Notes under the pieces: generated by a model | The model's input: the letters and a program-made list of their open reading frames with translations, nothing else | What the model was told of the DNA's origin: nothing | The model's database searches: none | Program-made: the position numbers and the translations under genes | Origin: Franzmannia pantelleriensis | GTDB lineage: Bacteria; Pseudomonadota; Gammaproteobacteria; Pseudomonadales; Halomonadaceae | DNA length: 64,000 nt | Assembly (NCBI RefSeq): GCF_900102875.1 | Contig: NZ_FNGH01000010.1 | Location: 1-64,000 of the forward strand | Reading direction: 5' to 3' | Part shown: one piece after another, positions 1 to 64,000 of the stretch | Position numbering within the stretch: position 1 is the stretch's first letter | Layout: each line of letters starts with the position of its first letter

Positions 1-352
1 TCAAAGAAAAGCTGCGCTGGATTCAGCAGGCGCCGACGCCACGTGCCGCCCGGTGGCGCATCACGAATTACCTCAACGTCATGCGTGAGGCCGTTACCGG
101 TCAGGCACTGCTCAAGCCGATGGCGAAGGCTCTGACGACGCTGGAGCGGCATGCCGAGCAGGTGGTAAGGCGCTGGATGTCCGGTCTAACCAACGCACGC
201 CTGGAAGGCATGAACGGTCTATTCCAGGCGGCCCGGTCACGCGCACGCGGCTACCGGAACGAGGCCAACTTCATCGCCATGATCTACCTGATCGGAAGCC
301 CCGTGGGGCGAATGCTGGATCACACCAAATCCATATGAAGTGACGAAGAACC
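1..352 (+). mobile_element. ISL3-family insertion sequence, right end (cut by window edge)
   Basis: The transposase end at 3-338 is followed by a 20-bp terminal inverted repeat ending at about 352; on the minus strand it reads GGTTCTTCGTCACTTCATAT, which resembles ISL3-family ends that begin GGNTCTT. The element ends only seven bases before the ATG at 360. ISL3 elements usually make 8-bp target duplications; the left copy lies outside the window, so the exact end is inferred from the repeat alone. Confidence 0.6.
3..338 (+). CDS. ISL3-family transposase, C-terminal part
   Basis: This is an open frame entering from the left edge (no start inside the window) and ending with TGA at 336-338. The C-terminal segment carries the motif SGLTNARLEGMN followed by RARGYRN, the typical end of ISL3 DDE transposases, in which the E of NARLEG is the third catalytic acid. 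Only about 111 residues are visible, so whether the full gene is intact cannot be judged. It reads toward the pyrimidine-degradation operon, so transcription from the element could run into that operon. Confidence 0.8.
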   Translation, partial: KEKLRWIQQAPTPRAARWRITNYLNVMREAVTGQALLKPMAKALTTLERHAEQVVRRWMSGLTNARLEGMNGLFQAARSRARGYRNEANFIAMIYLIGSPVGRMLDHTKSI

Positions 353-359
353 GCAGAAG

Positions 360-2683
<2,324 letters not shown>

Positions 2684-2769
2684 CCCTCGACGTCGGGGCC
2701 CACCAGGCCCCGCCAGCGCCCCGGCCAACGGGGCGCTCAGCCGTCCAATAACAAAGAGGCACTACCGTG

Positions 2770-4146
2770 ATGAGTGATCTGACCCATCTCCCCCGGGTTG
2801 GCGAGGCCAGCGCGCTGGACGCGCACGGCCTGGCCGACAACTTCAATGACCTCCACCCACCGCTCAATGCGCGCCAGGCGATGACCGAGAGCCAGCGCTG
2901 CCTGTACTGCTACGACGCGCCCTGTATCGAGGCCTGCCCGTCGGATATCGATATCCCGCGCTTCATCCGCCAAATCAGCGAACACAACACCAACGGCGCC
3001 GCGCACACCATCCTCGAGCAGAACATCCTGGGTGGCAGCTGCGCGCGGGTCTGCCCTACCGAGATCCTCTGTGAGCAGCGTTGCGTGCGCAATCACGAAA
3101 GCGAATGTCAGCCGGTGCTGATCGGTCTGCTGCAGCGCTATGCCACCGACCACATGCGCTTCGACGGGCATCCGTTCCAGCGTGCCGCTGATAGCGGCCG
3201 CCACATCGCAGTGATCGGCGCCGGCCCCGCCGGCCTGGCCTGCGCCCATCGCCTGGCGATGCTGGGTCACCGCGTGACCATCTTCGAGGCCGAGGCCAAG
3301 CCCGGCGGTCTCAACGAATATGGCATCGCCCGCTACAAGATGACCGATGACTTCGCTCGCCGAGAGGTGGAGTTCCTGCTCGAGATCGGTGGCATCGAGA
3401 TCCGCTACGGCCAACGACTAGGCCATGAGCTCCACCTGGGGCAATTGCATGCCGACTACGACAGCGTATTCCTGGGGCTCGGCCTGGGGGCCAGTCGCCA
3501 ACTGGGATTGACCGGTGAAGATGCGCCAGGCCTGGCGCCAGCCGTGGACTATATCAAGACCCTGCGTCAGGCCGAGGATCTGACCCAACTCCCCCTGGCA
3601 CGGCGCTGCGTGGTGATCGGCGCAGGCAACACCGCCATCGACATGGCCACCCAGATGGCCCGCCTCGGTGCCGAGGAGGTAACCCTGGTCTACCGCCGTG
3701 GCATCGAGGCCATGTCGGCCACCCAACATGAACAGGAGATCGCCAAGGCCAACGGTGTGCGGTTGCTGACCTGGGCGCGCCCCGAAGAGGTGTTGCTCGA
3801 TGCGTCAGGCCGCGTGACGGGCATTCGCTTTGCCAAAACCCAGGACGAGGAGGGACGCCTGACCGACACCGGCGAGCACATTAAGCTAGCTGCCGACGCC
3901 ATCTTCAAGGCCATCGGTCAGCGCTTCGATGACGACAGCCTCAGCGATGCCACGGCCAGCGAACTGGCCCGCGACGGTGAGCGCATCCACGTCGACGAGG
4001 CATTCCGCACCTCGCTGCCGCGGGTCTATGCCGGCGGCGACTGCGTGGCCCCCGGCCAGGACCTCACCGTCCAGGCCGTGCAGCACGGCAAGCTCGCCGC
4101 ACATGCCATCCACCAGGATCTCTTGGCCAAGCAGGAGGCCGCATGA
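2770..4146 (+). CDS. preT: NAD-dependent dihydropyrimidine dehydrogenase subunit PreT
   Basis: A 458-residue flavoprotein that passes electrons from NAD(P)H to PreA for reduction of uracil and thymine. The N-terminus carries the iron-sulfur cysteines CLYCYDAPCIEACP (C44, C47, C52, C56) and a second set in CARVCPTEILCEQRC. Two dinucleotide-binding motifs follow, IGAGPAGLACAHRLA and VIGAGNTAIDMAT, as in the glutamate synthase small-subunit fold. GTG at 2767 is an equally possible start; AAAGAGG lies 7 bases before GTG and 10 before ATG. The stop overlaps the preA start as ATGA, which suggests translational coupling. Confidence 0.9.
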   Translation: MSDLTHLPRVGEASALDAHGLADNFNDLHPPLNARQAMTESQRCLYCYDAPCIEACPSDIDIPRFIRQISEHNTNGAAHTILEQNILGGSCARVCPTEILCEQRCVRNHESECQPVLIGLLQRYATDHMRFDGHPFQRAADSGRHIAVIGAGPAGLACAHRLAMLGHRVTIFEAEAKPGGLNEYGIARYKMTDDFARREVEFLLEIGGIEIRYGQRLGHELHLGQLHADYDSVFLGLGLGASRQLGLTGEDAPGLAPAVDYIKTLRQAEDLTQLPLARRCVVIGAGNTAIDMATQMARLGAEEVTLVYRRGIEAMSATQHEQEIAKANGVRLLTWARPEEVLLDASGRVTGIRFAKTQDEEGRLTDTGEHIKLAADAIFKAIGQRFDDDSLSDATASELARDGERIHVDEAFRTSLPRVYAGGDCVAPGQDLTVQAVQHGKLAAHAIHQDLLAKQEAA

Positions 4147-5447
4147 CCCCTTCCAACGATAGCATCGTCAATGGCGTCGACTTGTCCGTCGACTTCGCCG
4201 GCATCAAGGCCCCCAACCCCTTCTGGCTGGCCTCGGCACCGCCCACCGACAAGGCCTATAACGTCGAGCGCGCCTATCGGGCAGGCTGGGGCGGCGTAGT
4301 CTGGAAAACCCTGGGTGAGGACCCGCCCGCGGTCAATGTCTCGTCGCGCTACTCGGCACACTTCGGCAACAACCGTGAGGTGTTGGGCTTCAATAACATC
4401 GAGCTGATCACCGACCGCTCGCTGGAAGTGAATCTCGAAGAGATCACTCGGGTAAAACGCGACTGGCCGGATCGCGCTTTGATCGTATCGATCATGGTGC
4501 CCTGTGAGGAAGCGGCATGGCGGCACATCCTGCCACTGGTGGAAGCCACCGGTGCCGATGGCATCGAGCTCAACCTGGGTTGCCCCCACGGCATGCCGGA
4601 GCGTGGCATGGGCGCGGCGGTGGGCCAGAACCCGGACTTGATCGAGCAGGTCGCGCGCTGGTGCAAGCAGTATTACGCCAAACCGGTGATCGTCAAGCTG
4701 ACCCCCAACATCACCGACATCCGCGTGGCCGCCCAGGCGGCCCTGCGCGGTGGCGCCGACGCGGTATCGCTGATCAACACCATCAACTCGATCACCAGCA
4801 TCGATCTCGACAATATGGTGGCCAAGCCCACCGTCGGGCAGCAGAGCACCCACGGGGGCTACTGCGGCAGTGCGGTCAAGCCCATCGCCCTGAACATGGT
4901 CGCCGAGATCGCCCGCGACACCCCCACCCAGGATCTGCCAATCTCCGGCATCGGCGGCATCTCGGATTGGCGCGATGCCGCGGAATTCGTGGCGCTCGGC
5001 GCCGGCAGCGTGCAGGTGTGCACCGCCGCCATGCTGCATGGCTTTCGCATCGTCGAGGAGATGAAGGATGGCCTGTCACGGTGGATGGCCGCGCAGGGCT
5101 ACGACACGATCCAGGCCTTCTCGGGCAAGGCGGTGGCCAACACCACCGACTGGAAGCACCTCGACATGAACTTCAAGACCATCGCGCATATCGATCAGGA
5201 CAAGTGCATCGAGTGCGGACGCTGCTATATCGCCTGCGAGGATACCTCGCACCAGTCGATCGCCAAGCTGATCGACGCCAGCGGTGCGCGGCGCTACGAA
5301 GTGATCGAAGAGGAGTGCGTGGGCTGCAACCTGTGCCAGATCACCTGCCCGGTTCAGGACTGCATCACCATGGTGCCCCAACAAACCGGCAAGCCCTACA
5401 TGAGCTGGGATCAGGACCCGCGCAACCCCTTCCGCCAAGCAAGCTGA
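4143..5447 (+). CDS. preA: NAD-dependent dihydropyrimidine dehydrogenase subunit PreA
   Basis: A 434-residue catalytic subunit that reduces uracil/thymine to the 5,6-dihydro compounds, the first step of the pathway. Residues 1-330 form a dihydroorotate-dehydrogenase-like FMN barrel; the active-site cysteine is C147 in CPHGMPERGMG. The C-terminal ferredoxin part has two 4Fe-4S motifs, C355-C358-C361-C365 and C392-C395-C398-C402. In mammalian dihydropyrimidine dehydrogenase the residue before the catalytic Cys is Ser; here it is Gly146. The gene is coupled to preT by a 4-base overlap and ends five bases from the convergent TetR-type regulator. Confidence 0.92.
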   Translation: MTPSNDSIVNGVDLSVDFAGIKAPNPFWLASAPPTDKAYNVERAYRAGWGGVVWKTLGEDPPAVNVSSRYSAHFGNNREVLGFNNIELITDRSLEVNLEEITRVKRDWPDRALIVSIMVPCEEAAWRHILPLVEATGADGIELNLGCPHGMPERGMGAAVGQNPDLIEQVARWCKQYYAKPVIVKLTPNITDIRVAAQAALRGGADAVSLINTINSITSIDLDNMVAKPTVGQQSTHGGYCGSAVKPIALNMVAEIARDTPTQDLPISGIGGISDWRDAAEFVALGAGSVQVCTAAMLHGFRIVEEMKDGLSRWMAAQGYDTIQAFSGKAVANTTDWKHLDMNFKTIAHIDQDKCIECGRCYIACEDTSHQSIAKLIDASGARRYEVIEEECVGCNLCQITCPVQDCITMVPQQTGKPYMSWDQDPRNPFRQAS

Positions 5448-5452
5448 ATGGC

Positions 5453-6073
5453 CTAGGCCGACAGGCCGATCCCGCGCAGGATCACCGAGGTCACCGACTG
5501 CACCGCCCGCTCGAATTGGATATCGTCGAGCGGGCGGTCGTCGTTGAGTAACGCTATCTGGTGATCGAAATCCGCATAGTGCTGGGTCGAGGCCCAGATC
5601 ATGTAGAGCAGATGCGAAGGGTCGACCGGGAGGATCCGGTCGTCCTCGATCCATTCCCGAATCTTGGCTTCCTTGAGCTTGGCCCACTCATAGAGGTTGT
5701 CGCGCAGACGCTCCTGAAGTATCGGCGCACCCTGCATGACCTCGGCCGCCCAGACCTTGGAGCCATAGGCCCGGTTGCGAGAGTGCTGCATCTTGGCGCG
5801 AATATAGCTCGACAGTACGATTCGGGGGTCATCGTAGAGTTCAAAGCACAGCGCATCCTGCTTCCACACCTCGAGCAGCCCTAACAGCACTTCGCGATAC
5901 AGCTCTTCCTTGGTCGCGAAGTAGTAGTGCACATTCGACTTGGGCAAATCGGCCAACTGGGCGATGTCACCCATGGCGGCGCCCGCATAGCCCTTCTCGG
6001 CAAAGACCTGCTCGGCGGCGAGCAGGATCTTCTCGACATTGCGGCGGCGTATATCACCCTTCTTCTTGGCCAT
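5453..6073 (-). CDS. TetR/AcrR-family regulator, RutR-like
   Basis: A 206-residue repressor-type protein with an N-terminal TetR helix-turn-helix (about residues 12-58, including MGDIAQLADLPKSNVHYYFATKEELY) and a C-terminal domain resembling the RutR (YcdC) group. RutR in E. coli binds uracil and thymine and controls pyrimidine use. The start was moved to 6073 because GGAGG stands just upstream (minus strand) of MAKKKGD, whereas the longer frame has none. It converges on preA with a five-base gap, so it is a neighbour rather than a member of the operon. Control of the pyrimidine genes is inferred from position and family. Confidence 0.8.
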   Translation of the reverse strand: MAKKKGDIRRRNVEKILLAAEQVFAEKGYAGAAMGDIAQLADLPKSNVHYYFATKEELYREVLLGLLEVWKQDALCFELYDDPRIVLSSYIRAKMQHSRNRAYGSKVWAAEVMQGAPILQERLRDNLYEWAKLKEAKIREWIEDDRILPVDPSHLLYMIWASTQHYADFDHQIALLNDDRPLDDIQFERAVQSVTSVILRGIGLSA

Positions 6074-6310
6074 CCAGCCTCCTTCCACCCAGGTCTCACG
6101 CTGAACGTTGCCACGGCCCGCTAGCCAGGCCCCTATCAAGCGTACCATTTTCCCCACGCCGAGGCGGGCGGTTCCAGCGCCAGGCGCCCGCTCCCTGCAC
6201 CCTGGCCCGACATAGCAACGTCAAAGGTGCACCAACATGCACCATGCAGCGCAACATGCCATTTGCCACAACAAGCGCAAGCAACTGATTAAAAACAAAA
6301 ACACCAATAT

Positions 6311-6326
6311 CGGCAATATATTTGCT
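6311..6326 (+). promoter_or_regulatory. Putative sigma-54 promoter of the nitrate porter gene
   Basis: CGGCAA, five bases, then TTGCT matches the -24/-12 pattern (TGGCAC-N5-TTGCW) with GG and GC exactly ten bases apart; the first base and the sixth differ from consensus. It lies 120 bp before the porter start, inside the 370-bp gap between the TetR gene and the porter, which otherwise holds no gene. This fits NtrC-dependent nitrogen control. Confidence 0.6.
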
Positions 6327-6445
6327 AGCAGTTATTGCAGCTATTGACGTGGACCAGGCTCAACCGAGTACGAGTGCGTCGACCTGACCTTCAACGGCGA
6401 AGGCCCTGATCGTGAGTTCGACCGTCACTTGACGAGGTTAGTCCC

Positions 6446-7798
6446 ATGGATATTCGCAACAAGGCCAACAAGATTCGCCTGTTGAACGTCAGTACCCCAC
6501 AGATGCGAGCCTTCCACTTCTCCTGGTTCGCCTTTCATATCTGTTTCTTCGGCTGGTTCGGTATCGCACCGCTGATGGCGGTGGTCCGCGAGGACCTCAA
6601 CCTGACCCAGACCCAGATCGGCAATACCATCATCGCCTCGGTGGCCATCACTGTGATCGTACGCCTGCTGATCGGCGTGCTGTGCGACCGCATCGGCCCG
6701 CGCAAGGCCTACTCCGGGTTGCTGATCCTCGGCTCGATTCCAGTGATGGGTATCGGCTTCGCCAACAGTTTCGAGACCTTCCTGCTGGCCCGCCTGGCGA
6801 TCGGTGCGATCGGCGCCTCCTTCGTGATTACGCAGTACCACACCACCATGATGTTCGCCCCCAACGTGGTCGGCACCGCCAACGCTACGTCGGCGGGCTG
6901 GGGCAACCTGGGCGGAGGCACCACGCAAATCCTGATGCCGCTGATCTTCTCCGGCATTCTGATGCTCGGCGTCAGCGAGACCCTCGGCTGGCGGCTGGCC
7001 ATGGTGGTGCCCGGCGTGGTGCTGTTCATTACCGGCATCTGCTACTACCGCTTTACCCAGGATGCCCCCAACGGCAACTTCGAGGACTTGCGCGCCCGCG
7101 GCGAGCTACCCCAGGCCAACGGCGACAGCGGTGCCGGCCAGACCTTCCTGGCCGCCGCCAAGGACATCCGCGTCTGGGCACTGTTCGTTGTCTACGCCAT
7201 CTGCTTCGGCGTCGAGTTGACCATCAACAACATTGCCGCCATCTACTTCTTCGATCACTTCGATCTGACCCTGGCTACCGCGGGCCTGATTGCCGGGCTG
7301 TTCGGCCTGATGAATGTGTTCGCTCGTACCATGGGCGGTATCTTCTCGGATCTGTTCGCCAAGCATGGCGGTCTCAAGGGCCGCGTGCGCTGGCTGTTCA
7401 TCGCCCTGGTATGCGAGGGCATCGCCCTGGTGGCGTTCTCTCAGATGCATGTCCTCTCCTACGCCATCGGCATCATGCTGGTGTTCAGCCTGTTCGTGCA
7501 GATGGCCGAAGGCGCGACCTACGGCGTGGTGCCGTTCATCAACAAGAAAGCGCTGGGCGCGGTGGCCGGTATCGTTGGCGCCGGCGGCAACGTCGGCGCC
7601 GTGGCCGCGGCCTTCCTGTTCCGCTCGGAAGCCATCACCTACCAGCAGGGGCTGTTCTACCTCGGCCTGATCGTGCTGGTGCTGGCCTCATGCGCCCTGC
7701 TGGTGCGCTTCTCACCGGAGACCGAAGCCGAAGAAGCCGCCGCCTATCAGGATGCCGTGGGAGAGGAGACCGGTGCCGGGGCACTCTCGCTGCGCTGA
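6446..7798 (+). CDS. Nitrate/nitrite porter, MFS NNP family (NarK/NasA type)
   Basis: A 450-residue inner-membrane protein with about twelve hydrophobic helices. The two signatures of nitrate/nitrite porters are present: AGWGNLGGGTTQ in the fifth helix region and the Gly-rich AGIVGAGGNVGA in the second half. It would import nitrate for assimilation (or exchange it with nitrite). GAGG lies eight bases before the ATG. It precedes nasR and the nitrate ABC transporter, so the cell has two nitrate uptake routes side by side. A sigma-54 element lies upstream, and a single hairpin at 6388-6403 in the leader resembles an ANTAR target. Confidence 0.9.
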   Translation: MDIRNKANKIRLLNVSTPQMRAFHFSWFAFHICFFGWFGIAPLMAVVREDLNLTQTQIGNTIIASVAITVIVRLLIGVLCDRIGPRKAYSGLLILGSIPVMGIGFANSFETFLLARLAIGAIGASFVITQYHTTMMFAPNVVGTANATSAGWGNLGGGTTQILMPLIFSGILMLGVSETLGWRLAMVVPGVVLFITGICYYRFTQDAPNGNFEDLRARGELPQANGDSGAGQTFLAAAKDIRVWALFVVYAICFGVELTINNIAAIYFFDHFDLTLATAGLIAGLFGLMNVFARTMGGIFSDLFAKHGGLKGRVRWLFIALVCEGIALVAFSQMHVLSYAIGIMLVFSLFVQMAEGATYGVVPFINKKALGAVAGIVGAGGNVGAVAAAFLFRSEAITYQQGLFYLGLIVLVLASCALLVRFSPETEAEEAAAYQDAVGEETGAGALSLR

Positions 7799-7833
7799 GT
7801 GCAGCCCGCGCTGCCATCAGGCTCGGTTCATCA

Positions 7834-7865
7834 GCAAGCCGCCGCCCGCAAGGGCGGCGGCTTGC
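7834..7865 (+). terminator. Strong hairpin after the nitrate porter gene
   Basis: A perfect 14-bp stem (GCAAGCCGCCGCCC and its complement) around a GCAA loop. There is no T tract directly after it, so it may act as a rho-independent terminator poorly, or as a 3' stabiliser separating the porter from nasR. Confidence 0.6.
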
Positions 7866-7914
7866 GTGACAACAGGCACCGTATTGCTGCGTATTTTTCC
7901 AGGAGGTCTAGCCC

Positions 7915-9189
7915 ATGAATCCCGCATACCGCCTACTGCAGGCCGCCAAGCGTAGCGAAATCGACAGCCTCCAACGGCTCGCCGCCACCTGCGAACTGGT
8001 CGGCGATATCAGCCGCTTCGTGCATGCGCTGCAAAAGGAGCGCGGTGCCTCGAACATCTATCTCACCTCCGGCGCCCAGCGCTTCAGCGAACGCCGCCTG
8101 GAGCGCATCAGTGACAGCCTCAAGCGCGAACAGGCGATTCGTGAACGCCTCGATGACTTGCCGCAGCACGCCGCCAGTAATGCCCGCCTGCTCAAGCGCA
8201 TCGCCTGCGTGTGGGCCGCCCTCGACGCCCTCCCCGCACTGCGCGAGGAGATCGAGGCGCTATCGATCAGCGCCGACGCTGCCACCCGCACCTATAATCG
8301 CCTGATCGGCGGGCTGCTGGCAGTTGTCTTCGATGCTGCCGATACCGCCGACGACCCCGATGTAACCCGCTCGCTGGTGGCCATTTTCCATTTCATGCAG
8401 GGCAAGGAGCTGGCCGGCCAGGAGCGCGCCTGTGGCGCCATCGGCTTCACCGCCGGTGAATTCGACAGCGCCCATCGCCAGCTGCTGCTTCAACTGATCG
8501 ACGCTCAGCAGCGCTGTTTCGATACCTTCAGCGAGTTTGCCAGCGACGCTGCCCGCGAGCACTGGCAACAGCAGCATGCCCCGCGCCGCCAGGATGGTAT
8601 CCAGCAACTACGCGAACAGGCCTGTACCGAGAGCACTGGCCAGCGCCTGGATCGCAGCCTTGGTGAAACCTGGTACGAGCTCACCACCGCACGGCTCGAC
8701 GCCATGCAGCAGGTCGAGGCGCAGTTGGCCGCTGAGCTTTCTCAGCTGTGCCACCGCAAGATCGAACAGGCACGCAGCGATATGCATGACCAGCAACAGC
8801 TGGATGCTTCGCTTCACGATGCCGTCGAGCAGTGCTCTACCTGTGAACAGCTGGTCGACCTATTTCCCCAGGAGGCCACCCACGAGCTAGGCCAGTTGAC
8901 CGCCACTGCGGTCGAGTCGCGGCTCAATCGCGGCCTGATCGACCTGATGCAGTCCCAGAACGCGCGACTCCAGCACATCAGCGACGAACTGGAAAGCACC
9001 CGTGAACTGTTGCGTGAGCGTAAGTTAATTGAGCGCGCCAAGGGCATGATCATGGAACACCAGCAGATGAGTGAAGACCAGGCCTATCGTTTCCTGCGCA
9101 AGGCCTCCATGGACCAGAGCAAGAGCATGGCCGAGATGGCCAAGACCATCATCGACCTGGCCGATATCCTGCAAAAGCGTCAGGCATGA
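7915..9189 (+). CDS. nasR: NasR-type nitrate-sensing transcription antiterminator (NIT + ANTAR)
   Basis: A 424-residue soluble protein. The N-terminal two thirds is helical and matches nitrate/nitrite-sensing NIT domains (RFVHALQKERGASNIYLTSG near residue 37). The last 60 residues form an ANTAR RNA-binding domain (LIERAKGMIMEHQQMSEDQAYRF, then AEMAKTIIDLADI). In Klebsiella, NasR binds nitrate and prevents termination in the leader of the nas operon. Here the gene directly precedes nrtA, whose leader has the matching two-hairpin plus terminator layout. AGGAGG lies upstream of the ATG. Confidence 0.9.
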   Translation: MNPAYRLLQAAKRSEIDSLQRLAATCELVGDISRFVHALQKERGASNIYLTSGAQRFSERRLERISDSLKREQAIRERLDDLPQHAASNARLLKRIACVWAALDALPALREEIEALSISADAATRTYNRLIGGLLAVVFDAADTADDPDVTRSLVAIFHFMQGKELAGQERACGAIGFTAGEFDSAHRQLLLQLIDAQQRCFDTFSEFASDAAREHWQQQHAPRRQDGIQQLREQACTESTGQRLDRSLGETWYELTTARLDAMQQVEAQLAAELSQLCHRKIEQARSDMHDQQQLDASLHDAVEQCSTCEQLVDLFPQEATHELGQLTATAVESRLNRGLIDLMQSQNARLQHISDELESTRELLRERKLIERAKGMIMEHQQMSEDQAYRFLRKASMDQSKSMAEMAKTIIDLADILQKRQA

Positions 9190-9314
9190 GGGCGCAAGTG
9201 GTGCGCTGCATTATCACCACGCACCAAGACAACGCCGTGCCGGTCATTGACCAGATAAACCTTCTCTTCGCAAGTCCTTGTTAACGAAAGCATCAGCACT
9301 ATTAGGCGGAAAAA

Positions 9315-9330
9315 TGGCACCCTAACTGCA
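9315..9330 (+). promoter_or_regulatory. Putative sigma-54 promoter of the nrtABD operon
   Basis: TGGCAC, CCTAA, CTGCA: a full -24 element and a near-consensus -12 element with the required ten-base spacing of GG and GC. It would start RNA near 9342, so that the whole attenuator lies in the leader. NtrC-type activation is expected from family knowledge; no NtrC sites were established. Confidence 0.72.
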
Positions 9331-9345
9331 ACGGTATTGGCGTAC

Positions 9346-9406
9346 GCTGAGTCAACGACGGTTCAGCTCCCAGGCAGTTTTCAATACCGGACAACGGCGT
9401 CTGATA
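9346..9406 (+). promoter_or_regulatory. ANTAR-responsive two-hairpin RNA motif in the nrtA leader
   Basis: Hairpin P1: stem GCTGAGTC/GGTTCAGC (8 pairs, two G-U) with loop AACGAC at 9354-9359. Hairpin P2: stem CGGAC/GTCTG with loop AACGGC at 9393-9398, extendable by two A-T pairs past one mismatch. Both loops have A at position 1 and G at position 4, the known requirement of ANTAR targets. P2 shares 9394-9405 with the 5' arm of the following terminator, so the two structures exclude each other. Confidence 0.8.
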
Positions 9407-9454
9407 AGAGTCATCCACCTAGTGGAGTGACTTGAATCAGGCGCCGTTTCTTTG
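9394..9454 (+). terminator. Regulated (attenuator) terminator of the nrt leader
   Basis: A long hairpin whose base is ACGGCGTCTGAT paired with ATCAGGCGCCGT (12 pairs, one G-U), continued by AGTCA/TGACT and TCCAC/GTGGA around a CTA loop, and followed by TTTCTTTG. It ends 15 bases before the nrtA start. Its left arm is also part of ANTAR hairpin P2, the classic antitermination switch. Confidence 0.8.
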
Positions 9455-9468
9455 TTTGGAGCCATCGC

Positions 9469-10773
9469 ATGAACAACAATAGATTCAAGGGCTACTCCCC
9501 TCAGCGTCGTCGCTTTTTGAAGAACTCCGCCACCATGATGGGTGGAGCTGCACTGCTCAGCAGCCTGCCGGTTAGCTGGGCTTTCGCCGACGGCAAGCCG
9601 GAAACCACCGCGGCCAAACTGGGCTTCATTGCCCTGACCGATGCCGCCCCGCTATTCGTCGCCGATGAAAAGGGCTTCTTCGCCAAGCACGGCATGACCG
9701 ATGTCGAGGTGCTCAAGCAGTCGTCCTGGGGCACGACCCGTGACAACCTGGTGCTAGGCTCGCAGCGCAACGGCATCGACGGTGCGCACATCCTCACGCC
9801 GATGCCCTACCTGATCAGTTCAGGAGCCGTCACGCCCAATAACCAGCCGGTGCCGATGAGCATCCTGGCACGCCTCAACCTCAACGGCCAATGCATCTCG
9901 GTAGGCAGTGATTACGCCGACCTGGAGGTGCAGCTCGATACCCGTGAGTTCGGACAGGCACTGGCCGAGAAGCGTGCCGGAGGTGACGAGGCCACTGCTG
10001 CCATGACCTTCCCTGGCGGCACCCACGACATGTGGATTCGTTACTGGATGGCGGCTGGCGGTATCGACCCCGATCGCGACGTATCGACCATCACGATTCC
10101 GCCTGCACAGATGGTCGCCAATATGCGCGTTGGCAGCATGGATACCTTCTGCGTCTGCGAGCCCTGGAACCATCAGCTGGTCAACCAGGGGATCGGCTAT
10201 ACCGCCAATACTACCGGTGAGCTTTGGAACGACCATCCGGAGAAAGCCTTCGCCATGCGCAGCGATTATGTGGAGGAAAATCCCAACGCCACCCAGGCAC
10301 TGCTGATGGCGATCATGGAAGCCCAGATGTGGTGCGAGGACCCGGCCAACCATGAAGAGATGGCGCAGATCTGCTCGCGTCGTCGCTGGATTCATGCCCC
10401 CTTTGATGACCTTATCGATCGCATTCAGGGCAATTTCGACTACGGAACAGGGCGCGTCATCGAGAACCATCCGCAGATGATGCGCTACTGGGACCGTCAT
10501 GCATCCTACCCCTTCAAGAGCCACGACCTGTGGTTCCTGACCGAGAACCAGCGCTGGGGCTACCTGCCGCAGGAGCTCGACACCGCCGCCCTGATCGAGC
10601 AGGTCAATCGCGAGGATCTATGGCGCCAGGCCGCCGACCGCCTCGGTGTGGCATCAAGCGATATTCCCGAGTCGACATCGCGTGGCGTCGAGACTCTGTT
10701 CGATGGCAAGACGTTCGACCCTGAGAATCCTCAGGCCTACCTCGACAGCCTCGAGATCAAGCGCCTGGCCTGA
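9469..10773 (+). CDS. nrtA: Nitrate ABC transporter substrate-binding protein
   Basis: A 434-residue periplasmic binding protein of the NrtA/CmpA/NasF family. The N-terminus has a twin-arginine motif (QRRRFLK, residues 12-18) and a hydrophobic stretch ending near AFA, so export by the Tat system is likely. Family features include DNLVLGSQRNGIDGAHILTPMPYL and the segment ending FCVCEPWNHQLV. It delivers nitrate to the NrtB/NrtD complex. The gene sits behind a sigma-54 element and an ANTAR attenuator and is followed 48 bases later by the permease. A related cytoplasmic relative, NasS, lies at 55586. Confidence 0.92.
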   Translation: MNNNRFKGYSPQRRRFLKNSATMMGGAALLSSLPVSWAFADGKPETTAAKLGFIALTDAAPLFVADEKGFFAKHGMTDVEVLKQSSWGTTRDNLVLGSQRNGIDGAHILTPMPYLISSGAVTPNNQPVPMSILARLNLNGQCISVGSDYADLEVQLDTREFGQALAEKRAGGDEATAAMTFPGGTHDMWIRYWMAAGGIDPDRDVSTITIPPAQMVANMRVGSMDTFCVCEPWNHQLVNQGIGYTANTTGELWNDHPEKAFAMRSDYVEENPNATQALLMAIMEAQMWCEDPANHEEMAQICSRRRWIHAPFDDLIDRIQGNFDYGTGRVIENHPQMMRYWDRHASYPFKSHDLWFLTENQRWGYLPQELDTAALIEQVNREDLWRQAADRLGVASSDIPESTSRGVETLFDGKTFDPENPQAYLDSLEIKRLA

Positions 10774-10821
10774 GCCATGTACCTCGCTCAACCACTGACC
10801 CACTGACACGGGAGAATCGCC

Positions 10822-11673
10822 ATGAGCGTTTCATCCAGCACTGACAGCCCCCGTCGCCCACTACCGGGGTGGTCGCCCAATCTTCACCGCCTTCGCGGCA
10901 CCTTGATCCATAATGTCCTGCCACCGGCGATCATCATTGCCGTGCTTGGGGCAATCTGGGAGATCCTCTGCTCGTCGCCCGGCGCAGCGCTGCCGCCTCC
11001 CTCCCAGGTGATCAGCGATACCTGGGAGCTGATCGTCAACCCGTTCTACGACTACGGCGGCAACGACAAGGGCATGGGCTGGCAGATCCTGGCCAGCCTC
11101 GAGCGGGTCGCCTACGGCTACCTGCTGGCGGTGGTGGCCGGCATCAGCCTCGGCGTGCTGGTCGGCCAGTCCACCTGGGCCATGCGCGGCCTCGACCCAG
11201 TGTTCCAGGTGCTGCGCACCGTGCCGCCGCTGGCCTGGCTACCGATCTCCCTGGCCGGCTTCCAGGACAGCACCCCGTCCGCCATCTTCGTGATCTTCAT
11301 CACCGCGATCTGGCCGATCATCATCAACACCTCGGTTGGGGTGCGTAATATCCCCGAGGATTACCGCAACGTGGCACGGGTGCTGCGCCTCAATGGCGCG
11401 GAGTATTTCACCCGCATCATGCTGCCCGCCGCTGCCCCCTATATCTTCTCCGGGCTGCGCATCGGCGTGGGACTGTCGTGGCTGGCCATCGTCGCCGCCG
11501 AGATGCTGATCGGCGGGGTGGGCATCGGCTTCTTCATCTGGGATGCCTGGAACGCCTCGATGATCAGCGACATCGTGCTGGCGCTGATCTATGTCGGCAT
11601 CGTCGGCTTCTTCCTCGATCGAATGGTCGCCTACATCGGCAACCGCGTCACCCGCGGCACCGCCAAGGGCTAA
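10822..11673 (+). CDS. nrtB: Nitrate ABC transporter permease
   Basis: A 283-residue integral membrane protein with about six helices and the binding-protein-dependent transport loop (EYFTRIMLPAAAPYIFSGLRIGVGLSW), which contacts the ATPase. It belongs to the NtrB/SsuC-like group. It lies between the binding protein and the ATPase in one operon; TAAGGAG at its end overlaps the ribosome site of the next gene. Nitrate rather than taurine or sulfonate as substrate is inferred from nrtA, nasR and the leader. Confidence 0.9.
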   Translation: MSVSSSTDSPRRPLPGWSPNLHRLRGTLIHNVLPPAIIIAVLGAIWEILCSSPGAALPPPSQVISDTWELIVNPFYDYGGNDKGMGWQILASLERVAYGYLLAVVAGISLGVLVGQSTWAMRGLDPVFQVLRTVPPLAWLPISLAGFQDSTPSAIFVIFITAIWPIIINTSVGVRNIPEDYRNVARVLRLNGAEYFTRIMLPAAAPYIFSGLRIGVGLSWLAIVAAEMLIGGVGIGFFIWDAWNASMISDIVLALIYVGIVGFFLDRMVAYIGNRVTRGTAKG

Positions 11674-11683
11674 GGAGATCCCC

Positions 11684-12523
11684 ATGACCAATCGCTATCT
11701 CAGCATCGAACAGGTCGACATGACCTTTCACACCAAAGGCGGCGCGAGCAACGTACTCAAGGGCATCGACCTGAGCGTCGCCCGTGGCGAGTACATCTCG
11801 ATCATCGGCCACTCCGGCTGCGGCAAGTCGACCCTGCTCAATATCATCGCCGGGTTGACCGAGTCGACCTCTGGCGCAGTGATCCTCGACGGCAAAGAGG
11901 TCAACGCCCCGGGCCCCGATCGCAGCGTGGTGTTCCAGAACCACTCGCTGCTGCCATGGTTGACCGTCTACGAGAACGTCGCGCTGGCGGTCAACAAGAC
12001 CTGTGCGCGCACCAAGAGCAAGGCCGAACGCCACGCCTGGATTCTCAAGAACCTCGAGATGGTCGGCATGAGCCATGCGCTGGACAAGCGCCCGGCGGAG
12101 ATCTCCGGCGGCATGAAGCAGCGTGTCGGTATCGCCCGGGCGCTGGCCATGGAACCCAAGGTACTGCTGCTCGACGAGCCCTTTGGGGCACTCGACGCCC
12201 TGACCCGTGCCCACCTCCAGGAGGAGGTGATGCGCATCCAGGATGAGCTCGGCAACACCGTGATCATGATCACCCACGACGTCGACGAGGCGGTGCTGCT
12301 CTCCGACCGCATCGTGATGCTGACCAACGGCCCCTCGGCGCGGATCGGTGAAGTGCTCGATATCGACCTGCCGCGGCCGCGCAATCGCATCACCCTGGCG
12401 GACGACCCGGCCTACAACCGCTACCGCCAGGAGGTGTTGCGCTTCCTGTATGAGAAGCAGCGCAAGGTCGAGCGGCTTGCCGAGCGGCGTGACAACCCCC
12501 AACCCACCAAGGCCCGTGCCTGA
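11684..12523 (+). CDS. nrtD: Nitrate ABC transporter ATP-binding protein
   Basis: A 279-residue ATPase with Walker A GHSGCGKST, Q-loop VFQNHSLLPWLTV, signature ISGGMKQRVGIARAL, Walker B VLLLDEPFGALDALT and switch histidine in MITHDVDEA. The start at 11684 (AAGGAGATCCCC ahead) is preferred to the longer frame from 11591, which would overlap nrtB by 80 bases and lacks family similarity. It has no fused binding-protein domain, so it is NrtD-like rather than cyanobacterial NrtC-like; it probably works as a homodimer with NrtB. Confidence 0.92.
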   Translation: MTNRYLSIEQVDMTFHTKGGASNVLKGIDLSVARGEYISIIGHSGCGKSTLLNIIAGLTESTSGAVILDGKEVNAPGPDRSVVFQNHSLLPWLTVYENVALAVNKTCARTKSKAERHAWILKNLEMVGMSHALDKRPAEISGGMKQRVGIARALAMEPKVLLLDEPFGALDALTRAHLQEEVMRIQDELGNTVIMITHDVDEAVLLSDRIVMLTNGPSARIGEVLDIDLPRPRNRITLADDPAYNRYRQEVLRFLYEKQRKVERLAERRDNPQPTKARA

Positions 12524-12548
12524 TCGCACCGGCGCCGGGCCAAGCGCA

Positions 12549-12582
12549 GCAACGCCCGCCACCTTAGGGTGGCGGGCGTTGC
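12549..12582 (+). terminator. Hairpin ending the nrt operon
   Basis: A perfect 15-bp stem (GCAACGCCCGCCACC and its complement) with a TTAG loop, 25 bases after nrtD. No T run follows, so its strength as a terminator is uncertain. Confidence 0.6.
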
Positions 12583-12673
12583 GTATAGGCACCATTGAAT
12601 CACGCTAAAGATGGCAAGGCGGCGATCATCGGACCATGCTCATAGCCATCGACCGTAATTTAGAGCCCGCCCA

Positions 12674-13771
12674 ATGACCGATGTCACCCCCGTCATGGTG
12701 TTCTATGACCCGCGCATGCTGGCCCACGAACCCAGTCCCGACGCTGCCTTCTTGCCTGGGCGCATGGATCAGCGTATCCGTCAGCTGCTCTCGGGTCTCG
12801 GAGTGCCCTGGAAATATCCGGAGCACCCGGGCCGGCTGACCGCCATCCAGCAACTGCTGGCGCTGACGCCTATCGAGGGTATCGACTTCGCCGACGGCAC
12901 GGCCGCCACCCGGGAACAGTTGGGCCGGGTCCATACCTCGTCATATCTCGAGCAGGTCTACAAGCTGCGCGGTCAGTATGCCTGGCTGGACGTGGATACC
13001 ACCGCCGTCTCGCCGGGCAGCGTCGAAGCCGCCGAGGTGGCCGCCGGTACCGCCATCGCCGCGGTGGAAACCGTGGTTACCGGGCGCAATCCCAGCGCCT
13101 TTGCCCTGGTCCGCCCACCGGGGCACCACGCCGAGCCAGTGCGTGCACGCGGCTTCTGTCTGTTCAACAACGTGGCCGTGGCCGCCGCCCACGCCAAGGC
13201 GGAGCTTGGCTGCCAACGCATCATGATTGTCGACTGGGATGCCCACCACGGCAACGGTACCCAGGACATCTTCTGGGCCGACCCCGACGTGCTGTTCATC
13301 GATCTGCACCGGGCCGCGCCCTTCTATCCCGGCTCCGGCAGTCTCGAGGAGGTTGGTGGAGGCCTCGGCGAAGGCACCACGGTCAATATCCCGATGCCGG
13401 CCAACGCCGGCGATGCCGCCTACCTGAAAGCCTTCGACAGCATCCTCGAGCCGGCCGCCGAGTGGTTCCAGCCCGACCTGATCCTGGTCTCGGCAGGCTT
13501 CGACCCCCACGCCCACGACCTGGCGCTGAATGTCTCCTACGGCGGCTTTGCCGCCATGACCCACCGCCTCAAACTGCTCGCCGAGCGGCACTGCGACGGT
13601 CGGTTGGTGTTCGTCCTCGAAGGTGGCTACAACCTGATCTCACTGTCACACGGGGTCAAAGCCGTGCTCGAGGTACTGGCCGGCGCCATTCCGCCACCGC
13701 CCGGCGAATTTGGCGTCGCCGAGGTCGAGGCCGCTGCCGCCTTTCACCGCAGTGCCTTTCTCGACCCGTGA
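12674..13771 (+). CDS. Histone-deacetylase-family zinc amidohydrolase
   Basis: A 365-residue arginase/deacetylase-fold enzyme. Characteristic blocks are PEHPGR, RVHTSSYL, RPPGHHAEP, DWDAHHGNGTQD, SAGFDPHAHD and EGGYN; the Asp and His of DWDAHHGN and the Asp of GFDPH are the zinc ligands and HH in PPGHHA the general base pair. Bacterial members remove acyl groups from acetylpolyamines, acetoin-related proteins or other amides, so the substrate here is not known. It is not clearly linked to the nitrate genes upstream (a hairpin separates them) and it converges with chrA. No good ribosome site is seen before the ATG. Confidence 0.85.
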   Translation: MTDVTPVMVFYDPRMLAHEPSPDAAFLPGRMDQRIRQLLSGLGVPWKYPEHPGRLTAIQQLLALTPIEGIDFADGTAATREQLGRVHTSSYLEQVYKLRGQYAWLDVDTTAVSPGSVEAAEVAAGTAIAAVETVVTGRNPSAFALVRPPGHHAEPVRARGFCLFNNVAVAAAHAKAELGCQRIMIVDWDAHHGNGTQDIFWADPDVLFIDLHRAAPFYPGSGSLEEVGGGLGEGTTVNIPMPANAGDAAYLKAFDSILEPAAEWFQPDLILVSAGFDPHAHDLALNVSYGGFAAMTHRLKLLAERHCDGRLVFVLEGGYNLISLSHGVKAVLEVLAGAIPPPPGEFGVAEVEAAAAFHRSAFLDP

Positions 13772-13798
13772 TCGCTTACCTCGCCGGTGTGCCACGTA

Positions 13799-15016
13799 TC
13801 ACGCCGGCAGGCCGGCGACCAGGCTGATCAGCACGCCGCCCAGCGCCATCACCGCCACCGCCGCCCAGGCCGGCAGTTTCCACACCGTGAGCAGCAGGAA
13901 ACCGCTCAGCGCCAGGGCGAACTCGTAGGAACCGATGATCGCGCTCGTCCATACCGGCTGATAGAGCGCGGCACCGAGGATCCCGACCACCGCGGCATTG
14001 GCCCCCCGCATCAACGACTGGGCGCTGGCCCACTGGCGAAAGCGGTTCCAGAACGGCAGCACCGCCACCAGCAGCAGCATGCCGGGCACGAAGATCGCCA
14101 GCAGCGCCAGGGTCGCGCCGATCAGGCCGTTAGGCACCGGCTCGAGCACCGCGCCGAGGTAGGCGGCGAAGGTGAAAAGTGGCCCCGGCACCGCCTGCGC
14201 TGCTCCGTAGCCGGCCAGGAACTCGTCCGGAGTGACCCAGCCAGACTGCACCACTTCGGCCTCGAGCAGCGGCAGCACCACGTGGCCGCCACCGAATACC
14301 AGCGCACCGGCGCGGTAGAACGCATCGAGCAGCGCCAGGGCCTGCGACGGCGTGGCCCAGGCCAGCAGCGGCAAGCCAACCAGCAGCAGTGCAAAGGCCA
14401 CCAGCGCGATGCCACCAGCGCGCCGGGTGACCGGGAAATGCACCTCGCTGACCGCTTGCTCCACCGCGGCGCGGCACAGCACCAGACCGGCCAGCCCCCC
14501 GGCAACGATCGCCACCACCTGCCCCAAGGGGCCGCTGACCATCACCACGATCAGCACCGCCGCCAGGCCGATGGCCGCGCGCTGTCGATCGGGGCAGAGG
14601 TTACGCGCCATGCCCCACACCGCATGGGCGACGATGGCCACCGCCGCGACCTTGAGGCCATGGATGATGCCGCTTCCCACCGGCCCCTCCATCACCGCCG
14701 CGCCGAAAACGAACAGGACCAGCACGATGGCCGACGGCAGGGTAAAGGCCAGCCACGCCATGGCCGCCCCCCAGGGGCCGGCGCGCATTAGGCCCAACGC
14801 GAAGCCGACCTGACTACTGGCCGGCCCGGGCAGAAACTGGCAGAGCGCCACCAGGTCGGCGTAATCCTTCTCCGACAGCCACTGGCGGCGGGCCACGAAC
14901 TCGCTGCGGAAATACCCCAGGTGGGCAATCGGCCCTCCGAAGGAGGTCAGCCCCAGCATCAGAAAGGCCTGGAACACTTCCTTGATGCGTCCCGCAGGAT
15001 AGGTCACTGCCGTCAT
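13799..15016 (-). CDS. chrA: Chromate transporter ChrA
   Basis: A 405-residue membrane protein of the long CHR family with two homologous halves. The first half carries LTSFGGPIAHLGYF near residue 23 and FLPGPASSQVGFALG; the second half carries GALVFGGGHVVLPLLEAEVV and AVPGPLFTFAAYLG. It exports chromate from the cytoplasm. It starts inside the last codons of the padR gene (4-base overlap), so the two are translated together. Confidence 0.92.
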   Translation of the reverse strand: MTAVTYPAGRIKEVFQAFLMLGLTSFGGPIAHLGYFRSEFVARRQWLSEKDYADLVALCQFLPGPASSQVGFALGLMRAGPWGAAMAWLAFTLPSAIVLVLFVFGAAVMEGPVGSGIIHGLKVAAVAIVAHAVWGMARNLCPDRQRAAIGLAAVLIVVMVSGPLGQVVAIVAGGLAGLVLCRAAVEQAVSEVHFPVTRRAGGIALVAFALLLVGLPLLAWATPSQALALLDAFYRAGALVFGGGHVVLPLLEAEVVQSGWVTPDEFLAGYGAAQAVPGPLFTFAAYLGAVLEPVPNGLIGATLALLAIFVPGMLLLVAVLPFWNRFRQWASAQSLMRGANAAVVGILGAALYQPVWTSAIIGSYEFALALSGFLLLTVWKLPAWAAVAVMALGGVLISLVAGLPA

Positions 15017-15366
15017 TCTCCTGACTCCTCGGTGTGTGGTGGGGCGTGCGTGCTATCAGTTATCTCCCCCTGACCCGCCTCGGCGCTGAACTCCTTGAGC
15101 TGACGTTTGGCGACCGCCAGCCCCTCCAGGCCCAGGGGCGTGGCGCGATACAGCTTGCGTCGCGTGCTGCCCTGCTGCTCCTGGCGTGACTGCAGGTAGC
15201 CCTTGCGCTCCATGGCATGCAGCATCGGATAGAGGGTGCCGGGGCTGAGCCGATAGCCGTGGCGTGCCAGCTCGTCGATCATCCACTGGCCGTAGATGTC
15301 GTGCTCGGCGGCGTGGTGCAACACGTGCAGGCGTACCAACCCCGATAGCAGATCATGATGTTCCAT
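15013..15366 (-). CDS. PadR-family transcriptional regulator
   Basis: A 117-residue winged-helix protein: HHDLLSGLVRLHVLHHAAEHDIYGQWMIDELA, then the PadR hallmark LSPGTLYPMLHAMERKGYL and a wing with GSTRRKLYR. The start at MEHHDLL (15366) fits family lengths; the longer frame would run through the operator. It overlaps chrA and very probably represses its own operon through the perfect 26-bp palindrome at 15391-15416. PadR/ChrA pairs are known in other proteobacteria; the inducing signal is presumably chromate but is not shown by the sequence. Confidence 0.88.
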   Translation of the reverse strand: MEHHDLLSGLVRLHVLHHAAEHDIYGQWMIDELARHGYRLSPGTLYPMLHAMERKGYLQSRQEQQGSTRRKLYRATPLGLEGLAVAKRQLKEFSAEAGQGEITDSTHAPPHTEESGE

Positions 15367-15390
15367 GTTGTTGACTCGCTGATGACAACT

Positions 15391-15416
15391 AACGAAAATC
15401 GATATCGATTTTCGTT
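15391..15416. promoter_or_regulatory. Perfect 26-bp palindrome, probable PadR operator
   Basis: Half-site AACGAAAATCGAT followed directly by its exact complement. It lies 24 bases before padR and 53 bases before the divergent rhodanese gene, with the ATCGAT core common in PadR operators. Binding could control both directions. Confidence 0.75.
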
Positions 15417-15469
15417 TTAGCAAGCCTGCTCGTGCAGGGCAAGCCCAATCCGATCAGAGGAGTCATGCA

Positions 15470-15820
15470 ATGGCCAATCATTCCGAGGCGTTTCTGCGCC
15501 TGGCCAACGAGGCCAAGGCGCGCATCAAGGAAGTCTCCCCCGCACAAGCCAAGCAGATGATCCGCGACGGCGCTTTGGTGCTGGACGTGCGCGACAAGGA
15601 GGAGTTCGAGCAGGGGCATATCGACGAGGCGCTCAACATCAGCCGCGGCACGCTGGAGATGCGCATCGGCGAGGCCGCTCCCGACAAGCAGGCGCCGATC
15701 GTCTGCCACTGCGCCGGCGGCAACCGCGGTGCGCTGGCCGCTGACACCCTGCAGCGCATGGGCTACACCCAGGTGGTCAATATCCAGGGTGGCCTCAAGG
15801 CCTTCGAGAGCGACGAGTAA
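15470..15820 (+). CDS. Rhodanese-domain protein
   Basis: A 116-residue single-domain rhodanese. It contains the CH2A-like LDVRDKEEFEQGHIDEALNI and the active-site loop C81-A-G-G-N-R86, with the persulfide-forming Cys81 present. No signal peptide is seen, so it is cytoplasmic. AGAGGAG precedes the ATG. It is divergent from padR-chrA and shares the intergenic palindrome, so it may belong to the same response, for example repair of thiol damage; that link is inference. Confidence 0.85.
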   Translation: MANHSEAFLRLANEAKARIKEVSPAQAKQMIRDGALVLDVRDKEEFEQGHIDEALNISRGTLEMRIGEAAPDKQAPIVCHCAGGNRGALAADTLQRMGYTQVVNIQGGLKAFESDE

Positions 15821-15919
15821 GCGCGGCCTGGCAAGGCAAGCGACCCTCGCGTCCTCTCGCACAGGCCAGGGCCCCCTCGAACAAGGTACACTCGCGGCAA
15901 ATGCCGTGGATCGCTTGTC

Positions 15920-17770
15920 TTGACCTCAGCCTCATCGAATAGCGCTAGCCGCAACCCGCTCGCCGGCTTCTTTGGCGTGTTCCGCTACAGCCGCCGAGCC
16001 CTGGGTCTGGTGTGGGAAACCTCACACTGGATGACCCTGGGGCTGATGCTATGCACCCTGGTCGCCGGGGTGCTGCCGGCGGTGGCGGCCTGGGTGGGCC
16101 AGCTGATCGTCGACGGCGTGGTCGACGCAATGGAGGCCCACCGCGCGGCCAGCGATCCCGAGCTGTTGGTACTGATCACCCCGGTGCTGTGGCTGGTGGC
16201 ACTGGAGGGGCTGATCATCGGGCTGATCGCCATGGCTCAGCGCGGCCTCGCCGCCCAGCAGTCGCTGCTACGGGCGCTGCTGGGCCAGAAGGTCAACGTC
16301 ATGATCCTCGAGAAAGCCGGACGCCTGTCGCTGAGCCAGTTCGAGGACTCCGAGCTCTACGACAAGTTGACCCGCGCCCGCCGCGAGGCCTCGACCCGCC
16401 CCCTGGCGCTGGTCAACAAGACCTTCGGCCTTCTGCAGAACGCCATCTCGCTGGCCAGTTTCGGCGTGCTGCTGGTGCAGTTCTCGCCCTGGGCGCTTCT
16501 GCTGCTGGTGGCCGGCGCCCTGCCGGTGTTCGTCTCCGAGGCCAAGTTCTCCGGCGACGCCTTCCGGCTGTTCCGCTGGCGCTCGCCCCAGACCCGCATG
16601 CAGATGTACCTGGAGACGGTGCTGGCCCGAGAGGACAGCATCAAGGAGGTCAAGCTGTTCGGCCTCGAAGGGCTGTTCCTGCAGCGCTATCGCGATATCT
16701 TCACCCGGCTGTTCCGCGAGGAACGCCTGTTGACCCTGCGCCGCGAGACCTGGGGTTTCCTGCTCGGCCTGCTCGGCACCCTGACCTTCTACGCCGCCTA
16801 CGGCTGGGTGGTGGTGGAGACCATCGCCGGCACCCTGACACTGGGCGAGATGACCATGTACCTGATGGTCTTCAAGCAGGGCCAGGCGGCACTCTCGGCC
16901 AGCCTCACCGCGATCAGCGGCATGTACGAGGACAACCTCTACCTGTCGAATCTCTACGAGTATCTGGAGCAGCCGGTAGAGGACGACGGCGGCACCCTCA
17001 CCCAAGGAACGCATCCTGGTGACGGTCTGCGCTTCGAGGGTGTCAGTTTCGCCTATCCCGGCGGCGAGCCGGTACTGCACGATATCGACCTGCACCTTGC
17101 GCCGGGCCAGAGTCTTGCCCTGGTGGGCGAGAACGGCTCCGGCAAGACCACCCTGATCAAGCTGCTGACGCGGCTCTATCACCCCACCCAGGGTCGCATC
17201 CTGCTCGACGGCAGCGACCTGCGCGACTGGCAGACCGAGGCTCTGCGCGAGCGGATCGGCGTGATCTTCCAGGACTTCGTGCGCTACCAGCTGCAGGTCG
17301 GCGAGAACCTCGGCGTCGGTGATACCCACGCCTTCGACGACCAGGACCGCTGGCAAGAGGCCGCCCGCCACGGCATGGCCGACGACTTCATCGCACGCAT
17401 GACCAGCGGCTACCAGACCCAGTTGGGTCGCTGGTTCAAGGGCGGCCAGGAACTCTCCGGCGGGCAGTGGCAGAAGATCGCCCTGTCGCGGGCCTATATG
17501 CGCGAAAAAGCCGATATCCTGGTGCTCGACGAACCCACTGCTGCGATGGACGCCGCCGCCGAGGCGGAGATCTTCGCGCGCTTCCGCGAGCATGGGCGCG
17601 ACAAGATGACCATCCTGATCTCGCACCGCTTCTCCACGGTGCGCAGCGCCGAGCAGATCCTGGTCATCGACCGCGGCGAGATCATCGAGCGCGGCACCCA
17701 CGACCAGCTGCTGGCCGCCGACGGCCGCTACGCCACGCTGTTTAGGCTCCAGGCCAAGGGGTATCGCTGA
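15920..17770 (+). CDS. ABC exporter, fused membrane and ATPase domains
   Basis: A 616-residue half-transporter. Residues 20-330 form a six-helix exporter domain; the ATPase has Walker A GENGSGKTT near residue 404, signature LSGGQWQKIALSRAYM near 512 and Walker B ILVLDEPTAAMDA near 533, then ISHRFSTVRSA. It would act as a homodimer. The likely start is TTG at 15920, since no in-frame ATG occurs before the first helix. The substrate is not evident; it is of the MsbA/lipid or peptide exporter type rather than a siderophore importer. It is followed by 319 bases without a recognised gene. Confidence 0.8.
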   Translation: MTSASSNSASRNPLAGFFGVFRYSRRALGLVWETSHWMTLGLMLCTLVAGVLPAVAAWVGQLIVDGVVDAMEAHRAASDPELLVLITPVLWLVALEGLIIGLIAMAQRGLAAQQSLLRALLGQKVNVMILEKAGRLSLSQFEDSELYDKLTRARREASTRPLALVNKTFGLLQNAISLASFGVLLVQFSPWALLLLVAGALPVFVSEAKFSGDAFRLFRWRSPQTRMQMYLETVLAREDSIKEVKLFGLEGLFLQRYRDIFTRLFREERLLTLRRETWGFLLGLLGTLTFYAAYGWVVVETIAGTLTLGEMTMYLMVFKQGQAALSASLTAISGMYEDNLYLSNLYEYLEQPVEDDGGTLTQGTHPGDGLRFEGVSFAYPGGEPVLHDIDLHLAPGQSLALVGENGSGKTTLIKLLTRLYHPTQGRILLDGSDLRDWQTEALRERIGVIFQDFVRYQLQVGENLGVGDTHAFDDQDRWQEAARHGMADDFIARMTSGYQTQLGRWFKGGQELSGGQWQKIALSRAYMREKADILVLDEPTAAMDAAAEAEIFARFREHGRDKMTILISHRFSTVRSAEQILVIDRGEIIERGTHDQLLAADGRYATLFRLQAKGYR

Positions 17771-17802
17771 CGGTCCGGGCTCAACGGCTCTCTCTCAACC
17801 GC

Positions 17803-17831
17803 TTGACGCTTGATCAGCGATTGTTTATAAA
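17803..17831 (+). promoter_or_regulatory. Strong sigma-70-like promoter
   Basis: TTGACG, 17 bases, TATAAA. It points toward the DUF1127 gene 259 bases downstream. The gap 17771-18089 contains this site, a possible 33-codon reading frame from 17890 and a short hairpin at 17995-18020, but no clear gene. Confidence 0.6.
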
Positions 17832-18089
17832 AAAAGCGTCACTCACCTTAAGGTGGGCGACATTCATCCCATCCAGAGACCGTTTTCTCATGCGCTGGCA
17901 AGTCCGCGTCAACCGCCCAAGCAAGCTACATCGCATTGCCAATAATGCGATGCGAGCCTGCCGTTGCCGCGTGCCAATCCAATACTGAGAAACGATGGCC
18001 GCGGCATGTGTCGCGGTCATGAGATCTCCCAGCTGTATCGGTCATCCCCTGTTCGCGCCACATCCCGGCCTCCGTAAGGAGACCGAGAA

Positions 18090-18332
18090 ATGGCAATTTC
18101 ATCGACTATTAAAAAACTGTTTCACGCCCTGAGCAGCCGTGCGATCAAGCGTCGTCAATTCGCTCAACTCAGGGAGTGCGACCCACGCATGCTCAAGGAC
18201 ATGGGCCTGCGTTGGGAGCGCGGCACCCTGGTCGCCATCAACCCCGAGCGCGAGCCGGCGCCTCAGCAACGCAAGGCCGTCACCCGCGACGCGCATGAGA
18301 GCTGTCCCCACTGCGGGAGCAGACTGACGTAG
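18090..18332 (+). CDS. DUF1127 small protein with C-terminal CxxC
   Basis: An 80-residue basic protein. The N-terminal half (FHALSSRAIKRRQFAQLRECDPRMLKDMGLRWE) matches the DUF1127 (YjiS-like) motif, a small Arg-rich module found in many proteobacterial proteins and sometimes involved in RNA-linked regulation. Unusually it continues for some 30 residues and ends in SCPHCGSRLT, a half zinc-ribbon CxxC. AAGGAGA precedes the ATG, and a terminator follows directly, so it is a single-gene unit under the promoter at 17803. Confidence 0.75.
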   Translation: MAISSTIKKLFHALSSRAIKRRQFAQLRECDPRMLKDMGLRWERGTLVAINPEREPAPQQRKAVTRDAHESCPHCGSRLT

Positions 18333-18337
18333 CCATC

Positions 18338-18369
18338 GCCCCGGCCACAGGACGTGGCCGGGGCCTCTT
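18338..18369 (+). terminator. Terminator of the DUF1127 gene
   Basis: Stem GCCCCGGCCAC with its complement around an AGGAC loop, followed by CTCTT. It begins six bases after the stop codon. Confidence 0.7.
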
Positions 18370-18445
18370 AGTTCCATGATGCCTAACTTGCACCAGCGCG
18401 CCCTATACAGGTGTGCTTGCAAGACTCCACGCGCAGATGATATTT

Positions 18446-18460
18446 TTGAACCCACGTTTT
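18446..18460 (+). promoter_or_regulatory. Possible KdgR-box-like site before kduI
   Basis: TTGAACCCACGTTTT agrees at 11 of 15 positions with the clearer site before kdgM (26987-27001). It lies 33 bases before the kduI start. Weak evidence on its own. Confidence 0.3.
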
Positions 18461-18492
18461 GATTTTTAGAAACCAACGGTTCTGGAGAAGAC

Positions 18493-19329
18493 ATGGAAAT
18501 CAGGCAAGCCATCCATAGCGAGCATGCCAAGCAGCTGGATACCCAAGGACTGCGAGATCAGTTCCTGATCGAAAAGCTCTTCATCCCCGATCAGCTCAAG
18601 CTGGTCTATAGCCATCTCGACCGCATCATTCTCGGCGGGGCACTACCCGTCGATAAGGCTATTACGATTCCCAAGTCGCTGAACCAACAGACAGGCACCG
18701 ACTACTTTCTCGAGCGGCGCGAGCTAGGCACCATCAACATTGGTGGTCCGGGTAGCATCACGGTAGATGGCACTCGCTATGCGGTCGGCACTCATGAGGC
18801 GCTGTATATCGGCAAGGAGAGCCGTGATGTCCGGTTCGAGAGCGACGATCCCGCTAAGCCAGCGACCTTTTATCTATGCTGCGCTCCGGCCCATCAGGCC
18901 TACCCAACCCGCAAGGTCAAGCTGGAAGAAGCCTCTCCTCAGACTCTAGGCGACGCGGCCAATAGCAATCGCCGTACCATATACAAATATCTCGTGCCCG
19001 ATGTCCTGCCCACCTGCCAGTTGCTGATGGGCATGACACGTCTCGAGGAGGGAAGCCTCTGGAATACTATGCCCTGCCACATTCATGACAGGCGCATGGA
19101 AGCTTATTTCTACTTCGATATGGCCCAGGACAGCCTCGTTTTCCATATGATGGGAGAACCCCATGAAACACGGCATCTGGTGGTACGCAATCGCCAGGCT
19201 GTGCTATCTCCGAGCTGGTCGCTGCACTCAGGTGTCGGTACGGGCAGCTACACTTTCATCTGGGCTATGTTGGGTGAGAATCAGACCTTCTCAGATATGG
19301 ATCATATCGCCATGGCTGATTTGCGCTGA
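18493..19329 (+). CDS. kduI: 5-dehydro-4-deoxy-D-glucuronate isomerase KduI
   Basis: A 278-residue cupin isomerase that converts 5-keto-4-deoxyuronate to 3-deoxy-D-glycero-2,5-hexodiulosonate, the product of unsaturated uronates in pectin and related polysaccharide breakdown. The zinc ligands are all present at the E. coli positions: H196, H198 (PCHIHDRR), E203 and H245. Length equals the E. coli enzyme. kduD follows 13 bases later. The GH105 hydrolase at 23127 would supply the substrate. Confidence 0.95.
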
Positions 19330-19342
19330 ACGAGGGGGCAAC

Positions 19343-20104
19343 ATGAGTGCGAAGCTTTTCGACTTGAGTGGAAAGACCGCCATTGTGACCGGCTGCAACA
19401 CTGGCCTTGGTCAGGGGATGGCGTTGGGGCTAGCCGAGGCCGGTTGCAATATCGTGGCCGTCAATCGCAGCGAACCTAAGGAGACTCAGCAACGTGTCGA
19501 GGCACTAGGAAGGTCGTTCCTGTCTGTACATGCCGACCTGGCCACAACGGCACCGATAGACGATATCCTCTCGCAAGCGGAGCAGCGCTTCGGCGGTGCC
19601 GACATCCTGATCAATAACGCGGGGCTCATTCGCCGGGCCGATGCCTTCGAGTTTAGTGAGCAGGACTGGGACGATGTCATCAACGTCAACCTCAAAAGCC
19701 TGTTCTTCCTCTCTCAGGGCTTTGGGCAAGCCTGTGTCGATAAACGGCGCCAGGGGAAAATCATCAACATCGCCTCAATGCTCTCGTTCCAAGGCGGTAT
19801 CCGAGTCCCCTCCTACACTGCTTCCAAGAGTGGCGTCCTGGGTTTAACGCGCCTAATGGCTAACGAATGGGCCACCAAGGGAATCAATGTCAATGCCATC
19901 GCTCCGGGCTACATGGCCACCAATAATACAGAGGCATTACGCAACGATCCCGAGCGCAGCCGTGAAATCCTTGGTCGCATTCCCGCGGGGCGCTGGGGCA
20001 GTCCAGAAGACCTCGTCGGTGCAACGGTCTTCCTTGCCTCGCGCGCATCGGACTATGTCAACGGTCACACCCTCGCGGTAGATGGCGGATGGCTGTCCCG
20101 CTAA
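19343..20104 (+). CDS. kduD: 2-dehydro-3-deoxy-D-gluconate 5-dehydrogenase KduD
   Basis: A 253-residue short-chain dehydrogenase that reduces the KduI product to 2-keto-3-deoxygluconate with NAD(P)H. The cofactor motif TGCNTGLG starts at residue 16, and the catalytic residues are S145, Y158 and K162 (YTASK). The start at 19343 is supported by GAGGGGG upstream; the longer frame from 19163 lies inside kduI. KDG kinase and aldolase, which would finish the route, are not in this window. Confidence 0.93.
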   Translation: MSAKLFDLSGKTAIVTGCNTGLGQGMALGLAEAGCNIVAVNRSEPKETQQRVEALGRSFLSVHADLATTAPIDDILSQAEQRFGGADILINNAGLIRRADAFEFSEQDWDDVINVNLKSLFFLSQGFGQACVDKRRQGKIINIASMLSFQGGIRVPSYTASKSGVLGLTRLMANEWATKGINVNAIAPGYMATNNTEALRNDPERSREILGRIPAGRWGSPEDLVGATVFLASRASDYVNGHTLAVDGGWLSR

Positions 20105-20136
20105 GCTACTGGTATCAATAACATGAGTCTATGGAC

Positions 20137-20172
20137 CACGCAGGATACGACGCTAATGCCGTATCCTGCGTG
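20137..20172. terminator. Bidirectional terminator between kduD and kdgR
   Basis: A 13-bp perfect stem (CACGCAGGATACG and its complement) with a ten-base loop, placed between two convergent genes. Confidence 0.7.
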
Positions 20173-20192
20173 CCGTTTACGATGACGATACA

Positions 20193-21002
20193 TCACGACG
20201 TTTCAGAGACTTTTTCGAAGTAGTAGTCGTGGAATCCTAGGCCTTGAGAGACTTTCTCACCTGCTTCGTGTAGCAAGCGCACGTACTCTTCCCGCTTCTC
20301 TGCGTCGTATCGCACCACAGGGAAAGACATGCTGAGAGCAGCCACCGCCTTGCCAAAGCGATCAAAAATCGGCACCGCCAGACAACGCACCCCTAGCTCA
20401 GCTTCCTCGCGATCCTCCGCCACACCGTGTTGACGAACCCGCGGCAACTCATCCATCACCGCCTCAACACTGATAAGGGTATGCTCGGTACGCGGCACGA
20501 AACTCACCCTCTTCAGCACCTCTCGTGCTCTATCATCTTCCATCCACGCCAGCAGGGTCTTGCCCATGGCGGTGGAGTACACAGGGTTGCGACGACCGAC
20601 CCGCGATTGCATACATAGATTGAATTGCGAATCATACTTATGGAGATAGATGATGTGCTGGAAATCCTCATCCAGCGCCCCCAAGTGAATGGCTTCATGG
20701 GTCGTTTCGGAAAGCCGTGACATCTGGGCATCGGCCAGACGGATAAGATCCACGTTCTCCAGAGCCGAAGCGCCAAGCTCGAACAGCTTAAGCGTCAACG
20801 CGTATCGCTCGGACTCTTCTTCCTGACTGACATAGCCTAGCTCCTTCATGGTTTGCAAGAAGCGATAGGCGGTACTCTTCGATGTAAAGGCACGCTGCGA
20901 TAGCTCGGACAAGCCGATATCTCTCTGCTCAGCCAACGCCTCGAGGATCGCGAAGACCTTCATGACGGCGGCGACATTATCGGGTTTCTGCGGCACTGCC
21001 AT
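20193..21002 (-). CDS. kdgR: IclR-family regulator, KdgR-like
   Basis: A 269-residue protein with an N-terminal winged helix (AAVMKVFAILEALAEQRDIGLSELSQRAFTSK in the first 45 residues, then TAYRFLQTMKELGYV) and a C-terminal IclR effector domain (VYSTAMGKTLLAWM, ELGVRCLAVPIFDRFGKAVAALS). Overall it resembles KdgR, the repressor of pectin and uronate catabolism that is released by 2-keto-3-deoxygluconate. ATG at 21002 is preferred to the TTG three codons earlier because AAGGG lies nine bases ahead. It converges with kduD and sits in the centre of the island; a KdgR-type palindrome stands before kdgM. Confidence 0.85.
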   Translation of the reverse strand: MAVPQKPDNVAAVMKVFAILEALAEQRDIGLSELSQRAFTSKSTAYRFLQTMKELGYVSQEEESERYALTLKLFELGASALENVDLIRLADAQMSRLSETTHEAIHLGALDEDFQHIIYLHKYDSQFNLCMQSRVGRRNPVYSTAMGKTLLAWMEDDRAREVLKRVSFVPRTEHTLISVEAVMDELPRVRQHGVAEDREEAELGVRCLAVPIFDRFGKAVAALSMSFPVVRYDAEKREEYVRLLHEAGEKVSQGLGFHDYYFEKVSETS

Positions 21003-21164
21003 ATTAACCAACCCTTATTTCATAAAAAATGGAAAGCTGGTCTGAATTTACCGCAATTTGAACTCTTAGGCTACCCATCCCAGCCCTGAGCAGCAAGGCG
21101 GTAGTTAAATCACTAATAGCCGTGAAGAGCGCCGAGCATGGGCCGGCTGGCAGAGTTATCAGTT

Positions 21165-21986
21165 TCAATTATCGTTCAAGAAATTCTTCGCGGCCTCGAT
21201 ATCGTTCCGATCCAGTTCGTCGAGGATAATATTCACATACGGCTTGCGCTCCTTAAGCTTACCCATCAAGTATGGATAATCAATAACACCTTGACCAGGC
21301 GGCGAGTAGTGAAAGGCACCATCAGCCACATAGAAATCTTTAGCGTGGACAGCTACTATCCTGTCGCCCCACAAATCGAGTGCCTGATCAAAAATATCAT
21401 GCTGATTAGTGTAATTTCCAAGCGTTAGCAGGTTGACGGGGTCGAAAATCACCTGGAGATTATTAGACCCAACTTCATCAAGAAGCCGTCTCATGGTCAT
21501 TGGAGAGTAAATTGGATGATTGACACCCGGCTCTACCCCAACAACCACTCCAAACTTCTCCGCCTCATCCACCAACTCCCTGACACTCTTAACGACTTCC
21601 ATGAAGGGTTTTTCATGGAAGTTATCCTCAGTATACGCTATTTCTCTATTTACATTTCCCGTTTCAGTACCCACTACACCACACCCGAAGTCTCTTGCAA
21701 AACGCAAATGCATCTTGAAATCTTGCAAGGCCTTTTTTCTAGCATCGAGGTCTGGATGAATAATATTCACATAACAGCCCAACACCGCAATTTGTATGCC
21801 TCGCCGACGAAAGGCATCACCGACTGAAAATGCCACCCCAGGATTCAAGCATCCGGTATCGGTAAAAAAATCGAAGGATTTTCCTAGTGCCAGCTGAACA
21901 GAGCTTAGCCCTCGCTCAGCCACATCTTCAACCAAGTCTGCTAGTGGCTGCTTTTTCAAGTCATGTGCTCTTATCCCTATATTCAT
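21165..21986 (-). CDS. Sugar phosphate isomerase/epimerase family protein (xylose isomerase-like barrel)
   Basis: A 273-residue TIM-barrel protein of the AP-endonuclease-2-like sugar epimerase group. Visible blocks are VQLALGKSFDFF, FGCGVVGTETGN, GVEPGVNHPI, LQVIFDPVNL and AVHAKDF, where the Glu, Asp, His and final Glu (ILDELD) would bind a divalent metal. The exact sugar is unknown. It is the last minus-strand gene of the oligosaccharide cluster, behind a hairpin that follows the TRAP binding protein, so it may be partly uncoupled. An isomerase acting on the uronate or an intermediate is plausible, not shown. Confidence 0.75.
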   Translation of the reverse strand: MNIGIRAHDLKKQPLADLVEDVAERGLSSVQLALGKSFDFFTDTGCLNPGVAFSVGDAFRRRGIQIAVLGCYVNIIHPDLDARKKALQDFKMHLRFARDFGCGVVGTETGNVNREIAYTEDNFHEKPFMEVVKSVRELVDEAEKFGVVVGVEPGVNHPIYSPMTMRRLLDEVGSNNLQVIFDPVNLLTLGNYTNQHDIFDQALDLWGDRIVAVHAKDFYVADGAFHYSPPGQGVIDYPYLMGKLKERKPYVNIILDELDRNDIEAAKNFLNDN

Positions 21987-22026
21987 AAAAACCCTAATTG
22001 CTTATAAAATAAAAATAGTACAAAGT

Positions 22027-22054
22027 GGTGTGACCACTGAATAATGGCCACACC
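22027..22054 (-). terminator. Hairpin after the TRAP binding-protein gene
   Basis: GGTGTG and CCA pair with TGG and CACACC across one mismatch; the loop is AT rich. No strong T run follows on the minus strand, so partial read-through into the epimerase gene is likely. Confidence 0.5.
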
Positions 22055-22066
22055 AGAAAAGACCTA

Positions 22067-23068
22067 TCAGTCTCTAAGCGCATCTATTTTCTCGTAAATA
22101 ATATACTGCTCTGGATACTGTTCGAGTTCCTCATACATTGGCATCACCGCTTCGCGGAAAGGCGCAATATCCACCTCATTAATGGTAACATCAAAGTCTT
22201 CCTGAATTTGGCGACGCGCTTCGTCGACGGCTTCCGCCCACAAGTTGTTCTGCAGGGCAATAGACTCCTCCATGGCAGACATAAGCGCAGAACGCTGTGA
22301 GTCTGACAAACTGTTAAAGGTATTATTATTAATAAGAACGATATCGGGTATACGGGCATGACCATCGAGCGAATAGTAGCTTACGACTTCGCCGTGGCGC
22401 GCGGCGGTGAGGGCGAACTCATTATTCTCCGCACCGTCCAATATACCCTGCTGGAGAGATGTATAGACCTCTTCCTGAGACATCACCACCGGTGAGGCGC
22501 CCAACAACTGCATCGTGTCAATGGAGGTCTGACTCTGCATAACCCTAATGCGCTTGCCTGCCAGGTCAGAGGGAGAAACAATGGGCTGTTCCTTGGTATA
22601 AAAATTCCGCTGGCCAGAATCGTACCAGCCGATCCCAACGAAACCTTGATCGCTGGTCGATTGATAAACCACATCCATGATCTCGTCGTGATTCATCACC
22701 TCACGAAAATGTGATTCGTCATCAAAGAGGTAGGGCATGGAGAAGACCTGGTAAAGGGGAGAGAAGCTCTCCATCAGCCCCCCCGACACCTTGGTCATAT
22801 CAATGGCACCGCGTTGCAGCAGCTCGACCAGCTCGCCCTCGCCCCCCAGCTGGCTATCCGGGAAGAAGGTGACGGTGATGCTGCCATCGCTCTTCTCCTC
22901 CACCAGCTCGCCAAAATGGGCCAGGGCGTCTTTGACGGGCTGAGGGTTCTGAGCATACGCCAGCCTAAGATTGATCTGGCTCTCGGCTTGCGCCAATCCT
23001 CCCCCCATCACTGCTAAGAGAGAGGCCAGCATCATGCAAGAAGTTTTCTTATTCCAGTGAGCGTTCAT
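22067..23068 (-). CDS. TRAP transporter substrate-binding protein (DctP family)
   Basis: A 333-residue periplasmic binding protein with a Sec signal peptide (cleavage after LAQA near residue 28). DctP features are LVELLQRGAIDMTKVSG, the basic SDLAGKRIRVMQSQ with the conserved Arg that binds the carboxylate, and VYTSLQQGILDGAENN. It works with the DctQ and DctM proteins at 25590 and 24302; the GH105 gene is between them. A uronate-type oligosaccharide or uronic acid is the expected ligand from context. Confidence 0.9.
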   Translation of the reverse strand: MNAHWNKKTSCMMLASLLAVMGGGLAQAESQINLRLAYAQNPQPVKDALAHFGELVEEKSDGSITVTFFPDSQLGGEGELVELLQRGAIDMTKVSGGLMESFSPLYQVFSMPYLFDDESHFREVMNHDEIMDVVYQSTSDQGFVGIGWYDSGQRNFYTKEQPIVSPSDLAGKRIRVMQSQTSIDTMQLLGASPVVMSQEEVYTSLQQGILDGAENNEFALTAARHGEVVSYYSLDGHARIPDIVLINNNTFNSLSDSQRSALMSAMEESIALQNNLWAEAVDEARRQIQEDFDVTINEVDIAPFREAVMPMYEELEQYPEQYIIYEKIDALRD

Positions 23069-23126
23069 GTTAATCTCCAGCTATTAATTCATCGTTATTG
23101 ACGTTGTGATTGGATAGCACGGCATA

Positions 23127-24266
23127 TCAGATATAAGTTCGCATATACTCAGCAAGACACAGGATCGCCATGGACTGACCATAAGGCATCGATGTCAGCG
23201 GTATATTTCTGTAGTAGTCTAAATCCTCCCCCATTGCCGTTCCGAAAGAGACTTTCTGTAGCTCACCGTCGGCATTGATGTTTTCCACCACCGCTGCAAC
23301 GGCTTTCTCAGCCACACCATAATAGCCACTGTCGATATAACGCAGACGAACAGCCTTGAGAATCCCATAAGCGAATCCTGCCGTCGCAGACGCCTCGAGA
23401 TAAGACGTGGGGTCATCAAGCAGGGTATGCCACAGGCCACTCTCCGCCTGAGTTCGTGCAAGCAATTCTACCTGGGCATTCAGCACCTGCAGCAGATAGC
23501 GCCGCAAGGCGTCGTGTTGAGGTAAGTCCAGGAGTTCGAGAAATTCGGGAATGGCAACGGTGATCCAGCTATTTCCACGCGCCCAGAGTGCGTTGGAAAA
23601 GTTATGCGCTCCCTCAAAGGTCCAACCATGGAACCAGGCACCCGACTGCCTATCCATCAGGTACTGTATATGCAGTAGGAACTGATACTTGGCCTCTTCT
23701 ACGTACTCCTCTTTTCCTAGGAGCAGGCCAATCTTGGCCAAGGGAAGTACGCTCATCATCAGCGTATCATCCCATAGTTGCTGGTGATTTTCGCTATTGT
23801 ATACTAGGTGCTGTAGCCCTCCTCTCGACGTGCGCGGCATATCGTGCATCACCCAGTCTGCCCAGGCTTCCAAGTAGGGAAGCCACACTTTCCTGCCAGT
23901 CTCTTCATAACGATAAGCAAGTGTCAGGAAGGGGCAGACCGTGTTCACATTCTTGGTGGCTAGCCGTTCTGCGAATCGTGCTGTAAACCAATCGTCGATG
24001 ATCGCAACGGCATCTTGGTCGTTAGTCTGTTCGTAGTACTTATATATACCGTATAGACCGATACCATGGGTCCACTCCCAACCGGCCCAGCCCTTGGTAT
24101 CGATGACGCGCCCATCATCAAGGTGGAGCAGATACTCCCCCGTTTCGTCCTGAATATTGACTAGGTTATGCGTCGCCTTCTTGATTAATGCAACAAGGCT
24201 ATCTCTTGTCATAGCCCTCTCATCCTGTCGCAGCAAGGGACTATTTTTTACGCTATATATTTTCAT
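23127..24266 (-). CDS. Glycoside hydrolase family 105 unsaturated uronyl hydrolase
   Basis: A 379-residue alpha/alpha-barrel hydrolase of the GH88/GH105 type. It removes the 4,5-unsaturated uronic acid from the end of lyase products such as unsaturated rhamnogalacturonan disaccharide, giving 5-keto-4-deoxyuronate for KduI. Motifs include GWEWTHGIGLYGIYKYY and QLWDDTLMMSVLPLAKIG with the catalytic Asp of the DDTLMM block, and HGWTFEG..ALWARGNSW. No signal peptide is seen, so it acts in the cytoplasm on imported oligomers. With rhamnose genes adjacent, the released partner is probably L-rhamnose; a ulvan-derived substrate is an alternative to pectin rhamnogalacturonan. Confidence 0.88.
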   Translation of the reverse strand: MKIYSVKNSPLLRQDERAMTRDSLVALIKKATHNLVNIQDETGEYLLHLDDGRVIDTKGWAGWEWTHGIGLYGIYKYYEQTNDQDAVAIIDDWFTARFAERLATKNVNTVCPFLTLAYRYEETGRKVWLPYLEAWADWVMHDMPRTSRGGLQHLVYNSENHQQLWDDTLMMSVLPLAKIGLLLGKEEYVEEAKYQFLLHIQYLMDRQSGAWFHGWTFEGAHNFSNALWARGNSWITVAIPEFLELLDLPQHDALRRYLLQVLNAQVELLARTQAESGLWHTLLDDPTSYLEASATAGFAYGILKAVRLRYIDSGYYGVAEKAVAAVVENINADGELQKVSFGTAMGEDLDYYRNIPLTSMPYGQSMAILCLAEYMRTYI

Positions 24267-24301
24267 ATTAAATACCTTTTATATAAATCAACCAGTCGCC
24301 A

Positions 24302-25597
24302 CTAGAGACCCAGCGCCCGGGGAAGAAAAAGCGTCACCGCTGGCACATAAGTGATGAGCAGGAGTATTGCCAGAATGACAAAATAGAAGGGCAGCAAGGG
24401 CAGAATAAGGCTTTCCACCTTCGCCTTGGCAATGCTGGCACCAATGAACAGTCCAGTGCCTACTGGTGGTGTAATCGTGCCGATGCAGAGATTGAAAACC
24501 ATCACAATGCCAAAGTGCACGGGATCCACGCCAATGGCCGTAGCAATGGGCAGCAGGATAGGGGTAAAGATCAAGATGGCCGGCCCGATATCCATGAAGC
24601 AGCCAATTACCAGCAGTATCAGCGTGATCACCAGTAGCACGATGAGAGGATTATCCGAGACCCCCAGTACCATGCTACTGATCTCTGCTGGTAAACCGGT
24701 TATCGACATGGCAAAGGACATCGCCGAAGAGGCGGCCAGCAAGAACATGATGACGCCGGTGGTTTCAATGGCTTTGACCAAGGAACCGACAAAAGAACGA
24801 AGATCAATCGTTCTATATATCACCATGGTCAACAGCATGGTATACAGCACTGATACCGCAGACGCTTCCACGGCCGTAAACACACCAAATACGATCCCGC
24901 CGACTATGATAAAGATCATGAAAAGGCTGGGAAGCGCCTGCCCTACAACCGATCTGACTGTCTCGGACTGCGCGGCATCTTTGATGCCATAACCTCGCAT
25001 CTTGGCAATGATATAGGTGACCAACATGCAGCCGAAACCCCATAACAGACCGGCCACCAACCCACCGGCGAAGAGCGCCGCAATTGACGTGCCTCCGCTC
25101 ACCAAGGCATAAAGAATGAAGGCTGTCGTTGGAGGAATTAGCATACCGGTGGGGGCAGAGGTGATGTTGGCAGCCGCGGCAAATGACTTGCTATACCCCT
25201 CCTTCTCTCCCATGGGGACCATCACGCCGCCGACCGCGGTCGATGCGGCTATGGCCGATCCCGAGATAGAGCCGAACATCATATTGCCTACGATGTTCGT
25301 GTGCGCTAGCGACCCAGGAATCCGACCACTGAACATCTTGGCAAAATTAACGAGCCTTAACGCAATCCCACCATTATTCATCAGCACACCTGACAGAACA
25401 AAGAAGGGCACGGCGAGTAGCGTAAAGCTGTCTAGGCTCGATACCATTTTTTGCGCCGTCGTCGATATGGCAATATCAGCGGGTAGCACAAGTAGTACTG
25501 TCACCGCCGACGCTGCCGCAATACAGACACCGATGGGGATCCCTATGACAAGGAGGACAAAAAAAGAGATCACCAAGACGAAGCTGGCATCAAACAT
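24302..25597 (-). CDS. TRAP transporter large permease (DctM family)
   Basis: A 431-residue membrane protein with about twelve helices and the typical DctM blocks (IPIGVCIAAASAV, VPFFVLSGVLMNNGGIALRLVNFA, GSISGSAIAASTAVGGVMVP, PPTTAFILYALVSGG, ITPPVGTGLFIGASIA). It forms the sodium-coupled channel of the TRAP system. It overlaps the dctQ gene by 8 bases and precedes the GH105 gene by 35 bases. Confidence 0.92.
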   Translation of the reverse strand: MFDASFVLVISFFVLLVIGIPIGVCIAAASAVTVLLVLPADIAISTTAQKMVSSLDSFTLLAVPFFVLSGVLMNNGGIALRLVNFAKMFSGRIPGSLAHTNIVGNMMFGSISGSAIAASTAVGGVMVPMGEKEGYSKSFAAAANITSAPTGMLIPPTTAFILYALVSGGTSIAALFAGGLVAGLLWGFGCMLVTYIIAKMRGYGIKDAAQSETVRSVVGQALPSLFMIFIIVGGIVFGVFTAVEASAVSVLYTMLLTMVIYRTIDLRSFVGSLVKAIETTGVIMFLLAASSAMSFAMSITGLPAEISSMVLGVSDNPLIVLLVITLILLVIGCFMDIGPAILIFTPILLPIATAIGVDPVHFGIVMVFNLCIGTITPPVGTGLFIGASIAKAKVESLILPLLPFYFVILAILLLITYVPAVTLFLPRALGL

Positions 25598-26090
25598 CTT
25601 TCACCTCACCCCTGAAGTTGGAAACGGGCATTTTGCACAGATCAATAATATTCATGACGCAATATAGAGCGATCACTCCTCCTGAAACAGGTAATGAGAG
25701 ATAAATGTACCCTCTAGGAATATTAAGTAGTGGATAGTTCTGGCTCATTGTGCTGGTTACCATGGCGTATCCGCCATACAACATGATGAGAATCGCAAAT
25801 AATAAAAACACCAATTCGATGCCTGCCAGGACCACTGACTTGTAGCGGGCACTCACCATGTCGGTAAACAAGGTGAAGGAGACGTGATCTCGTCGTCCTG
25901 CCACGAAAGCGATCGCCATCATGGATAGCCAGATGAGTGACACACGCAAAAAAGCCTCAGACACCGTACTGGGTGTATTCAACACATAGCGGCTGAATAC
26001 TTGCCAGCTGGCAGCCATGATCATCATGGAAAACAAGCCGCAGCATATTATCTGCATGAGCTGGTCAAGATAGTTTCTCAAGTATTTCAT
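25590..26090 (-). CDS. TRAP transporter small permease (DctQ family)
   Basis: A 166-residue four-helix membrane protein: FSMMIMAASWQVFSRYVLNTP then VSEAFLRVSLIWLSMMAIAFVAGRRDHVSF, the DctQ hallmark. The start at 26090 is chosen because the ten extra residues of the longer frame are not family-like. It heads the TRAP/GH105 operon after the kdgM terminator. Confidence 0.88.
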   Translation of the reverse strand: MKYLRNYLDQLMQIICCGLFSMMIMAASWQVFSRYVLNTPSTVSEAFLRVSLIWLSMMAIAFVAGRRDHVSFTLFTDMVSARYKSVVLAGIELVFLLFAILIMLYGGYAMVTSTMSQNYPLLNIPRGYIYLSLPVSGGVIALYCVMNIIDLCKMPVSNFRGEVKDV

Positions 26091-26160
26091 AGCCCTACAC
26101 CTTGCCGTGTTGCCAGGCATGTTATTGGCGGTCGATCGTTCAGGTTTAATTGCCTCGTCT

Positions 26161-26193
26161 GAAAAAGCAGAAGACGGCGCTGCCGTCCTCTGC
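26161..26193 (-). terminator. Terminator of kdgM
   Basis: On the minus strand GCAGAGGACGGC pairs with GCCGTCTTCTGC across one mismatch and is followed by TTTTTC. It separates the porin gene from the TRAP operon. Confidence 0.75.
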
Positions 26194-26201
26194 CCAGCCC
26201 C

Positions 26202-26936
26202 TTAGAAATTGAAACTGTAGCCAATAATAAAGGAATTTAGGCGCTGATTCGGATCTACTGCAGCACTCTCTGAGTTCTTGGCTCTCCAAACATGCCCACC
26301 AAATACTGTGCTCTGCTCACTCAACTGATAAAATGCCAGTAATTCATGCTCAATGAAGTCTCTCTTGCCATTAGCAAAGTCGGGGGAGCGATTCTCCTGC
26401 TTAAAGTGATAGTGGGGGTTGTAGAGTATACTCCAGCGATCACTTATCTCGTAGCTGGCAAAGAGATCGATGCGCCCGACCTGGGCTCTTTCTGCCGTCT
26501 CGTGGTTGGTATCGTGTTCATATCGATAGCGCGTCGCCAAACTCCAACCATCCCCAGCGTAACCGAGGCGCAGTCCCGCCAGTGCGCGTGTCAGGTTGGA
26601 ACGAAATTTCGCTCCCAGCTGTGGCGCCAAAGACCATCGGGAGTCCTGCCCAAACCGATAGGAGGGCAGCGTATAGTTCACAAACCCTTCGTCATGCTTC
26701 GGCCAACCGCTGGTGTGATTTCCCTCTTGCCAGAACCATGATTTTTCGAACATAAGCGAGGATCCATCTGAGAACGACCGCGTATAAGCCGCCTTGGGCA
26801 GTGTCAAGGAGTGATCATTGGTGGTGTGTTCCAGCTTGATGGTTATGTTGTTACTTGTCGCCCATACACTCCCCATAGAGGAGAGAAAGAGTGCTGCACC
26901 AACCACTGTTGCGGCGAACTGTTTTTTGTATTTCAT
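26202..26936 (-). CDS. kdgM: Oligogalacturonate-specific porin KdgM family
   Basis: A 244-residue outer-membrane beta-barrel with a Sec signal peptide ending near VWA (residue 26) and a C-terminal aromatic (YSFNF), as required for outer-membrane assembly. Alternating strands rich in Arg, Tyr and His (RALAGLRLGYAGDGWSLATRYRYEHD) match the monomeric KdgM/NanC porins that admit acidic oligosaccharides. A KdgR-type palindrome stands 52 bases upstream, and its own terminator follows, so it is an independent unit. Confidence 0.85.
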   Translation of the reverse strand: MKYKKQFAATVVGAALFLSSMGSVWATSNNITIKLEHTTNDHSLTLPKAAYTRSFSDGSSLMFEKSWFWQEGNHTSGWPKHDEGFVNYTLPSYRFGQDSRWSLAPQLGAKFRSNLTRALAGLRLGYAGDGWSLATRYRYEHDTNHETAERAQVGRIDLFASYEISDRWSILYNPHYHFKQENRSPDFANGKRDFIEHELLAFYQLSEQSTVFGGHVWRAKNSESAAVDPNQRLNSFIIGYSFNF

Positions 26937-26986
26937 TGCGTCCTCTTCACTTTATAAATTTATTTAGAAACACCACTCTAATAAAA

Positions 26987-27003
26987 TTGAAACATCGTTT
27001 CTC
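26987..27003. promoter_or_regulatory. KdgR-type operator before kdgM
   Basis: TTGAAACATCGTTTCTC contains the perfect palindrome GAAAC-ATC-GTTTC, matching the core of known KdgR boxes. It lies upstream of the porin in a very AT-rich 240-base gap. Confidence 0.65.
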
Positions 27004-27096
27004 TTATACTTTTGTCTATTTCTTATACATTATTGTTCTATTGAAAAGCGGCCTATTCCTATTCGATATGATGAATTTATTAGATATTTCTCCCCC

Positions 27097-27131
27097 AAAA
27101 AAAAAGCCCTACCACATGCGGTGGTAAGGCT
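27097..27131 (-). terminator. Terminator of the rhamnose/NCS1 operon
   Basis: On the minus strand AGCC and TACCAC arms pair around a five-base loop with one mismatch, followed by nine T residues. A convincing intrinsic terminator for the long minus-strand operon starting near 34.6 kb. Confidence 0.85.
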
Positions 27132-27173
27132 CTAGTAGTTAGCCATTGGTGGAGGGATCTAAAATATTAACGG

Positions 27174-27398
27174 CTACTCCTTGTTAGCCCCTCCTCGCAC
27201 TTCGGTAAACGCTGCTGCGCGGTCCTCACGCCCCATCCAGAGCGGGGTCACAATGAACCACACGATTGTTACTGCAAGCACGCCCACTTTCATTGTCGAC
27301 TCACCCACAACATCGAAAAGGTACAAAAAGGGAAACAGTACGGTGAGTATCAGCATCATCAATGATACCGCCTGCAAAAATTTATACATAATCTTCAC
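27174..27398 (-). CDS. Small two-helix membrane protein next to the NCS1 permease
   Basis: A 74-residue protein with two hydrophobic segments (about residues 8-30 and 37-56), then a charged tail (MGREDRAAAFTEVRGGANKE). It overlaps the end of the permease gene by four bases and is the last gene before the terminator, so the two are translated together. I do not recognise a named family. The layout resembles small accessory subunits known for some sodium:solute symporters (for example the YhdT/PanF pair), and a role as a permease partner is a guess. Confidence 0.65.
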   Translation of the reverse strand: MKIMYKFLQAVSLMMLILTVLFPFLYLFDVVGESTMKVGVLAVTIVWFIVTPLWMGREDRAAAFTEVRGGANKE

Positions 27399-28918
27399 TC
27401 CCTCACCAGGTCCGAGCTCTCTGCAACCGTCGATGCAACGTTCCTTTTACTTACGCGACTTTTGCGCTGGGCAATAAAGCTCAGCGCGATAAACAGCCCT
27501 GTTGCGATAAACCAGCCGGGCAACGCGACAAAGAAAATCTCGATACCCGCTAGCTGTACCAGCCCCAGACAAATGGCCAGGGTTGCCAACCATGTACCGA
27601 GCACCGGCAGCGTCATCTTGAGACCCGCGACATCTGCATAAAAGCGTTTCAGGCCCAGCTTAGGCAGTACCCAAAAGTCGATAAAAATCACTGCACCAAT
27701 CGGCATCAGTAACAACCCGTAGAGCGCCACGAAGTCCAGCAGTTGCATCGCCACCCCAGGGAACAGTGCCACGCAGGTGGTCAGCAGCCCCGTGCCAATG
27801 GTGACTCGAAACCTGGATGCAGAGGGAATGACGGCCTGAAAGGCCAACCCAGCACGGTAGATGGTGGGATTCGCGGTCGTCCAGCCGGCGATGATCACGC
27901 AGATCAGTCCCGCCACGCCTAACGCCTGATCGGCCAGGGGGCCGGGCAGCGGGCTGGGAATCTGCCCGGCCTCAGCGGCGGCCAGCACGGCCGCGTCGCT
28001 GGTCAAACCCGCTTCGTACATCTGGAATGCGAACAGCATTGAGGCCGCCAGCCAGGCCATAAAGTGGCCGACATACATCCCCGCCGCCGAGGCGATGCTG
28101 TACCAGCTCTTATGGGCGAACCTGAGTACCGACAGATCCGACATCCCCACATGCATCGCCATATTGGCGAACCAGGCAAAGAAGATCACATGCCAGATCG
28201 AAAAATCGGGCTGACCGGGCACATGTACACCGGTCCAGATCGCCGTTTCGGCCAGCGCCCAGAGATCGCTGGCGGAACCGGCCTCAGCGCCGGTGGCATC
28301 AATGAACCATTTCAGCGACACGATCCCGAAACCGAGAAAGATCAATACCATCCAGGGCGCCGCGATATTCGCAAACCAGGAGACGAAGCGGTACCCATAT
28401 GCAGCCACCAGAGTGATCACTAGCCCTACACCCAGCACGCTGAGCACCCAGCCGAGGCTGTTGGGGGTCAAATCCGCCAACGTCGGCAGCGGAAAGCCAA
28501 ACCAGACGCCCACGGCGGTGGCGGAAACGGTGATCATGGCCCCTGCCAAAAAACAGAAGGCCAGGCCATTCGCCAGGTTATAGAGAATCACGGTGTAGCG
28601 ACCGGCAATCTTCTCCAGCTGACAGTAGAGAGTAAGGCGGACCCGGGTGGCGATGGGTGCCGTCAGCAACACCCAGCTCAATACCGCCAACAGGTTGCCG
28701 ATCAATAGCCCGACCACCACATCAAAGGCCGCGACGCCCGCCAGAACGAATAGCGGGCCGATCATAAGTTCAGTACCAGCCGTATGCTCCCCGGCATACA
28801 TACCGATGAAGTTCTTGAACCCCAACCGGGCCCGAGCAGGCACCGGCTGCCGTTCGTATTCACCACCCACTGCTGCGGACTCCCCAGCAGATGCTGGCAT
28901 CTCGGCGGTGTTACTCAT
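27395..28918 (-). CDS. NCS1-type (cytosine permease-like) transporter
   Basis: A 507-residue inner-membrane protein with about twelve helices. Blocks such as GMYAGEHTAGTELMIGPLFV, GRYTVILYNLANGLAFCFLAG and AGWTTANPTIYRAGLAFQ resemble the purine-cytosine permease/CodB branch of NCS1. The start MSNTAEM at 28918 has GGAGGTG upstream; the longer frame runs across the MITE at 28942-29085. Its place at the end of an L-rhamnose operon suggests it carries rhamnose, rhamnonate or an intermediate, which would be unusual for this family. A nucleobase substrate cannot be excluded. Confidence 0.8.
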   Translation of the reverse strand: MSNTAEMPASAGESAAVGGEYERQPVPARARLGFKNFIGMYAGEHTAGTELMIGPLFVLAGVAAFDVVVGLLIGNLLAVLSWVLLTAPIATRVRLTLYCQLEKIAGRYTVILYNLANGLAFCFLAGAMITVSATAVGVWFGFPLPTLADLTPNSLGWVLSVLGVGLVITLVAAYGYRFVSWFANIAAPWMVLIFLGFGIVSLKWFIDATGAEAGSASDLWALAETAIWTGVHVPGQPDFSIWHVIFFAWFANMAMHVGMSDLSVLRFAHKSWYSIASAAGMYVGHFMAWLAASMLFAFQMYEAGLTSDAAVLAAAEAGQIPSPLPGPLADQALGVAGLICVIIAGWTTANPTIYRAGLAFQAVIPSASRFRVTIGTGLLTTCVALFPGVAMQLLDFVALYGLLLMPIGAVIFIDFWVLPKLGLKRFYADVAGLKMTLPVLGTWLATLAICLGLVQLAGIEIFFVALPGWFIATGLFIALSFIAQRKSRVSKRNVASTVAESSDLVRE

Positions 28919-28941
28919 GGCGTGCACCTCCATTGTTATTA

Positions 28942-29085
28942 GGGAAGCGCTGAATAAATCGGCGAGCGGGATGAAGCACAAGGCGCACGGAGCACAGAAA
29001 CCGGAGCCTATGGGGTATAGGTGAGGATTTCGCGCACCGCGCAACGCAGTGATTCGCACGCGCAGACATTTATGCAGTGTTTCCC
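28942..29085. mobile_element. MITE-like element with terminal inverted repeats
   Basis: A 144-bp element with ends GGGAAGCGCTGAATAAAT and GGGAAACACTGCATAAAT (15 of 18 identical, inverted) and a TA flanking both sides. It holds no complete gene. The ends resemble IS5-group inverted repeats, so it is probably a non-autonomous derivative. It lies in the gap between the aldehyde dehydrogenase and the NCS1 permease. Confidence 0.65.
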
Positions 29086-29096
29086 TAGCAGACGAA

Positions 29097-30533
29097 TTAG
29101 CTCTCGAGGTACACCACATGGCTATGGGTGTACTCGTAGAGTCCATGCTTGCCATCGGCCCCGCCGATACCCGACTTGCGCACCCCGGCATGGAAGCCCT
29201 GCATCGCCTCGAAATTCTCACGATTGATATACGTCTCGCCGAAGTCGAGCTCGCGACAGGCTTGCATGGCGCTCTTGAGGCTGCGGGTATAGATGGATGA
29301 GGTGAGGCCGTACTCACAGTCGTTTGCCAGTGCAATCCCTTCATCCAGATCGTCGATGATCTGAATCGGCAGCACCGGCCCGAAGATCTCCTGCTGCATG
29401 ATCTCCATCGTCTGGCGACAGCCGGCGAGCACGGTAGGCTGGTAGTGATAACCGGCGCCCAGGTCAGCAATTTCGCCCCCCGTAATCAGCTCTGCGCCCT
29501 CGCGCCGAGCGGTCTCGACCATACGCGCCACCTTGTCGAGGCCGGCACGGTTGATCAGCGGGCCCATCTCAACCTCAGCATCCGCCAGCGGGTCGCCAAA
29601 ACGCGTGGCACTCATCGCCTTGGCCATGCGCGTGATGAACTCATCGGCCACGCCGCGCTGAACATATACCCGCTCGGCGCAGTTACACACCTGGCCAGTG
29701 TTGATGATGCGCGAGCCGCGGATGGCGTTGACCGCCAGATCGAGATCGGCGTCGTCCAGCACGATGGCTGGCGCCTTGCCACCCAGCTCCAGGTTGAGCT
29801 TGGTGATGTTGTCGGCGGCGCTGGCCATGATCCGCGAACCGGTCTGGACACTGCCGGTGAAACTGATCATATCGACGTCGGGGCTCGACGTCAGGGCACT
29901 GCCAGCCGCCGCGCCGGTGCCGCTAACCACGTTGAAAACGCCCTTTGGCAGGCCCAGACCATCGAGCAGCCGGGCAAACTCGAAGCAGTTATTGGGGGTC
30001 TCCTCGCTGGGCTTGATAACGATGGTATTGCCGGTCACCAGCGCCGGCGCCATCTTGCGAGCAATCAGAAAGAATGGGAAATTCCACGGCAGGATGCCGG
30101 CCACTACGCCGAGGGGCTTGCGAAACAGGAAGATATTTTCCCCGGCGCGATCGCTCTCGATGATCTCGCCTTCGATCCGACGGCCCCATTCGGCCATATA
30201 GTCCAGATAATCGCCGGTGAAGTTGACCTCCACCTCGGCCAGGCCGCTAACCTTGCCCTGCTCCTGGGTAATGGTCCTGGCCAGTAGCGCCACGTTATCA
30301 CGCAGGGTGTCGGCGAGCCGATGCAGGAAGGCCGCACGTTCCACGGCCGGGGTCGCCGCCCAGCCCTTCTGGGCGCGGCGTGCCGCCGCCAAGGCGCGCT
30401 CGACCTCCTCACCTCCGGAGGCCGGTACCCGGGATAGCAGCGCCTGGGTGGCCGGGTTGAACACCTCGAGATGGTCGCGGGTCGACTCGAAGGCACCATC
30501 GATGTAGTTCTGATAGGTAGTAGGCTGGCTCAT
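29097..30533 (-). CDS. aldA: Aldehyde dehydrogenase, probable L-lactaldehyde dehydrogenase
   Basis: A 478-residue NAD(P)-dependent enzyme, the same length as E. coli AldA. It has the cofactor region PWNFPFFLIARKMAPALVTGNTIVIKPSEETP, SFTGSVQTGSRIM, the general base in LELGGKAPAIV and the catalytic Cys in NTGQVCNCAERVYV. In this operon it would oxidise L-lactaldehyde, released by the aldolase at 30581, to L-lactate. ATG at 30533 is chosen over a GTG four codons upstream. Confidence 0.87.
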   Translation of the reverse strand: MSQPTTYQNYIDGAFESTRDHLEVFNPATQALLSRVPASGGEEVERALAAARRAQKGWAATPAVERAAFLHRLADTLRDNVALLARTITQEQGKVSGLAEVEVNFTGDYLDYMAEWGRRIEGEIIESDRAGENIFLFRKPLGVVAGILPWNFPFFLIARKMAPALVTGNTIVIKPSEETPNNCFEFARLLDGLGLPKGVFNVVSGTGAAAGSALTSSPDVDMISFTGSVQTGSRIMASAADNITKLNLELGGKAPAIVLDDADLDLAVNAIRGSRIINTGQVCNCAERVYVQRGVADEFITRMAKAMSATRFGDPLADAEVEMGPLINRAGLDKVARMVETARREGAELITGGEIADLGAGYHYQPTVLAGCRQTMEIMQQEIFGPVLPIQIIDDLDEGIALANDCEYGLTSSIYTRSLKSAMQACRELDFGETYINRENFEAMQGFHAGVRKSGIGGADGKHGLYEYTHSHVVYLES

Positions 30534-30580
30534 GCTCTGTCTCACTTAGTTGCTATGTTGTTGCTATGCAGTGAAGGATG

Positions 30581-31381
30581 TCAGTAGGTGGTCGAGGGCG
30601 ACGCGCCGGATGGCCCGCCCTTGTAGCGGGCGATGGTCTCCATTGCCCCCTGGCGTAGCAGACTGATATCGATGCCCACGGCGATAAATTGGCAGCCCAA
30701 GGCCTGATAGCGGCGTGCGTCGACTTCCCGCGGCGCGAGGATGCCCACCGGTTTACCAGCGGCCTGGATAGCCGCGATGGCATGCTCGATGGCGGCCTGA
30801 ACCTCGGGATGCCCTGGGTTACCGGGATGTCCCATGCCTACCGAGAGATCCGCGGGCCCAATGAATACCGCATCGACGCCTGTGGTGGCGGCGATCACCT
30901 CGACATTGTCGATTCCACTGGGCGACTCGACCTGGACGATCAGGCAGAGCTCTTCATGGGCGCGGGTCAGGTAGTCGTCCACCGCGTCCCAGCGGGTAGC
31001 GCGCACCAAGCCGCCACCTACACCACGGATGCCGTGGGGCGGGTAGCGCATCGCGCGCACCAGATTCGCGGCCTGCTCGGCACTCTCGACCATCGGCACC
31101 ATCAAGGTCTGGGCACCGATATCGAGCAGCTGCTTGATCAGTGCCGGGTCCTGGTTGACACTGCGCACCACCGGAGCAGTGGCATAGGGCGCCACTGCCT
31201 GGAGCTGGGTGAGGATGGTCGGCAGCGTGTTGGGAGCATGCTCGCCGTCGATCAGCATCCAGTCGAAACCGGTGGTGGCGGCAATCTCGGCGGCGTAGCC
31301 GGTACCGAAACCGGCCCACAGGCCATACTGGGGCTCACCACCGGCCAGGGTCGCCTTGAAGGGATTGAGGGGCAGCTGCAT
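30581..31381 (-). CDS. rhmA: 2-keto-3-deoxy-L-rhamnonate aldolase (HpcH/HpaI family)
   Basis: A 266-residue class II aldolase of the HpcH/HpaI type. It would split 2-keto-3-deoxy-L-rhamnonate into pyruvate and L-lactaldehyde. Features are LWAGFGTGYAAEIAATTGFDWMLIDGEHAPN with the catalytic His, VQVESPSGIDN and FIGPADLSVGMG with the metal-binding Glu and Asp. The dehydratase that makes the substrate and the dehydrogenase that takes the product are in the same operon, which supports RhmA (YfaU) over HpaI itself. Confidence 0.88.
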   Translation of the reverse strand: MQLPLNPFKATLAGGEPQYGLWAGFGTGYAAEIAATTGFDWMLIDGEHAPNTLPTILTQLQAVAPYATAPVVRSVNQDPALIKQLLDIGAQTLMVPMVESAEQAANLVRAMRYPPHGIRGVGGGLVRATRWDAVDDYLTRAHEELCLIVQVESPSGIDNVEVIAATTGVDAVFIGPADLSVGMGHPGNPGHPEVQAAIEHAIAAIQAAGKPVGILAPREVDARRYQALGCQFIAVGIDISLLRQGAMETIARYKGGPSGASPSTTY

Positions 31382-31390
31382 GGAGGTCTC

Positions 31391-32161
31391 CTACTGCAGA
31401 TTGACGTACATGCCGCCATCGACCAGCAACGAGGCGCCGGTGACGTACGCAGCCATGTCGGACGCGAGAAAGACGATGGGACCGGCCAGATCCTCCGGGC
31501 GCCCCAGGCGCCCCAGTGGCGTTCGGCTAGCCATGTAGTCTCGCTTTTCCTGGTCGGCGAGATCCTCCTTGTTGATATCGGTCTCGATGGTGCCGGGCAG
31601 CAAGGCGTTACAGCGGATGCCATAGGGGCCGAGCGCGATGGCACAGGACTGCATCAGTGACAGCAGCCCGGCTTTGGTCGGGGTGTAGTGGGTCTGCATG
31701 CCGCCACCGACCAGGGCACTGATCGAGCTGACGGCGATGATCGCCCCGCCGCGCCCCTGACGCTTCATCTGATTGGCCGCTGCCTGGACCGCGAAGAAGG
31801 CGCCGTTGAGGTTGGTATTGACTGTCTCCAGATAGGTCTCCCGGGGCATGTCGAGGAAGCTATGGAAGGGGCAGATGCCGGCGTTGTTGACGAACACATC
31901 GACAGTGCCGAAGTAGGAAACCGCCGCCTCGACCAGCTTATCCCCGGTTTCGGGGTCACCGGCCGGCGCGCCTACCGCAACGGCACCACATCCCAGCGAC
32001 TGGATCTCCTCGATCAGTGCATCGACCCCTGAGCGGCTGGATTCGCTGCCGCTATAGCCGATGACCACATCGGCACCCTGCCGAGCGCACTCCAGCGCTG
32101 CGGCGCGGCCAATCCCGCGCGAGGCGCCGGTGATAATGACGGTTTTGTCCTTGAGCAACAT
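31391..32161 (-). CDS. Short-chain dehydrogenase, probable L-rhamnose 1-dehydrogenase
   Basis: A 256-residue SDR with TGASRGIG at residue 11, VNNAGICPF, the catalytic Ser in IIAVSSISAL and YTPTK. It would oxidise L-rhamnose to rhamnono-lactone with NAD(P). The start at 32161 has AGGAG seven bases ahead. The assignment rests on operon context: mutarotase, lactonase, dehydratase and aldolase flank it. Confidence 0.85.
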   Translation of the reverse strand: MLLKDKTVIITGASRGIGRAAALECARQGADVVIGYSGSESSRSGVDALIEEIQSLGCGAVAVGAPAGDPETGDKLVEAAVSYFGTVDVFVNNAGICPFHSFLDMPRETYLETVNTNLNGAFFAVQAAANQMKRQGRGGAIIAVSSISALVGGGMQTHYTPTKAGLLSLMQSCAIALGPYGIRCNALLPGTIETDINKEDLADQEKRDYMASRTPLGRLGRPEDLAGPIVFLASDMAAYVTGASLLVDGGMYVNLQ

Positions 32162-32199
32162 GGCGGGCTCCTGAAAAGAGTGAGGGGACGTGTTAGCGC

Positions 32200-33087
32200 T
32201 CATAGCCGGTAGACACGTCGTGCATTGTCGATGAAAAGGGCTCGCTTCTCGTCTGCCGAGGCGTCGGTGACGAGCTCGGCATAGGCGTGCCAGATGTCCT
32301 GATAGCGGGCGTAGAGGCCATCCACCGGATAGTTGGACGCAAACATACAGCGCCCAATGCCGAAGGCATCGAGCGCTTCCAGTACCAGCGGACGGATGCT
32401 GCCCAGTGTCCAGCGGTGGTCAAGCATGCCGAAGCCGCTGAGCTTGAGGGTGACGTTATCCTGAGCGGCCAGCAGACGCAGGCCGTCACGCCAGGCGCGC
32501 CAGCCCGCCACGCCCTGGCGGTCGACATACATGCCGGCGTGGTTGAGGATGAACCTAATCCAGGGATGCTCGCTTGCCAGCCGCGCCGCTTGAGCCATCT
32601 GGGAGGGGTAGATCTGCAGATCGAAGGAGAGCTCCAAAGGCTCCAATTGGGTCACATTCTCACGCCAGCCGGCTTCCTCCATATAGTGGCGACCCACATA
32701 GTCGTAGCGTGGGTCGTCATGCACATTGAGGATCTGGCGTACCCCACGCACTCGATCGCTCAGCGTGCACTGCGCCTCCAGCTGCGCTCCGGCGCCCGCT
32801 TGGGCCAGGTCGGCGCCCACCACCAGCGCCCAAGGGAGACTCGCCGCGTAGGGTGCCAACTGCGCGGTCAACCAGCGGGTCTCGGCGAGCGGGTCGAGCG
32901 CATCGGCCTCAACGTGTACCATCCCCAGCAGCTCGATATCACCGCACGCCGCCAACAGCTGCTCGGGGCCGAAGTCGCGTGCCATCGGCGAGTAGTCGCC
33001 GAGCAGGTTAGGGGTGGGATGCTCGAGCCAGGGCTGGTTGCCCTGGCCGAGCGCCCAGAAATGCACATGGGGGTCGATCACTTGCAT
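32200..33087 (-). CDS. Amidohydrolase-2 family lactonase (L-rhamnono-lactonase type)
   Basis: A 295-residue barrel protein that starts with the metal-binding IDPHVHFW and contains FILNHAG, LKLSGFGM and MFASNYPVD near the end, as in L-fuconolactonase and L-rhamnono-1,4-lactonase. It would open the lactone to L-rhamnonate. Its start overlaps the mutarotase gene by ten bases. Confidence 0.85.
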   Translation of the reverse strand: MQVIDPHVHFWALGQGNQPWLEHPTPNLLGDYSPMARDFGPEQLLAACGDIELLGMVHVEADALDPLAETRWLTAQLAPYAASLPWALVVGADLAQAGAGAQLEAQCTLSDRVRGVRQILNVHDDPRYDYVGRHYMEEAGWRENVTQLEPLELSFDLQIYPSQMAQAARLASEHPWIRFILNHAGMYVDRQGVAGWRAWRDGLRLLAAQDNVTLKLSGFGMLDHRWTLGSIRPLVLEALDAFGIGRCMFASNYPVDGLYARYQDIWHAYAELVTDASADEKRALFIDNARRVYRL

Positions 33088-33413
33088 GACGTAGCTCCTG
33101 GCAGAAAAGTGAACACCTCATCGAGAGGCACGCTGACTGGTGCCTGATCCTCGTGAGTTTCCATGATATCCGCCATGTAGGCCCACCACCGGCGCATCAC
33201 CGAAAGCTCGGGCAAGCGATCCGCCTGGTGGTCCTCGCGAAGCACCATGACCGCGAACAGCTGATGGGTTTCGGAGTCGAGGAAGATGCGATACTCCTCG
33301 ATACCGGCCTGCTGCAGCGCCGCTGATAGTTCCGGCCAGAGGGCGTCGTGACGCCGCCGATATTCCGCCATCTGGCCGGGATACAGGGTCATGCGAAAGG
33401 CCTGAATCGGCAT
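33078..33413 (-). CDS. rhaM: L-rhamnose mutarotase
   Basis: A 111-residue protein with FRMTLYPGQMAEYRRRHDALWPEL, YRIFLD and VMRRWWAYMADIM, typical of RhaM. It interconverts the alpha and beta anomers of L-rhamnose, with the His of RRRHDALW as catalytic residue. It overlaps the lactonase gene and lies 27 bases after the dehydratase gene. Confidence 0.93.
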   Translation of the reverse strand: MPIQAFRMTLYPGQMAEYRRRHDALWPELSAALQQAGIEEYRIFLDSETHQLFAVMVLREDHQADRLPELSVMRRWWAYMADIMETHEDQAPVSVPLDEVFTFLPGATSCK

Positions 33414-33440
33414 GCTGCCCTCCTCGTCGCGACGCTCACG

Positions 33441-34625
33441 TCAGTGGGTGTAGGGGCGCGCCAGCTCGCACTCGGGATTCAACCGTACCCCGAAGCCGGG
33501 CTTGTCGAGCGCGGAGGCTGACATGCGCCCGTTCTTCGGCACCGGCTCGTCGAGCAGCAGCGGGTTGAACATCGGCACCACCTCATCCGCCTTGGGTGCC
33601 ATCATCAGGAACTCGGCGAAGGGGCTGTTATGGCGGGTGATCACGAAGTGGTAGCTGTAGACTGAAGAGCCGTGGGGCACCACCAGCTTGTTGTGGGCGT
33701 CGGCCAGGGCCGAGATCTTGATCAGCTCGGTAAGACCACCGCACCAGCCCACGTCGGGCTGAATGATGTCGCAGCACTCCATCTCCATCAGCAGCCGGAA
33801 GCCCCAGCGGGTGGCTTCGTGCTCGCCGGTGTTGACCAGCATGCCCTTGGGCACATCGCGTTTGAGCTGGGCATAGCCCCAGTAGTCATCCGGCGGTAGC
33901 GCCTCTTCGATCCACTTGAGGCCGAACTCCTGGGCGCCGTGGGCCAGCCGGGTGGCGTAATTGAGGTCGAGGCTCATCCAGCAGTCGTACATCAGCCAGA
34001 AGTCATCGCCCACGGCGCTGCGCATCTCGGCCAGGTGCGCCAGGTTACGCTTGAGCCCCTCCTCGCCCTCGGCCGGGCCATGAGCCAGCGGCATCTTGCC
34101 GCCAATAAAGCCCATCTGCTTGGCTAGATCGGGACGTGCGCCGGTAGCGTAGAAGGTCAGTTCGTCACGTACCGGGCCACCGAGGAGCTGGTGAACCGGC
34201 TCTTCGCGCACCTTGCCCAGCAGGTCCCACAGCGCCAGATCGACGCAGGAGATGGTGTTGATCACCACCCCCTTACGCCCGTAATACAGGGTGGCATTGA
34301 ACATCTGGTCCCAGATCTTCTCGATCTCGGTGACACGCTTGCCCTCGATGAAACGCGCCAGATGCTTCTCGACGATCCAGGCCCCGATCTCGCCACCGGT
34401 GGTAACTGCGAAACCGACAGTGCCGTCGCTGGCCTCGACTTCTACCACCAGGGTGCCGAGCACATTGAGCCCGAAGCTGCGCCGGGTCATACGGTACTCA
34501 GGGTACTTGCTCATCGGCGTGGCGATCTGCGCATCGATCCAGTGCCCCTCGGCTTGATCGTGGTAGTCGGCGCCGCCGCCGCGGACGGTATAGGCACGAA
34601 CCTGGTTGATGGTCACTTCGCTCAT
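33441..34625 (-). CDS. rhmD: L-rhamnonate dehydratase
   Basis: A 394-residue enolase-superfamily enzyme that dehydrates L-rhamnonate to 2-keto-3-deoxy-L-rhamnonate. Visible blocks are the N-terminal capping domain ([22 protein letters not shown]), the barrel segment [20 protein letters not shown] with metal-binding Asp, [31 protein letters not shown] and [13 protein letters not shown]. Length is close to the 401-residue E. coli enzyme. It is the first gene of the minus-strand operon, with AGGGAG before the ATG, and divergent from the LysR gene. Confidence 0.92.
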
Positions 34626-34715
34626 GGGCTCCCTCATGTCGGATGAAATACGACGTTGATGAGGAAGTTCTACGCAAGGGCGGCGAAAGCGACCAATGAG
34701 AATCACGCCGCTCCC

Positions 34716-34732
34716 GATACCCTTAAGGTATC
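34716..34732. promoter_or_regulatory. Palindrome in the rhmD-lysR intergenic region
   Basis: GATACCCTTAAGGTATC, a 17-bp near-perfect palindrome containing a T-N11-A core (TACCCTTAAGGTA), the LysR-type binding pattern. It is midway between the divergent genes (34626-34874); nothing else is seen in the gap. Confidence 0.55.
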
Positions 34733-34874
34733 AAAAAAACGAATCCCGCTTGATGCCTGGCATAGCGCTGAGCGCCAGCGTCCCTTCCAATATGCGGGAT
34801 TAGACTAATGTCTCACGCTTTGACGCCTGGTCATCTCCATAATGGCAAGGTATCGAAATAGACGGAGTTCTTGG

Positions 34875-35810
34875 ATGGATGGCTATCAGGCACTGATCGG
34901 CCGGCTGCGCTATAAGCATCTGCTGATGATTTCGACGCTAGGCTCGCGCCGCAATCTGCACCAAACCGCTGCAGCCATGCATATGTCGCAGCCGGCGGCG
35001 ACACGCATGCTCAGCGAGATCGAAAAGGTATTCGGCTGCCAGCTGTTCGAGCGCACCGCCCGCGGCATGCACCCCACCTCGCTCGGCGAGATGCTGATCG
35101 ACTTCGCCGACAACGCCTTGACCCGCCTCGATCGCTGCGCCGAGGAGGTACGTCGCTACCAGCTCGGCGGTCGCGGCCAACTGACCGTCGGTGCCATCAT
35201 GGGCGCGGCGCCGGACTTGGTCGCCCAGTCGATCATCGAGCTGAAACGCCAGCGCCCGCTGCTGCAGATCCGGCTGATGGGCGAGACCAGCGATCAGCTG
35301 GTGGAATTGCTCGAGCAGGATAGGGTGGATATCGCCATCGCTCGCTACGCCACCTCGGTGCAGCACAACCAGTTCGATTTCGAGCCGCTGGGCAACGAGA
35401 CCATGATCACCGTGGTGCGCCGCGGCCACCCACTCTGCAGCAGCGAGCTGCCGCCGCTGGAGCAGCTGCTGGAGACCTGGCCGTGGATCCTTCAGCCCAT
35501 GGCAACGCCGGCCCGCCAGGCGCTGGAGAAGGAATTCGAGATGGAGGGGCTGGTCTCGCCCCGGGATATCATCGAGTGTGGCTCGATCTTCGCCGCACTG
35601 CAGCTGGTGCAGCAGAGTGATGCCCTGCTGGTGATGGCCGAGACGGTACTGCGCGACCATCTGCAAACCGGCCTGATCGAAAGGCTACCGCTACTGCTCG
35701 GGCGCACGCTGTCACCGTTCGGCCTGCTGACGCGAAAGGACACCCTCTACGGCGAGCCGGTGACCGGATTCTGTGAGATCCTGCGGCGCAACGCCGCCGA
35801 CTGGCGCTGA
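34875..35810 (+). CDS. LysR-family regulator (GbpR-like), probable regulator of the rhamnose operon
   Basis: A 311-residue protein with a LysR helix-turn-helix (LLMISTLGSRRNLHQTAAAM, then SQPAATRMLSEIEKVFGCQLFER) and a periplasmic-binding-like effector domain. The start at 34875 has GGAG seven bases ahead; the longer frame begins 11 codons earlier without one. It is divergent from rhmD and likely binds the palindrome at 34716. The effector is probably a rhamnose intermediate; this is inference. Confidence 0.82.
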   Translation: MDGYQALIGRLRYKHLLMISTLGSRRNLHQTAAAMHMSQPAATRMLSEIEKVFGCQLFERTARGMHPTSLGEMLIDFADNALTRLDRCAEEVRRYQLGGRGQLTVGAIMGAAPDLVAQSIIELKRQRPLLQIRLMGETSDQLVELLEQDRVDIAIARYATSVQHNQFDFEPLGNETMITVVRRGHPLCSSELPPLEQLLETWPWILQPMATPARQALEKEFEMEGLVSPRDIIECGSIFAALQLVQQSDALLVMAETVLRDHLQTGLIERLPLLLGRTLSPFGLLTRKDTLYGEPVTGFCEILRRNAADWR

Positions 35811-35901
35811 TGCCGCTATCATTAGCCCCTTACTCATTAGCCAGTGAATATCACCCTAAGAATCACTAGAATCGACGTTTCGCTTCGCTGCCGGACACGC
35901 C

Positions 35902-37161
35902 ATGAGTTCTGCCCACGCCGCTGATCCCCCCGCCGCAGAGCAGATCGCCCTGCATCGCCAACCCGGCTTTGTGAGTTTCCTGGTGTCGCGCCTGGCGGCG
36001 GTGTTCGCCATGCAGATTCAGGCGGTGGTGGTGGCCTGGCAGGTATATGCCATTACCCGTGATCCGATGTCGCTGGCCTATGTGGGCCTGGCGCAGTTTC
36101 TGCCCATGGTGGTGCTGTTGCTGCCTGCCGGCGACCTGGTCGATCGCTTTCCGCGTAAGCGCATCCTGCAGCTGAGCTGGGGGGTGCAGGCGCTGTGTAG
36201 CGCCATGCTGTTAGCGCTTTCGCTGGCCGCCAGCGAGCGGGTCGGGGCCTTCTATGCGGTGCTCGCGCTGTTCGGCTGCGCCCGCGCCTTCACCGGTCCG
36301 GCGCTTCAGAGCCTGCTGCCCAATATCGTACCGCGCGCCCAGCTTGCCCAGGCCATCGCCCTGAACAGCGCCATCATGAAGATCGCGGTGATCGGCGGCC
36401 CAATGCTCGGCGGGATACTCTATGCGCTGGGCGGCGGCAGCCTCGCCTACGCCACCTGCCTGGGCTGCTTCGCCATTGCCCTGGCCGCGCTGCTGCCGGT
36501 GCCGATCCGCTTCAGCGAGGCCGCCACCTCTCTAGAGGCCACCGCCTGGCGCCGCTTTACCGCCGGCATTGGCTATATCCGCCGCCAGCCGATCATCCTC
36601 GGCGCCATCTCGCTGGACCTGTTCGCGGTACTGCTCGGCGGGGTGGTCGCGCTGCTGCCGATCTACGCCCAGGAGGTGCTGCATGTCGGTCCCGAGGGGC
36701 TGGGTGCGCTGCGCAGTGCCATCGCCGTCGGCGCCCTGCTGATGGGGATCTATCTCGGGGTGCGCGGCATCAAGCGCCACGCCGGCATGGTGATGTTCGT
36801 CGCCGTGGCGATATTCGGCGTTGCCAACCTGGTGTTCGCCTTCTCGACGCTGTTCTGGCTGTCGCTGCTGGCCATGCTGGTGGCCGGCGCCGCCGATATG
36901 ATCAGCGTCTATGTGCGCATGACGGTGATCCAGCTGGCCACCCCGGACGAGATGCGCGGCCGGGTCAATGCCGTCAACATGCTGTTCATCGGCTCCTCCA
37001 ACGAGCTCGGCGAGTTCCGCGCCGGCAGCATGGCGGCCTGGCTGGGCGCCGTGCCGGCAGCGGTTATCGGTGGCCTAGGCACCCTGGCGGTGGTCGGCGC
37101 CTGGATGCGGCTGTTCCCCACCCTGCGCCGCGTCGACCGCTTCGATGACGCCTCGCACTGA
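35902..37161 (+). CDS. MFS transporter, EntS/DHA3-like
   Basis: A 419-residue membrane protein with about twelve helices. The early segment QVYAITRDPMSLAYVGLAQFLP followed by LVDRFPRKR is typical of the DHA3 group that exports drugs and siderophores. The substrate is unknown; no siderophore or resistance gene is adjacent. Confidence 0.8.
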   Translation: MSSAHAADPPAAEQIALHRQPGFVSFLVSRLAAVFAMQIQAVVVAWQVYAITRDPMSLAYVGLAQFLPMVVLLLPAGDLVDRFPRKRILQLSWGVQALCSAMLLALSLAASERVGAFYAVLALFGCARAFTGPALQSLLPNIVPRAQLAQAIALNSAIMKIAVIGGPMLGGILYALGGGSLAYATCLGCFAIALAALLPVPIRFSEAATSLEATAWRRFTAGIGYIRRQPIILGAISLDLFAVLLGGVVALLPIYAQEVLHVGPEGLGALRSAIAVGALLMGIYLGVRGIKRHAGMVMFVAVAIFGVANLVFAFSTLFWLSLLAMLVAGAADMISVYVRMTVIQLATPDEMRGRVNAVNMLFIGSSNELGEFRAGSMAAWLGAVPAAVIGGLGTLAVVGAWMRLFPTLRRVDRFDDASH

Positions 37162-37233
37162 CGAGGCATGCAGACCGCAACAGCGCAATTTGCGACTAGA
37201 CTGGCTGGGAAGCCGTCATTGCGAGGGAGCATC

Positions 37234-37665
37234 ATGTCTGCCACGACCCAACATAGCGGCAGCTGCCTATGCGGCGCCGTCACCCTTACCGTCGAGGTCA
37301 AATCCGATGAGGTCGACGCCTGTCACTGCAGCCTGTGCCGCCGCTGGGGCGGCGGTCCACTGCTGGCCATCGAGGGAGCCGGCCACCTGGAGCTGCAAGG
37401 CGAGGAGAATGTCAGCGTGTATGCCTCCTCCGAGTGGGCCGAGCGCGGCTTCTGCCGGCACTGCGGCACCCACCTGTTCTACCGCCTCAAGAGCGGCGAG
37501 CACCATGCGGTACCGGTGGGACTGGTCGACCAGGGCCACGGCTGGCACTTCGCCACCCAGATCTTCATCGACGAAAAGCCCGGCTACTACGCCTTTGCCA
37601 ACGAGACCCACGACATGACCGGCGATCAGGTGTTCGCGGCGTTTAACGCTGGCGACGGAAGCTGA
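37234..37665 (+). CDS. GFA-domain (CENP-V/GFA) zinc protein
   Basis: A 143-residue protein with the zinc ligands of the glutathione-dependent formaldehyde-activating fold: SGSCLCGAV, CHCSLCRRW and CRHCGTHLFY. Most family members have no proven role in formaldehyde metabolism. The start at 37234 has AGGGAG upstream. Confidence 0.82.
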   Translation: MSATTQHSGSCLCGAVTLTVEVKSDEVDACHCSLCRRWGGGPLLAIEGAGHLELQGEENVSVYASSEWAERGFCRHCGTHLFYRLKSGEHHAVPVGLVDQGHGWHFATQIFIDEKPGYYAFANETHDMTGDQVFAAFNAGDGS

Positions 37666-37668
37666 GAG

Positions 37669-38952
37669 TCAGAAGTGGGCGCCAGCCAGCATGCTGACCC
37701 AACCGGCCAGACGCTTGTGCCAGGGGCGGCTCTCCCAGCGTTCGAGGTCGTAGCGTTCGGCGTGGCGAATATCGTCCTCGATCAGCTCGCGGATTCGCTG
37801 GGCAAAGTCCTCATCGTAGACGTTGAGATTGCCCTCCTTATTGATGCGAAAGGAGCGGTTGTCGAGGTTGGTGGAACCGATGCTCGCCCAACGGTCGTCG
37901 ATGCTGATCAGCTTGGCGTGATACATCGACGGCTGGTACTCGTGGATCGCCACCCCGGCCTCGAGCATCGGCCGCCAGCGGTTGACCGAGGCGTGACGCA
38001 TGAAACCCATGTCGATGCTGTCGCCGGGCACCAGGATATTGATATCGACGCCACGCTCGCGGGCATCGACCAGCGCCTCGAGAAACTCGGCATCGGGGTA
38101 GAAGTAGGCCGAGCCGAAGGTGATACGCTCTTCGGCCGTTGCGATGGCCACCATCAGCATCTTGCGCATGCGATGACGGCCTTCGCGAGGCGTGCTGGTC
38201 ACCATCTGCGCCTCGAGCTCGCCCTGCGCTTCCAACTCGGGAAAGTACGCCTCGCCCAATAGCAGACGGCCACTGGCGTCCAGCCAGGTGTCGACGAAGG
38301 CGGCCTGCATATTACCCACCACCGGCCCCTCGACGCGGAAGTGATGATCGCGATAGGCCTGGCCATCGTCACCGGGGAGCCAGCTGTCGGTGATATTGGC
38401 GCCACCGATAAAACCGCTGCGACCATCGACCATCAGCAGCTTGCGGTGGGTACGATGATTGAATCGCGCCAGCTCGTACCATGACGGTTTGCGCCAGCGG
38501 ATCACCTCGACGCCTGCGTCCTGCATGCGTGAAAACTTGTCGGCCGCCGCAGGCACCGAACCGACATAGTCGATCAGCGCATGCACCGCCACACCGCGCT
38601 CGGCCGCCGCCGACAGCGCCTCGACGAATGGCTCGGTGGCCGCCTCGCCCCAGAACTCGAAGGTCTCGAAGGTGATGGAGGCTTCGGCAGCGTCAATGGC
38701 ATCGAGCATATCGGCGTAGATCGCCTCGCCGTCCTCGAGCATGGCAATACGGTTGCCGGCCACGATCGACTGCTCGAGGATCAGCCCCATGCTGCGGCGA
38801 AAATCCGCGTCGCTGGTATCGAAATCCACCGCCACCGGCTCGAGCAGCCGCTTCGGCTTGGGCGTCGCGTTGTAGAGCAGCACGCTGCCCACGGTGAACA
38901 CAACGGCGACCACTGCGGCCGTGTAGGCAATGAGTCGAGTACGACGTTTCAC
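37669..38952 (-). CDS. Phospholipase D/cardiolipin synthase-family protein
   Basis: A 427-residue protein with one N-terminal membrane helix (residues 7-27) and two HKD motifs: H169, K171, D176 (HRKLLMVD) and H345, K347, D352 (HAKLISID), each followed by a Gly-Asn segment (GGANI, GSTNLDNRS). It would join two phosphatidylglycerols, or use another lipid, to make cardiolipin at the inner membrane. It lacks the second N-terminal helix of ClsA, so it is closer to the ClsB/C-type group. Confidence 0.85.
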   Translation of the reverse strand: MKRRTRLIAYTAAVVAVVFTVGSVLLYNATPKPKRLLEPVAVDFDTSDADFRRSMGLILEQSIVAGNRIAMLEDGEAIYADMLDAIDAAEASITFETFEFWGEAATEPFVEALSAAAERGVAVHALIDYVGSVPAAADKFSRMQDAGVEVIRWRKPSWYELARFNHRTHRKLLMVDGRSGFIGGANITDSWLPGDDGQAYRDHHFRVEGPVVGNMQAAFVDTWLDASGRLLLGEAYFPELEAQGELEAQMVTSTPREGRHRMRKMLMVAIATAEERITFGSAYFYPDAEFLEALVDARERGVDINILVPGDSIDMGFMRHASVNRWRPMLEAGVAIHEYQPSMYHAKLISIDDRWASIGSTNLDNRSFRINKEGNLNVYDEDFAQRIRELIEDDIRHAERYDLERWESRPWHKRLAGWVSMLAGAHF

Positions 38953-39029
38953 GAATGGCTCCCTGCCTCATGTGATCGCCCCATGATTGCAGCCGCCCGA
39001 GGGGAATGCGAGTGTTTCTGAGGCCCCGT

Positions 39030-39752
39030 TCAGTTCCTACCGAATAGATTCTTCTGCACTTCCCTGAGGTGCTCTTCCAGCAGCGCCCTGGCCGTGTCCT
39101 CGTCGCGATCGCGTAGTGCGGCGACGATGGCGCGATGCTGCATCTCGTAGCGCTTGCGACGCTCGGGAGTCAGCGAGACACGCTTTAGACGCCCCCATTC
39201 CCCCTCCTCACGCACCACATTGGTTAATTCCAGGATGCGCAGAAAGAAGCTGTTGTGGGTGGCCTCGGCAAACGCCTGGTGGAGAGCACCATCCCAGTGC
39301 TCGAACGCTTCGATGGCCGTTGCGGCTTCCGAGCGGACGATGCATTCATCCATGCGTTCGAAGTCAGACGCGGTGGCGTAGCGCACGATCAGCGCCACCA
39401 TCTGCGGTTCAATCAGCAACCGTGCTTCCATCAGCTGGGCCGGACTGGTCTGGACCGCCACCCCCCGTGCCCCCACGACGGGCTCCTCGCGCTGGGGTAC
39501 CAGTTCACTGACTTGCTCCGAGACGAAGGTCCCACTCCCTACCACCTGAGTGATCAGGCCCTGCTGCTTGAAGTTGCCAAGCACGCGCCGCACTGCTCCA
39601 CGCGAGGCGGCAAACCGCTCACTGAGTTCACGCTCTGTGGGCAAGCGGTGGCCCGCAGGGAAGTTGCCGCTTTCGATTTGCTGCTGAAGATAGCGAGCCA
39701 GGGAGCGCGCACCATCGGCACGCACTGCCTTACCCAGGGTCTTTTCACTCAC
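39030..39752 (-). CDS. GntR-family regulator, FadR subfamily
   Basis: A 240-residue protein with an N-terminal winged helix (GHRLPTERELSERFAASRGAVRRVLGNFKQQGLI, then GSGTFVS) and a helical FCD effector domain (LMEARLLIEPQMVALIV; HQAFAEATHN). The GTG start at 39752 is supported by AAGGA six bases ahead; the longer TTG frame runs through the operator region. It is divergent from the FAA hydrolase and transporter genes and probably controls them. ACCATTTGGT at 39803-39812 is a small palindrome that could be its site. Confidence 0.82.
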   Translation of the reverse strand: MSEKTLGKAVRADGARSLARYLQQQIESGNFPAGHRLPTERELSERFAASRGAVRRVLGNFKQQGLITQVVGSGTFVSEQVSELVPQREEPVVGARGVAVQTSPAQLMEARLLIEPQMVALIVRYATASDFERMDECIVRSEAATAIEAFEHWDGALHQAFAEATHNSFFLRILELTNVVREEGEWGRLKRVSLTPERRKRYEMQHRAIVAALRDRDEDTARALLEEHLREVQKNLFGRN

Positions 39753-39906
39753 AGGCTGTCCTTCATCCTCGTGCCGATCCGTCACCAATTCAGCAAAAGT
39801 ATACCATTTGGTCCCACTATTCAAAAAACACCCTTGAATTGGTACATGATAAGTTCTAGTCTCGATGAATACGAGACCAAATCAAACCTATGGAGAACCA
39901 AGCCAG

Positions 39907-40791
39907 ATGAAATTCGCCACGCTCCGCTCAAGCCCCGACCTGCCGACCTTCGTCGCCCTGGTCGATGAGCATACCCAGCGCTACTGGCCGCTGTCCGATC
40001 TGATACCTGATTTCTCGGGGGATATGACTCAGCTAGTACAGGTATGGGGCAGCCTCAAGCATCAGGTCGTGCCCAAAGGCGACGGCCAGCCGCTCGACAC
40101 TGTTCGTGTCGAAGCCCCCATACACCCGCACCGCAACATGTTCTGCGTCGGCAAGAACTACTTCGAGCACGCAGCCGAATTCAGCAACTCGGGCTTCGAC
40201 AGCAGCACCAATGCCGACGATGTAGTACCAAAGTTCCCCATCATTTTCACCAAGGCCTATAGCACGCTGATCGCAAACGGCGACGAGATCCTGCGTCACG
40301 CCGCGGTCACCGAGCAACTCGACTACGAGGCCGAGTTCGCCATCATCATCGGCAAGGGTGGGCGCGGCATCTCCAAGGACCAGGCCTTCGATCACGTCTG
40401 GGGATATACCGTGGCCAACGACGTCACCGCTCGTGACCTGCAGAAGAATCACAAGCAGTGGCACCTGGCAAAATCCCTGGACGGACTCTGCCCCATGGGG
40501 CCGTGGATCACCACCGCCGACGAGATCGACCCCACCGATGCCAGCATCAAGTGCTGGGTCAACGGTGAGCTGCGCCAGGACTCCAATATTGGTCAACTGA
40601 TCTTCGACATTCCTACCTTGATCGAAACCATTTCGGCCGGTATCGAGCTCAAACCGGGGGACGTGATTATCACCGGCACCCCGGTCGGGGTCGGCATCGG
40701 CTTCGATCCCCCCAAGTTCCTGCAGACCGGCGACGTGGTACGCGTCGAGGTCGAGGGCATGGGGGCACTCGAGAACCGGGTCGGTCAGTAG
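39907..40791 (+). CDS. Fumarylacetoacetate hydrolase-family protein
   Basis: A 294-residue enzyme. The FAA catalytic domain begins near residue 75 (MFCVGKNYFEHAAEF) and has the metal ligands in DYEAEFAIIIG and the Asp of VANDVTARDLQ, followed by GKSLDG-like AKSLDGLCPMGPW and ITGTPVGVGIGF. Members hydrolyse or decarboxylate 2-keto acids, or isomerise them in aromatic and sugar-acid pathways. The adjacent TTT transporter points to a carboxylate substrate, but which one is unknown. Confidence 0.85.
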   Translation: MKFATLRSSPDLPTFVALVDEHTQRYWPLSDLIPDFSGDMTQLVQVWGSLKHQVVPKGDGQPLDTVRVEAPIHPHRNMFCVGKNYFEHAAEFSNSGFDSSTNADDVVPKFPIIFTKAYSTLIANGDEILRHAAVTEQLDYEAEFAIIIGKGGRGISKDQAFDHVWGYTVANDVTARDLQKNHKQWHLAKSLDGLCPMGPWITTADEIDPTDASIKCWVNGELRQDSNIGQLIFDIPTLIETISAGIELKPGDVIITGTPVGVGIGFDPPKFLQTGDVVRVEVEGMGALENRVGQ

Positions 40792-40851
40792 CCGCCCATC
40801 AGGTAGACGCACCGGGTCAACAATATTCCACAACAACACCAGGAGCACGCC

Positions 40852-41946
40852 ATGTTCACTAACACTCCCGTACTCAAGACGCTGTCAGCCGCCGTGCTGG
40901 TCGCTTCCGGCAGCATTGCCGCCACGACTGCCACGGCCGACGACTTCTACGCCGACAAGACCATCGAAATGGTCGTGCCCTTCGGCGAGGGCGGCGCCAC
41001 CTATGTGGCCGCCAAGTTCCTCGAGCCGTTCCTCGAGAAGCACCTGCCCGGCAACCCGCGCGTGGATGTCCAGACGCGCCCCGGCGGCGGCTCGATCCTC
41101 GGCGCCAACTGGTTCGAGCAGAATGCCGAGCCGGACGGCGAAACGATCCTGTTCACCACATCGTCGACGTCCAACCCCTATGTGTTGGGCATGGACGCCG
41201 TGGAATACGATCTCGCTGCCATGCGTCCGGCCTATAGTCTGCCCTTTGGTGCGGTGATCTATGTCTCACCGAGCACCGGGATCGACTCACCCGCCGGCCT
41301 TCAGGCCCCCGACATGCCGCTGATCTACGGCGGTATCGCCGCAGCGGCCAGCGATCTCCCGACGCTGCTGGCCTTCGAGCTGCTGGATCTCGATATCCAG
41401 ACGGTACTCGGCTTCGACGGCCGCGGCCCAGCGCGCCTGGCCTTCGAGCGTGGCGAAACCAATATCGACTTCCAGTTCACACCGGCCTACATGTCACAGG
41501 TCGTCGACATGGTCGAGGCCGGCACTGCGGTCCCCCTCATGACCGGTGGCTCGGTCGGCGAAGATGGCGTGCTCAGTGCACGCGACACCGCCTTCCCGGA
41601 TTACCCCTCGGTCTACGAAGTCTATGAGGAACTTTACGGCGACGCCCCCTCCGGCGTGGAGTGGGACGCTTTCCAATCGATCGGCGCCGTGACCTTCAAC
41701 TTCGGCCTCACCGCCTACCTGCCCGAAGGCACGCCTGACGAGATCCTCGATATCTTCGAACAGACCATTACCGCCATCAACGAGGACCCGGAGTATCAGG
41801 AGCAGAGTCAGGACGCCGTGGGCGGCTACTCGCTACTGCCCGCCTCCGAGGTCAGCGAGTCGCTCAGCGAAGCGCTGCAGCCATCCGATGAGGTACGCGA
41901 GCATCTGCGCACGCTTCTCTCGGAAGAGTACGACGTCGAGCTCTGA
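40852..41946 (+). CDS. Tripartite tricarboxylate transporter binding protein (TctC family)
   Basis: A 364-residue periplasmic protein with a signal peptide ending near ATATA (residue 28). TctC blocks are TIEMVVPFGEGGATYVAAKFLEP, RPGGGSILGANWF, the Asp-rich YGGIAAAASDLP and FDGRGPARLAFERGETN. It binds a small carboxylate for the TctAB channel encoded next. A terminator after it may make it more abundant than the permease. Confidence 0.87.
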   Translation: MFTNTPVLKTLSAAVLVASGSIAATTATADDFYADKTIEMVVPFGEGGATYVAAKFLEPFLEKHLPGNPRVDVQTRPGGGSILGANWFEQNAEPDGETILFTTSSTSNPYVLGMDAVEYDLAAMRPAYSLPFGAVIYVSPSTGIDSPAGLQAPDMPLIYGGIAAAASDLPTLLAFELLDLDIQTVLGFDGRGPARLAFERGETNIDFQFTPAYMSQVVDMVEAGTAVPLMTGGSVGEDGVLSARDTAFPDYPSVYEVYEELYGDAPSGVEWDAFQSIGAVTFNFGLTAYLPEGTPDEILDIFEQTITAINEDPEYQEQSQDAVGGYSLLPASEVSESLSEALQPSDEVREHLRTLLSEEYDVEL

Positions 41947-41961
41947 CCTCGCGCCTCGTGT

Positions 41962-42007
41962 CGCGGCCAACCACCCGCTCCGCGAGTGGCCCTGGCCGCG
42001 TTTTTTT
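41962..42007 (+). terminator. Terminator between tctC-like and tctAB-like genes
   Basis: CGCGGCCA pairs with TGGCCGCG (with an inner CCAC/GTGG stem) and is followed by seven T residues. It lies inside the operon, 24 bases before the permease start. Confidence 0.8.
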
Positions 42008-42030
42008 GACCCCTGCATAGGACATGTCTT

Positions 42031-44001
42031 GTGCTAGAGAACATTTCATCGGCCTTGGCGATCCTGTTCGAGCCCATGCGGCTTTTGGCGCTGTTTGCCG
42101 GCATGCTGGCCGGTATGGTCTTCGGCATGCTGCCGGGGCTAGGCGGCGTCGCCGCCGTGTCGATCCTGCTACCCTTCATCTACCTGATGGACAGCTACTC
42201 CGGGCTGGCCATGCTGCTGGGCGCTATTTCGGTCATCTACACTGCCGACACCATCACCTCGGTGCTACTGGGCGCACCGGGTTCTCCGGCCTCGGCACCC
42301 ACCGCCATCGAGGGGCATGCGCTGGCCAAACAGGGCAAGGCTTCGCTGGCGCTGGGCGTGGGCTTCCTGGCGTCGATGGTCGGCGGTTTGTTCGGCGCCA
42401 TGATCCTGTCAGTAGCGATCCCGATTGCGGGACCGCTGGTATTAGCGCTGGGCACTCCCGAGCTATTCATGTTCGCCCTGGTGGGGCTATGTTTTGCCGC
42501 CAGCATGGTCGGCAAGGATATCGTCGTGGGCCTGGCCGCAGCTTGCTTCGGCATCCTGCTGGGCGTGGTGGGTGCCGCCCCGGCCGCCGCCAACTACCGC
42601 TTCATCTTTGGCCAGTCCTATCTGATGGACGGCCTGTCGCTGCCGATCGTCGCCCTCGGGCTGTTTGCCGTAGCCGAGCTGATCGGCATGGTCGCCGCCG
42701 GCGGCGGTATCGCCGGCAAGCCGATGACCATGGGCAAGTGGGGCGAGAGCTTCAGGGAGTTCTGGATCAGCCGCTGGCTGATCGTGCGCTCGTCGATCAT
42801 CGGTATCTTCGGTGGTTTCGTACCGGCGGTGGGTGCCAGCGCCTCTACCTGGATCGCCTACGGCCACGCCATGAGCTCGACCAAGGACAAGCGTCGCTTC
42901 GGCAAGGGCGAGATCCGTGGGGTGGCCGGTGCCGAGGGCGCTAACAATGCCACCGTGATATCCGATCTGGTGCCGACCATGCTGTTCAGCGTGCCCGGCG
43001 GGCCTGCGGCGGCCATCTTCCTCGGCGCGCTGTTCTCGTTCGGCTTCTACCCCGGTCCGCGGATGGTCAGCGAGACACCGGACCTGATGTACATGATCGT
43101 GTGGAGCGTGGCACTCGCCTCGGTGATGGGCGCCGTACTGTGCTTCGCAGTGACGCCCTATCTGGCGCGTTTGACGCGCATCAACTTTGCGCTGATCGCC
43201 GCCCCGCTGCTGTTGATCATGGTCGCCGGGGCCTATCAGGGCACCCAGACCTTCGGCGACATTCTGGCCCTGCTGGTACTGGGGGTGATCGGCTGGTTGA
43301 TGAAAAACGCCGGCTGGCCACGGGCCCCCGTATTGGTCGGCTTCGTGCTGGCCACGCCCATGGAGCAGTACTTCTGGCTGACCACGCAGATCCACGGCTT
43401 CACCTGGCTGACCCGGCCGGGCGTACTGATCATCGCCTCGCTGATCGTCGTCCCCATGCTGCTCGCCCTCGTACGCAAATGGCGTGCCAAACGTTCATCA
43501 ACGTCATCCGACTCGACCGAACAGGAGAGCCATACCGCACGCGACGATGAAGCCCCTCGCGACACCGCCGTTCTGCTGCTCGCCTCGTCGCTGCTGCTGG
43601 TCACCTTCGCCTATGCCTTCTACGAGATGCTGGGCTTTCGCAGTAATGCCAGGCTAATGCCGGCGCTGGGCATCGTGCCGGGGCTGCTGCTGAGCCTGTA
43701 TATCCTCGGTCGCCAGCTCTACCGGATGCGCCAGCAAGGGCGCATCATCCATCTCGGCTCGCGTCAGGAACTGCCAGTCTTGGCGGGCATTCTCGGCTAT
43801 GGCCTGGCGATGTGGCTGGTCGGCTTCAATCTGGCCACCCCGCTGCTGCTGGCCTGGCTGCTGCTGAAGTGCGCGGGAATGCGGCTGATCAGTGCAGCAC
43901 TCTATGGCGCCATCGTATATGCCACGGCCCAAGGGATGTTCGCCCTGATGCGGCTCACCCCACCCGTGGGGAGTTGGATCAACCTGCCGATGCCGTGGTG
44001 A
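42031..44001 (+). CDS. Tripartite tricarboxylate transporter permease, TctA-TctB fusion
   Basis: A 656-residue membrane protein. Residues 1-485 are TctA (GMLPGLGGVAAVSILLPF, LLGAPGSPASAPTAIEGHALAKQGKA and GAEGANNATVISDLVPTM). A charged linker (about 486-512, RAKRSSTSSDSTEQESHT) leads to four more helices at 513-656 that correspond in size and place to the small subunit TctB, normally a separate gene. Start GTG at 42031, with AGGA upstream. Confidence 0.85.
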   Translation: MLENISSALAILFEPMRLLALFAGMLAGMVFGMLPGLGGVAAVSILLPFIYLMDSYSGLAMLLGAISVIYTADTITSVLLGAPGSPASAPTAIEGHALAKQGKASLALGVGFLASMVGGLFGAMILSVAIPIAGPLVLALGTPELFMFALVGLCFAASMVGKDIVVGLAAACFGILLGVVGAAPAAANYRFIFGQSYLMDGLSLPIVALGLFAVAELIGMVAAGGGIAGKPMTMGKWGESFREFWISRWLIVRSSIIGIFGGFVPAVGASASTWIAYGHAMSSTKDKRRFGKGEIRGVAGAEGANNATVISDLVPTMLFSVPGGPAAAIFLGALFSFGFYPGPRMVSETPDLMYMIVWSVALASVMGAVLCFAVTPYLARLTRINFALIAAPLLLIMVAGAYQGTQTFGDILALLVLGVIGWLMKNAGWPRAPVLVGFVLATPMEQYFWLTTQIHGFTWLTRPGVLIIASLIVVPMLLALVRKWRAKRSSTSSDSTEQESHTARDDEAPRDTAVLLLASSLLLVTFAYAFYEMLGFRSNARLMPALGIVPGLLLSLYILGRQLYRMRQQGRIIHLGSRQELPVLAGILGYGLAMWLVGFNLATPLLLAWLLLKCAGMRLISAALYGAIVYATAQGMFALMRLTPPVGSWINLPMPW

Positions 44002-44084
44002 CATGACTCACCTCATGCGGCTGGACAAGGCAGCACATTGGCGTAGCCTGGGTATATCACTCACACCACATGGAAGGATCTGGT

Positions 44085-44561
44085 ATGACACTGGCAGTAG
44101 GCGACAAGATTCCCGACGTCACGATCAAGACCAATGGCCCCGACGGCCCCCAGGATATCTCCACCGCGGAGCTGTTTGCCGGCAAGCGGGTGGTGCTGTT
44201 CGCCGTTCCCGGCGCGTTCACCCCCGGCTGTTCCAACACCCATATGCCGGGGTTCGTGATAAAGGCCGACGAGATTCTGGCCAGGGGGGTCGATACCATC
44301 GCCTGCATGGCGGTCAACGACGCCTTCGTGATGGACGCCTGGCAGAAGCACCAGAATGCCGAGGCCTTCACCATGCTCGCCGACGGCAATGCCGACTTCG
44401 CCAAGGCCATCGGCACCGACATGGATGCTAGCGCTGGCGGCATGGGCACGCGCAGCAAGCGCTTTGCGCTGATCGCCAATGACGGCGTGGTCGAGTACAT
44501 CGGCATCGACGCCAAGGGCGTTGAGAAGAGCAGTGCCGAGACGGTGCTGGCTCAGCTGTAG
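44085..44561 (+). CDS. Peroxiredoxin, Prx5 type
   Basis: A 158-residue thioredoxin-fold peroxidase. The peroxidatic cysteine is C49 in VPGAFTPGCSNTHMPGF, and no resolving Cys domain is fused, as in AhpC/TSA Prx5 proteins that use glutathione/glutaredoxin. It reduces hydrogen peroxide and alkyl peroxides in the cytoplasm. The start at 44085 is supported by GGAAGGA upstream. It is a stand-alone gene. Confidence 0.9.
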   Translation: MTLAVGDKIPDVTIKTNGPDGPQDISTAELFAGKRVVLFAVPGAFTPGCSNTHMPGFVIKADEILARGVDTIACMAVNDAFVMDAWQKHQNAEAFTMLADGNADFAKAIGTDMDASAGGMGTRSKRFALIANDGVVEYIGIDAKGVEKSSAETVLAQL

Positions 44562-44635
44562 CGCCAACCAGCAATTCCGCAGACAAGCAATCGATAGACA
44601 AGGCGCCACTCTGGATGGGTGGCGCCTCACGTTCC

Positions 44636-45019
44636 TCACACCTTCTGTACCTCGACGGTCATGCCCAACAGCAGAAACGAGAGTGTCTTGCCGTGGCCAT
44701 CCAGGTTGAGCGCCCCGTTGACCCCGCCCTGCAAAACATCGTCTATCACCAGGTTCATCCCGGCCAGGCCCGGCATCGGGTAACGCCGCACCCGGCTGGC
44801 ACCGCGGTGGGCAAACAGTGCCAGCACCCGCGTCTCGGTGACCTGATCCATCAGCAGGGCGTAGTGATTCGGATCATAGGCGAACAGCGCCAGATTGAGG
44901 CGGTCGCCTTTATCACCGGCGCGGGCGTGAGCCAGCCGATGGAGCGGAACCGTGAGGCCGTCGACGCCGTCTTGCACTCGTTCGGATGAAGTTACCAGGG
45001 TCGGTTCAACTGGCGACAT
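44636..45019 (-). CDS. AtuA-associated small protein
   Basis: A 127-residue protein that matches the C-terminal domain often attached to, or encoded next to, AtuA-type proteins (LAHARAGDKGDRLNLALFAYDP, RRYPMPGLAGMNLVIDDVLQGG). The start at 45019 lies inside the end of the AtuA gene (14-base overlap), so the two are translated together. Its biochemical role is unknown; as a partner of AtuA it probably forms one enzyme. Confidence 0.75.
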   Translation of the reverse strand: MSPVEPTLVTSSERVQDGVDGLTVPLHRLAHARAGDKGDRLNLALFAYDPNHYALLMDQVTETRVLALFAHRGASRVRRYPMPGLAGMNLVIDDVLQGGVNGALNLDGHGKTLSFLLLGMTVEVQKV

Positions 45020-46394
45020 GATAGTCACTCCGAGGGTTAAACAGCGTGGCAAACGCTTCCACATCGCTGCGCTTGACCAGGTAGGAGGCGGTGCACACCC
45101 GACGCTGATAATGCCGGCGCACGCCGCCGCCTCCCGCCGGACCGGCGCAGTAGAGTGCCAACAGCTCCTGGGTGGCGCGCTCCACCCAGCGTCGCTCGGC
45201 GTGCTCTGCCGCCAACCGCAGGCGGTAGTCGCCGTTGCCTGTGCCCATGGCAGTCCGCTGCAGGTCGCCGGCGTCGCTGTCGAAGACGCTGGCGTGGCCG
45301 ATGATATCCAGTCGTGAACGCAGCTCCGTTGGCGCACGAAACGCCAGCCTCTCGCGCAGCACATCAGCGGCCAGCTGCGCCCTGGCCAGGGCGTTGGGAC
45401 CGGCGTAGGAGATTTCTGCCTCACCCTGCCAGCCGCCCTCGTAGCAGACGGTGGTCTTGAGTCGTTGCGGCGACGGCTTGCCGCGAATGCCACGCACCGC
45501 CACCCTGTCGGGGCCGACCTGGCTGACCGCGACGGAGGTAAGATCCACTACCACGTCGGGGGTCAGGTAGTTGGCCGGATCGTGGACTTCATAGAGCAGC
45601 TGCTCCTTGACGGTGCGCTCGGTCACGCAGCCGCCGGTACCCGGCGGCTTGGTCACCACCAGGCTGCCGTCCTCTTCTACTTCGATGATCGGATAGCCGA
45701 CCCGGGCCAGGTCCGGCACCTCCTTGTATCCCGGATCGGCGAAGTAGCCGCCCGTTACCTGGGCGCCGCACTCGGCGAGGTGGCCGGCCATCATGCCGGC
45801 GGCCAGCAGGTCCCAGTCGTCCCAAGCCCAGCCGAAATGGTGCACCAAGGGAGCCAGAAACAGCGCCGGGTCGGCCACTCGCCCAGTCACCACCACCTCG
45901 GCCCCCAGCGCTAGCGCCTCGGTCAGCGGCACCGCCCCCAGGTAGACGTTGGCCGAAATCAGCGAGGCCTCATCGGGCAGCTCGCGGTTTTCCGCCTCCC
46001 AGCGCTGCAGGTCGAGGCTACCCAAGTGTGCCCGAATATCGTCACCGTGGACGCGTCCGATGCGCACCTGGGGAAAGCCCGCGCGCCCGGCCAGCTCGGC
46101 GACCACCTGGCAAGCACCGTCTGGATTGGCGGCACCAAAGTTACCGAGAACGCAGATGCCGTGGCTCAGGCAATCCCCCAGTACCGGCGCGAGCAGCTCG
46201 GACAGCAGCGGCTCGTATCCCGCGTCAGGAGCCTCGCGCATGGCCCGGTGCGCGGCGGCCAGGGTGCGTTCTCCCAGGGTCTCGAAGACCAAGGCCGAGG
46301 GCTGGCCGCGGCGAATCAATTCTGCCACCACGGGAATCGCCGCATCGGTACGGTCACCGGAGAAGCCGGCCCCGCTGCCCAGCAGGAAGGTCAT
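45006..46394 (-). CDS. AtuA-like (DUF1446) protein
   Basis: A 462-residue protein of the acyclic terpene utilization AtuA family: GSGAGFSGDRTDAAIPVVAELI at the start, NFGAANPDGA, VVTGRVADPALFLAPLVHHFGW and GGCVTERTVKEQLLYEV. AtuA itself acts in geraniol/citronellol catabolism of Pseudomonas, but many relatives lie next to transporters for hydroxy or keto acids. No atuB-H genes are here, so a terpene role is unlikely. It is followed by its small partner and preceded by the TRAP permease (4-base overlap). Confidence 0.78.
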   Translation of the reverse strand: MTFLLGSGAGFSGDRTDAAIPVVAELIRRGQPSALVFETLGERTLAAAHRAMREAPDAGYEPLLSELLAPVLGDCLSHGICVLGNFGAANPDGACQVVAELAGRAGFPQVRIGRVHGDDIRAHLGSLDLQRWEAENRELPDEASLISANVYLGAVPLTEALALGAEVVVTGRVADPALFLAPLVHHFGWAWDDWDLLAAGMMAGHLAECGAQVTGGYFADPGYKEVPDLARVGYPIIEVEEDGSLVVTKPPGTGGCVTERTVKEQLLYEVHDPANYLTPDVVVDLTSVAVSQVGPDRVAVRGIRGKPSPQRLKTTVCYEGGWQGEAEISYAGPNALARAQLAADVLRERLAFRAPTELRSRLDIIGHASVFDSDAGDLQRTAMGTGNGDYRLRLAAEHAERRWVERATQELLALYCAGPAGGGGVRRHYQRRVCTASYLVKRSDVEAFATLFNPRSDYHVAS

Positions 46395-48310
46395 GGGTGG
46401 GTCTCCTTGGTATGCACGCTCCGAGGCCCGGCAGCACCTGACGACGATGTGCGGGGGATCAATGACGCCAGTTTCCGGTGACGAGCATAGAGCCCCGCCA
46501 GCACCAGCAGCGCCCCTATCGTGGTTAACCAGCCGGGGGTCAGTGCCAAGCCGACCACCAACAGCAGCCCCACTACGTCCAGGACACGGCTACCGGTAAT
46601 CGCCACCCGCGACATCAGCGAGGCGAAGGCGAGCACGAACACCACCCCCTGGGGGCTGGCCAACAGGATATCGACCGCACCACCGAAACCGGCCAGCGCC
46701 GGGTAGATCAGCAGCAGGAAGGGAATCACATAGATCGCCGCCGCCAACCGCACGGCCTCTCCCGCCGCCGGTAGCCAGTTAGTCCCGGCGATGCCTGCTG
46801 CGACGAACACCGCCACGCACACCGGCGGCGTGATCACCGACAAGGTGGCGAAGTAGAACACGAACAGGTGGGCAATCAGCGGCTCGACGCCAATGGTGGT
46901 CAGCGCCGGCGCCAATACCGACGCCACCAGTACATAGGCGGCGGTGGTGGGAATGCCCATGCCTAGAATCAGGCACACGCCGCCGACGATGAAGGCGACC
47001 AGGAACAGCGACTCGCCCCCCACGTTGACGATCAGGCTGGCCAGCGTCACACCGATCCCGGTCATGCCGATCATTGCCACCAGGATCTGGGCACCAGCCA
47101 GCAGTACGCCGATGATCACCATGCCTTTGCCAGCGTCCATCAGCCCCGAAAGCAGTTTGCCGACAATCTCGCGCAATGGCCTCTTCGCCAGCAGGGCAAA
47201 GGGCACGAAGGTCAGCAGCGTCATCAGGATGCCGTAGAAGGCCGACAGCTGGATCGAGCGACCCGACAACACCCCGTAGAAGAGCCCGCCCAGTGCCGCC
47301 AGGATCGGAATGATGCGCTCCGGGCGCAGCACCTCGGGCCAGGTAGGCAGCTCATCGTCGGGCACCACCTGTAAGCTGCGGCGCTTCGCCACCAGATGGA
47401 TGGTCAGGAATACGCCCAGGTAGAAGAGGATCGCCGGCAACAGTGCAGCTAACGCGATGCGCAGGTAACTCTCGCCGAGAATCTCGGCCATGATGAAGGC
47501 CGCCGCCCCCAGGATCGGCGGGGCGATCTGCCCCCCGGTGGAGGCCACCGCCTCGACGCCGGAGGCGAAGGGTCGCGGGTAGTTGAGCCGCTTCATCATC
47601 GGAATGGTGAAGTTGCCGGTGGTGGCCACGTTGGCCACCGCACTGCCGCTGACCATGCCGAATAGCCCCGAGGCTACGGTCGCCACCTTGGCCGCGCCAC
47701 CCGGCGAGCGGCCGCTGATGCGCAGTGCCATGTCCATGAAGGTCTGGCCTCCGCCGGTGTGCAGCAGCAGGCAGCCGAACAGCACGAAGGCGGCAATGGT
47801 CGTGGCCGCCACCCCCACCAGCATGCCCCATACGCCCAGGTCCCCCAGGTAGAGGGTCTCGGTGATGTAGTAGACATCGAAGCCACGATGCCCTAGCGGG
47901 CCAGGGATGGCGGCCCCCAGCCAGGCATAGGCCAGCCCCGCCATCACCAGCAGCGGGAAGATCACCCCGATGGCACGCCGCGACAGCTCGAGAATCGCCA
48001 CCAGCAACACGCCGGTGAACAGCATGTCGCGGGTCGATGCCCAGGGCAGCTCGACCAGAATATGGTCGTGATTCATGGCCACGTAGCCGCAAGCCAGCAT
48101 CACGCCCAGCGCCAGGGCCAGGTCGATGCCCAATCCGATCGGGCGCCAGCGCTTGCCGGCCCCCAGCGGGTAGACGACCAGCCCCAGCAAGATCACCAGC
48201 GCGAGAAAGACGCTGCGCTGGACCAGGCTCTCGAAGGGGCCGGTGGCCGACGTGTAGAGAATGAGCCCGCCCAGCATCAGGGCCAGCACTTTGGTCAGGT
48301 TCGCGCGCAT
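46391..48310 (-). CDS. TRAP transporter fused permease (TAXI type)
   Basis: A 639-residue membrane protein combining a DctQ-like N-terminal part with a DctM-like part (AAFVLFGCLLLHTGGGQTFMDMAL, GMVSGSAVANVATTGNFTIPMMKR, ASTGGQIAPPILGAAAFIMAE and ITPPVCVAVFVAAGIAG). Such fusions pair with TAXI binding proteins. ATG at 48310 with AGGTG upstream is preferred to GTG three codons earlier. Confidence 0.88.
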   Translation of the reverse strand: MRANLTKVLALMLGGLILYTSATGPFESLVQRSVFLALVILLGLVVYPLGAGKRWRPIGLGIDLALALGVMLACGYVAMNHDHILVELPWASTRDMLFTGVLLVAILELSRRAIGVIFPLLVMAGLAYAWLGAAIPGPLGHRGFDVYYITETLYLGDLGVWGMLVGVAATTIAAFVLFGCLLLHTGGGQTFMDMALRISGRSPGGAAKVATVASGLFGMVSGSAVANVATTGNFTIPMMKRLNYPRPFASGVEAVASTGGQIAPPILGAAAFIMAEILGESYLRIALAALLPAILFYLGVFLTIHLVAKRRSLQVVPDDELPTWPEVLRPERIIPILAALGGLFYGVLSGRSIQLSAFYGILMTLLTFVPFALLAKRPLREIVGKLLSGLMDAGKGMVIIGVLLAGAQILVAMIGMTGIGVTLASLIVNVGGESLFLVAFIVGGVCLILGMGIPTTAAYVLVASVLAPALTTIGVEPLIAHLFVFYFATLSVITPPVCVAVFVAAGIAGTNWLPAAGEAVRLAAAIYVIPFLLLIYPALAGFGGAVDILLASPQGVVFVLAFASLMSRVAITGSRVLDVVGLLLVVGLALTPGWLTTIGALLVLAGLYARHRKLASLIPRTSSSGAAGPRSVHTKETHP

Positions 48311-48332
48311 GGCTGACACCTATCGATCGCCG

Positions 48333-49313
48333 TTACTGGGCTGGTTTCAGCGCCTCGGGAATCTCAAGGCCTTGCTCTTCGAAGTAGCGCGCGGCACCGG
48401 CATGCAACGGCACGGTGCCCACCTCGAGCGTCATACCAGCCAGGTCGGCGTCACGAACGGCAGAGAACGCATTGGCCTGCGGCTCGGGATTTTCCATCAC
48501 CGCCTTGACGATCTGATAGGCGGTCTCCTCGTCGAGGTCAGGGTGGGCATGCACGGCCACGCCAAAGGCCCAGGTGGTGTAGGCTGGAATGCCCTCACCT
48601 GCGCCTTCCGGCACGTCGACGATGGCCACGTCCGGCATCTCGGCGCGCAGCGTGTCGGCCTGCTCGTCGGAGAGCGATAGCACGCTGATCGGTGTAAAGG
48701 TGGCGATATCCATGCTCGAGCCGTCGAGGCGATTGCCGACCCCGGACTTGGCCGATCCCATCACACGGCCATCCTTCATGGCATCGACGATATCGGTCGT
48801 GGAACCACGCACATAGTCCGGCGAGACACCCAGCGTGCGCATGACGGCCTCGGTGGTCTTCTCGGTGGCCGAGCCGGTAATCCCCGGGTTGAAGCGCACG
48901 CCTTCCAACTCCTCGAGGGTGGCAACCTCAGCATCCTGGCGCATCACCACGTTCTGTGGCGCCACGGTATAGACCCACAGCAGACGACTATCCACGGGGC
49001 GACCGTCGAAGTCATCGAGGCCCGCGTAGGCGTGATAGCCGGTGTTGGTGGTCACCAGCCCCATGTCGATCTGGTTGCGACCGAGGCGGCGCAGGTTATC
49101 CACGGTGGCACCGGTCTCGGCCACCGAGGCACTGACGCCCTCGACGTGGCTATTGATGATCTGATTGACGGCAACGAAGTAGCCGTAATGGCTGGAGGAA
49201 CTCGAGGTCGAGCCGATCAGCAGGCGTTCATCGGCCTGTACGGAAGAGGCGGCGGCGAGCACGCCGACGCTGGCGGCCATGGCGGTGAGCATGGTCTTGA
49301 TTGGCGTTTGCAT
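48333..49313 (-). CDS. TAXI-family TRAP transporter binding protein
   Basis: A 326-residue protein with a signal peptide ending near VQA (residue 27). It has the TAXI-family start LLIGSTSSSSSHYGYFVAVNQIIN and a conserved GITGSATEKTTEAVM. It delivers an unknown carboxylate to the fused permease. It is the first gene of the minus-strand operon and is divergent from the LysR gene. Confidence 0.85.
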   Translation of the reverse strand: MQTPIKTMLTAMAASVGVLAAASSVQADERLLIGSTSSSSSHYGYFVAVNQIINSHVEGVSASVAETGATVDNLRRLGRNQIDMGLVTTNTGYHAYAGLDDFDGRPVDSRLLWVYTVAPQNVVMRQDAEVATLEELEGVRFNPGITGSATEKTTEAVMRTLGVSPDYVRGSTTDIVDAMKDGRVMGSAKSGVGNRLDGSSMDIATFTPISVLSLSDEQADTLRAEMPDVAIVDVPEGAGEGIPAYTTWAFGVAVHAHPDLDEETAYQIVKAVMENPEPQANAFSAVRDADLAGMTLEVGTVPLHAGAARYFEEQGLEIPEALKPAQ

Positions 49314-49434
49314 GGTAGCTCCTTGGCGGGCTTGTTGTTGTCGTGTTGCATTCGGGGTAATCCCACTTAGCAGAATGGGTCGAGACGTTATTTTTGTATA
49401 TTGAATAGTTTTTAACTTGTGTTTTACTTTCTAA

Positions 49435-50334
49435 ATGAATCCGAGCATCAAGCAGCTGCGCGCCTTCGTTGCCGCGGCGCAGTCTTCCAGCCTGGCCGAA
49501 GCCAGCGAGCGCATTCACCTCTCCCAGCCGGCGATCTCCATCGCCCTGCGCAAGCTGGAGGAGACGGTAGGCGGTGCCCTGTTCTCGCGAGCCACGCGCC
49601 AGCTCAGCCTGACGCCTGAAGGTGCGGCCTTTCTGCCAGTGGCGATACGGCTGCTGCATGACTGGTCGGAAGCCTTCGAGGACCTGGAGGAGCGCTTTTC
49701 CAAGCAGCGCGGCAAGGTGACGGTCGCCGCCCTCCCCACCCTGGCCGCAGGCCTCCTTCCTGCCATTATCGCGACCTTTCACACCCGATACCCGCGTATC
49801 AACCTGAGCCTGCACGACGTGCTGGCCGAACAGGTCAGTCAGATGGTGCGTGAGGGCCGGGCTGACCTAGGCCTATCAGTTGTTCCACACGACGCCGAGG
49901 AGCTGACTTTCACGCCGGTATTGGAAGATCGCTATGTCGCTGTCTGCCCAAACGGACATCCCCTCCTGGAGCAGCAAAGTGTCGAGTGGAAGCAACTGGC
50001 CGGCTACCCGTTCATCGGCATCAACCGACTATCCAGCTCGCGCCAGGACATCGACCGCATCATGGCTGACGTCGGTGCCCCACTGGATATTCTCTGCGAT
50101 GCCAGTCAGATCGCCACGGTAGGCCGCATGGTGGCCGCCGGGCTGGGCATCAGCGTACTGCCGCAGCTGAGCTTTCGGCAGATCGCCACTGGGGGCATCG
50201 CCTACCGGCCGCTGCTAGCGCCCGACGTCAAGCGGCCACTGGGTATCGTCATGCGACGTCGCCACGCGCCATCGGCGGCTGCCGCGGCGCTAAAGTCCCT
50301 GATCATCGAACACGTCGTCGAGGGGTGGGGGTGA
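49435..50334 (+). CDS. LysR-family regulator
   Basis: A 299-residue protein with the LysR helix-turn-helix (LRAFVAAAQSSSLAEASERIHLSQPAISIALRKLE) and an effector domain starting near residue 95. It is divergent from the TAXI-TRAP/AtuA operon and is the natural candidate to regulate it. The intergenic gap (49314-49434) is AT rich, but no clear operator was picked out. Confidence 0.85.
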   Translation: MNPSIKQLRAFVAAAQSSSLAEASERIHLSQPAISIALRKLEETVGGALFSRATRQLSLTPEGAAFLPVAIRLLHDWSEAFEDLEERFSKQRGKVTVAALPTLAAGLLPAIIATFHTRYPRINLSLHDVLAEQVSQMVREGRADLGLSVVPHDAEELTFTPVLEDRYVAVCPNGHPLLEQQSVEWKQLAGYPFIGINRLSSSRQDIDRIMADVGAPLDILCDASQIATVGRMVAAGLGISVLPQLSFRQIATGGIAYRPLLAPDVKRPLGIVMRRRHAPSAAAAALKSLIIEHVVEGWG

Positions 50335-50408
50335 AGGGCGTTGGCCGGCCCTTGTGCCTCTAGCGGGTGACTGGTCAAAATGGTTGGCTGCCACCATCGA
50401 GAGACCAT

Positions 50409-50900
50409 ATGGACATTACCCCGATTACCCGTGATGACTTCCGGGCCTTCTGGCCAGCCTTCCAGGCCATCGTCAAGGCGCAGGAGACCTACGCCTTCGA
50501 CCCGGACATGGATTTCGATACTGCCTGGCGACTGTGGTGCGAGCTTCCGCAGTTCACCTTTGTCGCCAAGCAGGACGGCGAGCTGCTGGGGTCCTACTAC
50601 CTCAAGCCCAATGCGGCCGGGCCCGGTGACCATATCTGCAACTGCGGCTATATGGTCACCCCCCAAGCCCGCGGCAAGGGCGTGGCCCGCGCCATGTGCG
50701 AGCACTCCCAGCGGGTTGCCATCAAGGCCGGCTACCTGGGCATGCAGTTCAATGCCGTGGTGGCCACCAACGAGGTGGCGATCCGCCTATGGCAGACGCT
50801 GGGCTTCGAGATCATCGGCACCGTGCCCGGCGGCTACCGCCACCGCGAGCTGGGGCTGGTGGATACCCGCATCATGTATAAGCGCCTGACCAAGGCCTGA
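50409..50900 (+). CDS. GNAT-family N-acetyltransferase
   Basis: A 163-residue acetyltransferase. The acetyl-CoA binding loop is VTPQARGKGVARAMCEHS, and NAVVATNEVAIRLWQTLGFEIIGTVPGGY is the standard fourth motif. The substrate is unknown. ATG at 50409 is preferred to the start 14 codons earlier because of length and GAGAG upstream. Confidence 0.85.
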   Translation: MDITPITRDDFRAFWPAFQAIVKAQETYAFDPDMDFDTAWRLWCELPQFTFVAKQDGELLGSYYLKPNAAGPGDHICNCGYMVTPQARGKGVARAMCEHSQRVAIKAGYLGMQFNAVVATNEVAIRLWQTLGFEIIGTVPGGYRHRELGLVDTRIMYKRLTKA

Positions 50901-50941
50901 CCTTCGCTCGCCGACTTTTCAGACGTAGAGCATGCTTTGGA

Positions 50942-51841
50942 TTAAATGGTTAAGTTTGACGCGTGTTGCTGCACGGCGGGGCTGGTCTCGACCATGCGCA
51001 CCACGCTGCCGACCACGATCAGGCACGGCGAGGGCAGCGGCTTTTCTGCCAGCTGTGCCGGCATATCCGCCAGGGTACCCGTTAGCGCCTGCTGCTCGGG
51101 CTTGCTGGCGTTGGCCACCAGCATGATCGGCCACTCGCCGGGCAGGCCGGCGTCGCGCAGCCCGACACAGATGGCCGCCACCTTGGAGAGCCCCATATAG
51201 AACACCAGGGTCTCGTCGCGGCGCGCCAGCGACTGCCAGTCCGGGGTACCGTCCTCGCGGCATAGCTGAGCGGTGACGAAACGCAGCTGCTGGGCGTGGC
51301 CGCGGTCGGTGAGCGGAATGCCCATGCTCGCCGCGGCCGCCGAGGCGGCGGTAATGCCGGGGACGATCTCGGCGGGCACATCGGCCTCGGCCAGGGCGGC
51401 AAGCTCCTCGCCCATACGCCCGAACACGCCGGGGTCGCCACCCTTGAGGCGCACCACCGACTTGCCCTCGGCGACCAGGCGCACCATCAAGGCGCCTATC
51501 TCGGCCTGGGGCACGCTGTGGTGGCCGCGCGCCTTGCCCACGTAGTAGCGCTCGCTGGCAGCGCCGATCAGCGCCAGCACGTCATCGCCGACCAGGCGGT
51601 CGTAGACCACCGCATCGGCCTGCTGCAGCAGCCGCGCGGCCTTCAGCGTCAGCAGCTCGACGTCGCCGCTGCCGGCGCCGACCAGATAGACCTTGCCCGC
51701 GCGACACTCGCCGCGCAGTGGCATGCCCGGAGCGGTAGCGCCAGGCGCTGCATCACCGCTCAAGGAGAGGTGGCGGGTGATGCTCTGGCTGAGACGGGCC
51801 AAGGCCTCAGGCCACTTGGGTATCAGGGGTCGGCTTGGCAT
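50942..51841 (-). CDS. cobA: Uroporphyrinogen-III C-methyltransferase (SUMT)
   Basis: A 299-residue enzyme that methylates uroporphyrinogen III twice with S-adenosylmethionine to give precorrin-2, the precursor of siroheme for NirB. Motifs are VYLVGAGSGDVELLTLKAARLLQQADAVVYDRLV, VVRLKGGDPGVFGR, VPGITAASAAAA and a final GSVV. It lacks the CysG dehydrogenase/chelatase domain. It begins inside the end of the nitrate reductase gene (about 35-base overlap), so it is co-expressed with it. Confidence 0.92.
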   Translation of the reverse strand: MPSRPLIPKWPEALARLSQSITRHLSLSGDAAPGATAPGMPLRGECRAGKVYLVGAGSGDVELLTLKAARLLQQADAVVYDRLVGDDVLALIGAASERYYVGKARGHHSVPQAEIGALMVRLVAEGKSVVRLKGGDPGVFGRMGEELAALAEADVPAEIVPGITAASAAAASMGIPLTDRGHAQQLRFVTAQLCREDGTPDWQSLARRDETLVFYMGLSKVAAICVGLRDAGLPGEWPIMLVANASKPEQQALTGTLADMPAQLAEKPLPSPCLIVVGSVVRMVETSPAVQQHASNLTI

Positions 51842-54542
51842 GCGCCCGCTCCTCTTCAATCAGGGATTTGAGTTCTGGAATACAGCTGCCGCACTGGGTC
51901 CCGCAGGCGAGCCGGGCGCCCAGCGCCTCGACGCTGGTGTCGCCGTCGCGAATGGCAGAAACGATGGCCTTCTGGCCGACCTGGTGGCAGCTGCAGATGG
52001 TGGCGCCGCTATCGGCAGCGCCATCGTCGCACCCGGCCAGCAGCCGGCGGCGATGGGTGTCGCTCAGCTCGCTATCGTTGAAGCGCTGCTCCAGCCAGGC
52101 CAGCCCGGGCAGCTCGGCGGGCGGGCCGATCATCGCCCACCAGCACAGCCGGCCATCCTTCACCGCCGCGGCGCGCAACCGGCCGTCGCCGGCATCCTCG
52201 CACCACAGCGTCGCCGCCTCCGGCAGCCAGGCCGCCAAGCGCTCCAGCCAGTCGTGCTCAACCTGCCCGCTGGCCAGCTGCCAGCGCTGGCAGCCGCGCA
52301 TGGGAATGCGTGCCCAGTAGTCGCTCTCGCACCAGGGGGCGGCGTCGCTGAGCGCTTCGCTGACCAATAGCGTGGCCTCCCAGGCAGTGCTCAGCGGCGC
52401 CAGGGCCACGGCGCCGTGCTTGGACTCGGGTTGCCCGGAGAGCGGGTCGGTGTAACCGCTGATCAAGGCGCCGCTGCGCGCCTGCTTGGTGAAGCGGTCG
52501 GTCCAGTGCATCGGCACGAACACCTCGCCGCGTCGCTGGGCATTGGCGACCCGCACCCGGGCGCGATATTCGCCGGCCTCGCTGGTCAGTACCGCCAGGC
52601 GCTGGTCGGCGACGCCGTAGGCCAGCGCATCGTCGGGGTGTACTTCGATAAACGGCTCGGCGCGATGATTCATCAGGCGCGGGGCGCGCGCGGTGCGGGT
52701 CATGGTATGCCACTGGTCGCGAATCCGCCCGGTATTGAGACGCAGCGGACGCGCCGCACTCAAGCGCTGCTCGGGGCCCCGCGGCGTGATCGGTACCAGC
52801 CGGGCCAGGCCGTTATCGGTGGCGAACTGGCCATCCTCGAACAGCCGCGCGGTGCCATGGGGCGCCTGCGCGGTGACCGGCCACTGGATCGGCGCCAAGG
52901 CATCGTAGGCAGCGCGGTCGAGGCCCGCGAGGCCGGAGATATCGAACAGCCGCCGGCCGGTATCCGCGACGTTCTCGAACCCGGAGAGCCGGGCGTGTTC
53001 GTCGAAGATCTCGCTGGGGTGGGTATAGGCGAAGGCCTCGCCATAGCCCAGTCGCTTGGCGACTTCGCACATGATCCACCAGTCGTGGCGGGCCTCCCCG
53101 GGGGGCGGCAGCAGGCCGCGCTGTCGCGAGATGCGGCGCTCGGAGTTGGTCACGGTGCCGTCCTTCTCCGACCAACTCGAGGCCGGCAGCACGATGTCGG
53201 CGTAGGCCAGCAGGTCGGTGTCGGTGACGCACTCGGAGACGATCACCAGCGGGCACTTGGCCAGCGCCGCACGCACCCGCGCGGCATCCGGCAGGCTCAC
53301 CGCCGGGTTGGTGGCCATCACCCACAGGGCCTGGACCTCGCCGCGCTCGATGGCCTCGAACAGCTCCACCGCCTTGTGGCCGGGGGCATCGGGCAGGGTC
53401 GGCACCAGCCTGTCGGTGGTCCAGAAGCGGGTCACGAGGTCGATGGCACCGGGCGTATGGTAATCCATGTGGGCGGCCAGCTGGTTGGCCAAGCCGCCCA
53501 CCTCGCGCCCGCCCATGGCATTGGGCTGGCCGGTGATCGAGAACGGCCCCGCCCCGGGCAGGCCCAGCTTACCGCCGGCCAGATGGCAGTTGATGATGGC
53601 GTTGCACTTGTCGGTGCCGCTAGAGGACTGGTTGACGCCCTGGGAGTAGAGGGTGACCACGTGCAGCTGGCTGGCGAACCAGTAGTAGAAGGTCTCCAGC
53701 GCCTCGGCGTCGAGGTCGCAGTCGGCGGCCACGGACTCGAGGTCGAAAGCATCCTCTCGAGCCGCGGCCAGGGCTTCGTCGAAACCCTGAGTGTGGCGCT
53801 CCAGGTAGACGCGATCCAGCTTGCCCTTGGCCGCCATCCAGCTCAGCAGGCCATTGAACAGACGCGCGTCGCTGCCGGGCTTGAGGCCCAGATAGAGATC
53901 GGCGATCTCGCAGCTGTCGGTGACCCGCGGGTCGATCACCACCACCCGCATCAGCGGGTTGCGGGTCTTGGCCACCTTGAGGCGCTGATAGAGCACCGGA
54001 TGGTTCCAGGCCAGGTTGGAGCCGACCAGCACCACCAGTTCGGCCTCCTCGAGGTCCTCGTAGCTGCACGGCACCGCATCGGCGCCAAAGGCGCGCTTGT
54101 AGCCGACCACCGCCGAGGCCATGCACAGCCGTGAGTTGGTATCCAGATGCGGCGTGCCGAGAAATCCCTTGAACAGTTTGTTGGCGACATAGTAGTCCTC
54201 GGTCAGCAGTTGGCCGGAGAGGTAGGCCGCCACCGCTTCGTTACCCTGTGCCTGGCGGATCGACGTCAAGCGGCTGGCCACCGCCTCGAGTGCCGTGTCC
54301 CAGTCGACCTCGGTGCCATCGACCCGCGGGCGCATCAGGCGGCCCTGCTGCCCCAGGGTCTCGTGCAGCGCCGAGCCCTTGACGCACAGGCGGCCATAGT
54401 TGGCGGGATGCTGGCGATCGCCCTCCACCGCCGTCAGGGCGCCGTTTTCGAGCGTCGCGGTCACGCCGCACCCTACCCCGCAGTAGGGGCAGGTGGTTTG
54501 CGCCTGACAGGTCGTCGACGCTGACTCATCGGCCTGGTACAT
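51807..54542 (-). CDS. nasA: Assimilatory nitrate reductase, catalytic subunit
   Basis: A 911-residue cytoplasmic molybdopterin enzyme that reduces nitrate to nitrite. The N-terminal 4Fe-4S site is C18, C21, C25, C53 (CPYCGVGC..RLCVKG). Molybdopterin guanine dinucleotide blocks follow, including LCMASAVVGYKRAFG, GSNLAWNHPVLYQR, GQPNAMGGREVGG and the C-terminal EPFIEVHPDDA. The end carries a BFD-like 2Fe-2S domain (C850, C852, C884, C887), so it may take electrons through it from the FAD protein at 56879. The start at 54542 has GAGGAG seven bases upstream. The leader before it contains a sigma-54 element and an ANTAR attenuator. The name follows Klebsiella; Pseudomonas and Paracoccus call it nasC. 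Confidence 0.95.
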   Translation of the reverse strand: MYQADESASTTCQAQTTCPYCGVGCGVTATLENGALTAVEGDRQHPANYGRLCVKGSALHETLGQQGRLMRPRVDGTEVDWDTALEAVASRLTSIRQAQGNEAVAAYLSGQLLTEDYYVANKLFKGFLGTPHLDTNSRLCMASAVVGYKRAFGADAVPCSYEDLEEAELVVLVGSNLAWNHPVLYQRLKVAKTRNPLMRVVVIDPRVTDSCEIADLYLGLKPGSDARLFNGLLSWMAAKGKLDRVYLERHTQGFDEALAAAREDAFDLESVAADCDLDAEALETFYYWFASQLHVVTLYSQGVNQSSSGTDKCNAIINCHLAGGKLGLPGAGPFSITGQPNAMGGREVGGLANQLAAHMDYHTPGAIDLVTRFWTTDRLVPTLPDAPGHKAVELFEAIERGEVQALWVMATNPAVSLPDAARVRAALAKCPLVIVSECVTDTDLLAYADIVLPASSWSEKDGTVTNSERRISRQRGLLPPPGEARHDWWIMCEVAKRLGYGEAFAYTHPSEIFDEHARLSGFENVADTGRRLFDISGLAGLDRAAYDALAPIQWPVTAQAPHGTARLFEDGQFATDNGLARLVPITPRGPEQRLSAARPLRLNTGRIRDQWHTMTRTARAPRLMNHRAEPFIEVHPDDALAYGVADQRLAVLTSEAGEYRARVRVANAQRRGEVFVPMHWTDRFTKQARSGALISGYTDPLSGQPESKHGAVALAPLSTAWEATLLVSEALSDAAPWCESDYWARIPMRGCQRWQLASGQVEHDWLERLAAWLPEAATLWCEDAGDGRLRAAAVKDGRLCWWAMIGPPAELPGLAWLEQRFNDSELSDTHRRRLLAGCDDGAADSGATICSCHQVGQKAIVSAIRDGDTSVEALGARLACGTQCGSCIPELKSLIEEERAHAKPTPDTQVA

Positions 54543-54588
54543 GGTAACTCCTCGTTTACCGCCGCCCAGTGCGAGTGGGCTACAACGC

Positions 54589-54632
54589 AAAAACGTCCAC
54601 TACCGGCATCTCGGGATGCCAGCAGTGGACGT
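54589..54632 (-). terminator. Regulated (attenuator) terminator of the nasA leader
   Basis: On the minus strand ACGTCCACT and GGCAT arms pair with ATGCC and AGTGGACGT around a CCCGAG loop (positions 54593-54632), followed by TTTT. It ends 47 bases before the nasA start. Its 5' arm overlaps ANTAR hairpin P2. Confidence 0.8.
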
Positions 54633-54663
54633 CGTCGTCGGATGAGGGCCGGCGTTGGCCCTC
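54628..54663 (-). promoter_or_regulatory. ANTAR-responsive two-hairpin RNA motif in the nasA leader
   Basis: Read on the minus strand. P1 (54644-54663): perfect 7-bp stem GAGGGCC/GGCCCTC with loop AACGCC. P2 (54628-54639): GAC-GACGAC-GTC, only three pairs and with G instead of A at loop position 1, but with the same GAC/GTC closing and G4, C6 as the other two P2 hairpins. P2 shares bases with the terminator arm. Confidence 0.65.
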
Positions 54664-54686
54664 GGCAATTGTCTATGCTGTAGTTA

Positions 54687-54702
54687 AGCAAGCGTCGTGC
54701 CA
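54687..54702 (-). promoter_or_regulatory. Sigma-54 promoter of nasA
   Basis: On the minus strand TGGCAC, GACGC, TTGCT: an exact match to the -24/-12 consensus TGGCAC-N5-TTGCW. It lies 145 bases before nasA, just upstream of the attenuator. Confidence 0.8.
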
Positions 54703-54995
54703 GCCCGGCCCGGCCTCGCCGCCACGGCCTGACGGGAGGGGCCTGGCGGCATGCTGCCGACGGTGTGAGTCGCGTCCAGCCGGCGGGGTATCTCGCACCA
54801 CGGCATTGCGCTCGACCACGGATTTGCACCAGCATAATGCAGTGCAGCGTGCCCTTGGCGGGTAACTGAGCCCAACGCCGCTACGGCGTTATGCGCCCAA
54901 CGACAGTGCATTGGCCACCGGCATGCGCCACCGTGGAACACAAATTGCACAGCCAAGGTACATGCGCATCAACCACTGCCATACGAGCCCACACC

Positions 54996-55589
54996 ATGCC
55001 CCCAGCGCTTGATGTTCTACTGGTCGACGATGAAGAGGTGCGCGCCGCCATGGTCGAGGAGGCGCTCACACACGAAGGCCATCGCGTGATCTGCCACCTC
55101 AAGAGCCCCGCCAGCCTCAATGACATGGTGGCGCGGCATCAGCCCGACGTGGTGATCATCGACATGGAATCGCCGGACCGCGATACGCTCGACAGCATGA
55201 CCCAGCTCAATCGCGAGAACCCACGGCCGGTGGTGTTCTTCGCCGACCAGCACGACCCCGACACCATGCAGTCGGCGCTCAAAGCCGGGGTCAGCGCCTA
55301 TGTGGTGGACGGTCTGGTACAGGGGCGGGTCAAGCCGATCATCGAGGTGGCCATCGCCCGTTTCGAGGCCTTCCAGTCGATGCGCCAGGAGCTCGACCGC
55401 ACTCGCACCCAACTCACCGAGCGCAAGCGCATCGAGCGCGCCAAGGGCCTGCTCATGCGTCACCAGAGCTGTGATGAAGAGCAGGCCTACCAAATGCTGC
55501 GCAAGCTGGCCATGGACCGCGGCCAGCGCATCGCCGAGGTCGCCACGAGCGTCATCGACATCCTCGAACGTCTGGAGAAGGGCCTATGA
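54996..55589 (+). CDS. nasT: ANTAR-domain antiterminator NasT
   Basis: A 197-residue protein: a receiver-like domain (residues 5-120, with DD at 11-12 and D56 in IIDMESPD but no conserved Lys near the end) and a C-terminal ANTAR domain (RIERAKGLLMRHQSCDEEQAYQMLRKLA, residues 145-172). In other bacteria NasT binds the nas leader to allow read-through and is held inactive by NasS when nitrate is absent. The start at MPPALDV is chosen; the upstream 35 codons of the longer frame are not family-like. It overlaps nasS by four bases. The gap 54703-54995 shows no clear promoter. Confidence 0.9.
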   Translation: MPPALDVLLVDDEEVRAAMVEEALTHEGHRVICHLKSPASLNDMVARHQPDVVIIDMESPDRDTLDSMTQLNRENPRPVVFFADQHDPDTMQSALKAGVSAYVVDGLVQGRVKPIIEVAIARFEAFQSMRQELDRTRTQLTERKRIERAKGLLMRHQSCDEEQAYQMLRKLAMDRGQRIAEVATSVIDILERLEKGL

Positions 55590-56608
55590 ACACGCTGCCC
55601 AAGGCCGAGCTGACACGCCTGCAGCTAGGTTTCATCCCGTTGCTCGACTGCGTCCTGCTGGTGGTCGCCCGCGAGCGCGGCCTGTTCGCCGACCAGGGCC
55701 TGGACGTGACGCTGTCACGACAGAACGCCTGGTCGACCCTGCGCGACAAGGTCGCCGCCGGGCTGCTCGACGGCGCCCATATGCTGGCGCCCATGCCGCT
55801 GGCCATGAGCCTCGGGTTGGGCAGGGCGCCCTGCGACACCCTGGCACCGATCACCCTAAGCCGTAACGGCAATTCCATCGTGCTGTCGCGGGAACTGGCC
55901 GATGCCTGCGGGGCACGCCTCGGCGATGACCCGGCCGACAGTGCCAAGGGGCTGGCAGGCTACCTACCCAGCGCCAGCCGGCAAACACGCCTCGGAATGG
56001 TCTACCCCCACTCCTGCCAGCACTATCAGCTGCGCCACTGGCTGGGCCTCGGCGGCATCGACGCCGACCAGGCCGTGGAACTGGTGGCCCTGCCGCCACC
56101 GCGCATGGTCGACGCCATGCAACAGGGCAAGATCGACGGCTTCTGCGTTGGCGAACCCTGGGGCAGTCTTGCCGAATCTCGACAGGCCGGCCGCATCGTC
56201 GCCAGCGGCGCCCAGCTGTGGCCGGAACAGCCCGAGAAGGTGCTCGGCGTGACCCACTCTTGGGCGAATCGCTACCCAGCGACCCTGGCTCGGCTGGTTC
56301 AGGCACTGATCGCCGCCAGCGACTGGCTAGCCGAGTCGCCGGCCAACCGCCTGCAGGCGCGTGACTGGCTGGCCCTGCCACCCTACCTCGACCGCTCGGT
56401 GGGCCATCTCGAGACCCTGCCCATCGACGCCCCGCCGCTGCACCAGCGCCTGTGCGGCCGGGACGTGCTGCGTCCCGACCCCGCCTTCGCCGAGCTGCTC
56501 GCCGAACAGATCGACCAGCAACTGCGCGACCAGGGGCAGCAGCTCGACCTCTCCACCCTCGGCGCGTGTTACAGCGCCGTGCATTTCGATCGCGCCCTGC
56601 ACCACTGA
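55586..56608 (+). CDS. nasS: Nitrate sensor NasS
   Basis: A 340-residue protein related to NrtA but without a signal peptide, so cytoplasmic. The segments LQLGFIPLLDCVLLVVARERGLFADQGLDV, DGAHMLAPMPLAMSLG and GFCVGEPWG correspond to nitrate-binding regions of NrtA. Family knowledge: NasS binds NasT and lets it go when nitrate or nitrite is bound. Coupled to nasT by ATGA overlap. Confidence 0.9.
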   Translation: MNTLPKAELTRLQLGFIPLLDCVLLVVARERGLFADQGLDVTLSRQNAWSTLRDKVAAGLLDGAHMLAPMPLAMSLGLGRAPCDTLAPITLSRNGNSIVLSRELADACGARLGDDPADSAKGLAGYLPSASRQTRLGMVYPHSCQHYQLRHWLGLGGIDADQAVELVALPPPRMVDAMQQGKIDGFCVGEPWGSLAESRQAGRIVASGAQLWPEQPEKVLGVTHSWANRYPATLARLVQALIAASDWLAESPANRLQARDWLALPPYLDRSVGHLETLPIDAPPLHQRLCGRDVLRPDPAFAELLAEQIDQQLRDQGQQLDLSTLGACYSAVHFDRALHH

Positions 56609-56701
56609 CGTGCAACTGGCCCCGCCGGGGGGCCAGCATCTCCTCTGCGCGACGACCCCAGAAGACTGAAAAGCCTTAAAAAATCTATAATGACCGCCGA
56701 T

Positions 56702-56717
56702 TGGCAGGCGCTTTGCT
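56702..56717 (+). promoter_or_regulatory. Sigma-54 promoter of the electron-transfer/nirBD operon
   Basis: TGGCAG, GCGCT, TTGCT: matches TGGCAC-N5-TTGCW except at the sixth base, with correct spacing. It lies 94 bases after nasS and gives a leader of about 150 bases that contains the attenuator. The gap 56609-56878 holds these elements only. Confidence 0.75.
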
Positions 56718-56759
56718 TCATCTAGAGCAACGCAATATTCGGCGGCATCGCGGTCGCCC

Positions 56760-56802
56760 GACGGTCAAAGGCGACCGTCACCACCAGACACAGACGTCTT
56801 GG
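56760..56802 (+). promoter_or_regulatory. ANTAR-responsive two-hairpin RNA motif in the nirB-operon leader
   Basis: P1 (56760-56779): perfect 7-bp stem GACGGTC/GACCGTC with loop AAAGGC. P2 (56784-56802): CCAGAC/GTCTTGG (one bulged T) with loop ACAGAC. Both loops have A1 and G4. P2 bases 56793-56802 are also the 5' arm of the terminator. Confidence 0.8.
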
Positions 56803-56840
56803 CTTCCTGCTCCAGCAGGACGCCAGGGCGTCTTTTTTTT
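56793..56840 (+). terminator. Regulated (attenuator) terminator of the nirB-operon leader
   Basis: GACGTCTTGGC pairs with GCCAGGGCGTC (11 pairs, two G-U), with an inner CCTGC/GCAGG stem, and is followed by eight T residues. It ends 38 bases before the first gene. Confidence 0.85.
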
Positions 56841-56878
56841 GGCCGCATGCGCCTGGCAGTCATCGAGGAGTCACCGAC

Positions 56879-58180
56879 ATGACACTATCTCCCACTCACG
56901 TGCTGATCATTGGCAACGGCATGGCCGGTCAGCGGCTGGTCGAAGCGCTGCTGGCACAGCCCGCGCCCCCGTCGCGTATCACCGTGATCGGCGAGGAGCG
57001 GGTACCGGCCTACAATCGCATCCTGCTCTCGCCGCTGCTGGCCGGCGAGCTGGACAACACCGCCCTGACCCTGCGCGATGCCGACTGGTATGCCGAACAG
57101 GGCGTCGAGCTGATCCTCGGTGACCGCGTCGAACACCTCGAACGCCAGGCGCGCCAGGTGATCACCGCCAGCGGACGCCGCATCGGTTACGACCACCTGG
57201 TGCTGGCCACTGGCTCGCGCCCGGCGCTGCCGCCGGTGCCCGGCATCGCGCTCGCCGGTGTCCACGGATTCCGCGACCTCGACGATGCCGCCGCCCTCAC
57301 GGACTGCGCCGCACGTGGCGGCAACGCCGTGGTGATCGGCGGCGGCCTGCTGGGCCTGGAAGCCGCAGAGGGGCTGCGCAAGCGCGGCATGGACGTCAGC
57401 GTGCTGCAGCGCTCACCGCAGCTGATGAATCGGCAACTCGATGCCACCGCCGCCGGCCTGCTCGAGAACGAACTGGCCGAGCGCGGGCTGGACGTCATCA
57501 CCGGCGCCCAGCTGGCCGCCATCGAAGACGATGGCCACGGCCGAGTCGCCGCGGTACGCCTCGACGATGGCCGCCGCCTGCCCGCCGACTGCGTGGTGGT
57601 GGCCGCAGGGATCACCCCCAACGCCGAGCTGGGCCGCGACGCGGGGCTCGACAGCGAGCGCGCCATCCTGGTCGATGCCCACCTGACCACCAGCGATCCG
57701 GCGATTCACGCCCTCGGCGAGTGCTGCCAGTTCGATGGCCGGACCTACGGCCTTGTCGAGCCGATCTGGCGCCAGGTCGAGGTGCTGGCCGCGCATCTCG
57801 CCGGCGAAGCGGTCGACGGCTACGTCGAGCAGCCCAGCGCCACCAAGCTCAAGGTCAGCGGCGTCTCGTTGTATGCCTTTGGCCCTACCGAAGCCAGCCC
57901 CGAGCACGACGTACTCAGCTACCACGACCCGGAGCGCGGCGACTATCGCCGCCTGCTGCTGCGTGACGGCCGACTCGAGGGCGCCGTGCTCTACGGCGAC
58001 ACCGGCGCCGGCCCCTGGTACTTCGAACAGGCCCAGGCCGGCAGCGACCTCAGCGCCTGCCGCCAGGCACTGCTTTTCGGCCCGGCCGATGTCCAGGCGC
58101 TGCGCGATGCAGCCGCCGAGGACCTCGCCCGGGCTAACGACTCCGCTCATCAGGAACGCCCCGTCGAGGAGGCCGCATGA
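56879..58180 (+). CDS. FAD-dependent electron-transfer protein for nitrate reductase
   Basis: A 433-residue pyridine-nucleotide oxidoreductase of the type found at the N-terminus of NirB: IIGNGMAGQRLVEALL for FAD, LVLATGSRPALPPVPG and VVIGGGLLGLEAAEGLRKRGMDVSVLQ for NAD(P)H. It has no siroheme or BFD domain. It would carry electrons from NAD(P)H to the nitrate reductase, like NasC of Klebsiella (called NasB in Bacillus and others). The stop overlaps the nirB start as ATGA. Confidence 0.85.
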   Translation: MTLSPTHVLIIGNGMAGQRLVEALLAQPAPPSRITVIGEERVPAYNRILLSPLLAGELDNTALTLRDADWYAEQGVELILGDRVEHLERQARQVITASGRRIGYDHLVLATGSRPALPPVPGIALAGVHGFRDLDDAAALTDCAARGGNAVVIGGGLLGLEAAEGLRKRGMDVSVLQRSPQLMNRQLDATAAGLLENELAERGLDVITGAQLAAIEDDGHGRVAAVRLDDGRRLPADCVVVAAGITPNAELGRDAGLDSERAILVDAHLTTSDPAIHALGECCQFDGRTYGLVEPIWRQVEVLAAHLAGEAVDGYVEQPSATKLKVSGVSLYAFGPTEASPEHDVLSYHDPERGDYRRLLLRDGRLEGAVLYGDTGAGPWYFEQAQAGSDLSACRQALLFGPADVQALRDAAAEDLARANDSAHQERPVEEAA

Positions 58181-60681
58181 ACACCCCCGCATCCCCCAAG
58201 CAGCGCTTGATCATCATCGGTAACGGCATGGTCGGGCATCATCTGGTCGAGCAGCTCGTCGAGCAGGGCGCCCTCGAGCGCTACCAGGTCACGGTATTCG
58301 GCGAAGAGCGCCACCTGGCCTACGACCGCGTCCACCTCTCCGAGTACTTCAGCGGTCGTGACGCCGAGTCCCTGGCGCTCTCCACTGCCGACTACTATGC
58401 CGAGCACGGCATCGAGCTGCGCCTCAACGAGGCGGTGTTTGCCATCGACCGCGATGTCAGCGAAGTGGTCACCGACCAGGATCGCTATCCCTACGATCGC
58501 GTGGTGCTGGCCACCGGCTCCTTCCCCTTCGTGCCGCCGATTCCCGGTAACGACCGCGAGGGCTGCCTGGTCTACCGCACCCTCGAGGACCTGGATGCCA
58601 TCCGCGCCGCCGCCGAGCATGCCAACACCGGCGTGGTGGTCGGCGGTGGCCTGCTCGGCCTGGAAGCCGCCAACGCCCTGCGTGGCCTCGACCTGGATAC
58701 CGCAGTGGTCGAATTCGCTCCGCGGCTGATGCCCATGCAGGTGGATAGCGAGGGCGGCGAGCTGCTGCGCGAGAAGATCGAAACCCTCGGCGTGCAAGTC
58801 TTGACCGAGCGCGCGACCCAACGCATCGAGGACGGCGACACCGCGCGCCACCGCATGGTGTTCCAGGACGACAAGATCCTCGAGACCGACCTGATCGTGT
58901 TCTCGGCGGGCATCCGCCCCCGCGACGAACTGGCTCGCGACTGCGGTCTGGAGATTGGCGAGCGCGGCGGCGTGGTGATCGACGACCAGTGCCTGACCAG
59001 CGATCCGCAGATCCTTGCCATTGGCGAAGTGGCGCTGTGGCAGCAGAGCATCTTCGGGCTGGTCGCCCCCGGCTATCAGATGGCCAAGGCGGCGCTGGCC
59101 ACCCTCACCGACGGCGAGACGCGCTTCCAGGGCGCCGACATGAGCACCAAGCTCAAGCTGCTCGGCGTTGACGTCGGCTCCATCGGCGATGCCCACGGCA
59201 ACCAGAACCCGGGGGCACGCAACTTCCGCTACCTCGACCAGATCAAGCAGGAGTATCGCAAGCTGGTGGTCTCCAGCGATGGCAAGAAGCTTCTCGGCGC
59301 CATGCTGGTAGGCGACAACGGCTATTTCGATACCCTGATGCAGTACTACGACAACGGCCTCGAACTGCCCGAGGATCCCGCCTCGCTGATTCTGCCCAGC
59401 AGCGAGGGCGCCCCGGCGCTAGGCCCGGATGCGCTGCCGGAAACCGCCACCATCTGCTCCTGCCACAACGTCACCAAGGGCGATATTTGCGCCTCTCTCG
59501 ACGCCGGCGCAGTGGACCTGGCCACGGTCAAGGGCGACACCAAGGCCAGCAGCGGCTGTGGCGGCTGCGCGGCGCTGCTCAAGAGCGTGGTTGACCACGA
59601 ACTGACCGCCCGTGGCGTCGAGGTCGACCAGTCGATCTGTGAGCACTTTCACTACACCCGCCAGGAGCTCTTCGACATCGTTCGCATCGAGGGCATCAAG
59701 ACCTTCAGCGAGCTGGTGGAAAAACACGGGCATGGTCTGGGCTGCGATATCTGCAAGCCGGCGGTGGCCTCGATCCTGGCCTCCTGTTTCAACGAGCCGA
59801 TCACCGATGCGGCGCATATCCCGTTGCAGGACACCAACGACACCTTCATGGCCAATATGCAGAAGAACGGCACCTACTCTGTGGTGCCGCGTATCGCCGG
59901 CGGTGAGATCACCCCGGACAAGCTGGTGGTGCTCGGCCAGGTGGCGCAGAAATACGACCTCTACACCAAGATCACCGGCGGCCAGCGCATTGACCTGTTC
60001 GGTGCCCGCCTCGAGGACCTGCCGGATATCTGGGGCGAGCTGATCGAGGCCGGCTTCGAGACCGGCCACGCCTACGGCAAGTCGCTGCGTACCGTGAAGT
60101 CCTGCGTCGGCAGCACCTGGTGCCGCTACGGCGTGCAGGACAGCGTGGGCATGGCGATCCGCCTGGAGAATCGCTACAAGGGCCTGCGCGCGCCGCACAA
60201 GATCAAGTTCGGCGTCTCCGGCTGCACCCGCGAGTGCGCCGAAGCGCAGAGCAAGGACATCGGTGTGATCGCCACCGAACATGGCTGGAACCTGTACGTA
60301 TGCGGCAACGGCGGCATGCGCCCGCGCCACGCCGAGCTGTTCGCCACCGATCTTAGCGACGAAGAGCTTTTCAGCACCATCGACCGCTTCCTGATGTTCT
60401 ACGTGCGCACCGCCGACCGCCTGCAGCGCACCTCGGTGTGGCGCGAAAACCTCGAGGGTGGGCTGGACTACCTCAAGGAAGTGATCCTCGACGACAGCCT
60501 CGGCCTCGGCGACGAACTCGAGCGCCAGATGCAGACCGTGATCGACAACTATCAGTGCGAATGGGCCAACGCCATCAGCGACCCGGACAAGCTCAAGCGC
60601 TTCCGCAGCTTCGTCAACGACGAGCGCCCGGATCCGGACATTATCATGACCAGCGAGCGCGGCCAGCTGCGCCCGGCTTAA
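58177..60681 (+). CDS. nirB: NAD(P)H nitrite reductase large subunit NirB
   Basis: An 834-residue cytoplasmic enzyme reducing nitrite to ammonium. In order: FAD/NAD domains (IIGNGMVGHHLVEQL; VVVGGGLLGLEAANALRG), a BFD-type 2Fe-2S domain near residues 427-465 (ICSCHNV..SSGCGGC), then the nitrite/sulfite reductase half-domains with the siroheme-4Fe-4S cysteines in KSCVGSTWCRYG (near 643) and SGCTRECAEAQ (near 682). Siroheme comes from the SUMT product at 50942 and a chelatase elsewhere. It shares the attenuated transcript with the FAD protein and nirD. Confidence 0.95.
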   Translation: MNTPASPKQRLIIIGNGMVGHHLVEQLVEQGALERYQVTVFGEERHLAYDRVHLSEYFSGRDAESLALSTADYYAEHGIELRLNEAVFAIDRDVSEVVTDQDRYPYDRVVLATGSFPFVPPIPGNDREGCLVYRTLEDLDAIRAAAEHANTGVVVGGGLLGLEAANALRGLDLDTAVVEFAPRLMPMQVDSEGGELLREKIETLGVQVLTERATQRIEDGDTARHRMVFQDDKILETDLIVFSAGIRPRDELARDCGLEIGERGGVVIDDQCLTSDPQILAIGEVALWQQSIFGLVAPGYQMAKAALATLTDGETRFQGADMSTKLKLLGVDVGSIGDAHGNQNPGARNFRYLDQIKQEYRKLVVSSDGKKLLGAMLVGDNGYFDTLMQYYDNGLELPEDPASLILPSSEGAPALGPDALPETATICSCHNVTKGDICASLDAGAVDLATVKGDTKASSGCGGCAALLKSVVDHELTARGVEVDQSICEHFHYTRQELFDIVRIEGIKTFSELVEKHGHGLGCDICKPAVASILASCFNEPITDAAHIPLQDTNDTFMANMQKNGTYSVVPRIAGGEITPDKLVVLGQVAQKYDLYTKITGGQRIDLFGARLEDLPDIWGELIEAGFETGHAYGKSLRTVKSCVGSTWCRYGVQDSVGMAIRLENRYKGLRAPHKIKFGVSGCTRECAEAQSKDIGVIATEHGWNLYVCGNGGMRPRHAELFATDLSDEELFSTIDRFLMFYVRTADRLQRTSVWRENLEGGLDYLKEVILDDSLGLGDELERQMQTVIDNYQCEWANAISDPDKLKRFRSFVNDERPDPDIIMTSERGQLRPA

Positions 60682-60697
60682 TCCACAGGATGCATTT

Positions 60698-61078
60698 ATG
60701 AACACTGCGACAGCACTAAAAGATGAGGCACACACTGACGTGACCTGGCAACCCCTCTGCACCAAGGCCGACCTGGTAGCCTTCTCCGGCGTCGCCGCCT
60801 GGCTCGAGACCGCCGAAGGCCCGGCCCAGGTGGCGATCTTCTACCTGCCCGGCCTCGAGCAGGAGCTCTATGCCCTGGAGCACCGCGACCCCTTCTCCGG
60901 CGCCAACGTCATCGCCCGCGGCATCGTCGGCGACATCAAGGGTGACGCCGTCGTCGCCTCGCCGATCTACAAGCAGCACTTCCGGCTCAAGGATGGCAGC
61001 TGCGTGGAAGACGACAGCGTGACGCTGCGCACCTGGCCAATCCGCCTCGACGGCGAGAAAATCGTGATCGAGGCATGA
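60698..61078 (+). CDS. nirD: Nitrite reductase small subunit NirD
   Basis: A 126-residue Rieske-fold protein without the Rieske cysteines and histidines, as is usual for NirD (WQPLCTKADLVAFSGVAAWLE; FSGANVIARGIVGDIKGDAVVASPIYKQHFRL). It accompanies NirB and ends the operon. Confidence 0.92.
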   Translation: MNTATALKDEAHTDVTWQPLCTKADLVAFSGVAAWLETAEGPAQVAIFYLPGLEQELYALEHRDPFSGANVIARGIVGDIKGDAVVASPIYKQHFRLKDGSCVEDDSVTLRTWPIRLDGEKIVIEA

Positions 61079-61098
61079 GATAGGTTTGCGGGAAACGA

Positions 61099-61134
61099 AA
61101 AAGCCGCCCGGGCCGGGGAGCGCGGGCGGCTTTT
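61099..61134 (+). terminator. Terminator of the nirBD operon
   Basis: AAAAGCCGCCCG pairs with CGGGCGGCTTTT, loop of 12 bases, T tract in the 3' arm. Confidence 0.85.
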
Positions 61135-61170
61135 AGGGAGTAGCTACAGCAAAGCACAGACGATGGCCTG

Positions 61171-61602
61171 TTAATTAGTTACCTCAATGTACCATTTAGG
61201 CTTGATGCGGCCGAAATCGCGACGGGCATTCGTTTTCAATGCCTTCTTGGAGTCCAGCACCACTGCCTCACTGCCTTCTCTGACAAATACGACCCAATGC
61301 CAGAATGGTTTGCCCTGCTTCAGGCGCCATTTGATCGCCATGAGGGCCTTGTCTGGCAGGCGTCCCCACGACTCGAATGGTGCTTCTCTCGGCGACACCG
61401 AAATACCGAGTTCACATAGAAGCTTGCGGACGTGGGCTGTCTCCGACCAGAGAGTCGGGTCTGCGGCGTAAATTCCCATAGCATTTGCCCTACGCTTGGC
61501 CTCTGCATAGCTAATGCCCGCTAGAGTAGCGCTTGCCGCAATACCACAACCGCTGATTTCTTCCTGGATGACCGGTTTCATATCTTTATCTACGTGATCC
61601 AT
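61171..61602 (-). CDS. C39-like papain-fold peptidase, stand-alone
   Basis: A 143-residue protein with a papain-type arrangement: Q13 (oxyanion hole), C19 in ISGCGIAASATLA, H102 in PFWHWVVFV and D117 in VVLDSKKA. It resembles the C39 bacteriocin-processing domain, but no ABC transporter, signal peptide or precursor peptide is next to it. Its role is unknown. It opens the AT-richer minus-strand region at the right end. Confidence 0.6.
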   Translation of the reverse strand: MDHVDKDMKPVIQEEISGCGIAASATLAGISYAEAKRRANAMGIYAADPTLWSETAHVRKLLCELGISVSPREAPFESWGRLPDKALMAIKWRLKQGKPFWHWVVFVREGSEAVVLDSKKALKTNARRDFGRIKPKWYIEVTN

Positions 61603-61877
61603 TTTTCACTTCCGCCCTCGCTTTTTCTACCACTTCAAGACTCGCCAAAAACGGCACCAATAACAAGCATCCTGCAACTGCATGAGCGAAGGCAATCGCT
61701 TGGCTATGCATCTTTCCTCTGGATCACACCATAGGTACGAAGCGCTGACTGGACTTGTGATGCTTCAGTAGTCTCTGTGGGGAAAAGACGGTAGCTAGGC
61801 GCGACTATCGGCTCAGCCGTGATAGCACTTGTGATCAAGCCAAAATCGATTTATGGCTCAGCTGCTTCAGGTTGTGA
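61603..61877. other. 275-bp gap, no gene recognised
   Basis: Low-GC sequence between the C39-like gene and the helix-hairpin-helix gene. I see no supported reading frame, promoter, repeat or terminator in it. Confidence 0.5.
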
Positions 61878-62132
61878 TTATTTCACATCACTCATTCGCC
61901 GACTATGGCGCGCTATATCTATCGCAAGCCCCACCGCCGACAATGCTTGAGGGCTATTCTTCCAGCAGGTAGTCCCAAGCATCGAAGCCACCATTTCTGC
62001 TATTTCGCTTGGCTCATGGCTTGCCAGCTCAGAGAATGAATCTATACCTATTTCCTCAAAGCGCTTAACAACCGTAGGCCCAACGCCTTTTAACGCCAGC
62101 AGAGCGGTTCTTTCCGATTCAGTGAATGCCAT
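61878..62132 (-). CDS. Small helix-hairpin-helix protein
   Basis: An 84-residue protein with a helix-hairpin-helix motif (ALLALKGVGPTVVKRFEEIGIDSFSELA), which often contacts DNA. The start at MAFTESE (62132) looks family-like; an ATG 12 codons earlier (62168) has GGAG five bases ahead and is also possible. Function unknown. Confidence 0.65.
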   Translation of the reverse strand: MAFTESERTALLALKGVGPTVVKRFEEIGIDSFSELASHEPSEIAEMVASMLGTTCWKNSPQALSAVGLAIDIARHSRRMSDVK

Positions 62133-62180
62133 ATTAAGGATCCAAAGGTCAAATAACGAAAAGCTCATCAGAGCTCCGCC

Positions 62181-62729
62181 TCATGTATAACGCTCATCAT
62201 CACCGATGACAGACCGGCGCGGGGCAGAGATTTTGCCATCCGGTGCCTGGCCTGATTGTGCGCTCTTTCGGATGGCACGGATATCCTCGACATCTACCGG
62301 CCGTGAAAGCGCAGCTTTATATCGGATTAGGTCTTCCCGCAGCATAAGCGGAAGCTCTAGACCCAGCACATCCACGATCACATAGCGAGAAAAATCCATA
62401 TTAAGCCGAACCCAAGTCTCGTTACCTGCATCGAAAATTCGTGGGCCGTCAGCACTCCCCACCTCCACCTTTATCCCTTTATACTTAAACTGAACGTAGG
62501 TCAGATCCCAGCCTTCCTCTTGGCGGTGAGCGGCAGCTTTGGATACAAATTCCTGACCGGCCTGAACTACAGACACAAAGTGCTCACCAGGCACGAAAAG
62601 ATCAATGTCATGCAGGTCGCGCTCAGAGCCATACCCCTTTGCAGCGAGTCCTCCACAGATCAGAAAGGGGATATTCCTATCTCTCAGTAACCCCACAATC
62701 CATTGGGCTGCTAAATGATGCACAGGCAC
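62181..62729 (-). CDS. Nucleotidyltransferase-fold protein
   Basis: A 182-residue protein with the start of a nucleotidyltransferase fold: LICGGLAAKGYGSERDLHDIDLFV, with GG and the metal-binding D41-x-D43. Such proteins include MNT/AbiEii-type toxins and tRNA- or antibiotic-modifying enzymes. No antitoxin partner is evident. Function unknown. Confidence 0.65.
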   Translation of the reverse strand: MPVHHLAAQWIVGLLRDRNIPFLICGGLAAKGYGSERDLHDIDLFVPGEHFVSVVQAGQEFVSKAAAHRQEEGWDLTYVQFKYKGIKVEVGSADGPRIFDAGNETWVRLNMDFSRYVIVDVLGLELPLMLREDLIRYKAALSRPVDVEDIRAIRKSAQSGQAPDGKISAPRRSVIGDDERYT

Positions 62730-62785
62730 TCCCTATACTCATAATGACGAAGTTAAAGAGCGCATCAGCTCCTTGTAAAAAAGCG

Positions 62786-63022
62786 TTATGCCGATTCACT
62801 CGCATTATAGAGCGCGACTCGCCAAACTGAGAAATAATCAGCCTTTGGTTCGTATTCTAGGAGTGCTCGGCCATCTGTCAGGTATAACCTTTTGAGTCGG
62901 TTGTCAGATATGCCGTGTACAATAGCAAACGGCTCCTCCCTTAGATCTCTTTCGATACAGCGAACAAAGAGCTCGCAAAGATCTTTAGGATCTATCAAAG
63001 CGCTTAGATCGCGTCCGCTCAT
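62786..63022 (-). CDS. Hypothetical protein
   Basis: A 78-residue protein (DLSALIDPKDLCELFVRC, DNRLKRLYLTDGRALLEYEPKADYFSVWRVAL). I do not recognise a family. The stop codon lies in GCGTTATGC, next to a short palindromic region. It has the base composition of its minus-strand neighbours. Confidence 0.5.
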   Translation of the reverse strand: MSGRDLSALIDPKDLCELFVRCIERDLREEPFAIVHGISDNRLKRLYLTDGRALLEYEPKADYFSVWRVALYNASESA

Positions 63023-63106
63023 CCGTCCTCAATCGTTTGCATGTTAGAAGGCGCCAATACGAATTGCTATAGCTTTGAGTCCCTTCTGATACGCAAAAAG
63101 AGCGTA

Positions 63107-63190
63107 TTAACGGTGAGGTAACCGGCGCCGGAGCACAGCAAAGGAAACCAGAATCGGTACGCTACGGCGTCCGGTTTATCGCCTGGTTAA
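63107..63190. repeat. Imperfect inverted repeat, attC-like
   Basis: An 84-bp element with outer arms TTAAC/GTTAA and inner arms AACCGGCGCCG and CGGCGTCCGGTT (one bulged base), separated by unpaired 8-9 bases. Located just downstream (minus strand) of the DUF6429 gene. Size and outer TTAAC/GTTAA recall integron attC sites, but the spacer is longer than usual. Confidence 0.35.
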
Positions 63191-63208
63191 AAAACCTACT
63201 ATCCAAGT

Positions 63209-63439
63209 TCACGAGTCCTTGGTGAAAAATGTCTGGAACAGACGCTCCGACTCTTTGAGACCGTCCACAGTGAGCAGGACAGACTTAGCCTTACCAACCG
63301 GGTTCTCAATGAGCCCCTTTTCGTGAAGCCTATTCATGGCATCCCAATCAAAGGACTTCCACGCCCGACCGCCATCATGCAAAGTCAAGTATAGCAAAGC
63401 CAATACGACATCATCGATTTTCTCTTCATCAATCTCCAT
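63209..63439 (-). CDS. DUF6429-family protein
   Basis: A 76-residue protein (EIDEEKIDDVVLALLYLTLHDGGRAWKSFDWDAMNRL then HEKGLIENPVGKAKSV), a winged-helix-like small protein of the DUF6429 type found across proteobacteria. Function unknown. The family is often seen next to insertion sequences and cassettes. Confidence 0.6.
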   Translation of the reverse strand: MEIDEEKIDDVVLALLYLTLHDGGRAWKSFDWDAMNRLHEKGLIENPVGKAKSVLLTVDGLKESERLFQTFFTKDS

Positions 63440-63465
63440 GGCTCATCCTCTGGTGATGTGCCCTT

Positions 63466-63534
63466 TTAACGATCCGGCTCTGCCTATTCAAAAAGCGCGA
63501 CAGTCGGTTCTGTTCGCTGCAGCGCCTTGCTAGG
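63466..63534. repeat. Second imperfect inverted repeat, attC-like
   Basis: TTAACG and GGCtCTGC pair with GCAGcGCC and a degenerate CGCTAGG-type end (GCTAGG). It ends at the stop codon of the GNAT gene on the minus strand. Same position relative to its gene as the repeat at 63107-63190. Confidence 0.25.
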
Positions 63535-64000
63535 TGCCAGTTTTCTCCTCTCCCCATTCCTCCACAAGAATGGAATACATGGCAAGGTCTTCGTATACGT
63601 CCCATTTTCGGATGCTCTGGCGAAATGTACCCTCATAGGACATGCCTATCTTCTGCATCACACGGCCTGAGGCGGGATTACGGACAAGATGCCGCCCCTG
63701 AATCCGGTTCAGGCACAACTCTGTAAAGCCGTAATTCACCAGTGCCCGGACTGCCTCGGTCGTGTAACCACGGCCCCAGAAGGGCAATCCGATCCAGTAG
63801 CCGAGCTCACCTACCGCATGTTTGGGGTTGATAGAAAGCCCCACCGTCCCGACTAGCTGTTCGGACTCGGTCTCAACTACCGCGAAAGTCGCCAACGTCC
63901 CATCATCAAAGTGCCGAGCATGGGATGCAATCCACTCCTCCGCGACGCCTTCGTCATAAGGATACGGGATATTGAGAGTCGTATCGGCAATGCTCCACTC
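63530..64000 (-). CDS. GNAT-family N-acetyltransferase (RimJ/RimL-like), 5' end outside window
   Basis: The open frame continues to the right edge without a start (upstream residues read DTTLNIPYPYDEGVAEEWIASH, typical of this family) and ends at 63530. Motifs: LGYWIGLPFWGRGYTTEAVRALVNYGF for acetyl-CoA binding and RIQGRHLVRNPASGRVMQKIGM. It acetylates an unknown amine. About 156 residues are visible. Confidence 0.82.
   Translation of the reverse strand, partial: EWSIADTTLNIPYPYDEGVAEEWIASHARHFDDGTLATFAVVETESEQLVGTVGLSINPKHAVGELGYWIGLPFWGRGYTTEAVRALVNYGFTELCLNRIQGRHLVRNPASGRVMQKIGMSYEGTFRQSIRKWDVYEDLAMYSILVEEWGEEKTGT

Follow-up and report, generated by a model that had tools for sequence, protein, structure and literature searches.

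Two ANTAR regulators and four candidate leader RNAs, including a structured narK leader, in the nitrate-assimilation loci of Franzmannia pantelleriensis

Why would the nitrate-assimilation genes of one bacterium be accompanied by two ANTAR regulators, and how might the two share their target RNAs? The question is raised by the window, a stretch of 64,000 nucleotides of Franzmannia pantelleriensis DNA (contig NZ_FNGH01000010.1, positions 1 to 64,000). The original prediction placed NasR and NasS-NasT within 7915-56608, together with three leaders of one loop consensus, and suggested specialisation with possible cross-talk. Domain matches confirm both systems (Table 1). NasR unites a NIT and an ANTAR domain in one protein and matches the nitrate regulatory protein structure 4AKK at 4.1e-54; NasT, a receiver-ANTAR protein, adjoins a NasS of the nitrate-binding-protein type, and nasT-nasS is placed between nasA and nasB-nirBD. 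A whole-genome ANTAR search (E<=0.001) returned these two proteins and no third.

Table 1 Features of the nitrate loci in the window, in order of position.
Feature	Position	Strand	Basis
narK sigma54-type promoter (cGGCAATATATTTGCt)	6311..6326	+	sequence
narK-leader RNA core	6346..6380	+	pair counts; model R1 78.6 bits
narK-leader ANTAR-type hexaloop, ccttc-AACGGC-gaagg	6388..6403	+	motif
narK, nitrate/nitrite MFS transporter	6446..7798	+	TIGR00886 314.8 bits (cut-off 311.7)
Perfect hairpin without U-tract, narK-nasR gap	7834..7865	+	sequence
nasR (NIT + ANTAR)	7915..9189	+	PF08376 (NIT) 173 bits, PF03861 (ANTAR) 68.6 bits
nrt leader sigma54-type promoter	9315..9330	+	sequence pattern
nrt leader P1, gctgagtc-AACGAC-ggttcagc	9346..9367	+	motif
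nrt leader P2, cggac-AACGGC-gtctg, overlapping terminator	9388..9403	+	motif
nrt leader intrinsic terminator	9393..9453	+	leader MFE z -5.24
nrtA, ntrB, nrtCD, nitrate ABC importer	9469..12523	+	TIGR01183 (permease) and TIGR01184 (ATPase) above cut-off; NrtA by PF13379
nasA, assimilatory-nitrate-reductase-type molybdopterin oxidoreductase, C-terminal Fer2_BFD	51807..54542	-	domains; NasC model below cut-off
nasA leader intrinsic terminator	54589..54633	-	z -7.73
nasA leader P2, gac-GACGAC-gtc (G replaces A1), overlapping terminator	54628..54639	-	motif with A1 waived
nasA leader P1, gagggcc-AACGCC-ggccctc	54644..54663	-	motif
nasA leader sigma54-type promoter	54687..54702	-	sequence pattern
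nasT (receiver + ANTAR)	54996..55589	+	domains; EutV 6WSH matched at 2.9e-23
nasS (NMT1_2)	55586..56608	+	domain match
nasB-nirBD leader sigma54-type promoter	56702..56717	+	sequence pattern
nasB leader hexaloops AUCGCG, AAAGGC, ACAGAC, last overlapping terminator	56741..56799	+	motif
nasB leader intrinsic terminator	56792..56840	+	z -7.31
nasB-like FAD reductase, nirB, nirD	56879..61078	+	domain matches

The ATG start of nasT was chosen by alignment with relatives, and aligned starts in relatives likewise suggest that nasA probably begins at 54542 rather than at the mechanical TTG at 54590.

Co-occurrence of NasR and NasST is not new. The available text of PMC8014003 describes it in the 'H. 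desiderata group', where it is termed possible dual regulation and strains MCCC 1A11081 and 1A11058 are named as having both systems, the same combination as in our organism. Relative to that text, the leaders, loop code, nrt linkage, scar and narK RNA come from the present analysis; what is new is the largely common loop repertoire of NasR-only and NasT-only relatives, the linkage of NasR to nrtABC with a gene scar in G023, and a fourth leader, that of narK. In the accessible parts of PMC3369931 and PMC7496416, the NasR/nasF leader system of Klebsiella oxytoca M5al has the same NIT + ANTAR protein and the same hexaloops with a C-G closing pair, A1 and G4, P2 lying on the terminator; unlike in K. 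oxytoca, NasR here adjoins narK and nrtABC and shares the genome with NasST. The NasS-NasT systems of Paracoccus and Bradyrhizobium, as excerpted from PMC3795266, PMC5424462 and PMC6759348, also have a receiver-ANTAR NasT and NasS beside nas/nir genes, but here a second ANTAR regulator is nearby and four leaders carry sigma54-type sites. The dual eut hexaloops bound by EutV of Enterococcus faecalis follow the loop code seen here, as far as the consulted part of PMC8934654 describes it.

The survey of related genomes proposed with the original prediction found NasR and NasT together in 8 of 151 family genomes against 20.4 expected, uncorrected for phylogeny and with NasR counts that omit four NIT-only matches (G005, G020, G029, G040) and a fragment in G023 and include the split gene of G136. 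This fits the statement that most bacteria are described with one system. At the loci of weaker second ANTAR matches (G003, G043, G139, G023, G037, G132; L037-L042), nothing scored above 80 bits against NasR or NasT.

Sigma54-type -24/-12 sites precede all four leaders. The three leaders first proposed, before nrtA, nasA and nasB, are real; the fourth, upstream of narK and thus of nasR, had been missed, so that the framing of two regulators and three leaders is incomplete. We defined a strict motif that requires stems of at least 4 bp (P1) and at least 3 bp (P2), a C-G closing pair, A1 and G4 in the loops, and P2 overlapping a terminator. Searching the window on both strands gave two occurrences (nrt and nasB), against 0 of 20 dinucleotide shuffles. 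Two stem-loops of at least 3 bp with A1/G4 loops, P2 on a terminator, are likewise found in the nrt and nasB leaders. The common loop consensus claimed earlier accordingly holds for these two and fails for the window's nasA leader, whose P2 loop GACGAC is without A1; among four genus-mates examined, A1 is present and the dual arrangement complete in G012, G035 and G049, and A1 is absent in G060. The sigma54-like pattern has 87 genome matches, compared with 28 when read backwards. Scanning 84 distinct sites gave two strict leaders, or three with A1 of P2 waived (nrt, nasA and nasB), and none further; the scan missed the narK leader because the narK promoter begins with C (cGGCA), and further leaders whose promoter starts with a base other than T could likewise escape.

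Does the RNA itself tell the regulators apart? A P2 loop was found in 62/66 NasR-only and 27/39 NasT-only leaders (none in 4/66, 12/39 and 2/24 dual leaders), and by our rules P1 accompanies it in 35/66, 17/39 and 19/24, respectively. AACGAC is the commonest P2 loop in both classes (27 NasR-only, 13 NasT-only), and four common loops cover 53/62 and 19/27. Loop sequence was consequently dropped as a discriminator, the overlap being too large. At the RNA-contact positions taken from the available portion of PMC8934654, NasR reads RKRKEYRMDSS and NasT RKRKEYRMDGR; the residues contacting G4 are identical, and EutV positions 175 and 177 are S/S in NasR and G/R in NasT. Since the loops are largely common and the G4 contacts the same, these comparisons suggest an RNA code that does not clearly separate the two proteins, although some preference is possible because residues 175/177 and loop position 5 differ.

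A sharper form of that preference would have NasR read the nrt leader only, and NasT those of nasA and nasB only, the distinction being made by loop position 5, by stem or spacing, and by residues 175/177. The dual genomes lend it some weight: their nrt P2 loop is AACGGC in 8/8 (with an identical P1 loop in 8/8), their nas P2 loops are ANNGAC in all 14 found among 16 leaders, and residue 177 sets the 8 dual NasR (S) apart from the 8 dual NasT (R). Yet although A at position 5 is commoner in NasT-only (21/27) than in NasR-only leaders (31/62; p 0.019, uncorrected), both loop kinds occur in either class; together with the shared G4 contacts, and with a K. oxytoca NasR SELEX description that, in the section available from PMC7496416, mentions no determinant beyond the C-G closing pair, A1 and G4, this makes strict RNA specificity unlikely.

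Inheritance separates the regulators more visibly. The window's NasT type is present in 35 family genomes, its own included; 8 of these carry both NasR and nrtABC of the window's type (NrtA identity at least 74%), and the other 27 carry neither. NrtA of this type is present in 11/151 genomes, 11/11 with NasR. In G023, a scar 16 kb away from nasT fuses the start of nasR with the end of nrtCD. Two genomes with NasR and no NasT, G069 and G120, have nrt leaders of the same build with the same P2 and other P1 loops; their nrt and nasR lie on different contigs, and G120 has an additional ANTAR match of 42 bits. NasR thus appears to belong to the nrt module as its dedicated regulator, though few lineages bear on this link independently (g1, part of g20, two of g11, one of g3). 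Outside the family, NasT can adjoin an nrtABC of another type (G209, G394, G399; NrtA 30-32%), and nrt is therefore not inherently NasR's. A NrtA relative of 37% identity at G000:C22 was set aside as a different transporter. Nor does a tree of 27 NasR decide on a single origin for the dual-genome proteins, the dual label needing two changes and 200 bootstrap trees uniting the dual genomes in 19%.

The alternative that both regulators act on all leaders at different nitrate thresholds or nitrogen states, as redundancy or a graded response, draws on the loop repertoire and contact residues common to both. It leaves unexplained why NasR is found in the 8 nrtABC genomes and no whole nasR in the other 27, as well as the fused scar of G023, and we give it little chance. 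The first interpretation is in this way partly supported: inheritance favours the specialisation, and the common loops and contacts make the cross-talk plausible.

We turn next to the narK leader, whose promoter is followed by a structured core and a single hexaloop. In architecture the core resembles a structured leader such as those in Rfam 15: helix 1 (GACGUG/UGCGUC) and a variable helix 2 flank a conserved internal loop (GACCAG and ACGAG). It is present in 83/151 family genomes, including 63/63 of those with NasT, and 105/120 pattern matches lie directly upstream of narK; a sigma54-like site stands at most 80 nt upstream in 67/69 narK-linked matches. The expression used to gather the 107 distinct leaders prescribes most letters of the core, which makes their invariance partly a matter of construction. 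As an independent check, 44 narK upstream regions were collected by NarK protein similarity: 36 have 0 mismatches over 28 core positions and the remaining 8 no core (9-11 mismatches). Alignment A2, from which model R1 was built, holds 98 of the 107, nine without a clear hexaloop having been omitted (L082-L086, L088, L132, L282, L336).

Paired cells in the narK leaders amount to 98.8% versus 95.7% in shuffles, and pairs with two-sided changes number 6 versus 2.4 (0/500 shuffles reach either value). Of these six pairs, helix 2 has two, the hexaloop four and helix 1 none, the letters of helix 1 being fixed, except in two columns, by the collecting expression. Helix 2 covaries (columns 17-40: CG 50, UA 41). 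A conserved core with covarying helices, the hallmark we used for a riboswitch, is thus found in the narK leader, even though the single-sequence fold of the window's copy fails to form the consensus (z -1.31). An A1/G4 hexaloop occurs in 103/116 distinct leaders, from a set of 117 that holds one organism twice (L132, L353); its pairing probability averages 0.65 over the 103 and is 0.00-0.03 in eight dual-genome leaders and 0.91-1.0 in four g11 leaders. In 13/116, seven of them Chromohalobacter, the core is kept with the hexaloop lost or degenerate, for which reason the core should have a role independent of ANTAR proteins. Eight NasR-only loci (g4, g8, g15) have a narK leader without the core and with two hexaloops instead, six showing by eye a T-rich stretch past the second.

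Against Rfam 15 (4227 models), window positions 6200-6470 gave no meaningful match at E<=10 (one lncRNA fragment, E 2.4), and gathering scores returned nothing in the window or loci L240, L074, L099 and L096. Beyond the family, the R1 class scan matched 4 of 369: two family members, Arhodomonas, and one match of 31.7 bits with no narK in its 3-kb locus; run on 34 loci outside the window, R1 found a single weak match (E 0.5). No published narK-leader RNA or riboswitch was found in the literature, judged from titles and abstract openings. A motif named after narK may nevertheless exist among published lists of candidate RNAs.

How might this leader act? Terminators are mostly not visible in narK leaders, and the window's copy has one hexaloop and no terminator in the strict scan. 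According to the available text of PMC8934654, one hexaloop suffices as a minimal ANTAR site; EutV, however, acts at terminators, and none was found at the narK hexaloop in the window's lineage. The 3' strand of the core could pair just before the ribosome-binding site (longest match 5.05 versus 4.03 shuffled), and arm-to-SD pairing also exceeds shuffles, both among leaders related to each other. Because of the missing terminator and this potential pairing, narK is probably controlled through translation or some mechanism other than intrinsic termination. The core may serve as an aptamer or translational switch. We tentatively propose that it could be a ligand-binding RNA of a hitherto undescribed kind, with nitrate, nitrite or some other signal of nitrogen status as possible ligands, and that with the hexaloop it might form a two-input switch on narK, and on nasR where nasR follows narK.

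The whole could also reflect standard antitermination only, in which case NasR and NasT would be equivalent remnants of gene exchange and the narK core a fixed relic. The near mutual exclusion of the regulators, also seen in the available part of PMC8014003, agrees with this, but all five sampled genus members retain both nasR and nasT, and the mismatch-free cores among the similarity-collected regions (the other 8 being without core) speak against a relic; we find the reading improbable. That the core is a DNA operator or leader-peptide gene is very improbable, for although its long invariant stretches could be a protein-binding site and helix 1 lacks two-sided changes, its halves are split by a loop of widely differing length, helix 2 covaries, orientation and distance to narK (57-118 nt) are kept, and leader lengths vary by one or two bases, breaking any reading frame.

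The account we prefer, to which we give slightly better than even chances from these genomic comparisons, is a single regulon, with two ANTAR regulators for four leaders, divided by history, protein amount and signal rather than by an RNA code. NasR would run the nrt module and NasT would run nasA and nasB-nirBD, each able to bind the other's leaders; the signals would differ as NIT sensing and release from NasS. The nrt, nasA and nasB leaders would act by antitermination, with the terminator's 5' arm held open by bound hexaloops. The narK leader, its ANTAR hexaloop set after the structured core and with no such terminator in the window's lineage, would drive narK and perhaps nasR, so that nasR itself could be under ANTAR control.

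Such a regulon would tie the nrt importer and NasR into one module. The family would also offer a natural experiment on ANTAR RNA specificity, since the nasA, nasB and narK leaders meet NasR, NasT or both according to genus. The narK leader adds a conserved RNA of the sampled family, unmatched in Rfam 15, and may serve as an example for the question on single-hexaloop ANTAR targets raised in the accessible text of PMC8934654.

NasR and NasT, the two regulators of the original prediction, were the sole proteins returned when the 4.4-Mb genome was searched for ANTAR. The three similar target leaders proposed with them, before nrtA, nasA and nasB, were recovered as well, each with a sigma54-type site in front and each folding far below its shuffles (z of -5.24 for nrt, -7.31 for nasB and -7.73 for nasA). 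Under a strict rule, which asks for two stem-loops (P1 and P2) with a C-G closing pair, A1 and G4, and for overlap of P2 with a terminator, the nrt and nasB leaders were the sole matches on both strands of the window (0 in 20 shuffles). The nasA leader falls outside the rule because its P2 loop reads GACGAC, and enters it only when A1 of the second loop is waived. The window and its genus-mate G060 have G at position 1 of this loop; A1 is kept in the other 3 of the 4 genus-mates fetched. The nasA response may be weakened in the two genomes with G. The nasB leader carries an extra hexaloop, AUCGCG, ahead of the usual two, identical in 5/5 genus members.

Coordinates of genes and RNA features in the window and in two other loci
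Feature	Location	Strand	Remark
Reductive pyrimidine breakdown genes	window 360-5447	+	precede narK-nasR; carbon-nitrogen hydrolase, dihydropyrimidinase, glutamate-synthase-like reductase, PreA
narK	window 6446-7798		
nasR	window 7915-9189		
nrtABC	window 9469-12523		
nasA, nasT-nasS, nasB-nirB-nirD	window	nasA minus	39 kb beyond narK-nasR-nrtABC
nasA P2 hexaloop	window 54631-54636	-	
nasB extra hexaloop	window 56741-56758	+	
nasR-nrtCD scar of G023	L240:7849-8196		open frame
Core and hexaloop before nrtA	L319:4491-4561		Ectothiorhodospiraceae MAG

The leaders number more than three. A fourth, missed in the original prediction, lies upstream of narK, where a sigma54-type site is followed first by a core (GRCGURGACCAGGCY...RGYACGAGUGCGUC) and then by a hexaloop, mostly ccttc-AANGNN-gaagg; in 80 of 103 leaders the loop begins 13 nt past the core. 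Collection by protein similarity gave 44 narK upstream regions, of which 36 agree with the core at all 28 positions; the 8 lacking the core are all from NasR-only genomes of the lineages g4, g8 and g15. The pattern GACCAGGCN{2,28}GYACGAGTGCGTC, run on a named genome collection, gave at least 120 matches at no fewer than 118 loci. Among the 120 matches listed, 105 precede narK on its own strand at a distance of 57-118 nt, 12 are chance-like, 2 run off the end of the locus, and 1 (L319) is followed not by narK but by nrtA, with nasR upstream of it. The pattern leaves the 5' half of helix 1 unspecified; this half is present in 108 listed matches (one base short in L351) and in none of the 12 chance-like ones. 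The proposed structure, evaluated on 98 of the 107 distinct leaders, pairs 98.8% of cells (shuffles: 95.7%) and contains 6 pairs changed on both sides (shuffles: 2.4), all of them in helix 2 or the hexaloop. No such change falls in helix 1, and the expression used for collection had set most of its letters. No meaningful match to the core was found in Rfam 15. In Halomonas ramblicola (L305) and H. organivorans (L365), two narK genes stand next to each other, and a separate copy of the core belongs to each.

R1, an RNA model of core plus hexaloop, matches once per genome in 83/151 family genomes: 63/63 with NasT, 19/41 with NasR alone and 1/47 others. The last, G090 (L385), gave no NasR or NasT match in our surveys, and its hexaloop stem has one mismatch. 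Across the class R1 matched 4/369 genomes, one match (31.7 bits, no narK beside it) being probably chance. The element is thus narrow in range, its core having been found in Halomonadaceae, an Oceanococcus MAG and a few Ectothiorhodospiraceae-like genomes (Arhodomonas, Alkalilimnicola and two that are MAGs or drafts).

The core-less narK leaders of the 8 NasR-only loci have two hexaloops, with a T-rich stretch past the second in 6 of them, as judged by eye. TTTT occurs between core and start codon in just 18/117 core-bearing leaders, so intrinsic termination is not the rule there. Two other signals exceed shuffles: pairing of the hexaloop 5' arm with the Shine-Dalgarno region (-5.24 vs -3.01 kcal/mol, 103 related leaders) and the length of complements to the core 3' strand just before the start codon (5.05 vs 4.03, 117 related leaders). 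These point to probable control at translation, but with the reservation that the leaders share ancestry and their predicted folds are mixed. Folded alone, the window's leader does not form the consensus structure; among the values printed, hexaloop pairing probability is 0.00-0.03 in eight leaders of dual genomes (those with both regulators) and 0.91-1.0 in four of lineage g11. Since the core persists where the hexaloop is absent (13/116 distinct narK leaders), it presumably serves some function by itself. On the boldest reading it would be a ligand-binding RNA.

Co-occurrence of NasR and NasST was already known from PMC8014003, whose available text describes both in the 'Halomonas desiderata group' as possible dual regulation and near mutual exclusion elsewhere; that portion does not state which leader pairs with which regulator. 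Among 151 family genomes, NasT is found in 63 (35 at ≥80% identity, 28 at 38-44%) and NasR with ANTAR in 49. The survey of related genomes suggested with the original prediction places both in 8, including 5/5 sampled genus members, against 20.4 expected under independence, a statistic that ignores phylogeny. An order sample of 293 genomes, with the same neglect of phylogeny, gave NasR in 35, NasT in 90 and both in 4: the window's own and three from one other family (G290, G371 and G409; L241-L246), where nasR and nasT are unlinked, far apart or on different contigs.

Several observations link NasR with the nrt leader. Of the 151 family genomes, 11 have an NrtA of the window's type (≥74% identity), and NasR is present in 11/11; in the set of 35 carrying the window's NasT type, both occur in the same 8. 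G023, which has this NasT type, lacks a whole copy of nasR and of a window-type nrtA and keeps a scar fusing NasR residues 1-78 (72%) to NrtCD residues 262-300 (90%), the remnant expected if a deletion had removed the remainder of nasR together with the nrt leader and the larger part of nrtABC. The scar is 16 kb from nasT and 4.5 kb from narK, from which another transporter gene separates it, so gene order is also rearranged; NasT is the only window-type nitrate ANTAR regulator there, beside one further ANTAR match of 40 bits. Lastly, two genomes with NasR but lacking NasT, G069 and G120, have nrt and nasR on different contigs, and their nrt leader still keeps the same build and P2 with other P1 loops; G120 has one additional, weaker ANTAR match (42 bits). 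Against a natural NasR-nrt pairing, NasT adjoins an nrtABC of another type in other families.

The two regulators appear to read a common code. Of the leaders examined, 62 of 66 NasR-only and 27 of 39 NasT-only ones yielded a P2 loop. AACGAC is the most frequent in either class (27 and 13), and four loops that occur in both classes account for 53/62 and 19/27. By the same rule P1 accompanied P2 in 35/66 and 17/39, so in many leaders the second hexaloop is weak or missing. Position 5 of P2 is A in 21/27 NasT-only vs 31/62 NasR-only leaders (p 0.019, uncorrected). At the eleven EutV RNA-contact positions given in the accessible part of PMC8934654, NasR and NasT of the window are identical at 9, including the four touching G4, and differ at 175 and 177, both backbone contacts. 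With common loops and the same G4-contact residues, each of the two proteins is predicted to be capable of binding all the leaders, and labour between NasR and NasT is thus more likely to be divided by history, amount and signal. The narK-nasR gap is 116 bp and holds a strong hairpin with no U-tract; if the two genes form one transcript, nasR would itself lie under an ANTAR-responsive leader, and NasT could feed NasR, or NasR could feed itself.
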